Assembly (NCBI GenBank): GCA_934725285.1
Contig: CAKVBK010000016.1
Location: forward strand, 1 to 25,701
Direction: 5' to 3'
Length of the DNA: 25,701 bases
Origin: an uncultured Bacteroidales bacterium
GTDB lineage: Bacteria > Bacteroidota > Bacteroidia > Bacteroidales > UBA932
Position 1 is the first letter of the stretch; each line of letters opens with the position of its first letter. The notes beneath the pieces are model-generated. The model was given only the letters and a program-made list of their open reading frames with translations. It made no database searches and was not told where the DNA came from. Made by a program: the position numbers and the translations under genes. Shown here one piece after another: positions 1 through 25,701 of the stretch.

Positions 1-248
1 CCGCCCCTCTGCACCCTCCGGTAGCGATATGGCCCATTTCCTTCGCTGTAAATCCCGCCTTTTCTCATTTTCTTTCTACCACGAGTCACCATCAGCATTT
101 TACCCCACGCCTGATTTTTGTACCCACGTTTACATACGCATCCGCTTGCATACATCATCAGCAATTCATTTTCAGATTAATATCCCCTATTACTCTGCAC
201 GTGTATATAAATCGTATGCAAATTATTCACCCATAAATAATTAATGCT
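1..248. promoter_or_regulatory. Region upstream of integrase with motif copies
   Basis: No credible gene is seen here. A small open frame from about 29 to 244 has no recognisable domain and unconvincing composition. The region carries the two half-motifs found beside the three invertible promoters: on the minus strand TATGCAA (146-152) and CGTATGT (132-138), 7 bp apart instead of 2-3, and on the plus strand CGTATGCAA (213-221) about 30 bp before the integrase start. I see no good TAnnTTTG promoter box. Integrase binding or autoregulation here is inference. Confidence 0.4.
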
Positions 249-1469
249 ATGTTGAAAATTTCTAAAGACGGTGTCTCCGTCATTGCTGTGCTTGATAGGC
301 GCAGAGCGAAAAAATCAGGTGTTTTCCCAGTCAAGATCGAGGTGGTTTACAGCCGTGTCCAAAAGTACTACCCGACCGGTGTTGATCTCCCGGCATCAGA
401 GTGGAAACGAATATCCTACTCCAAACGCATGCCGGATTGTCATGCTGACATCATCACGAAATTCAATCAGATAAGCGCAGAAGTTGAAGCATTACTTGAA
501 AAGGGGAACTTTTCGTTTGAGGCATTGGAGGCCAGAATGGGTAAACCCGTTGACAAGACGTTAAATTCTGCTTTGGAGTCTATGATGGCCAAATTCCACA
601 CTGAGGGACGGATAAACTCCTATTACCGTTGCCGCACCACTCTGAAAAACGTTGAGAGATTTGCTGGTAAGGAAATACTGTTCAGTAAGTTATCTGTGTC
701 TTGGTTCCACGCCTTTGAAAATTTCCTGAAGAAGGAGAACAAGGCTGTAACGACAATAAGCATATACATGAAAACACTTCGCTGTGTTATGAATGACGCG
801 GCTGCCGCTGGCTTGGTCAAGGAGTCAATGTTTCCGTTCGGCCGCGGCAAGTACATCATCCCTAAAGGCAGTTCCAGAAGTCTCGCTCTCTCTTACGATC
901 ATATTCGTAAAATTGTTTCCTATAAAGGCACCGCTTCCCGCGAGCGCTACCGCGACCTTTGGCTCTTCTCTTACCTCTGCAATGGTATCAATTTCCGCGA
1001 TATGCTTTTCCTTAAATATAAGAATATAATCGATGGTGAGATCTGCTTCCTTCGTTCCAAGACAGCTCACGCCTATGGCGGCTCCAAGATCATCCGCGCG
1101 GTCATCACCCCTGAAATGCTGGACATCCTCCACCGTTGGGGCAACCCATACGATGGCAATCCGGAAACTTTTCTGTTTGAATATGCTGAAGGTGCTACCG
1201 ATATGCTTTCCATCTCCAACACTGTCCGGAAAGTCATCAGTATGTGCAACAACGCTCTGAAGAAGATCGCCGATGAATTGGGAATCCCTCCATTCACAAC
1301 ATATTCGGCAAGGCATAGCTTTGCGACCGTCCTCCTGCGTCAGGGCGTGGACCTTTCGTTCATCTCCGAATCACTTGGCCACTCCAGCCTTATGGTCACA
1401 GAGCACTATCTTGGAGGCTCAGACCGTCTCGACAGAATGCGCAATGCCCGCCTGCTGACCAATTTTTAA
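249..1469 (+). CDS. Tyrosine recombinase (candidate promoter invertase)
   Basis: 406-aa site-specific recombinase of the Bacteroidales integrase type. The N-terminal ~95 residues fit an arm-DNA-binding domain, residues ~105-200 a SAM-like core-binding domain, and ~215-400 the catalytic domain. Visible catalytic residues are Arg250 (GINFRD), Lys271 (RSKT), Arg355 (YSARHSFAT), His378 (SLGHSS) and the nucleophile Tyr387 (TEHYLGG). The first histidine of the classical HxxR box is replaced by Tyr352, which to my knowledge is common in Bacteroidetes integrases. Length and active site look intact. The stop lies 12 bp before an arm-type-like motif and about 100 bp before an invertible promoter, so inversion of that element, and perhaps of the two related ones further right, is the most economical role. 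It could instead be the integrase of a mobile element, but no tRNA att site or mobilisation genes are visible. Family assignment is firm; the invertase role is inference. Confidence 0.9.
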   Translation: MLKISKDGVSVIAVLDRRRAKKSGVFPVKIEVVYSRVQKYYPTGVDLPASEWKRISYSKRMPDCHADIITKFNQISAEVEALLEKGNFSFEALEARMGKPVDKTLNSALESMMAKFHTEGRINSYYRCRTTLKNVERFAGKEILFSKLSVSWFHAFENFLKKENKAVTTISIYMKTLRCVMNDAAAAGLVKESMFPFGRGKYIIPKGSSRSLALSYDHIRKIVSYKGTASRERYRDLWLFSYLCNGINFRDMLFLKYKNIIDGEICFLRSKTAHAYGGSKIIRAVITPEMLDILHRWGNPYDGNPETFLFEYAEGATDMLSISNTVRKVISMCNNALKKIADELGIPPFTTYSARHSFATVLLRQGVDLSFISESLGHSSLMVTEHYLGGSDRLDRMRNARLLTNF

Positions 1470-1481
1470 GGAGACTGTGAA

Positions 1482-1497
1482 TATGCAAATCGTATGT
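1482..1497 (+). promoter_or_regulatory. Tandem arm-type-like motif beside cassette 1
   Basis: TATGCAA followed by CGTATGT, with the two TATG cores 11 bp apart in direct orientation, one helical turn. The same pair occurs at 9696 and 14592, each 87-88 bp before the left inverted repeat. Tandem direct repeats one turn apart at a distance from the crossover site resemble lambda-type arm sites bound by the N-terminal domain of integrases. That function is inference. Confidence 0.55.
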
Positions 1498-1569
1498 CCG
1501 CGGTTTATCCGGATAAGAATAGATGTCGATTGTGTTGGACTGTAGAGGAAATTATGTGGCCTGAAAGCC

Positions 1570-1590
1570 TGTTCCTCCCAGTAATAAATA
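1570..1590 (+). repeat. Cassette 1 left inverted repeat
   Basis: This 21-bp arm (TGTTCCTCCCAGTAAT then AAATA) pairs with 1705-1725, matching at 18 of 21 positions. The core CTCCCAGTAA is perfect. Each arm is itself an imperfect dyad (TGTYACT / AGTAACA around CNN), as expected for a tyrosine recombinase core site. The central dinucleotide here is CC. Confidence 0.85.
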
Positions 1591-1599
1591 TGTTTTAAT

Positions 1600-1618
1600 G
1601 TGCCCAATAGGGGTACAC
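1600..1618 (-). promoter_or_regulatory. Leader hairpin, cassette 1
   Basis: GTGCCC (1600-1605) can pair with the GGG and CAC of GGGGTACAC (1610-1618), with a two-base bulge. It lies just downstream of the predicted transcription start within the invertible segment, so it is transcribed in either orientation. Stem sequence differs from cassettes 2 and 3 but the hairpin position is kept. Confidence 0.5.
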
Positions 1619-1633
1619 GCATTAACACAACGA

Positions 1634-1664
1634 CAAATATATGAGTTTAATTTTTCATAAGCAA
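1634..1664 (-). promoter_or_regulatory. Phase-variable promoter 1 (leftward)
   Basis: On the minus strand a TTG (1662-1664) is followed after exactly 20 bp by TATATTTG (1634-1641). This matches the Bacteroidota primary sigma factor consensus (TTTG / TAnnTTTG, 19-21 bp spacing). The same two boxes and spacing occur in cassettes 2 and 3. Confidence 0.8.
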
Positions 1665-1704
1665 GATTTTTTGAGAAGAAATCGCCTAAAATCCTGCAAA
1701 ATAT

Positions 1705-1725
1705 TATTTGTTACTGGGAGTGACA
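1705..1725 (-). repeat. Cassette 1 right inverted repeat
   Basis: Reverse complement of the left arm at 1570-1590, with three mismatches of 21, ending in ACTGGGAGTGACA. It carries the same central CC dinucleotide as its partner. Confidence 0.85.
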
Positions 1726-1843
1726 ATGACGATCGGATTTGATGTCCAATAAGGCTATGAAAGAGCGACAAACGCTCTGGCGTTTTAACTGATGATAACT
1801 ATAAACATTTAAGTTCAATCTATACATTTTTATTTTTTTTGTT

Positions 1844-4800
1844 ATGAACAAAAAGTTGATCAATTCTTTCCTGCTTGGAGCCACATTGGTTCTGTCAGCA
1901 GGTGCTTTCGTGTCCTGTCAGGATTATGAGAGCGACATCAACGACCTTACCGATCGCGTGAGTGCTGTCGAGAAGGTGTCTAAGGAGTTGCAGGCTCTGA
2001 TTCAGAAAGGGTCTGTGATCACTAATGTTGAGTCCACCGCAACTGGTGTCAGAGTGACATTGAGCGATGGCAGCACATTTGAGCTCACCAACGGTACCAA
2101 TGGTGTCGATGGTAAGGATGGTAATGACGGTGCCGATGGTAAAGACGGCAAGCCAGGAAGTGTGGTGACTATCGGTAAGGATGGTTACTGGTACATTGAT
2201 GGTGTCAAGACCGAGTACAAAGCCCAAGGTGAAAAGGGCGACAAGGGCGACAAAGGCGACAAGGGCGACAAAGGCGACAAAGGCGACAAAGGCGACAAGG
2301 GCGAGGATGGCGCTGATGCCACAGGTATTTACTACTATCCGGGCACCGAGGGCGCTGAGAACGGTTTCTGGGTAAAGGTTACCGTTGTTGGTGGCAATGA
2401 GACCAAGGAAGTGACCACTTTGAGGTGGGCTCCAAAGGATGAAGACCGTATCGGTGTCGTTTGGACTGACGGCCAGCTTAAACTGACTAACGTCAAGGGT
2501 TATGAAGGTACTCTTGTGATCGATCTTAACACTTACCTCAAGGCTCTTGTCTTTAAGCCTGAGATGGTTCTTGACGGTCAGAACGCTATGGAGTACATCT
2601 ACATCCCTTATCAGCCTGTGACTGTCGGAAGCAAGGCCGTAAATGTAAAACACGCTCATCAGCGCCACACGGCAGATGGTTGGGAGAATGTTGAGAACAC
2701 CTACTCAGTCGGCGCTACGACTAGTCATAGTGGTGTGGCTTACCTTAACCCTACCTACGACAAGCTTTACAGCCTTGACCCTTCAAACGCGATCGTGCCT
2801 GAATATGCACAGAAAAACCTTGGTACTGTGTCTCAGGACCCTGATTTCGTGAAGACAAGGGCCGCAAGCGTTCCTAACTATGCGTCAAATCCTGCCGCGG
2901 CTGATCCTAAGGCCACATTCCTTGACGTGAAGGACGGTATTATGCACGTTGGCATCACTATGAAAGGCCAGCTGGTAAAGACCCAGGAGGAGGCCAACCC
3001 TTATGAGGCATTCTCATTCTACAATCACAAGGCAGACAAGAGCAAGATCACGGATCTCGCTGTCATCGCTCCTTTGGGAGAGGGCAAAGAGACCATCACA
3101 TCCACATGGGCTTCTGTCTATGCTTCTCAGATGGTGTTCGAGAGCCTCTCTTACACGGACTTCGCAAAGCAGTACACTTATGTTGACCCTGAGCACAATT
3201 ACACTTCTTGGTCTTATGTGAACGGCAAGTTCGTTCAGAAGATCAACGAGAAGGGTAGACTTCTTGGTGAAGGCACTGATTCTCACAAGACTCCGGTCGA
3301 GGGTGGTATGCATCTTTATCACAGTGTGCACGATGCCGCTCAGATGGTCGCAACTCTTGAGCTTGCGTACGACAGCGAGACAGGTCTGAACCTTAACAAG
3401 CTTGTTGACGCTGACGTTGTCTACAACTCTTGCCGCTCTTGGAACGACAACAATATCAAAACCCGCACAGAGGCTCAGCTTAAGGAACTCGGAATGAAGT
3501 TCAATTTCGTTCAGGTTCCGTTTGCTGTAGGTGAGAATGGAACAGAGCAGACCCAGAACCACAGCATTCTCGACAAGAGGGCTGACGGTACTTACATCGT
3601 TGCTTGTGGTGTCAAGTCCAACAGTGACACCGATCCTACGGCTTGCGTGCCTGATCCAAGCAAGGTTGGCAAGAACGCTCCTAAGTCTATCGTAGGCAGA
3701 ACTCCGCTTATCCGTGTTGAACTTAAGGACACTGTCAACAACAAGATTGTCGAGGAAGGTTACATCAAGTTCATCATTGTTGAGCCTGAGAGACCAATCA
3801 TCACCAAGGCATTCGATCTCGGTTACTTCTACTACAAGTGCACAGATCAGTTCCAGACCGCTACATGGCATGCCATCGAGCAGAAGGTTCTTGACGAGGG
3901 TGTTGATATGGGCAAGGAGACATTCAACCTGCTCTATGAGGCAGTTAAACTCCCTGAGAGTGATGACCCTAACAGCCCTGAGAACGTGTTCGCTCAGTGG
4001 GAGCCTACCGGAAAGACGGACATCTATGGCCAGCCTACGTTCAAACTTACCACAAAGCCTGTCGGTAGGATCTATGAACTCAAGGATCCTGATCACGAGA
4101 CAACAAATGTCATCAGAATTGACCTTACCCGCGCTGACTTCGTGAACTGTGTGAACGACAAGACTTATCCTGTTGTTGAGGAACTCAGATACATCAAGTT
4201 CATTCCAAGGAAGGGTCTGGGTAACACCAACTTCAACCGTGAGCCTGTCTATCTCCCTGTCAAGGTTACCTTCGCATATCCTAAGGCAGTGATGGCCAAC
4301 AAGATTCCTAAGTACTGGTACGCTGACAACAGCTTCAACCCAGCAAACGATGTACTTGCCAAGGATCAACTTAAAAACATCCACGGCAACGTCGAGGCTC
4401 CAGGCAACGAGGTTGACATCAAAGAAGCGAGCTGCGACTTCAATGTTTATCTTGACGAGCGCTTCGCCAAGACCACAATCGGACATTCATTCGGCAATGA
4501 CTGGTCATCTGATTTCACCTTCGGTGTGAATGACAATGCTCCTACAATCACAATCGAGCCGGATGCGTTCACTCCATCGATGGCTTGGAATGTACCTGCT
4601 AACTTCCCGACATTCAAGCAGAGCGAGCTTCGCTATGTATATTACTTCACACTTGCCAACAATAACAAGAGTGTCAAGGGTGCGAGTGGTAAGACATATA
4701 AGCTTTCTGTTGCCAACACTGTTGACATCACCAAGCCTGCGGCTGCCGTTTCTCTCTACACTGATAATACTAAATACGAGTACAAGAACACTGTTCTGAA

Positions 4801-5593
4801 GGCTGGCAATGAGGTGATTGCTCAGATTGAGTACTCACGTAAGGCTACAGAGTTCGGTGAGGAGGCATCACGTGATTACGAGGCAAGACTTGTGATTCCG
4901 AGTGACTCTGAGGCCGCAAAGGATCTCATCAATCTTCCGGAGGGTAAGAAGTCATTGTCTATCAATGATGCGGAGTCTGTTGCCAAATTCTTCCAGGCTA
5001 CGTTTGATGTCAACCTCGGTGTGGCTGTCTTCAACAAGGAGTGTGGCGCTTATATGCCTCTGAAGGACAACACGTTCAATGTTGAGCTCCTGAAGCCGGT
5101 TTATGTTGAGCCAAAGGGCCCTGCAGTGTTTACAGATGCTGTTGACAATGGAACAACAGTTTCCCTCTTCGATCTTGTCGAGTTCTATGATTGGAGATCT
5201 ATTGGCACCGCCAGTGACTATGTCTTCAGAACTCATAAGACGACTGATCTCTACAAGTACTACAATGTAGACCTCATCACCGTCAATCCAGAAGATATCA
5301 AGACTGACCTTTCCGGTGAGTTCAAGTCTCTCAAGGAGTATAGCAACGGCGTTGAATTCCAGGTGATCAACGGTGCTGGAACTCGTGTTGACAATGGCCA
5401 TATTGTTCCTGCCAGCCATAAGTCACAGCCTAAGAATGATGCTTACAACTATGACTTCCTGAGGTATAAGAACAACACCGCTACAGTTGTCAGCTTCAAG
5501 GTTCAAATCCCTGTCAGAATCCACCACAAGTGGAGCCAGAAAGACCTTGTTGTTTGGGTTGAAGGCACTGTTAACAGGACTGAAGGCAATTAG
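1844..5593 (+). CDS. Collagen-like surface lipoprotein, phase-variable
   Basis: 1249-aa predicted lipoprotein. The signal peptide ends in the lipobox AFVSC with the lipidated residue at Cys25, followed by QDYESDIND and a short leucine-rich helix (about 30-53), the N-terminal pattern annotated in Bacteroidales as DUF4988 / PL29-lyase N-terminal domain. Collagen-like Gly-X-Y runs follow at about 84-105 and 129-158; the second has seven consecutive GDK triplets. The remaining ~1080 residues are a large beta-rich region with no family I recognise. Its C-terminus (VEFYDWRS ... DFLRYKN) resembles that of the lipoprotein at 9970 (FEFKDWRG ... GYLRYVN), so they are paralogues with different stalks. 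It is first in a likely operon behind invertible promoter 1, OFF in this assembly. The start fits the MNKK signal peptide shared with the gene at 14874. Surface display is likely; the ligand is unknown. Confidence 0.88.
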   Translation: MNKKLINSFLLGATLVLSAGAFVSCQDYESDINDLTDRVSAVEKVSKELQALIQKGSVITNVESTATGVRVTLSDGSTFELTNGTNGVDGKDGNDGADGKDGKPGSVVTIGKDGYWYIDGVKTEYKAQGEKGDKGDKGDKGDKGDKGDKGDKGEDGADATGIYYYPGTEGAENGFWVKVTVVGGNETKEVTTLRWAPKDEDRIGVVWTDGQLKLTNVKGYEGTLVIDLNTYLKALVFKPEMVLDGQNAMEYIYIPYQPVTVGSKAVNVKHAHQRHTADGWENVENTYSVGATTSHSGVAYLNPTYDKLYSLDPSNAIVPEYAQKNLGTVSQDPDFVKTRAASVPNYASNPAAADPKATFLDVKDGIMHVGITMKGQLVKTQEEANPYEAFSFYNHKADKSKITDLAVIAPLGEGKETITSTWASVYASQMVFESLSYTDFAKQYTYVDPEHNYTSWSYVNGKFVQKINEKGRLLGEGTDSHKTPVEGGMHLYHSVHDAAQMVATLELAYDSETGLNLNKLVDADVVYNSCRSWNDNNIKTRTEAQLKELGMKFNFVQVPFAVGENGTEQTQNHSILDKRADGTYIVACGVKSNSDTDPTACVPDPSKVGKNAPKSIVGRTPLIRVELKDTVNNKIVEEGYIKFIIVEPERPIITKAFDLGYFYYKCTDQFQTATWHAIEQKVLDEGVDMGKETFNLLYEAVKLPESDDPNSPENVFAQWEPTGKTDIYGQPTFKLTTKPVGRIYELKDPDHETTNVIRIDLTRADFVNCVNDKTYPVVEELRYIKFIPRKGLGNTNFNREPVYLPVKVTFAYPKAVMANKIPKYWYADNSFNPANDVLAKDQLKNIHGNVEAPGNEVDIKEASCDFNVYLDERFAKTTIGHSFGNDWSSDFTFGVNDNAPTITIEPDAFTPSMAWNVPANFPTFKQSELRYVYYFTLANNNKSVKGASGKTYKLSVANTVDITKPAAAVSLYTDNTKYEYKNTVLKAGNEVIAQIEYSRKATEFGEEASRDYEARLVIPSDSEAAKDLINLPEGKKSLSINDAESVAKFFQATFDVNLGVAVFNKECGAYMPLKDNTFNVELLKPVYVEPKGPAVFTDAVDNGTTVSLFDLVEFYDWRSIGTASDYVFRTHKTTDLYKYYNVDLITVNPEDIKTDLSGEFKSLKEYSNGVEFQVINGAGTRVDNGHIVPASHKSQPKNDAYNYDFLRYKNNTATVVSFKVQIPVRIHHKWSQKDLVVWVEGTVNRTEGN
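2237..2299 (+). repeat. 9-bp tandem repeat coding GDK collagen triplets
   Basis: Seven tandem copies of GGCGACAAR, each encoding Gly-Asp-Lys, differing only in the Lys codon wobble. Near-identity at DNA level makes copy-number change by slippage plausible; whole-unit changes keep the frame and would alter stalk length. Confidence 0.85.
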
Positions 5594-5618
5594 TTGATAA
5601 TTGATTGATCTGTCGATT

Positions 5619-5654
5619 TCCCCGGTTTGCGAAAACGAGCCGGGGATTTTTCTT
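5619..5654 (+). terminator. Rho-independent terminator
   Basis: Stem TCCCCGG (5619-5625) with CCGGGGA (5640-5646), followed by a T-rich tract. It lies 26 bp after the lipoprotein stop. No clear promoter is seen between it and the next gene, so partial read-through is plausible. Confidence 0.75.
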
Positions 5655-5697
5655 AAATGACCTTGACCATCATATTAATAATACACTGAAAGTGCTG

Positions 5698-6405
5698 ATG
5701 ATGAGAAAGATAGTTTTGATATTGCTGCTGGTGACACTCGGAGTGTCCGGAATCTCCGCCGCGCCCGCTGCCATACATCCGGAAGGCCGGCAGGATAGTC
5801 ATCCCATCGGATCTGACCCAAGTGATTTCCGTCCGGAATGGTTTGTCCAGGCTCTTGGCGGGGTGGCTTGCACATTGGGCGAGGCTGATTTCATCGACCT
5901 TCTTTCGCCGGCGGCTCAAATATCTGCCGGCTGCATGTTCAGCCGCTTGCTTGGCGCCAGGGTAGCCTTCTGCGGTTGGCAGGCCAGAAACGTGTACAAT
6001 TACCCTCGTTTCGATTACAGTTGGAATTATGTACGGTCAAACGCCGAGATTGTACTGGATGTCACATCTTTGCTGGCCGGCTGGCGTCAAGACCGTGCTG
6101 TCAGTCTGAGTCTGTTTGCCGGAGGGGGAGCGGCAGTGGGTTTCAGAAACATAGAGGCGGCTCGGATGCGCAGGAATAATCCTGATTTTTATGGCTTCGG
6201 GAAGTTGTGGACCGGAACAAATATATTCTGGTCGGCGCGTGTAGGGATTGCTGTTGATGTCCGTCTTTCCGGCCGCCTGTCTCTTTGTCTGGAGGCGGAC
6301 GCTGGAATATTCCCGGATGACTTCAATTCAAAGGTTGGCAAGAATGATGGCTTGGACTGGCAGTTCAATTGCCTTGCCGGTTTGAAATTCGGCTTCGGTC
6401 GATGA
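5698..6405 (+). CDS. OmpA-type outer-membrane beta-barrel protein, no OmpA C-domain
   Basis: About 235 aa from the ATG at 5698 (or the next codon, 5701). The start at 5698 is chosen because a hydrophobic signal peptide (MMRKIVLILLLVTLGVSGISA) begins there and the upstream extension would run back through the terminator hairpin. The mature protein parallels the barrel of the OmpA-family protein at 23656: PEWFVQALGGVACTLGEADF versus PYWFMQLQGGAAHTIGETSF, then LLSPAA / LISPSA, GAR, GWQ and DDFNSK / DHFNSK. It stops where the barrel ends and lacks the proline-rich linker and peptidoglycan-binding domain. It sits between two collagen-like lipoprotein genes, 48 bp before the second, so it is probably co-expressed with them. 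Role unknown; it might anchor or help surface-expose the neighbouring lipoproteins (inference). Confidence 0.75.
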   Translation: MMRKIVLILLLVTLGVSGISAAPAAIHPEGRQDSHPIGSDPSDFRPEWFVQALGGVACTLGEADFIDLLSPAAQISAGCMFSRLLGARVAFCGWQARNVYNYPRFDYSWNYVRSNAEIVLDVTSLLAGWRQDRAVSLSLFAGGGAAVGFRNIEAARMRRNNPDFYGFGKLWTGTNIFWSARVGIAVDVRLSGRLSLCLEADAGIFPDDFNSKVGKNDGLDWQFNCLAGLKFGFGR

Positions 6406-6453
6406 GAAGTTCATCGCCTTATAAGAAAACGAAATTATGTCAATTAATCTACA

Positions 6454-9060
6454 ATGGATACGATGAGAAAATATTTCAAGGCGGGAGCCGGACTTGCAGC
6501 GACGGTGCTCCTCGCTCTGTCATCATTGATGTCGTGCTCTGACTATCAGGATGAGATCAATAACCTCGGAAAGCTATACGAGGAACACGAGCTGCGCCTA
6601 AAGAAACTGGAGGACTTGGCTGACAGCTTCAGCGGACAATTGCAGAGCCTGTCATCTCTGGTCAATGCCTTGGAGGGTGGTGACTACATCAAGTCAGTCG
6701 TGCCGACCGAAAATGGCTATACAATTTATTTCAACAAACAGGCTCCGATAACCATCACCAATGGCAAGGACGGTCAAGACGGACTTGATGGCAAGATTCC
6801 TGACATATCGATCAAGCAGGATTCGGATGGATGCTACTACTGGACGCTGAATGGAGAGTGGCTTCTGGCCGGCGGTCAGAAAGTCCGTGCCAACGGTAAG
6901 GACGGCGAGAAGGGCGAAAGCGGTGAGAAGGGTGATAAAGGAGATAAGGGTGATAAAGGAGATAAAGGTGACAAGGGTGATTCGGGCAGTGCGAGTGGGA
7001 CCCCTATGATTCGTATCAACCCTTCCACAAATGAGTGGGAGGTCTCTGCGGATGGAGGAAAGACTTGGACTACAACAGGAACCAAAGCGACCGGGCCACA
7101 AGGAGAGAGTGGTGAGAAGGGAGACAAAGGAGATAAAGGAGACAAGGGCGATAAGGGTGATGCTGGTGGCGCCGGTTTGTTCGCCGGCGTGAAACTGTCT
7201 GAAGACGGAAAGACTCTGACACTCACAATGGCGGATGGCACGGTCTATAATATTCCTGTCGCCGTGAAAGAACCGGAGCCTGAAGAAAAGTTCATCTGGG
7301 TGGGAGGCACCGTGATTGACTCCAACAACGCCTCCAGCGTCGGAGGGGCTTGGCTCAAGAAGGGAAAGGTCTCGTATGACTTTGAGTCGAAAATCCTCAC
7401 ACTTCAGGGAGTTGATATAGAGACATCCCTTGACAACGTCGGTATCAAATCCGAGGTGAGTGGTCTGACTGTCAATGTTATCGGGACATGCTCGATCAAA
7501 TCCTCATCTTCCGCCATCAACGCGCTTGCTGATATAAGGATAACCGGCAGTGGAGTCCTTAAGCTGGAGGGAACAGTCGGAATAATGTTGCAGCCGTCAT
7601 CGTCAGCCACCATATCGGATGCCGATGTCAGGGTGAAAGGCAAATGGGGAATCACCAGCCCTCAAGGAGGAGATGGCTACCTTAAGGTTGAGGGAACCAA
7701 AACATATCTTGCGGTGGAAGGTACTTCTGGCTCTATCGCCGAAATCGAAGGATTGGGTTTGGATGGATGCAAAATCACAGTGCCCGAGAATGCGGTCTTT
7801 GACACTTATTATGGTTCCGTCGTTGTGGACGGAGAGACGGTGAAGACACTTGTGGAGATCAAGAGTGTGTATGAGCTTTCCATCGGGGGAGAGAAAGTCT
7901 CCGCTGACAATGCCGCCAGCGTCACCGGAGAGTGGCTGAGAGGGGGCAGTGTCTCCTACGATGTGACTTCGAACACCCTCACCTTGACTAACGCCGAGAT
8001 TGTCTCTTCCTCGACTGGAATCGTGTCTTCCATAGAGAATCTTAAAATCCGCGTGAATGGTAAATGTCACATCAACTCGGTCGGGTCCGCCATAGAGTCC
8101 GCCGGCTCTTTGAATATTCTTGGGTCAGGTACCTTGAATTTGAACAGTGATTCCGGCGGTGGTGTGGCACTTACCGAGAATGGCGCCAGACTCACAATTA
8201 ATGGATGCAAGATCAATGCGGCTGGCAGGTATGGCCTGTCTGGGCTCGCTGATGGCCTGTCCTACTTGTCTGTCATCGGTGTGGACACTGAGGTGGCGGC
8301 CACAGGTGCGTTGGGTTCGGTTGTGAACTTTGACACGCTGGACCTTGACGGCTGTGTCATCGTTGTTCCGGAAGGAGCGAAGTTTGATGCGTCCAATCGT
8401 GGAATAGTCCAGAACGGTGATATAGTCAAATCAAAGGTCGTGATCGGGAAGGAGGCTGAATACGATCTTTGGATAGGAGGAGTCAGGGTGACCGCTGAAA
8501 ATTCAGCCAGCATAACCGGTTCTTGGCTCGGAGGCGGTTCGGTTTCCTACAGCGCTGCCAGCAACCTGTTGACATTGAACAATGCGACAATCAGATTGAC
8601 AGACGAGTCCGCGATCGGAGTGGATTCCCGTATCGACGGACTGAAGATTCACGTCAGCGGCACGTGCTCAGTGGTGTCAAAGGCTCCGGCGATGACTGTG
8701 TCCAAGTCAGTCACAATAATCGGAGGCGGAGTCCTGAATCTGGAAAGCGAAGGGTGCGGATTGTCATTGTCTGCCAAGGACTCAAGATTTAAAGTCGCTG
8801 CAGCCGCTGTCAACGTCAAAGGCAAATGGGGCGTTGCCGGCGGAAAAGCCTACAATGCCAGTCTGGAACTCTCCGATGCCTCAGGAGAACTGTCGGCGGA
8901 AGGTTCCGAAGGCTCGATAGTGGACATCGGAGGAATATATTTGGCTGACGGATGCGCGATCACATCTCCAGACGGGGCCGTTTTCGACGCTGCCAGAAAA
9001 GCGGTTGTGAATGACTCCGGAGAAATTATCAAGGAGAGAGTCAGGATCGGCAAGAAGTGA
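6454..9060 (+). CDS. Collagen-like lipoprotein with three ~195-aa repeats
   Basis: 868-aa lipoprotein with lipobox LMSC (Cys28; Cys25 if translation starts at the fourth codon, ATG 6463). SDYQDEINNL and a short coiled coil follow, then an NGKDGQDG segment near 103-113. There are two collagen-like blocks, about 148-178 and 214-240, separated by a small domain with NEWEVSADGGKTW. The C-terminal two thirds consist of three homologous units starting near residues 281, 475 and 672. Each opens with an IGG/VGG strand, then W(L)xxGxVSY and LTLxxAxI, and continues with short beta-strand turns rich in I/V and G, which suggests a parallel beta-helix or similar solenoid. No catalytic motif is recognised. 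It ends the first operon. A surface adhesin or glycan-binding fibre is a reasonable guess only. Confidence 0.83.
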   Translation: MDTMRKYFKAGAGLAATVLLALSSLMSCSDYQDEINNLGKLYEEHELRLKKLEDLADSFSGQLQSLSSLVNALEGGDYIKSVVPTENGYTIYFNKQAPITITNGKDGQDGLDGKIPDISIKQDSDGCYYWTLNGEWLLAGGQKVRANGKDGEKGESGEKGDKGDKGDKGDKGDKGDSGSASGTPMIRINPSTNEWEVSADGGKTWTTTGTKATGPQGESGEKGDKGDKGDKGDKGDAGGAGLFAGVKLSEDGKTLTLTMADGTVYNIPVAVKEPEPEEKFIWVGGTVIDSNNASSVGGAWLKKGKVSYDFESKILTLQGVDIETSLDNVGIKSEVSGLTVNVIGTCSIKSSSSAINALADIRITGSGVLKLEGTVGIMLQPSSSATISDADVRVKGKWGITSPQGGDGYLKVEGTKTYLAVEGTSGSIAEIEGLGLDGCKITVPENAVFDTYYGSVVVDGETVKTLVEIKSVYELSIGGEKVSADNAASVTGEWLRGGSVSYDVTSNTLTLTNAEIVSSSTGIVSSIENLKIRVNGKCHINSVGSAIESAGSLNILGSGTLNLNSDSGGGVALTENGARLTINGCKINAAGRYGLSGLADGLSYLSVIGVDTEVAATGALGSVVNFDTLDLDGCVIVVPEGAKFDASNRGIVQNGDIVKSKVVIGKEAEYDLWIGGVRVTAENSASITGSWLGGGSVSYSAASNLLTLNNATIRLTDESAIGVDSRIDGLKIHVSGTCSVVSKAPAMTVSKSVTIIGGGVLNLESEGCGLSLSAKDSRFKVAAAAVNVKGKWGVAGGKAYNASLELSDASGELSAEGSEGSIVDIGGIYLADGCAITSPDGAVFDAARKAVVNDSGEIIKERVRIGKK
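6931..6975 (+). repeat. Collagen-coding 9-bp repeats, block 1
   Basis: Five consecutive GDK triplets coded by GGWGAYAAR 9-mers. They are more diverged in wobble positions than the run at 2237-2299. Confidence 0.8.
7120..7155 (+). repeat. Collagen-coding 9-bp repeats, block 2
   Basis: Four consecutive GDK triplets in the second collagen-like block of the same gene, preceded by GPQGESGEK and followed by GDAGGAG. Confidence 0.8.
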
Positions 9061-9081
9061 GAGCCGTAGCTATGACTGGCC

Positions 9082-9128
9082 AAGCCATTTCATCGCAAGC
9101 CTTTTAAAGGTCACCGATGAAATGGCTT
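9082..9128. terminator. Hairpin at convergent gene ends
   Basis: A perfect 14-bp stem, AAGCCATTTCATCG (9082-9095) with CGATGAAATGGCTT (9115-9128), followed on the plus strand by TCCCCTTTT. It lies between the stop of the rightward lipoprotein (9060) and the leftward DUF1573 gene, overlapping the last codons of the latter. It probably ends rightward transcription; leftward action is less clear because no T-run follows on that strand. Confidence 0.6.
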
Positions 9129-9586
9129 TCCCCTTTTCCACTTTCATTATGTTCCGGATCTGTGACTGTCCCTTTTACTCTAAGGATGGTCTGATGTGGG
9201 CTTGAGGAAACGAACACCGAAATGGATTTGTCAAAATTCCCTTTCCCTATCCGATTGGAGAACGAGATCTTTATCTCGCCGCTCTCGCCTGGCTTCACCG
9301 GCTTTTCTGACCAGTCTGCCTGCGTGCAGGCGCACGACACGATCACTCTTTGTATGACAATCGCCACGTCTGCGTTGTTCGTGTACTTGAATATGCATGT
9401 TTGCGGACCGTCACTTTCGGAGATCTCGCCGAAGTCGTGCACCTTGTTGTCGAAAGTCAGCGTTTTGGCCGCCACCACATTCTGATTTTGTGCCACAGCC
9501 TGTGGGGTGATTCCTGCGGGCAACGTTTGGGTTGTCATCAGCAAGGCACCGGCCATGAGATATTCAATGATAGCTGTTATTCTCAT
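9104..9586 (-). CDS. Exported DUF1573 protein (first copy)
   Basis: 160 aa with a hydrophobic N-terminus consistent with a signal peptide ending near AVAQ, then a single DUF1573 domain of Ig-like fold. Diagnostic signatures are FDNKVHDFGEI, FKYTNNADVAI, VSCACT, KPVKPGESGEIKISF and GNFDKSISVF. The usual SCGCT box reads SCACT. Members are widespread in Bacteroidota and mostly uncharacterised. It is divergent from the lipoprotein gene at 9970 with invertible promoter 2 between; in the present orientation that promoter points at this gene, giving a leader of about 250 nt. A similar pair recurs at 14084/14874, so the pairing is probably functional. I see no other consensus promoter between the gene and the cassette. 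Confidence 0.82.
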   Translation of the reverse strand: MRITAIIEYLMAGALLMTTQTLPAGITPQAVAQNQNVVAAKTLTFDNKVHDFGEISESDGPQTCIFKYTNNADVAIVIQRVIVSCACTQADWSEKPVKPGESGEIKISFSNRIGKGNFDKSISVFVSSSPHQTILRVKGTVTDPEHNESGKGESHFIGDL

Positions 9587-9695
9587 CAGTCATTAAGTTG
9601 TCGTCCGCATTTTTCACCCGGTCATAGCTTTGCTTTGGCTGTCTTTCCGGCAAGTATCGCATGCTGCGGAGACTGACGTTCTTCCGCCAGACAAG

Positions 9696-9711
9696 TATGC
9701 AAAATGTATGT
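9696..9711 (+). promoter_or_regulatory. Tandem arm-type-like motif beside cassette 2
   Basis: TATGCAA (9696-9702) and GTATGT (9706-9711), 87 bp before the left inverted repeat. A further GAATATGT occurs 37 bp after the motif start, at the same offset as in cassette 3. Intervening sequence is largely diverged between loci, so the conserved positions look selected. Confidence 0.55.
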
Positions 9712-9782
9712 CAGCGGCCACCTGTACCTAATGAATATGTCGGTCTGGAATGCCTGCAAAGTGCCTCCTGAAGAAAAAGCGG

Positions 9783-9801
9783 TGTCACTCGTAGTAATAA
9801 A
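9783..9801 (+). repeat. Cassette 2 left inverted repeat
   Basis: TGTCACTCGTAGTAATAAA, matching the reverse complement of 9919-9937 at 17 of 19 positions. The central dinucleotide is GT in both arms. Confidence 0.85.
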
Positions 9802-9812
9802 TATGTTTTTAG

Positions 9813-9830
9813 GTGCCCATTCGTAGGCAC
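9813..9830 (-). promoter_or_regulatory. Leader hairpin, cassette 2
   Basis: GTGCC (9813-9817) pairs with GGCAC (9826-9830) around an eight-base loop, just downstream of the predicted start site. It occupies the same place as the hairpins of cassettes 1 and 3. Confidence 0.5.
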
Positions 9831-9845
9831 ATAATAACACAACGA

Positions 9846-9876
9846 CAAATATATGAGTTTAATTTTTCATAAACAA
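9846..9876 (-). promoter_or_regulatory. Phase-variable promoter 2 (leftward)
   Basis: Minus-strand TTG (9874-9876), 20-bp spacer, TATATTTG (9846-9853). Boxes and spacing are identical to promoters 1 and 3. Confidence 0.8.
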
Positions 9877-9918
9877 GATTTTTCTGTCAGAAAATAAGAA
9901 AAATGAGGGTAAAATCTT

Positions 9919-9937
9919 TTTATAACTACGAGTAACA
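9919..9937 (-). repeat. Cassette 2 right inverted repeat
   Basis: Reverse complement reads TGTTACTCGTAGTTATAAA. It contains the clearest outer half-site (TGTTACT, complementary to AGTAACA of other arms) and ends 32 bp before the lipoprotein start codon. Confidence 0.85.
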
Positions 9938-9969
9938 TGTTTAACTTTTTTATTAACTAATTATCCTTT

Positions 9970-12900
9970 ATGAAACAATTTTTCAGATTGGTTTCGATGT
10001 TGGCCATTGCTGGGCTGACATTTGCGTACACCAGCTGTACTGATTATTCAGAGGACATCGACAAGACGAACAGTCGTGTCGACAATCTGGAGACCAAGTT
10101 GGCTGATGTCGAGAAACAGGTAGCGTCTAACAAGACCGCTATTGAGGATCTTCAGAAGGCTAAGGCTGAGGCTGAGACTGCCATCAAGGCCCTTCAGGAG
10201 ACCGTTGCCACACTTGAGACTAAGGAGGATCACAAGAAAGATGTTGATGCTCTCAAGTCTACCATCGAAGGCCTTAAGGCTGATGTTCAGGCTATTGACA
10301 AGAGGGTAAAGGCTATTGAGGACAAGCTTCCTTCTTACGCCACTCTTGAGTATGTTAACGCCACATTTGCGACTAAGGATCAGATGGCTGCCGCTAACGG
10401 GGAGATCGGCAAACTTGACGCTCGCCTTAAGATCGCTGAGGGTCAGCTTACCACTCTCGTAGGCAAGTACGATTCTGACCTTAAGATCTCTGAGATCATC
10501 GCCAAGATCGACACAGCCCAGAAGGCTGCCGAGGCTGCTCAGAAGACCGCTTCCGAGGCTCTTGGTAAGGTTAACGCTCTTGTTGAGGCTCTCGGTGTTT
10601 ATGCTGGGGAAGGAAAACTTGAGGCTAAGATCAAGGCTTTGGAAGATGAGGATGCCAGACTTGACGAGGTTAAGCTTAATGTAGCGGAATTCGGCAAGTA
10701 CTTCGATGAGGCTATTGAGAAGGCTTGCAAGGAAGGCGGTGAGGTTTACGAGACCGTTTACAAGCCGCTTGAGAAGAAGATCTCTGATGTAGACGCAAGG
10801 CTCACCACTGTAGCCAACGCTCTCAACGCTAAGATCAGCAAGCTTTGGGGTGTATTCAACACTGAGCTGAGAAGCCTTGTTTTCGTGCCAGGTCTTTACG
10901 TTGATGGCATTGAGGCTGTTGAGTATAGTTATGGTGACTTTTTCGCAGCCAAGTTTGCTGAGGCTGAGTTTGAAGGTACGACAGATGCTCAGAAGTCATT
11001 CGTTCTTGGCGGTGCTTGGGACTATACATACGACAAGGCTGTCCGCGTTAACCCAGCTGTGCCTGTTGAGTATGAAATGAATCCTTCAAGCGCGGTTGTC
11101 ACCGCTGACAATGCTCTTAAAATTGTCGTTAGAGAGGCTGAGTCCGTTTCAACCAGATCCGCAGCTGATCTTTATGAGGCTACTCTGGCAGAGACCAAGA
11201 ATGGCAATCTCTTTGTCAACCTTACATCAAACAAGGTGGCTGAAGAGAGCAAGCCTGTGATAAATGGTAATGACAGTAAGGAAAACATCACCATCTTCGC
11301 CCTTCAGGCCAATGTGAAGACTTCTGCCGGTGAGGACACTACTGTGACTTCAGACTATGCCCGCATCTATGAGTCCAGATTTATGATCGATGCTATCTCT
11401 TACAATAGCACTGATTATGGTACAAAGACAAATGCTTGCGAATATGGTCTTCCTACAAACCATCTCTTCCCTACTGCTCCTGGTGCTGTAAGCAACAAGG
11501 CTGAGCTGAAAGTTGATTATAAGGGTTCTCTTGACATCAAGAAGCTCCTTGAGATTCACTACTTTATCAACTCTATTACCTCAAAGGATACTCAGGTTGA
11601 TCATGTTTATGAGACTGACTATCCTGAGAATGACTACGGCCTTTCTTACAAGTTCTCTCTCGTTGACTACTATGTTGACGGTGATGAGGTTTCAGAGAGC
11701 AGCTTCGCTACAATTGATGAGAACACCGGTGTCATCACTCCGGGTGTTGACGGTGAGGTTACCCCTTCTGCCATCGACAGGCAGCCGTTGGTTCGCGTGA
11801 CTGTAGTTACAAAGGCTGGTGATGTTGTCGCTGTTGGTTACATCAAGGTTCAGATCGCTCCTAAGGATTACATCAAGTCTGACGGATTTGATTGGACTGT
11901 TGCCGCTAACGATTGCGAGAACAGTACTGTTGAAACCAAGGCTGACGAAATGACCAAGATCTATGTCACTGTTGACGCTGACGAGGTGGCATTCGACAAG
12001 GTTTACGCTCTTCAGACCGAGGCATCTGCCGCTGTTCAGTACAGCTTCGCTGACACCAAGTTCACTGAGGCTGCCGAGGCTATAGGTGTTGTTACTGAAA
12101 AGGTTAACAATGGAGTATCTACTCTTGAGTGGGTTCTCACTCCAGCCGACAAGTCCGCTATCTACAAGAAGGAAGGTCATACCGCTACTGTTTGGGTAAG
12201 ATACGTCTTCATCAGACACAATGGTGAGGAAGTAGAGGATGAGTTCGAGGGTGTATATGTTCCTCTTAAGGTTACTGTCACCAAGAACGCTGCCGGTACA
12301 GTTGGTGTCAAGCTTGCCGCTTACTGGTTCGACAACCAGAGCAAGGCTATCCTTAACGTCAAGGTTCCTAACGCTGAACCTGGCAAACCGGTTCCTTCTA
12401 CTTGGGTAACTCCTATCAATCAGGTATGGGAAGGCAACAATCCTAAATTCACTGTTGCAGGAAAGACTGTGGCGAACCCTGTCTACAAGTACTATTTCGC
12501 CCCTATTCAGCCTAAGGTAGGTAATGTCCAGCTGTATGTTGACTCAAAGGATGTTGTCGATCTCTATGACGGCAAAGTCACGATTACTGACAACGCTCAG
12601 CTTTCTGAGAATGAGGTTGCGCTTTCAGCGAATTATGATGCTGGTGTTTACACCAACACTGAACTTAAGGCTAATGGCGTTGTAATCGCTACGATCAATC
12701 AGGAGACTGGTGAGGTTACTTATGAGAACAACGAGACTGCTAAGGCTCTCCTTAACTACTCTCCGTCAGTTCCTAAGTCAGCTGCTGAACTCTATGCCAA
12801 CATTGGCGTGGTACTTAAAGCTGCTGATGGTGATTGCAACCTCGTAGCTGCCATCGCCGGTGGCGTTAACCCTTACTACTTCCTCAGACCTCTCAATATG

Positions 12901-13425
12901 CCTCCAATTACAGGTAAGGTATATCGTGACGGTGTTGATGCCCACAAGCCAGAGGCTAACCTCAGCATCTTCGATGTATTCGAGTTCAAGGATTGGAGAG
13001 GTGACAATGGTAAGTTCGTAACTCCTGACTACAGCAACCTCTGGTACTTCAAGTACTACAATGTCAATAACTTCAAGGTTGATGAGGCTGGTATCACCAC
13101 TACCCTTAACGGTGGCGTTCTCGGTGAGACTCTCCTTTCTACCAAGACTAAGGACATTCAGATCTGGCACTGCACTGGTGATATTACCGACCCTACAAGG
13201 GTTCCTGCCGCGACAGGTCTTGACATCACCTACAGCTCTGAGACAATGCCTAACTGGGGTGAGACTCAGTACAACGGTCTGAAGAAGAAGTTCGGTTATC
13301 TCCGTTATGTCAACAACGGTAATAACGTAGACACGGCCTTTATGCTTCGTATCCCTGTACAGGTTACTTACGAGTGGGGCGTTATCTCTACCTATGTTGA
13401 CGTTACTGTTGAGCCTACTCTATAG
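9970..13425 (+). CDS. Coiled-coil surface lipoprotein, phase-variable
   Basis: 1151-aa lipoprotein with lipobox YTSC at Cys23 followed by TDYSEDIDKTNSRV. Instead of a collagen-like stalk, residues about 30-300 form a long coiled coil rich in A, E, K, D and L with heptad spacing (KTAIEDLQKAKAEAETAIKA and on). From about residue 310 the sequence rejoins the paralogue pattern: RSLVFVPGLYVDGIEAVEY here, ALVFKPEMVLDGQNAMEYIY in the gene at 1844, SIALIPEALMEGLGYIEFPY in the gene at 14874. The C-terminus (FEFKDWRG, YFKYYNV, GYLRYVN) matches that of the gene at 1844. No enzymatic motif seen. It lies directly behind invertible promoter 2, OFF in this assembly; the start is set by the MKQFFR signal peptide. 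Probably a trimeric or fibrous surface structure (inference). Confidence 0.88.
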   Translation: MKQFFRLVSMLAIAGLTFAYTSCTDYSEDIDKTNSRVDNLETKLADVEKQVASNKTAIEDLQKAKAEAETAIKALQETVATLETKEDHKKDVDALKSTIEGLKADVQAIDKRVKAIEDKLPSYATLEYVNATFATKDQMAAANGEIGKLDARLKIAEGQLTTLVGKYDSDLKISEIIAKIDTAQKAAEAAQKTASEALGKVNALVEALGVYAGEGKLEAKIKALEDEDARLDEVKLNVAEFGKYFDEAIEKACKEGGEVYETVYKPLEKKISDVDARLTTVANALNAKISKLWGVFNTELRSLVFVPGLYVDGIEAVEYSYGDFFAAKFAEAEFEGTTDAQKSFVLGGAWDYTYDKAVRVNPAVPVEYEMNPSSAVVTADNALKIVVREAESVSTRSAADLYEATLAETKNGNLFVNLTSNKVAEESKPVINGNDSKENITIFALQANVKTSAGEDTTVTSDYARIYESRFMIDAISYNSTDYGTKTNACEYGLPTNHLFPTAPGAVSNKAELKVDYKGSLDIKKLLEIHYFINSITSKDTQVDHVYETDYPENDYGLSYKFSLVDYYVDGDEVSESSFATIDENTGVITPGVDGEVTPSAIDRQPLVRVTVVTKAGDVVAVGYIKVQIAPKDYIKSDGFDWTVAANDCENSTVETKADEMTKIYVTVDADEVAFDKVYALQTEASAAVQYSFADTKFTEAAEAIGVVTEKVNNGVSTLEWVLTPADKSAIYKKEGHTATVWVRYVFIRHNGEEVEDEFEGVYVPLKVTVTKNAAGTVGVKLAAYWFDNQSKAILNVKVPNAEPGKPVPSTWVTPINQVWEGNNPKFTVAGKTVANPVYKYYFAPIQPKVGNVQLYVDSKDVVDLYDGKVTITDNAQLSENEVALSANYDAGVYTNTELKANGVVIATINQETGEVTYENNETAKALLNYSPSVPKSAAELYANIGVVLKAADGDCNLVAAIAGGVNPYYFLRPLNMPPITGKVYRDGVDAHKPEANLSIFDVFEFKDWRGDNGKFVTPDYSNLWYFKYYNVNNFKVDEAGITTTLNGGVLGETLLSTKTKDIQIWHCTGDITDPTRVPAATGLDITYSSETMPNWGETQYNGLKKKFGYLRYVNNGNNVDTAFMLRIPVQVTYEWGVISTYVDVTVEPTL

Positions 13426-13449
13426 TAAGATCTTAACATAGTATAATCA

Positions 13450-13481
13450 GGAGCGCATCGTTCTGCGGTGCGCTCCTTTTT
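13450..13481 (+). terminator. Rho-independent terminator
   Basis: GGAGCGCA (13450-13457) pairs with TGCGCTCC (13469-13476), followed by five Ts. It lies 24 bp after the lipoprotein stop and just 13 bp before the next gene, which has no evident promoter, so read-through is expected to supply that gene. Confidence 0.85.
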
Positions 13482-13493
13482 AATGACTTATGT

Positions 13494-13967
13494 ATGGAAA
13501 AATTCAGATCATTAGCTTGTTGTTCCGTCACTTTGGTCTTGGTGCTTTCTCTTTTGGCATCCTGCTCCGGCAGGAAACCAAAGGCGGCTCCTACCCGTCA
13601 GGAGATCTTTCTGTCCGAACTTACCGCCGCTGACACAACCGAGGTCCTTACAAGGGCTCAAGCGGTGATTGACAAGATAATCGCCGGTGATGTTACCGGT
13701 GCTCTCGATGGCTTGGGACAGGTCGAGAATGACACTTTGTTCCAGATCAGTTCAGAGAAGATCTCGGCTGCCGCCAACCAGTTTTACAAGATGAACCTCA
13801 AGCAGGCTAAGCTTGAGAGCTACACTTTTGTTGATCCAGATCACAATGTGGTAAGGTTCCGTGTCTCCTTCGGCCATTCCGATGATGAGGCCAAGCTTCT
13901 TTCCACTGCATTCGCCATCAATGCCCTCAAAATAGAAGGCAACTGGTACTTCACTCTGATGCAGTGA
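13494..13967 (+). CDS. Small lipoprotein of unknown function
   Basis: 157 aa. The signal peptide ends with LLASC (Cys24), followed by a basic SGRKPKAAPTR stretch. The mature domain is a mixed alpha/beta region of about 125 residues: helices around DTTEVLTRAQAVIDKI and SAAANQFYKMN, then strands SYTFVDPDHNVVRFRVSF and the final NWYFTLMQ. The ending, a strand containing W-Y-F-T, resembles NTF2-like or DUF4878-type lipoproteins, but that is a loose impression. It is the second gene behind invertible promoter 2, so it may accompany expression of the coiled-coil lipoprotein at a lower level set by the terminator between them. Confidence 0.72.
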   Translation: MEKFRSLACCSVTLVLVLSLLASCSGRKPKAAPTRQEIFLSELTAADTTEVLTRAQAVIDKIIAGDVTGALDGLGQVENDTLFQISSEKISAAANQFYKMNLKQAKLESYTFVDPDHNVVRFRVSFGHSDDEAKLLSTAFAINALKIEGNWYFTLMQ

Positions 13968-14010
13968 TTGCTTTCAACCTATAGCTGCGCATTGCGGCAG
14001 GATAATGAAT

Positions 14011-14051
14011 ATGACCGGAAGACAGACGTGTCGTGTCTCCCGGTCATTTTA
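14011..14051. terminator. Terminator between convergent genes
   Basis: ATGACCGG-AGACA (14011-14024) pairs with TGTCT-CCGGTCAT (14034-14047) with one mismatch, followed on the plus strand by TTTTAT. It sits between the small lipoprotein stop and the end of the leftward DUF1573 gene. Confidence 0.75.
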
Positions 14052-14083
14052 TAATGCCCAACCTGAATCTCAGTATAGTGAGA

Positions 14084-14524
14084 TTATTCAGTCACAGTTC
14101 CTTTTATGCGAAGAAGCACCGGCCTCTTCCCTGTCGAGGTGTAGACTGACACACCCTTGTCGAAATGATGTGGTGAGCCTTCATTGTCGTAAACCACTTT
14201 GATCTCCCCTTCATCTCCTGGCTTGATCGGCTTCCTCGGCCATTCGACTTTGGTGCAGTTGCAGAAGACTTTCACATCGTAGATCAAGATTGTCGTGTCT
14301 GTCTGGTTCTTGTACTTGAATGAACAATGCTGCGCTCCGTCCTCGTGCGTGATGTTCCCGAAGTCGTGCACCGTTTTCTCAAATGTCAGCAACGTGCTTT
14401 TCCTATGTCCTTTGTCCTGGGCCAGCACACCGTGTTGCATTGACAGTGTGACCGCGGTGATCGCAACGCACATTATCAACCTTCCAATCATTGCCACGGC
14501 CTTGTTCCCTGTCTTGATATTCAT
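14084..14524 (-). CDS. Exported DUF1573 protein (second copy)
   Basis: 146 aa. A signal peptide (hydrophobic MIGRLIMCVAITAVTLSM, cleavage probably near VLAQ) precedes one DUF1573 domain: FEKTVHDFGNI, CSFKYKNQTDTTI, VFCNCT, KPIKPGDEGEIKVVY and HHFDKGVSVYT. The cysteine box is CNCT where the family usually has CGCT. It is clearly paralogous to the protein at 9104-9586. It is divergent from the lipoprotein gene at 14874, with invertible promoter 3 between; that promoter currently faces away, so this gene should be silent unless the cassette inverts or an unseen promoter exists. Confidence 0.82.
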   Translation of the reverse strand: MNIKTGNKAVAMIGRLIMCVAITAVTLSMQHGVLAQDKGHRKSTLLTFEKTVHDFGNITHEDGAQHCSFKYKNQTDTTILIYDVKVFCNCTKVEWPRKPIKPGDEGEIKVVYDNEGSPHHFDKGVSVYTSTGKRPVLLRIKGTVTE

Positions 14525-14591
14525 AGTACCTTTTATTTTCCCTTTTCCTTGTCACTAAGTCCCAAAATAGCGGATATTTCCGTCAATCCCG

Positions 14592-14607
14592 TATGCAAGA
14601 CGTATGT
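14592..14607 (+). promoter_or_regulatory. Tandem arm-type-like motif beside cassette 3
   Basis: TATGCAA (14592-14598) and CGTATGT (14601-14607), 87 bp before the left inverted repeat, with GAATATGT 37 bp after the motif start. Offsets are the same as in cassette 2. Confidence 0.55.
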
Positions 14608-14678
14608 TTGGAGGCTTCTGTGATTCTTGAATATGTTTGTTTGGATGTCTCTGCGAGTGTTTCCGGAAGAAAAAGAAG

Positions 14679-14697
14679 TGTCACTCTTAGTAACAAA
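14679..14697 (+). repeat. Cassette 3 left inverted repeat
   Basis: TGTCACTCTTAGTAACAAA, matching the reverse complement of 14815-14833 at 16 of 19 positions. The central dinucleotide is TT in both arms. Confidence 0.85.
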
Positions 14698-14739
14698 CGA
14701 TTTTTAGCCATCTTTTTTGCATTTTCTGACAGAAAAATC

Positions 14740-14770
14740 TTGTTTATGAAAAATTAAACCCATATATTTG
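14740..14770 (+). promoter_or_regulatory. Phase-variable promoter 3 (rightward)
   Basis: TTG (14740-14742), 20-bp spacer, TATATTTG (14763-14770). Expected transcription start is near 14776, giving a leader of about 100 nt before the ATG at 14874. Confidence 0.82.
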
Positions 14771-14783
14771 TCGTTGTGTTATG

Positions 14784-14806
14784 GAGTGCCCCGTCATAGG
14801 GGGCTC
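14784..14806 (+). promoter_or_regulatory. Leader hairpin, cassette 3
   Basis: GAGTGCCCC (14784-14792) pairs with GGGGGCTC (14799-14806) around a loop of about six bases. No T-run follows, so it is not a terminator. It is positionally equivalent to the hairpins in cassettes 1 and 2 despite different stem bases. Confidence 0.55.
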
Positions 14807-14814
14807 AAAACATA

Positions 14815-14833
14815 TTTATTACTAAGAGGAACA
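14815..14833 (-). repeat. Cassette 3 right inverted repeat
   Basis: Reverse complement reads TGTTCCTCTTAGTAATAAA. It shares the outer TGTTCC with the left arm of cassette 1 and lies 40 bp before the lipoprotein start codon. Confidence 0.85.
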
Positions 14834-14873
14834 ATTATACGTTTTAATTTATTTATCAATTTGTTTTTTAGCT

Positions 14874-17800
14874 ATGAACAAAAAGTTTAAGAACTTGTTT
14901 CTTGCGGGGGCTATCGCATTGGGCCTCGCGGGAGTAGCCGTATCTTGTACGGACTACGATGGCGACATTAACGACTTGACGGAACGTGTGACGAAGTTGG
15001 AGGGCACGGTCAGTGAACTCCAGACTGCGATCAAGAACGGATCTGTCATCAAGAGCGTGACGCCAATTGAGAACGGAGTCAGGGTGACTCTGAGCAATGA
15101 CGAGCATTTTGACATCACCAATGGCAAGGATGGTCAGAATGGTAAGGATGGCGTTAATGGTAAGGACGGTTCTGTTGTTACCATCGGTGCCAACGGCAAC
15201 TGGTTTATTGACGGTAAGGACACCGGATTCGCCTCTAAGGGCGACAAGGGTGATCCTGGCAAGGACGGTGTTGATGGCAAGGATGGCGCTGACGGAAAGG
15301 ACGGCGCTCCTGGCAAGGACGGTGCTGATGGCAAAGACGGAGTTGACGGCAAGGACGCTCTTCAGGTTTGGTATCAGCCATGCACTGACAAGAAGGATGC
15401 TAACTATGGCAAGTGGGTTAAGTACACCTATGACCCTGCCACCAAGCAGACAACCTCTGAGGTTACCAACATCGATGTGTTCCCTGAAGGAACAGTTACC
15501 GCTGTCTATGATGAGGAGAGCGGCAAGCTTACTTTCCACAATGTAGAGGGTGCAAAGGATGGCGTGTTTGAGATCGCTCTTGCCGCTAACCTCAAGAGCA
15601 TCGCTCTTATCCCTGAGGCTCTGATGGAAGGACTTGGCTACATCGAGTTCCCTTATGCAATCTACGTTCCGGATGGTAATGATAAGTTCGTCTTCCATTC
15701 AACTGCTACAGCCGATGTGACTTACAGGCTTAATCCAGAGAACGCTAATGTTGACGCTAACGAGTGGGCTTTCATCAACAGGAAGGTCAAGACCGTTCAG
15801 ATGCCGACCAGAAGCGCTTCCGACAAGAAGGATCTTGTCTCAATCGTAGGCAAACCTGTCGTTTCAGGCGGTGAGGCTACATTCTCCATCAAGCTCAATG
15901 ATGTTACAGGTCTTCCTAAGCAGCTGGGCTTTGCTGAGGCTGCGACTGACGGTGATAAGGAAGATGGCAAGAATGACATCATCGCACTTCAGACAACAGT
16001 TAACGGTGAGACTATCACTTCCGACTATGCTTATGTTTATGCGACCGCAGCATACACTCTTTATAGTCTTGCCCATAAGGATTTCACAAAAGAGGATGTC
16101 AGCCCGATTGACAAGACAATCAGATGGTACCGTACCGAGCCAATTGCGATTAAGGATAAGGCTGATGATGAATACTATTCAGAGTTGAAGACTCCTGAAC
16201 TTCTTTATACAGAGAAACTTGATCTTAAAGAATATGTAACTCTTGTTGCGGATGGTATCAATGTCAAAACTGCTTTGGCTGATCAGATTGGTCTTGATGT
16301 CAACTACAAGTTCGAGCTCGTTAACGAGAAGGGTGAAGTCAACAAGCCTTTCCTCGGAACTGATGGACGTACTGACCAGAACAAGTTCGTCACCCTTTCG
16401 GAGGATGGTGTAATCGCTGTTGATCCATCGTTCCTTGATGAGTCAACCCGCCCTGCGGTCAACAGAACTCCTCAGGTAAAGGTTACCGCTACCGCCAAGA
16501 TCGGTGACAAGGATTACACCCTTGCGACTTGCTACATTATGGTTAGAATCGTCGAGGAGAAAGTTGAGCCAGAAGAGCCGGTTGTTTACTTCAAGACCTT
16601 CACTGATCACTTCGTTAAGTTCTGTGGCGATGAGGTTATCAAGTTCACAGCCCCTAAGACTTCTTGCCCTGACTATAATGAGGACAAACTGGAAGTTACT
16701 TGGGAAGAGGTCAACAAGAGCGTCCTTGGTGGATTGGGTCTCTCTTATGAGGCATTCCTTGAGGATTATGACACAGACAACCTCTATGTCCTCGACATCA
16801 AGACGGGTGCTGATGGTCAGCTTGACACCACGTATGTTCCTGTTGATCAGTACACGTTCCCTGCTGGAATCACCAAATTTGCTGAGGCTCCAGAAGAGTG
16901 GGCTACTTCTACGAACGTAATATCTCTCTACGTTGATAAGGACGCTAAGATTCCTTCAAACAAGACTGAGATTGAGTTCGCTTACAAGGCTAAGAAGAAC
17001 AGCAAGAAGACTCCTAATGTCGGCTTCAAGTTCGCTTACGAGATCAGTGCGAAGACTCCTACCAAGCACGAGCACGATTTCGTAACTCCTGTCAAGCTTA
17101 TCCTCAACCCTGACTACCTTCTTGGTGAGAAGAATGTTCCTGTAGAGGCCAAGCCGGTTTCCATGTACATCCCGTCAACAGAGAACTACAATGTTTACGC
17201 TGGCGTTCGTGTCAAGGGTAAGGCTGGTGCTGACAAGAACTTCACATACTCTTCAGCTCTCATCGAGCACTTCGAGGAGTACGGCAAGAACATCAAGATC
17301 GCTGACGACGCTACAATCTCCTTCGAGATTATGCACAGCACTCCTTCTTGGAAGGTTAACTATGCTGACGATGCGTTCAAGTTCATTACCGCTGACGGCA
17401 ACGCTGTTGATAAGGTGGACTTCACTGCTGAAGAATTCAACACAATCATCGAACAGCATGGAACATCTCCTGACATCAAGTTTATGAAGGCTCTCCTTAC
17501 AGAGGACATCAATGTGCTTGTGAAGGTTACTGAGAAGTGTACTTCTGATGCAGATGTGATCACTCCTGCCACGGAGAAGGTAGGTTACTACTATGTGGTA
17601 TTCCAGACTCCTTTCGAGGTTCTCACGAATAAGGATAAGGATATTGTGCTGGGTACTTTCAAGACGGAGAAAGATACCACTTATATCCCTACTGACATAA
17701 AGATTGTCGAGAAGAGCAACAACAAGAACGTCATCTTCAACTTCAACGTTGCTGAGGGTAAGATGATCGCTACTCCTTACGCAAAATCTGAGTATGGACT

Positions 17801-18092
17801 TAATGATCTTGATGGTAGCATCAGCTTCAGCAGTAAGGCACTCACATATCCTTATGCTGACACTGAAGACTCATTCGGACGTAATCTCACGTATGGCAGT
17901 GACACTGATGGCTTCTTTGTCGCTTGGGTAAATCTCGGTACAGATCTTATTACCGACAAGTTGGCTCAGTACAACCTTGTTGTTACTGTTGGAGACCTTT
18001 ACAAGCTCAATCTTAATGGTAAGGTGACTGTTCTTTCAACAGCTAACACCAAGGCTAAATGGCCTAACGGTCGCGCTGACAAGATCAAATAG
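14874..18092 (+). CDS. Collagen-like surface lipoprotein, phase-variable (ON)
   Basis: 1072-aa lipoprotein. Signal peptide with lipobox VAVSC (Cys25), then TDYDGDINDLTERV and a short helix, the DUF4988 / PL29-lyase-N type start shared with the gene at 1844 (identical MNKK opening; GSVI, ENGVRVTLS and FDITNGKDG follow). Collagen-like triplets lie at about 84-100 and 123-161; they are GKDGVDGKDGAD-type, not pure GDK. The ~900-residue remainder is beta-rich and contains the paralogue segment SIALIPEALMEGLGYIEFPY near residue 243. Its C-terminus differs from the other two lipoproteins (no DWR box seen). It is the first gene behind invertible promoter 3, which points at it here, so this is the surface lipoprotein predicted to be expressed. 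Function beyond surface fibre or adhesin is unknown. Confidence 0.88.
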   Translation: MNKKFKNLFLAGAIALGLAGVAVSCTDYDGDINDLTERVTKLEGTVSELQTAIKNGSVIKSVTPIENGVRVTLSNDEHFDITNGKDGQNGKDGVNGKDGSVVTIGANGNWFIDGKDTGFASKGDKGDPGKDGVDGKDGADGKDGAPGKDGADGKDGVDGKDALQVWYQPCTDKKDANYGKWVKYTYDPATKQTTSEVTNIDVFPEGTVTAVYDEESGKLTFHNVEGAKDGVFEIALAANLKSIALIPEALMEGLGYIEFPYAIYVPDGNDKFVFHSTATADVTYRLNPENANVDANEWAFINRKVKTVQMPTRSASDKKDLVSIVGKPVVSGGEATFSIKLNDVTGLPKQLGFAEAATDGDKEDGKNDIIALQTTVNGETITSDYAYVYATAAYTLYSLAHKDFTKEDVSPIDKTIRWYRTEPIAIKDKADDEYYSELKTPELLYTEKLDLKEYVTLVADGINVKTALADQIGLDVNYKFELVNEKGEVNKPFLGTDGRTDQNKFVTLSEDGVIAVDPSFLDESTRPAVNRTPQVKVTATAKIGDKDYTLATCYIMVRIVEEKVEPEEPVVYFKTFTDHFVKFCGDEVIKFTAPKTSCPDYNEDKLEVTWEEVNKSVLGGLGLSYEAFLEDYDTDNLYVLDIKTGADGQLDTTYVPVDQYTFPAGITKFAEAPEEWATSTNVISLYVDKDAKIPSNKTEIEFAYKAKKNSKKTPNVGFKFAYEISAKTPTKHEHDFVTPVKLILNPDYLLGEKNVPVEAKPVSMYIPSTENYNVYAGVRVKGKAGADKNFTYSSALIEHFEEYGKNIKIADDATISFEIMHSTPSWKVNYADDAFKFITADGNAVDKVDFTAEEFNTIIEQHGTSPDIKFMKALLTEDINVLVKVTEKCTSDADVITPATEKVGYYYVVFQTPFEVLTNKDKDIVLGTFKTEKDTTYIPTDIKIVEKSNNKNVIFNFNVAEGKMIATPYAKSEYGLNDLDGSISFSSKALTYPYADTEDSFGRNLTYGSDTDGFFVAWVNLGTDLITDKLAQYNLVVTVGDLYKLNLNGKVTVLSTANTKAKWPNGRADKIK

Positions 18093-18132
18093 TTTACTGC
18101 TCTTGAAGAGTAATAACTTATAATATTCTTAG

Positions 18133-18164
18133 GAGGGAAGATAGTTTTCTGTCTTCCCTCTTTT
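18133..18164 (+). terminator. Rho-independent terminator
   Basis: GAGGGAAGA (18133-18141) pairs perfectly with TCTTCCCTC (18152-18160), followed by four Ts. It lies 40 bp after the lipoprotein stop, the same arrangement as after the first genes of the other two operons. Confidence 0.85.
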
Positions 18165-18203
18165 GGATATCAGTTGTCTCAGTTATAATGTAATTCGCAT
18201 ATT

Positions 18204-20033
18204 ATGAGGTTATATGGATTGATGATGTTGTCAATCGCCTTTGCGGCAATCTCGTGCCAGAAGGACTCATCGCAGCCCGACATCTCAGTGCCGTTGAAGA
18301 CTCCGAGAACGCTTAAGGCTGTCTTCCCGCCGGAGACCAAGGCTGCCATCTCAGACAATTTTGGATCGGTGACATGGAATCCATCCGACAGCATCAGTGT
18401 TTTCGATTCTGATTCGGGCTCGGGAGGCAATAAGTTTGTCACTCAGGACGGAGGAGCGACAGCGGTCTTTGAAGGACAGGCTGCGGATCTGACAGGTGGG
18501 TATTATTACGGTGTGTATCCTTATCGCAAAACGACCTCTGTCACTTCGGACGTTATCAATGTGGCATTGCCGACCGTGCAGAAGGCTGTTCCAGGCTCTT
18601 TCGATCCCGAGGCGTTTGTTATGGTCGGACGCTCGGAATCTACTGATAAGATGGGGTTCTATGATGCTTTGGGCGGCATCCGTTTTTCTGTTTCTGAATC
18701 CGGGTACGACAAGATCGTATTTAGTGGCAATGGCAATGAGCCGGTGGCCGGTGCTGTTGTGATCAGTTTCGGTGAGGATGGTATTCCGCTCTGCCAGGCT
18801 GCCTCTTCGGAAACATCCACGCAGATTTCTCTTGAAGGTGAATTCAATGCTGGTGATTACTATTATATCTCTATGGTACCTCAGTCATTCAAGAAAGGAT
18901 TCACTCTCGCCTTCTATAAAGGAGACACGGAAGTAAGTCGCTCTGTCTGCAATTCTTTCGTAAGAGTGCAAAGGTATTACTTTGCGACAATTCGCAAGGC
19001 TGACGAACAATCTTCACTCTCGAATATTCTTGACGGAGAGCCGCTTGACGCTCAAGGAACCGCGAACTGTTACATCGTGCGCGAGTCTGGTTCGTACAAG
19101 ATCCCTCTTGTAAAGGGAAATTCGCAGACGTCTGTCGGAGCTGTCGCACGTGCCGGCGTTCTTTGGGAAACGGACAATACTGCGAACAAAGTCGGGTCGG
19201 GCGCTCTTGTAAATTCTACTGTCCGTGTGAAGAACGGCTATCTGTACATCAAGACCGCCGAACAGTTCAAGCCGGGTAATGCTCTTATCGCCGCCTACGA
19301 TTCAAATGACAAGCTTCTTTGGTCTTGGCATATCTGGCTTTGCGATTTTGATCCAGATCAGACATCGCAACGCTATCAAGGAGCATCTGTGGATATGATG
19401 GACCGTAATCTCGGCGCGCTTTCATCTTCTTGCGAGGGTACGGCCTCCTACGGCCTTTTCTATCAGTGGGGGCGCAAGGATCCTTTTATGGGGACGGCAT
19501 CCACTGATGGCACTCCGATGGCTTCCACGGGTGCGTTCAATCATCTGGATTCGAACAGTGACTGCACGGTTGATTTCGCCGTGGCCAATCCGACTACTTT
19601 CATCACTTGCGATGTCAGCACTGGAAACGACTGGCTGTATGAGAGCCGTCAGAATGATCTTTGGACTGATGACAAGACAATCTATGATCCTTGCCCGGCT
19701 GGTTGGCGTGTGCCTAAAGGCGGTGAGGATGGTGTCTGGAACCAGGTGAAAGAGGGAGCATATTCGGTGGACACATTCTATCACGGTGTGCGCTTTGTCC
19801 TTTCGTCCGGAGGTTATGCCTGGTATCCTTGCACCGGTTATCTTAAGAGAAGCGATGCGACAATCGGACTTGCCGGTTCGTTCGCTGATTACTGGACCAC
19901 AACCACAGCCTCACAGACCACGACGACTTTCGAATTCAAAGTCGGGAGTTCTGAGTCTGATTCCAAGGTAAGCCTGTATTGCAACAACAAGTCTCGTGGT
20001 GAAGGCCACGCCGTAAGATGCCAGAGGCAGTAG
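18204..20033 (+). CDS. Fimbrillin-like lipoprotein
   Basis: 609-aa lipoprotein; the lipobox AAISC gives Cys18. Residues about 35-275 resemble the Bacteroidales fimbrillin / Mfa-like fold: ETKAAI near the start, WNPSDSISVF, YYYGVYPY, and ALGGIRFSV followed by strands. A second region from about residue 286 starts with TANCYIV and contains MDRNLGA, YGLFYQWGRKDPF, DPCPAGWRVP and a terminal AVRCQRQ, a module common at the C-terminus of Bacteroidales surface lipoproteins and related to the Fibrobacter major paralogous domain type. Likely a pilus subunit or tip-like adhesin. It follows the terminator at 18133 without a clear promoter of its own and precedes the BIG_2 lipoprotein by 22 bp, so it probably belongs to the operon driven by promoter 3. 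Confidence 0.8.
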   Translation: MRLYGLMMLSIAFAAISCQKDSSQPDISVPLKTPRTLKAVFPPETKAAISDNFGSVTWNPSDSISVFDSDSGSGGNKFVTQDGGATAVFEGQAADLTGGYYYGVYPYRKTTSVTSDVINVALPTVQKAVPGSFDPEAFVMVGRSESTDKMGFYDALGGIRFSVSESGYDKIVFSGNGNEPVAGAVVISFGEDGIPLCQAASSETSTQISLEGEFNAGDYYYISMVPQSFKKGFTLAFYKGDTEVSRSVCNSFVRVQRYYFATIRKADEQSSLSNILDGEPLDAQGTANCYIVRESGSYKIPLVKGNSQTSVGAVARAGVLWETDNTANKVGSGALVNSTVRVKNGYLYIKTAEQFKPGNALIAAYDSNDKLLWSWHIWLCDFDPDQTSQRYQGASVDMMDRNLGALSSSCEGTASYGLFYQWGRKDPFMGTASTDGTPMASTGAFNHLDSNSDCTVDFAVANPTTFITCDVSTGNDWLYESRQNDLWTDDKTIYDPCPAGWRVPKGGEDGVWNQVKEGAYSVDTFYHGVRFVLSSGGYAWYPCTGYLKRSDATIGLAGSFADYWTTTTASQTTTTFEFKVGSSESDSKVSLYCNNKSRGEGHAVRCQRQ

Positions 20034-20055
20034 TGTTTATTGAAAAATTGGATAC

Positions 20056-23000
20056 ATGATGAAAAAGTATATTCTTTTATTCATTGCGGCCTTGTGCATT
20101 CTTGTCTCTTGCCAGGAGGAATTGGTTGGAGTGAGCTCGGTTGCCGTTGACAAGGAGCGTCAGGATCTCTCCATCGGGGCATCGTTTGTGCTGAAAGCGA
20201 TCATCTCCCCTTCAAACGCGGATAACCAGAAGGTGATCTGGACGGTGGAGAATAGTTCTGTGATTGAATATGTTGACAATCAGGACGGCAGTGCTACCAT
20301 CAAAGGACTTCAGGTCGGAACGTCCAAGGTCACCGCAAGAACGGATGACGGAGGATTTGTGTCTTCGTGCAATGTGACTGTCGGAGTCGGTGTCGAAAAG
20401 ATCGAGCTCGACAAGTCGGAGCTGCATTTGAAAAAAGGTGAGTCCGCGTCTCTTAAAGCCACCATATTCCCGGAAAACGCTTCGAACAAGTCACTTAAAT
20501 GGGGCACTTCTGACGCTTCTGTGGCCACTGTTGACGCGAATGGTGGGGTCAAGGCGGTAGGCAACGGGGAGGCGACAGTCTTTGCAGCCTCTTCGGACGG
20601 CGGCTTCACGGCTTATTGCAATGTCTCTGTCGGCACTCCCGTCACCGGCATAAGCCTTGACCCGCGTGAATTCACTCTTGAGACAATCGGCAGCAGCTTT
20701 ACGATCAAACCGGTAATCTCTCCTGAGGATGCCTCTGATGTCAGTGTCGTATGGAAAAGTGATGATCCGAAGATCGTATCGGTCACTTCAGACGGAACTG
20801 TGACAGCGATAGGCCCTGGAACAACGACCGTGACCGCTACAACCAATGACGGTTCGTTCTCTGCGGACTGCACCGTCAGCGTCAAGAGTCCTGCTCAGCA
20901 TATCTCTCTGGACAAGACAAGCATGAAACTTCTTGAAGGGGAGAGCTGCAAGCTCACGGCTACTGTTTATCCGTTGAACTCGACACAGAAGACCTTGACG
21001 TGGGTGTCTGATCATCCGGATGTCGCTTCTGTTGACAATGAAGGAAATGTTACCGCCCGCAAGGCCGGCACGGCGACAGTCACGGTCAAGGTCGCTGACA
21101 AAGTGAGTGCGGTCTGCAAGGTCACTGTCATCAGCCGTGTCACCGGGATTTCCCTGAGCGAGACGACTGTCGAAATGAAGCCGGGTGAAACACATCAGCT
21201 TACGGCGACTGTCCTTCCTCAGAACGCTTCGAATGCCGAAGTCACTTGGTACTCGGACAAGGAATCTGTCGCTACAGTCTCCCAATCGGGTCTTGTGACA
21301 GGTATCGGTCCTGGAGAGGCTACGGTTCACGCCGTCACCTCTGACGGAGGAAAGATGGCCACATGCCTTGTCAAGGTCGGAACTCCGGTCAAAGGCATCG
21401 CTCTCTCCACGTCTTCGGCGGCTCTTTATGTCGGAGATCCTTCGTTGGACATCATTGCGACCCTCACACCTGCCAATGCCACCGAGAAGTCTATTGACTG
21501 GTCAAGTTCGGATCCCAAGGTGGCGTCGGTAACTCCAGGAGCGGCGTTGCGCGCGGTTGTCAAGCCTCTGAAGCCTGGTGTGACAACCATCACAGCCACC
21601 ACAAAAGATGGCGGATACACCGCAACTTGTGAAGTGACTGTCAAGCGTCACGTCACCGGCGTCTCTCTTGGCAAGACTTCATTGAATATGTACGTGGGCG
21701 AGACGGAGACTCTTTCCGCTGTCGTTTCTCCGGAGGACGCTTCCGACAAGACTGTCTCTTGGTCATCGGGTAATTCCGCTGTCGCGTCAGTGTCGAAAGA
21801 CGGAAAGGTGACCGCGAACGAACCGGGCACGGCAGTCATCAAGGTCGTCACAAATGACCTTTCCAAGGAGGCGACTTGTACGGTGACAGTAAAACGTCAC
21901 GTCTCCGGGGTCTCTGTCAATAAGTATGAACTGACAATTCATACGGGTGAGACAGTAACGCTCACTGCTACAGTCAGCCCTGCGGACGCTTCCGACAAAA
22001 CAGTGTCTTGGTCATCAAGCCGGCCGGAAATCGCTTCTGTCGGTGAGAAAGATGGAAAGGTGACCGCAAACAAACCGGGCGAGGCCGTCATAACCGTGAA
22101 GACTGTTGATGGAGGACATCAGGCCACATGCAAGGTGACGGTCCTTGAACCTGTCGTTTACGCAACCTCTCTCAACCTTACTCCTCAAACATTGAATATG
22201 AATATAGAGGAGTCCGCTTCGCTGACTCTCCGGATGCTTCCTGCCAATGCGAACGAGACGCTTGTCTGGGAGTCTGACAACGAGTCCGTGGCGAAGGTTG
22301 TGAACGGTGATGTCACCGCTGTGGGAGCCGGTGTGGCTAAAATCAAAGTCAGGGGAAAGAATGTCACATCGAATGTGGTGACGGTCACTGTCATCGACAA
22401 ATATGCGGTCACTGGCGTTAATCTGAACAAATCTTCGATGAGGCTCGAAGTCGGCAAGAGTGAAACTCTTACGGCCACTGTCCTGCCGGAGGACGCGAGA
22501 GACAAGACCGTCTCTTGGAGTTCAAACAAGGAGTCTGTCGCCACAGTCAAGGACGGTGCAGTCACGGCGGTCTCTCCGGGCACTGCGATAATAACAGTCA
22601 CGGCTGGTGCGGGAGCTTTCAAGAAAACTTGCGTGGTCACTGTGGTTGAGCGAGAGATACTTATCACTGAAATTTCCTATCCAGAGGATCAGAAGACCAT
22701 AAATTTGAATATGGGCGCATCGTACACCATTAGGGTGAAGGTCGCTCCAGACGATGCCAACGAGGAATTGAGGGTGTCGTCGGCAACAAGTTGCCCTGTG
22801 ACTTTCAATGCTGTCAGGGAGAAAGACGCTCCATATTGGAATGTGAATATCACAGCGATTAAAAAGGAAGGAAGTGGTGCCTTGTTCATTACATCCACGA
22901 ATTGTACTACTTACTCCAATATCAATGTGACCAAGGTCCCTGTCACAGGTGTCACCCTTGATATGTCAGAAACCTCGATGAGAGTCGGACAGACCATTAC

Positions 23001-23241
23001 GCTGACCTCCAAAGTGTCTCCATCGAACGCATCGATCAAGGACGTCATCTGGGAATCATCCGACAAGACCGTGGCGTATGTCTCACAGTCCGGAATCGTG
23101 ACGGCCAAGGGCAGCGGCAAGGTGACGATAACCGCTAAATCCAAAGACAACAGCGGAATCAGTGCCAAGTGCGTAATCCTTGTCAGGTCCGACAATGTCG
23201 GAGCCGGCGGCTCTGAAGGTGTCGGCTTTATTGAATGGTAA
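20056..23241 (+). CDS. BIG_2 multi-domain surface lipoprotein
   Basis: 1061-aa lipoprotein with lipobox ILVSC (Cys19). Almost the entire mature chain is a string of about 12 bacterial Ig-like (BIG_2) domains of ~80 residues. Each shows V-x-x-I/V-x-L...L..G....L.A.V.P..A....V.W.S....VA.V...G.V.A...G.A.VT..T.DG....C.V.V. Domains 7, 8 and 10 share the box DKTVSWSS. Ten of the twelve carry a single cysteine in the last strand; domain 9 ends without it, and domain 11 (about 22655-22930) is the most diverged. BIG_2 arrays occur in intimin/invasin-like adhesins, where they project a tip away from the membrane; here no obvious tip domain follows, and the protein ends in a short Gly-rich tail. It is the last gene of the cassette 3 operon, probably co-transcribed with the fimbrillin-like gene. 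Confidence 0.87.
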   Translation: MMKKYILLFIAALCILVSCQEELVGVSSVAVDKERQDLSIGASFVLKAIISPSNADNQKVIWTVENSSVIEYVDNQDGSATIKGLQVGTSKVTARTDDGGFVSSCNVTVGVGVEKIELDKSELHLKKGESASLKATIFPENASNKSLKWGTSDASVATVDANGGVKAVGNGEATVFAASSDGGFTAYCNVSVGTPVTGISLDPREFTLETIGSSFTIKPVISPEDASDVSVVWKSDDPKIVSVTSDGTVTAIGPGTTTVTATTNDGSFSADCTVSVKSPAQHISLDKTSMKLLEGESCKLTATVYPLNSTQKTLTWVSDHPDVASVDNEGNVTARKAGTATVTVKVADKVSAVCKVTVISRVTGISLSETTVEMKPGETHQLTATVLPQNASNAEVTWYSDKESVATVSQSGLVTGIGPGEATVHAVTSDGGKMATCLVKVGTPVKGIALSTSSAALYVGDPSLDIIATLTPANATEKSIDWSSSDPKVASVTPGAALRAVVKPLKPGVTTITATTKDGGYTATCEVTVKRHVTGVSLGKTSLNMYVGETETLSAVVSPEDASDKTVSWSSGNSAVASVSKDGKVTANEPGTAVIKVVTNDLSKEATCTVTVKRHVSGVSVNKYELTIHTGETVTLTATVSPADASDKTVSWSSSRPEIASVGEKDGKVTANKPGEAVITVKTVDGGHQATCKVTVLEPVVYATSLNLTPQTLNMNIEESASLTLRMLPANANETLVWESDNESVAKVVNGDVTAVGAGVAKIKVRGKNVTSNVVTVTVIDKYAVTGVNLNKSSMRLEVGKSETLTATVLPEDARDKTVSWSSNKESVATVKDGAVTAVSPGTAIITVTAGAGAFKKTCVVTVVEREILITEISYPEDQKTINLNMGASYTIRVKVAPDDANEELRVSSATSCPVTFNAVREKDAPYWNVNITAIKKEGSGALFITSTNCTTYSNINVTKVPVTGVTLDMSETSMRVGQTITLTSKVSPSNASIKDVIWESSDKTVAYVSQSGIVTAKGSGKVTITAKSKDNSGISAKCVILVRSDNVGAGGSEGVGFIEW

Positions 23242-23250
23242 TTATAATCG

Positions 23251-23306
23251 GTGCAGGAGTGCAATCACTTTAAGGTGGAATGCCGCAAGTGATTGCACTC
23301 CTGTAC
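23251..23306. repeat. Long inverted repeat / hairpin
   Basis: Arms 23251-23270 (ending GAGTGCAATCACTT) and 23287-23306 are complementary over 20 bp, with a single G-T wobble and a 16-base loop. It begins 9 bp after the BIG_2 stop. No T-run follows on either strand, so it is an atypical terminator. An mRNA-stabilising end or a REP/MITE-like remnant are alternatives. Confidence 0.7.
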
Positions 23307-23480
23307 ATGCTTTGGCTCGACAGCACCCATGTCCCGGAACTGGACATCGCGGCTTGTCCGAGGCTGGACAATGTCAACGTGCGGGATTGCCCGGATCTTG
23401 AGGAATTGACGTTCTCTTCTGAGGTGAACCATGACGTCCTTTATCTTGCCAGGGACAATACTCTGACTGTGAAACGGTGA
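23280..23480 (+). pseudogene. Leucine-rich-repeat-like remnant
   Basis: A 66-codon open frame whose second half resembles Bacteroidales LRR surface proteins: VPELDIAACPRLDNVNVRDC followed by PDLEEL, i.e. L-x-x-C-P-x-L periodicity at about 10 residues. Length is far below any functional LRR protein, there is no signal peptide, and its start lies inside the hairpin at 23251-23306. I read it as the leftover 3' end of a surface-protein gene, perhaps a former C-terminal domain of the BIG_2 protein, although it is in a different frame. Spurious translation cannot be excluded. Confidence 0.4.
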
Positions 23481-23553
23481 GGTGAAGCGGGAGAAAGCAA
23501 CCCGGCAATAAGTCCCGAAGCGGCAATAGATTAGTGTGTCATGAATATGTCAG

Positions 23554-23573
23554 GGCCTTTTCATGAAAAGGCC
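23554..23573. terminator. Perfect palindrome, possible bidirectional terminator
   Basis: GGCCTTTTCATGAAAAGGCC, an 8-bp stem with a CATG loop. It stands between the remnant and the OmpA-family promoter. The following sequence (TAAATAATTG) is AT-rich but not a T-run, so efficiency is uncertain. Confidence 0.5.
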
Positions 23574-23588
23574 TAAATAATTGATATA

Positions 23589-23620
23589 TTTTGCAGATTG
23601 GAAAAATTGTCGTAATTTAG
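23589..23620 (+). promoter_or_regulatory. Promoter of the OmpA-family gene
   Basis: TTTTG (23589-23593), 19-bp spacer, TAATTTAG (23613-23620), a close match to the Bacteroidota TTTG / TAnnTTTG consensus. It lies about 36 bp before the ATG. Unlike the lipoprotein promoters it has no flanking inverted repeats, so expression should be constitutive. Confidence 0.7.
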
Positions 23621-23655
23621 CACCGTTAAATGTGCAAATTATATTCAATAATATT

Positions 23656-24723
23656 ATGAAACGTATTTTCGCGATTCTTGCAAGCACTGCGCTTGTTGCT
23701 TCTCTGTCCGTAGCGAACGCACAGAAGAAGGACTTTGACCCTTATTGGTTTATGCAGCTTCAGGGTGGTGCGGCTCACACAATCGGTGAGACCTCATTTT
23801 CTGATCTTATCTCTCCATCTGCCGCTGTTTCATTCGGTTATCAGTTCTCGCCGGTTTTCGGCGCCAGACTGAATGTCAATGGATGGCAGGGTAAAGGTGC
23901 TGTGAACGGCCCTACCACTGTTTACAAGTTCAACTACATCGAAGGCGCCGCTGACCTTATGGTCGATGTCGCTTCCATCTTCGCCGGTTATAAGTTCGAC
24001 AGAACTCTCAATCCTTACATCTTCGGAGGTGTCGGTGTCAACTACGCTTTCAACAACGATGATGCTGTTGCTGTAAAGGATAAGTTTGTCGACGGTTACC
24101 TTTGGGAGGACAGCAAGGTGTCTCCTGCTTTCAGGGCCGGTGCCGGTCTCAACATCAGACTCACCGATGTGATCGCCCTCAACCTCGAAGGCAACTGCAG
24201 TTTCCTTGATGACCACTTCAACTCAAAGAAGGGTTCAAAGGCTGACTTCCAGATCAAGGCTGTCGCCGGTCTTACCTTCAGCTTCGGCAAGGCTAAACCG
24301 GTTCCTGCCCCTGTTCCTGTTCCTGCCCCTGCACCTGTTGTGAAACCAGAACCGGAACCAGAGCCTGTCGTTGAGGAGAAGGTAGAGGTTGAGCCTGCAT
24401 TCGAGTCTCTCACACGCAACATCCTCTTCGTCATCAACAAGTGGGATATCCGCGACAGCGAGCAGATCAAGATCGACGAGGTCGTTGAGGCTCTCAAAGC
24501 CAATCCTGACACCAAGGTTCGCGTTTCTGGTTACGCTGACAAGGCTACCGGAACCGCCAAGAGAAACAAGTTCCTCTCAGAGAAGAGAGCTGAGGTTGTC
24601 GCAGAGGCTATCGTAAACGCCGGTATCGATAAAGACAGAATCATCACCGAGTACTTCGGTGACACCGTCAATCCGTTCGAGACTCCTGAGGAGAACCGTG
24701 TTGCCGTCTGCCTCGTTAAATAA
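23656..24723 (+). CDS. OmpA-family outer-membrane protein
   Basis: 355 aa from the ATG at 23656, where a signal peptide starts (MKRIFAILASTALVASLSVA, cleavage after NA-Q near residue 22). An upstream TTG at 23581 in the same frame would overlap the promoter and is rejected. Residues ~25-212 form the eight-stranded-type barrel, ~213-248 a Pro/Glu/Val-rich linker (PAPVPVPAPAP, PEPEPEP), and ~249-355 the peptidoglycan-binding OmpA domain with GYADKATG (Asp295), NKFLSEKRAEVV (Arg311) and ENRVAVCLV (Arg348). It tethers the outer membrane to peptidoglycan. Codon use is strongly biased, as in an abundant protein. The barrel is paralogous to the shorter protein at 5698. Confidence 0.92.
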   Translation: MKRIFAILASTALVASLSVANAQKKDFDPYWFMQLQGGAAHTIGETSFSDLISPSAAVSFGYQFSPVFGARLNVNGWQGKGAVNGPTTVYKFNYIEGAADLMVDVASIFAGYKFDRTLNPYIFGGVGVNYAFNNDDAVAVKDKFVDGYLWEDSKVSPAFRAGAGLNIRLTDVIALNLEGNCSFLDDHFNSKKGSKADFQIKAVAGLTFSFGKAKPVPAPVPVPAPAPVVKPEPEPEPVVEEKVEVEPAFESLTRNILFVINKWDIRDSEQIKIDEVVEALKANPDTKVRVSGYADKATGTAKRNKFLSEKRAEVVAEAIVNAGIDKDRIITEYFGDTVNPFETPEENRVAVCLVK

Positions 24724-24750
24724 TTGTGGCTCGGTAATTGAATAAATAAA

Positions 24751-24781
24751 AAGGCTGGGTTTCAAACCCCGGCCTTTTTTT
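24751..24781 (+). terminator. Rho-independent terminator
   Basis: AAGGCTGGG pairs with CCCGGCCTT (one T-G pair, one bulged C further in), followed by a T-run ending at 24781. It closes the OmpA-family transcription unit 28 bp after the stop. Confidence 0.85.
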
Positions 24782-24811
24782 GAGAATAAAAGAACAACAG
24801 TTAGTTAATAA

Positions 24812-25701
<890 letters not shown>

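What the first reader, a model, noticed from the sequence alone, without database searches (positions are those of the whole stretch)
1570..14833. Three paralogous invertible promoters caught in mixed orientation (OFF, OFF, ON)
Segments 1570-1725, 9783-9937 and 14679-14833 are 155-156 bp long, bounded by related inverted repeats (TGTYMCTCNNAGTAAYAAA), and carry a near-identical ~50-bp promoter core with TTG-20 bp-TATATTTG. Cassette 3 matches the other two only as reverse complement, so the assembly itself shows both orientations. Each stands before a >1000-aa surface lipoprotein, predicting up to eight expression states. Invertible promoters are known in Bacteroides (capsule loci), but I do not recognise this repeat family or its use for collagen-like and coiled-coil lipoproteins.
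Basis: partly seen in the sequence, partly recalled or inferred. Interest (0 to 1): 0.95.

Follow-up and report, generated by a model that had tools for sequence, protein, structure and literature searches.

The report
Three address-coded flip switches, one recombinase
A stretch of Bacteroidales DNA carries three short segments, each with a promoter-like core between matching inverted repeats and in front of a very large predicted surface-lipoprotein gene, which the recombinase encoded beside them would likely flip one by one to switch those proteins on and off.

Summary
Segments 1570-1725, 9783-9937 and 14679-14833 are paralogous promoter cassettes bounded by inverted repeats; two point away from their lipoprotein gene, the third towards it. 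I add: (1) the repeats are half-sites TGTYMC/GTWAYAAA around a 5-bp spacer, identical on both ends of a cassette but different between cassettes (TCCCA, TCGTA, TCTTA); (2) a motif, TATGYAAANNGYATGY, lies 87-88 bp before each cassette and upstream of the recombinase, recurs in relatives and near both ends of two mobile elements with related integrases, and is read as an arm-type site; (3) orthologous cassettes in two related genomes (L007, L035) are inverted relative to each other; (4) lipoprotein N-termini and the OmpA-family protein are homologous to Bacteroides loci carrying the published repeat of the phase-variable S-layer/OmpA system. There each cassette has its own recombinase frame and a 7-bp core, and the motif is near 1 of 41 sites. 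Verdict: very likely a real phase switch, a new variant of a known kind. Flipping in this strain is inferred, not shown.

The parts
249..1469 (+). Tyrosine recombinase, 406 aa, predicted invertase of all three cassettes
   Evidence: Pfam Phage_int_SAM_5 5.9e-16, Phage_integrase 4e-11, Arm-DNA-bind_5 21.2 bits against a cutoff of 22.6; K271, R355, H378, Y387 invariant in an alignment of it and 19 homologs
204..219 (+). Arm-type-like motif upstream of the recombinase gene (1 mismatch)
1482..1497 (+). Arm-type-like motif, 88 bp before the left site of cassette 1 (0 mismatches)
1570..1588 (+). Left core site of cassette 1, spacer TCCCA
1570..1725 (-). Cassette 1, promoter pointing away from the lipoprotein gene (predicted OFF)
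1623..1665 (-). Promoter core of cassette 1 (TTG ... TATATTTG)
1707..1725 (-). Right core site of cassette 1, spacer TCCCA
1844..5593 (+). Lipoprotein 1, 1249 aa, DUF4988 (30.5 bits, cutoff 30), collagen-like stretch (26.1 bits, just under the cutoff of 27.2)
5619..5646 (+). Terminator-like hairpin after lipoprotein 1 (11 pairs)
5605..6405 (+). Beta-barrel-like protein (true start probably later than listed), homologous to the OmpA protein at 23581
   Evidence: 37% over 196 aa
6454..9060 (+). Collagen-like lipoprotein without a cassette
   Evidence: 26.3 bits, just under the cutoff
9104..9586 (-). DUF1573 protein, divergent from lipoprotein 2 across cassette 2
9696..9711 (+). Arm-type-like motif, 87 bp before the left site of cassette 2 (0 mismatches)
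9783..9801 (+). Left core site of cassette 2, spacer TCGTA
9783..9937 (-). Cassette 2, promoter pointing away from the lipoprotein gene (predicted OFF)
9835..9877 (-). Promoter core of cassette 2
9919..9937 (-). Right core site of cassette 2, spacer TCGTA
9970..13425 (+). Lipoprotein 2, 1151 aa, coiled-coil-like stalk
   Evidence: weak SMC-type matches only
13449..13477 (+). Terminator-like hairpin after lipoprotein 2 (13 pairs)
14084..14524 (-). DUF1573 protein, divergent from lipoprotein 3 across cassette 3 (41% identical to the first over 135 aa)
14592..14607 (+). Arm-type-like motif, 87 bp before the left site of cassette 3 (1 mismatch)
14679..14697 (+). Left core site of cassette 3, spacer TCTTA
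14679..14833 (+). Cassette 3, promoter pointing towards the lipoprotein gene (predicted ON)
14739..14781 (+). Promoter core of cassette 3
14815..14833 (-). Right core site of cassette 3, spacer TCTTA
14874..18092 (+). Lipoprotein 3, 1072 aa, collagen-like stalk (28.8 bits, cutoff 27.2)
23581..24723 (+). OmpA-family outer-membrane barrel with OmpA domain, predicted partner or anchor

Best explanation
Each of the three segments has a promoter-like core between two inverted recombination-site-like repeats (TGTYMC-N5-GTWAYAAA), and the tyrosine recombinase encoded at 249-1469 would likely invert each one to turn the lipoprotein gene behind it on or off. The 5-bp spacer is identical on both sites of a cassette and differs between cassettes. 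I infer that it serves as an address, so that one enzyme inverts each promoter without joining sites of different cassettes. The motif TATGYAAANNGYATGY, 87-88 bp outside each left site, is likely an arm-type binding site for the recombinase's N-terminal domain. As assembled, cassettes 1 and 2 are predicted OFF and cassette 3 ON. The products are predicted to be stalked surface lipoproteins of the class of the Bacteroides S-layer/OmpA proteins. Shown: repeats, spacers, promoter-like cores, motif, recombinase gene, opposite orientations in two related genomes, cargo homology. Inferred: flipping in this strain, which enzyme acts, promoter activity, surface exposure, arm-site binding, insulation between cassettes.
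For: Six core sites against 0.06 expected. Three 43-bp cores, none in shuffles. Cassette 3 inverted relative to 1 and 2. Recombinase ORF ending 100 bp before cassette 1, with K271, R355, H378 and Y387 invariant in it and 19 homologs. In 12 cassettes (three in the window, nine in relatives), spacer mismatches 0 of 60 and half-site mismatches 36 of 168, Fisher p 6.8e-6; with the one dropped independent pair added (L033, 2 spacer mismatches) p is 2.0e-4. 5 of the 12 point towards and 7 away from the downstream gene. Orthologs L007 and L035 have flanks 79% identical over 290 bp (plus strand) and inner segments 82% over 105 bp (minus strand). L001, with a recombinase 95% identical, has its cassette ON before the lipoprotein that matches the window's OFF lipoprotein 2. 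Motif: 4 hits at up to 1 mismatch in the window against 0.08 expected; at up to 2 mismatches, 73-119 bp before the left site in 10 of 12 cassettes, 0 of 12 on the other strand, 3.5% of random stretches. In Bacteroides, 65 of 66 site pairs among the 150 listed hits share their spacer against 34.2 in within-genome shuffles, and 0 of 6 neighbouring units within 15 kb share one against 93 of 249 distant ones.
Against: No reads or second assembly of this strain could be examined; its own genome is not held. Two of 12 cassettes lack the motif at up to 2 mismatches (L014 3, L021 5). Arm-DNA-bind_5 scores just under Pfam's cutoff (21.2 against 22.6). The canonical first catalytic Arg position (recalled) reads Asn248, invariant in the window's enzyme and 19 homologs. 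The spacers of cassettes 2 and 3 differ at only 1 of 5 positions. The spacer count over 12 cassettes is partly selected: 9 of the 18 site pairs were dropped, all with spacer mismatches. The same motif lies upstream of 28 of 39 recombinase genes, so it could be a regulatory operator instead. Relatives L002, L012, L013 and L063 have the recombinase and lipoprotein but no complete cassette.
Confidence: 0.85

Rival explanations
1. Either/or switch: in the orientation called OFF, cassettes 2 and 3 would drive the divergent DUF1573 genes (9104-9586 and 14084-14524), so each inversion trades one envelope protein for another.
For: Both cassettes lie between a DUF1573 gene and a lipoprotein gene that diverge. 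Apart from the cassette 2 core itself, no TAnnTTTG facing the DUF1573 gene was found in either gap, and no terminator-like site was listed in either gap.
Against: Cassette 1 lies behind the recombinase gene and the L001 cassette behind an ATPase-like gene, both without a divergent partner; the leader to DUF1573 would be roughly 250 nt (my estimate). Not tested beyond the sequence.
Confidence: 0.3
2. The cassettes are inverted by another recombinase encoded elsewhere in the genome, and the local one is a passenger.
For: Invertases acting at distant sites are known in Bacteroides fragilis (PMC4747536, passages). The window's own genome could not be searched.
Against: Cassettes lie beside this recombinase in nine relatives, although I searched only loci chosen by the recombinase, so linkage is partly built in. 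The accessory motif is shared by cassettes and by the upstream regions of 28 of 39 recombinase genes.
Confidence: 0.12
3. Fixed paralogous promoters: ancient inversions frozen in different orientations, no longer switching.
For: Only one orientation per cassette is visible in any one assembly. Some relatives keep a solo site or vestige (L063, L002).
Against: Spacer identity beside diverged half-sites (0 of 60 against 36 of 168) suggests ongoing exchange; opposite orientations in orthologs.
Confidence: 0.1
4. The motif TATGYAAANNGYATGY is an operator for a transcription factor rather than an arm-type recombinase site.
For: It lies within 120 bp upstream of 28 of 39 recombinase genes at up to 1 mismatch, in many directly after a TAnnTTTG-like box.
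Against: It lies about 100-126 bp inside both ends of the element in L017, and near both ends of the one in L003; constant 87-88 bp (window, L001) or 100 bp (L007, L035) spacing to core sites; near only 1 of 41 Bacteroides-type sites, and the two recombinases from such loci that were scanned lack an arm-domain hit.
Confidence: 0.3

Closest known systems
Bacteroides thetaiotaomicron BT1926-27-type phase-variable S-layer/OmpA loci (PMC12548429, PMC12578637, PMC12118408; passages read)
   Same: Invertible promoter before a large lipoprotein; OmpA-family or barrel partner; adjacent integrase; palindromic GTTAC..GTAAC sites.
   Different: In the three such loci read (L085-L087) each site pair or site has its own recombinase frame (312-339 aa in L086 and L087; 155, 345 and 484 aa in L085), about 24-28% identical to the window's apart from one 39-aa piece at 46%; the two scanned have no arm-domain hit. 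7 bp between GTTAC and GTAAC instead of 5, and the motif near 1 of 41 sites. The window has one 406-aa recombinase beside three cassettes.
Bacteroides fragilis Tsr19/BF2766 system (PMC4747536, passages)
   Same: One tyrosine recombinase flips more than one promoter, including one before outer-membrane protein genes.
   Different: There the second promoter is distant and the local one drives polysaccharide genes; here three cassettes lie within about 13 kb beside the enzyme.
Bacteroidales capsule promoters with GTTAC..GTAAC-type repeats (PMC12118408, passages)
   Same: Palindromic half-sites, tyrosine-type invertase or integrase nearby.
   Different: Cargo is capsule synthesis; 7 bp between the half-sites; longer segments (280-345 bp in B. 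xylanisolvens and P. distasonis against 155-156).
Integrases with arm-type sites (lambda Int, IntDOT; recalled)
   Same: Long tyrosine recombinase with N-terminal extension and a direct-repeat-like motif about 100 bp from the core sites.
   Different: Here the product is inversion of a promoter, and in the window the motif was found on one side only of each cassette.

Membership tests
Bacteroidales invertible promoter (inverton) | Segment bounded by inverted repeats and carrying a promoter-like core | tested here: met
Bacteroidales invertible promoter (inverton) | Site-specific recombinase in the same genome, often adjacent | tested here: met
Bacteroidales invertible promoter (inverton) | Both orientations of the same site observed in one population | not testable with these tools
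   No reads and no second assembly; only paralogs and orthologs
BT1926-27-type S-layer/OmpA phase-variable locus | Large lipoprotein homologous to that class | tested here: met
   N-terminal 69 aa 46% identical; the rest diverged. Class assigned through the published repeat, not through BT1927 itself
BT1926-27-type S-layer/OmpA phase-variable locus | OmpA-family or barrel partner | tested here: met
   46% over 342 aa
BT1926-27-type S-layer/OmpA phase-variable locus | Repeat CCGTTACCTABVRAGTAAC, 7-bp core | tested here: not met
   Window core is 5 bp: GTYMC-TCNNA-GTWAY
BT1926-27-type S-layer/OmpA phase-variable locus | Short recombinase per cassette without arm domain (as seen in L085-L087) | tested here: not met
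   One 406-aa enzyme with an N-terminal extension beside three cassettes
BT1926-27-type S-layer/OmpA phase-variable locus | Crystalline S-layer on the cell surface | not testable with these tools
   Needs microscopy; structure prediction of lipoprotein 3 failed (pLDDT 41)
Arm-site-dependent tyrosine recombinase | N-terminal arm-binding domain | tested here: inconclusive
   21.2 bits against cutoff 22.6; the domain is precomputed for many of the listed homologs
Arm-site-dependent tyrosine recombinase | Arm-type sites at a distance from core sites | tested here: inconclusive
   Motif present in 10 of 12 cassettes and near both ends of two mobile elements; binding not shown
Shufflon | Inversion swaps coding segments | tested here: not met
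   The six core sites lie between the main genes

The most novel reading that the evidence does not exclude
In this lineage the phase switch of the S-layer/OmpA class of loci was rebuilt around a domesticated integrase: one arm-site-binding recombinase flips three promoters independently, each cassette carrying its own 5-bp spacer as an address and its own arm site outside the invertible segment, giving up to eight surface states from one enzyme; in cassettes 2 and 3 the switch would be either/or with a divergent envelope gene.
Probability: 0.4. Interest if true: 0.65.

Novelty: new variant of a known kind. Interest (0 to 1): 0.5.

Why it matters
It links a known phage- and complement-resistance device of Bacteroides (phase-variable S-layer lipoproteins) to lineages seen here mostly as metagenome assemblies. 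It also offers a concrete, testable rule for how several invertible promoters served by one enzyme could avoid rearranging with one another: spacer identity within, spacer difference between. If the arm motif holds, it shows how an integrase can be domesticated into a promoter switch.

Tried and rejected
Structure prediction of lipoprotein 3 with six other sequences gave pLDDT 41, so no fold search was run. PDB sequence searches gave nothing for lipoprotein 2 and one weak stretch for lipoprotein 3 (a fiber protein, E 0.011, over its collagen-like part). NCBIfam gave no S-layer name for the six window proteins scanned. A DNA search with cassette 3 in 299 genomes of G001's genus matched 6, of which only G001 in full, the other five over 26-37 bp. 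The recombinase was found at E <= 1e-90 in 2 of 398 genomes of that genus and at E <= 1e-110 in 13 of 300 of G401's genus. A paired-site pattern for the Bacteroides repeat with a 100-130 gap gave 0 of 119 genomes because the gap was too narrow; the single site gave 42 of 119. The leader hairpin was folded in four sequences; only cassette 2 was clearly more stable than shuffles (z -2.76; the others -1.64, 0.03 and -0.65), so I do not build on it. The terminator scan listed 22 sites against 17.5 expected, so only the two long hairpins are used. Site pairs dropped before the spacer count: 9 of 18 (spacer mismatches 4, 3, 4, 6, 1, 2, 5, 3, 1); six had no promoter core, two shared their right site with a kept cassette (L008, L035), and one, L033:9700-9974, had a core and 2 spacer mismatches. 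The shufflon and capsule-promoter readings were rejected because the sites lie outside the main genes and the Pfam scans of the window's proteins showed no capsule gene. A paper search for phase variation, collagen-like, Bacteroid and invert together found 0 papers; this is no proof of absence, since most subscription papers are not held and two papers I tried could not be opened.
Full report
WHAT IS THERE. Their ends are six copies of one site, TGTYMC-N5-GTAAYAAA with up to one mismatch; no other copy was found in the window, against 0.06 expected in shuffles. Each segment holds the same 43-bp promoter-like core with TATATTTG, on the minus strand in cassettes 1 and 2 and on the plus strand in cassette 3. 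BLASTN confirms that cassette 3 lies inverted relative to the other two. Lipoprotein ORFs of 1249, 1151 and 1072 aa follow: collagen-like, coiled-coil-like and collagen-like stalks behind a lipobox-like start (the Pfam Collagen score passes the cutoff for lipoprotein 3 only). Long terminator-like hairpins follow lipoproteins 1 and 2.

THE ENZYME. K271, R355, H378 and Y387 are invariant in it and 19 homologs of 49-94% identity. The position where, from recall, the first catalytic Arg sits reads Asn248 in all 20. One genome-contig scan gave 38 loci, the nearest a 'Prevotella sp.' MAG contig (L001, 95%).

RELATIVES WITH CASSETTES. I found cassettes near the recombinase in 8 of the 38 loci (L001, L007, L008, L009, L014, L021, L030, L035) and in L065, from a genus search. 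L030 came from an inverted-repeat scan, L065 from another and L009 by eye; the other six came from half-site searches, first with a spacer filter and again without. In one search, 18 pairs were found; I kept nine (three of the window, six of relatives) with a promoter core and no spacer mismatch, and dropped nine with spacer mismatches, of which one (L033:9700-9974, 2 mismatches) has a core and shares no site with a kept one. Of the other 30 loci, L003 and L017 look like mobile elements; L002, L012 and L013 have the recombinase and lipoprotein without a complete cassette; L006, L016 and L032 have recombinase, OmpA-family protein and lipoprotein without a site pair; the rest were looked at only in the scans. 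The order recombinase, cassette, large lipoprotein, OmpA-family barrel is seen in 5 of the 9 relatives (L007, L008, L009, L035, L065); in L030 the barrel comes first; the contigs of L001 and L014 end in or soon after the lipoprotein; in L021 no barrel follows among the ORFs listed.

ORIENTATION. Over 12 cassettes (three in the window, nine in relatives) 5 point towards and 7 away from the downstream gene. L007 and L035 carry the same locus: flanks match on the plus strand (79% over 290 bp) while the inner segments match on the minus strand (82% over 105 bp). In L001 the cassette before a lipoprotein 47% identical over 247 aa to the window's lipoprotein 2 is ON, while the window's is OFF; its spacer, however, is that of cassette 3, and an ATPase-like ORF lies between recombinase and cassette.

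SPACER CODE. Within the 12 cassettes the 5-bp spacer never differs between the two ends (0 of 60 positions), while half-site positions differ in 36 of 168 (Fisher p 6.8e-6). This count is partly selected, as told above; with the dropped L033 pair it is 2 of 65 against 41 of 182 (p 2.0e-4). The window's three spacers differ from one another at 2, 2 and 1 positions. A test without that selection used the repeat published for the B. thetaiotaomicron S-layer operon and seven other loci (PMC12118408, passages), with three free spacer positions: 42 of 119 genomes of the genus of Bacteroides muris hold it. Among the 150 hits printed (listing cut), 66 form close pairs, 65 with equal spacers against 34.2 (maximum 48) in within-genome shuffles; 0 of 6 neighbouring units within 15 kb share a spacer against 93 of 249 distant ones. 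The last comparison is small (chance about 0.06, my arithmetic). I infer that the spacer is an address, since tyrosine recombinases need identity in the crossover region (established knowledge).

ACCESSORY MOTIF. TATGYAAANNGYATGY occurs four times in the window at up to one mismatch (0.08 expected): upstream of the recombinase and 88, 87 and 87 bp before the three left sites. Before the 12 left sites it is found at up to 2 mismatches in 10 (73-119 bp), not in L014 or L021, and on the other strand in 0; 3.5% of 2,400 random stretches reach that. It also stands within 120 bp upstream of 28 of 39 recombinase genes (the window and 38 loci) at up to 1 mismatch. In L017 a 15-bp direct repeat marks the likely ends of the element (9795 and 19171), with the motif at 9935 and 19071; in L003 the element splits a TraG-like frame (TraG named from recall) and has the motif near both ends. 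Bacteroides-type sites have it near 1 of 41, and the two recombinases from such loci that I scanned, 312 and 315 aa, show no arm-domain hit. I read it as an arm-type site; an operator is the rival.

RELATION TO KNOWN SYSTEMS. BT1927 is a phase-variable S-layer lipoprotein with a putative barrel anchor, BT1926, linked to complement and phage resistance (PMC12548429, PMC12578637; passages). In three unnamed-genome loci with the published repeat (L085-L087), one lipoprotein N-terminus is 46% identical to lipoprotein 3 (69 aa) and one OmpA protein 46% identical to the window's over 342 aa. So the cargo belongs to that class, while the switch differs in enzyme, core length, number of cassettes per enzyme and motif. 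One of these loci also has three cassettes with three different spacers within 12 kb, each with its own recombinase frame (L085).

LIMITS. Flipping, promoter activity, surface exposure and enzyme-site assignment are inferred. Structure prediction failed.

Noticed in passing
L063:1922 (after reverse complement), L002:6549: Solo recombination sites where relatives have a whole cassette: in L063 one perfect TGTTACACATTGTAACA lies between recombinase and lipoprotein, as if the promoter segment had been excised; L002 has a vestige.
   Followed up: partly
window 9104-9586 and 14084-14524: Two DUF1573 paralogs (41% identical) lie divergent to lipoproteins 2 and 3 across the cassettes; the OFF promoter would face them.
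   Followed up: partly
L016:4285-4419: The arm-like motif occurs as a perfect 15-bp inverted repeat 135 bp across, directly upstream of the recombinase gene.
   Followed up: no
L085 (G786:C3:56500-73500): A cluster in the genus of Bacteroides muris with three invertible-promoter-type site pairs within 12 kb, each pair with its own spacer and a recombinase frame beside it.
   Followed up: partly
window 14770-14832 and the matching parts of cassettes 1 and 2: The predicted leader RNA of the three cassettes and of L001 starts with a hairpin whose outer stem is constant and inner stem varies; only cassette 2 is clearly more stable than shuffles.
   Followed up: partly
L017:9795-19185: A likely mobile element in Bacteroides muris with a 15-bp direct repeat at its ends and a related integrase carries the arm-like motif about 100-126 bp inside both ends.
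   Followed up: partly
G738:C1:2035634 and 2035917: The one Bacteroides-type site pair of 66 whose two spacers differ.
   Followed up: no
L033:9700-9974: A promoter-core-bearing site pair upstream of the recombinase, with 2 spacer mismatches; dropped from the cassette count.
   Followed up: no
L010 / G404:C123: A recombinase gene of this family with an internal TAA, apparently broken.
   Followed up: no
window 20056-23241: A 1061-aa protein with 11 Big_2 immunoglobulin-like stretches downstream of lipoprotein 3.
   Followed up: no
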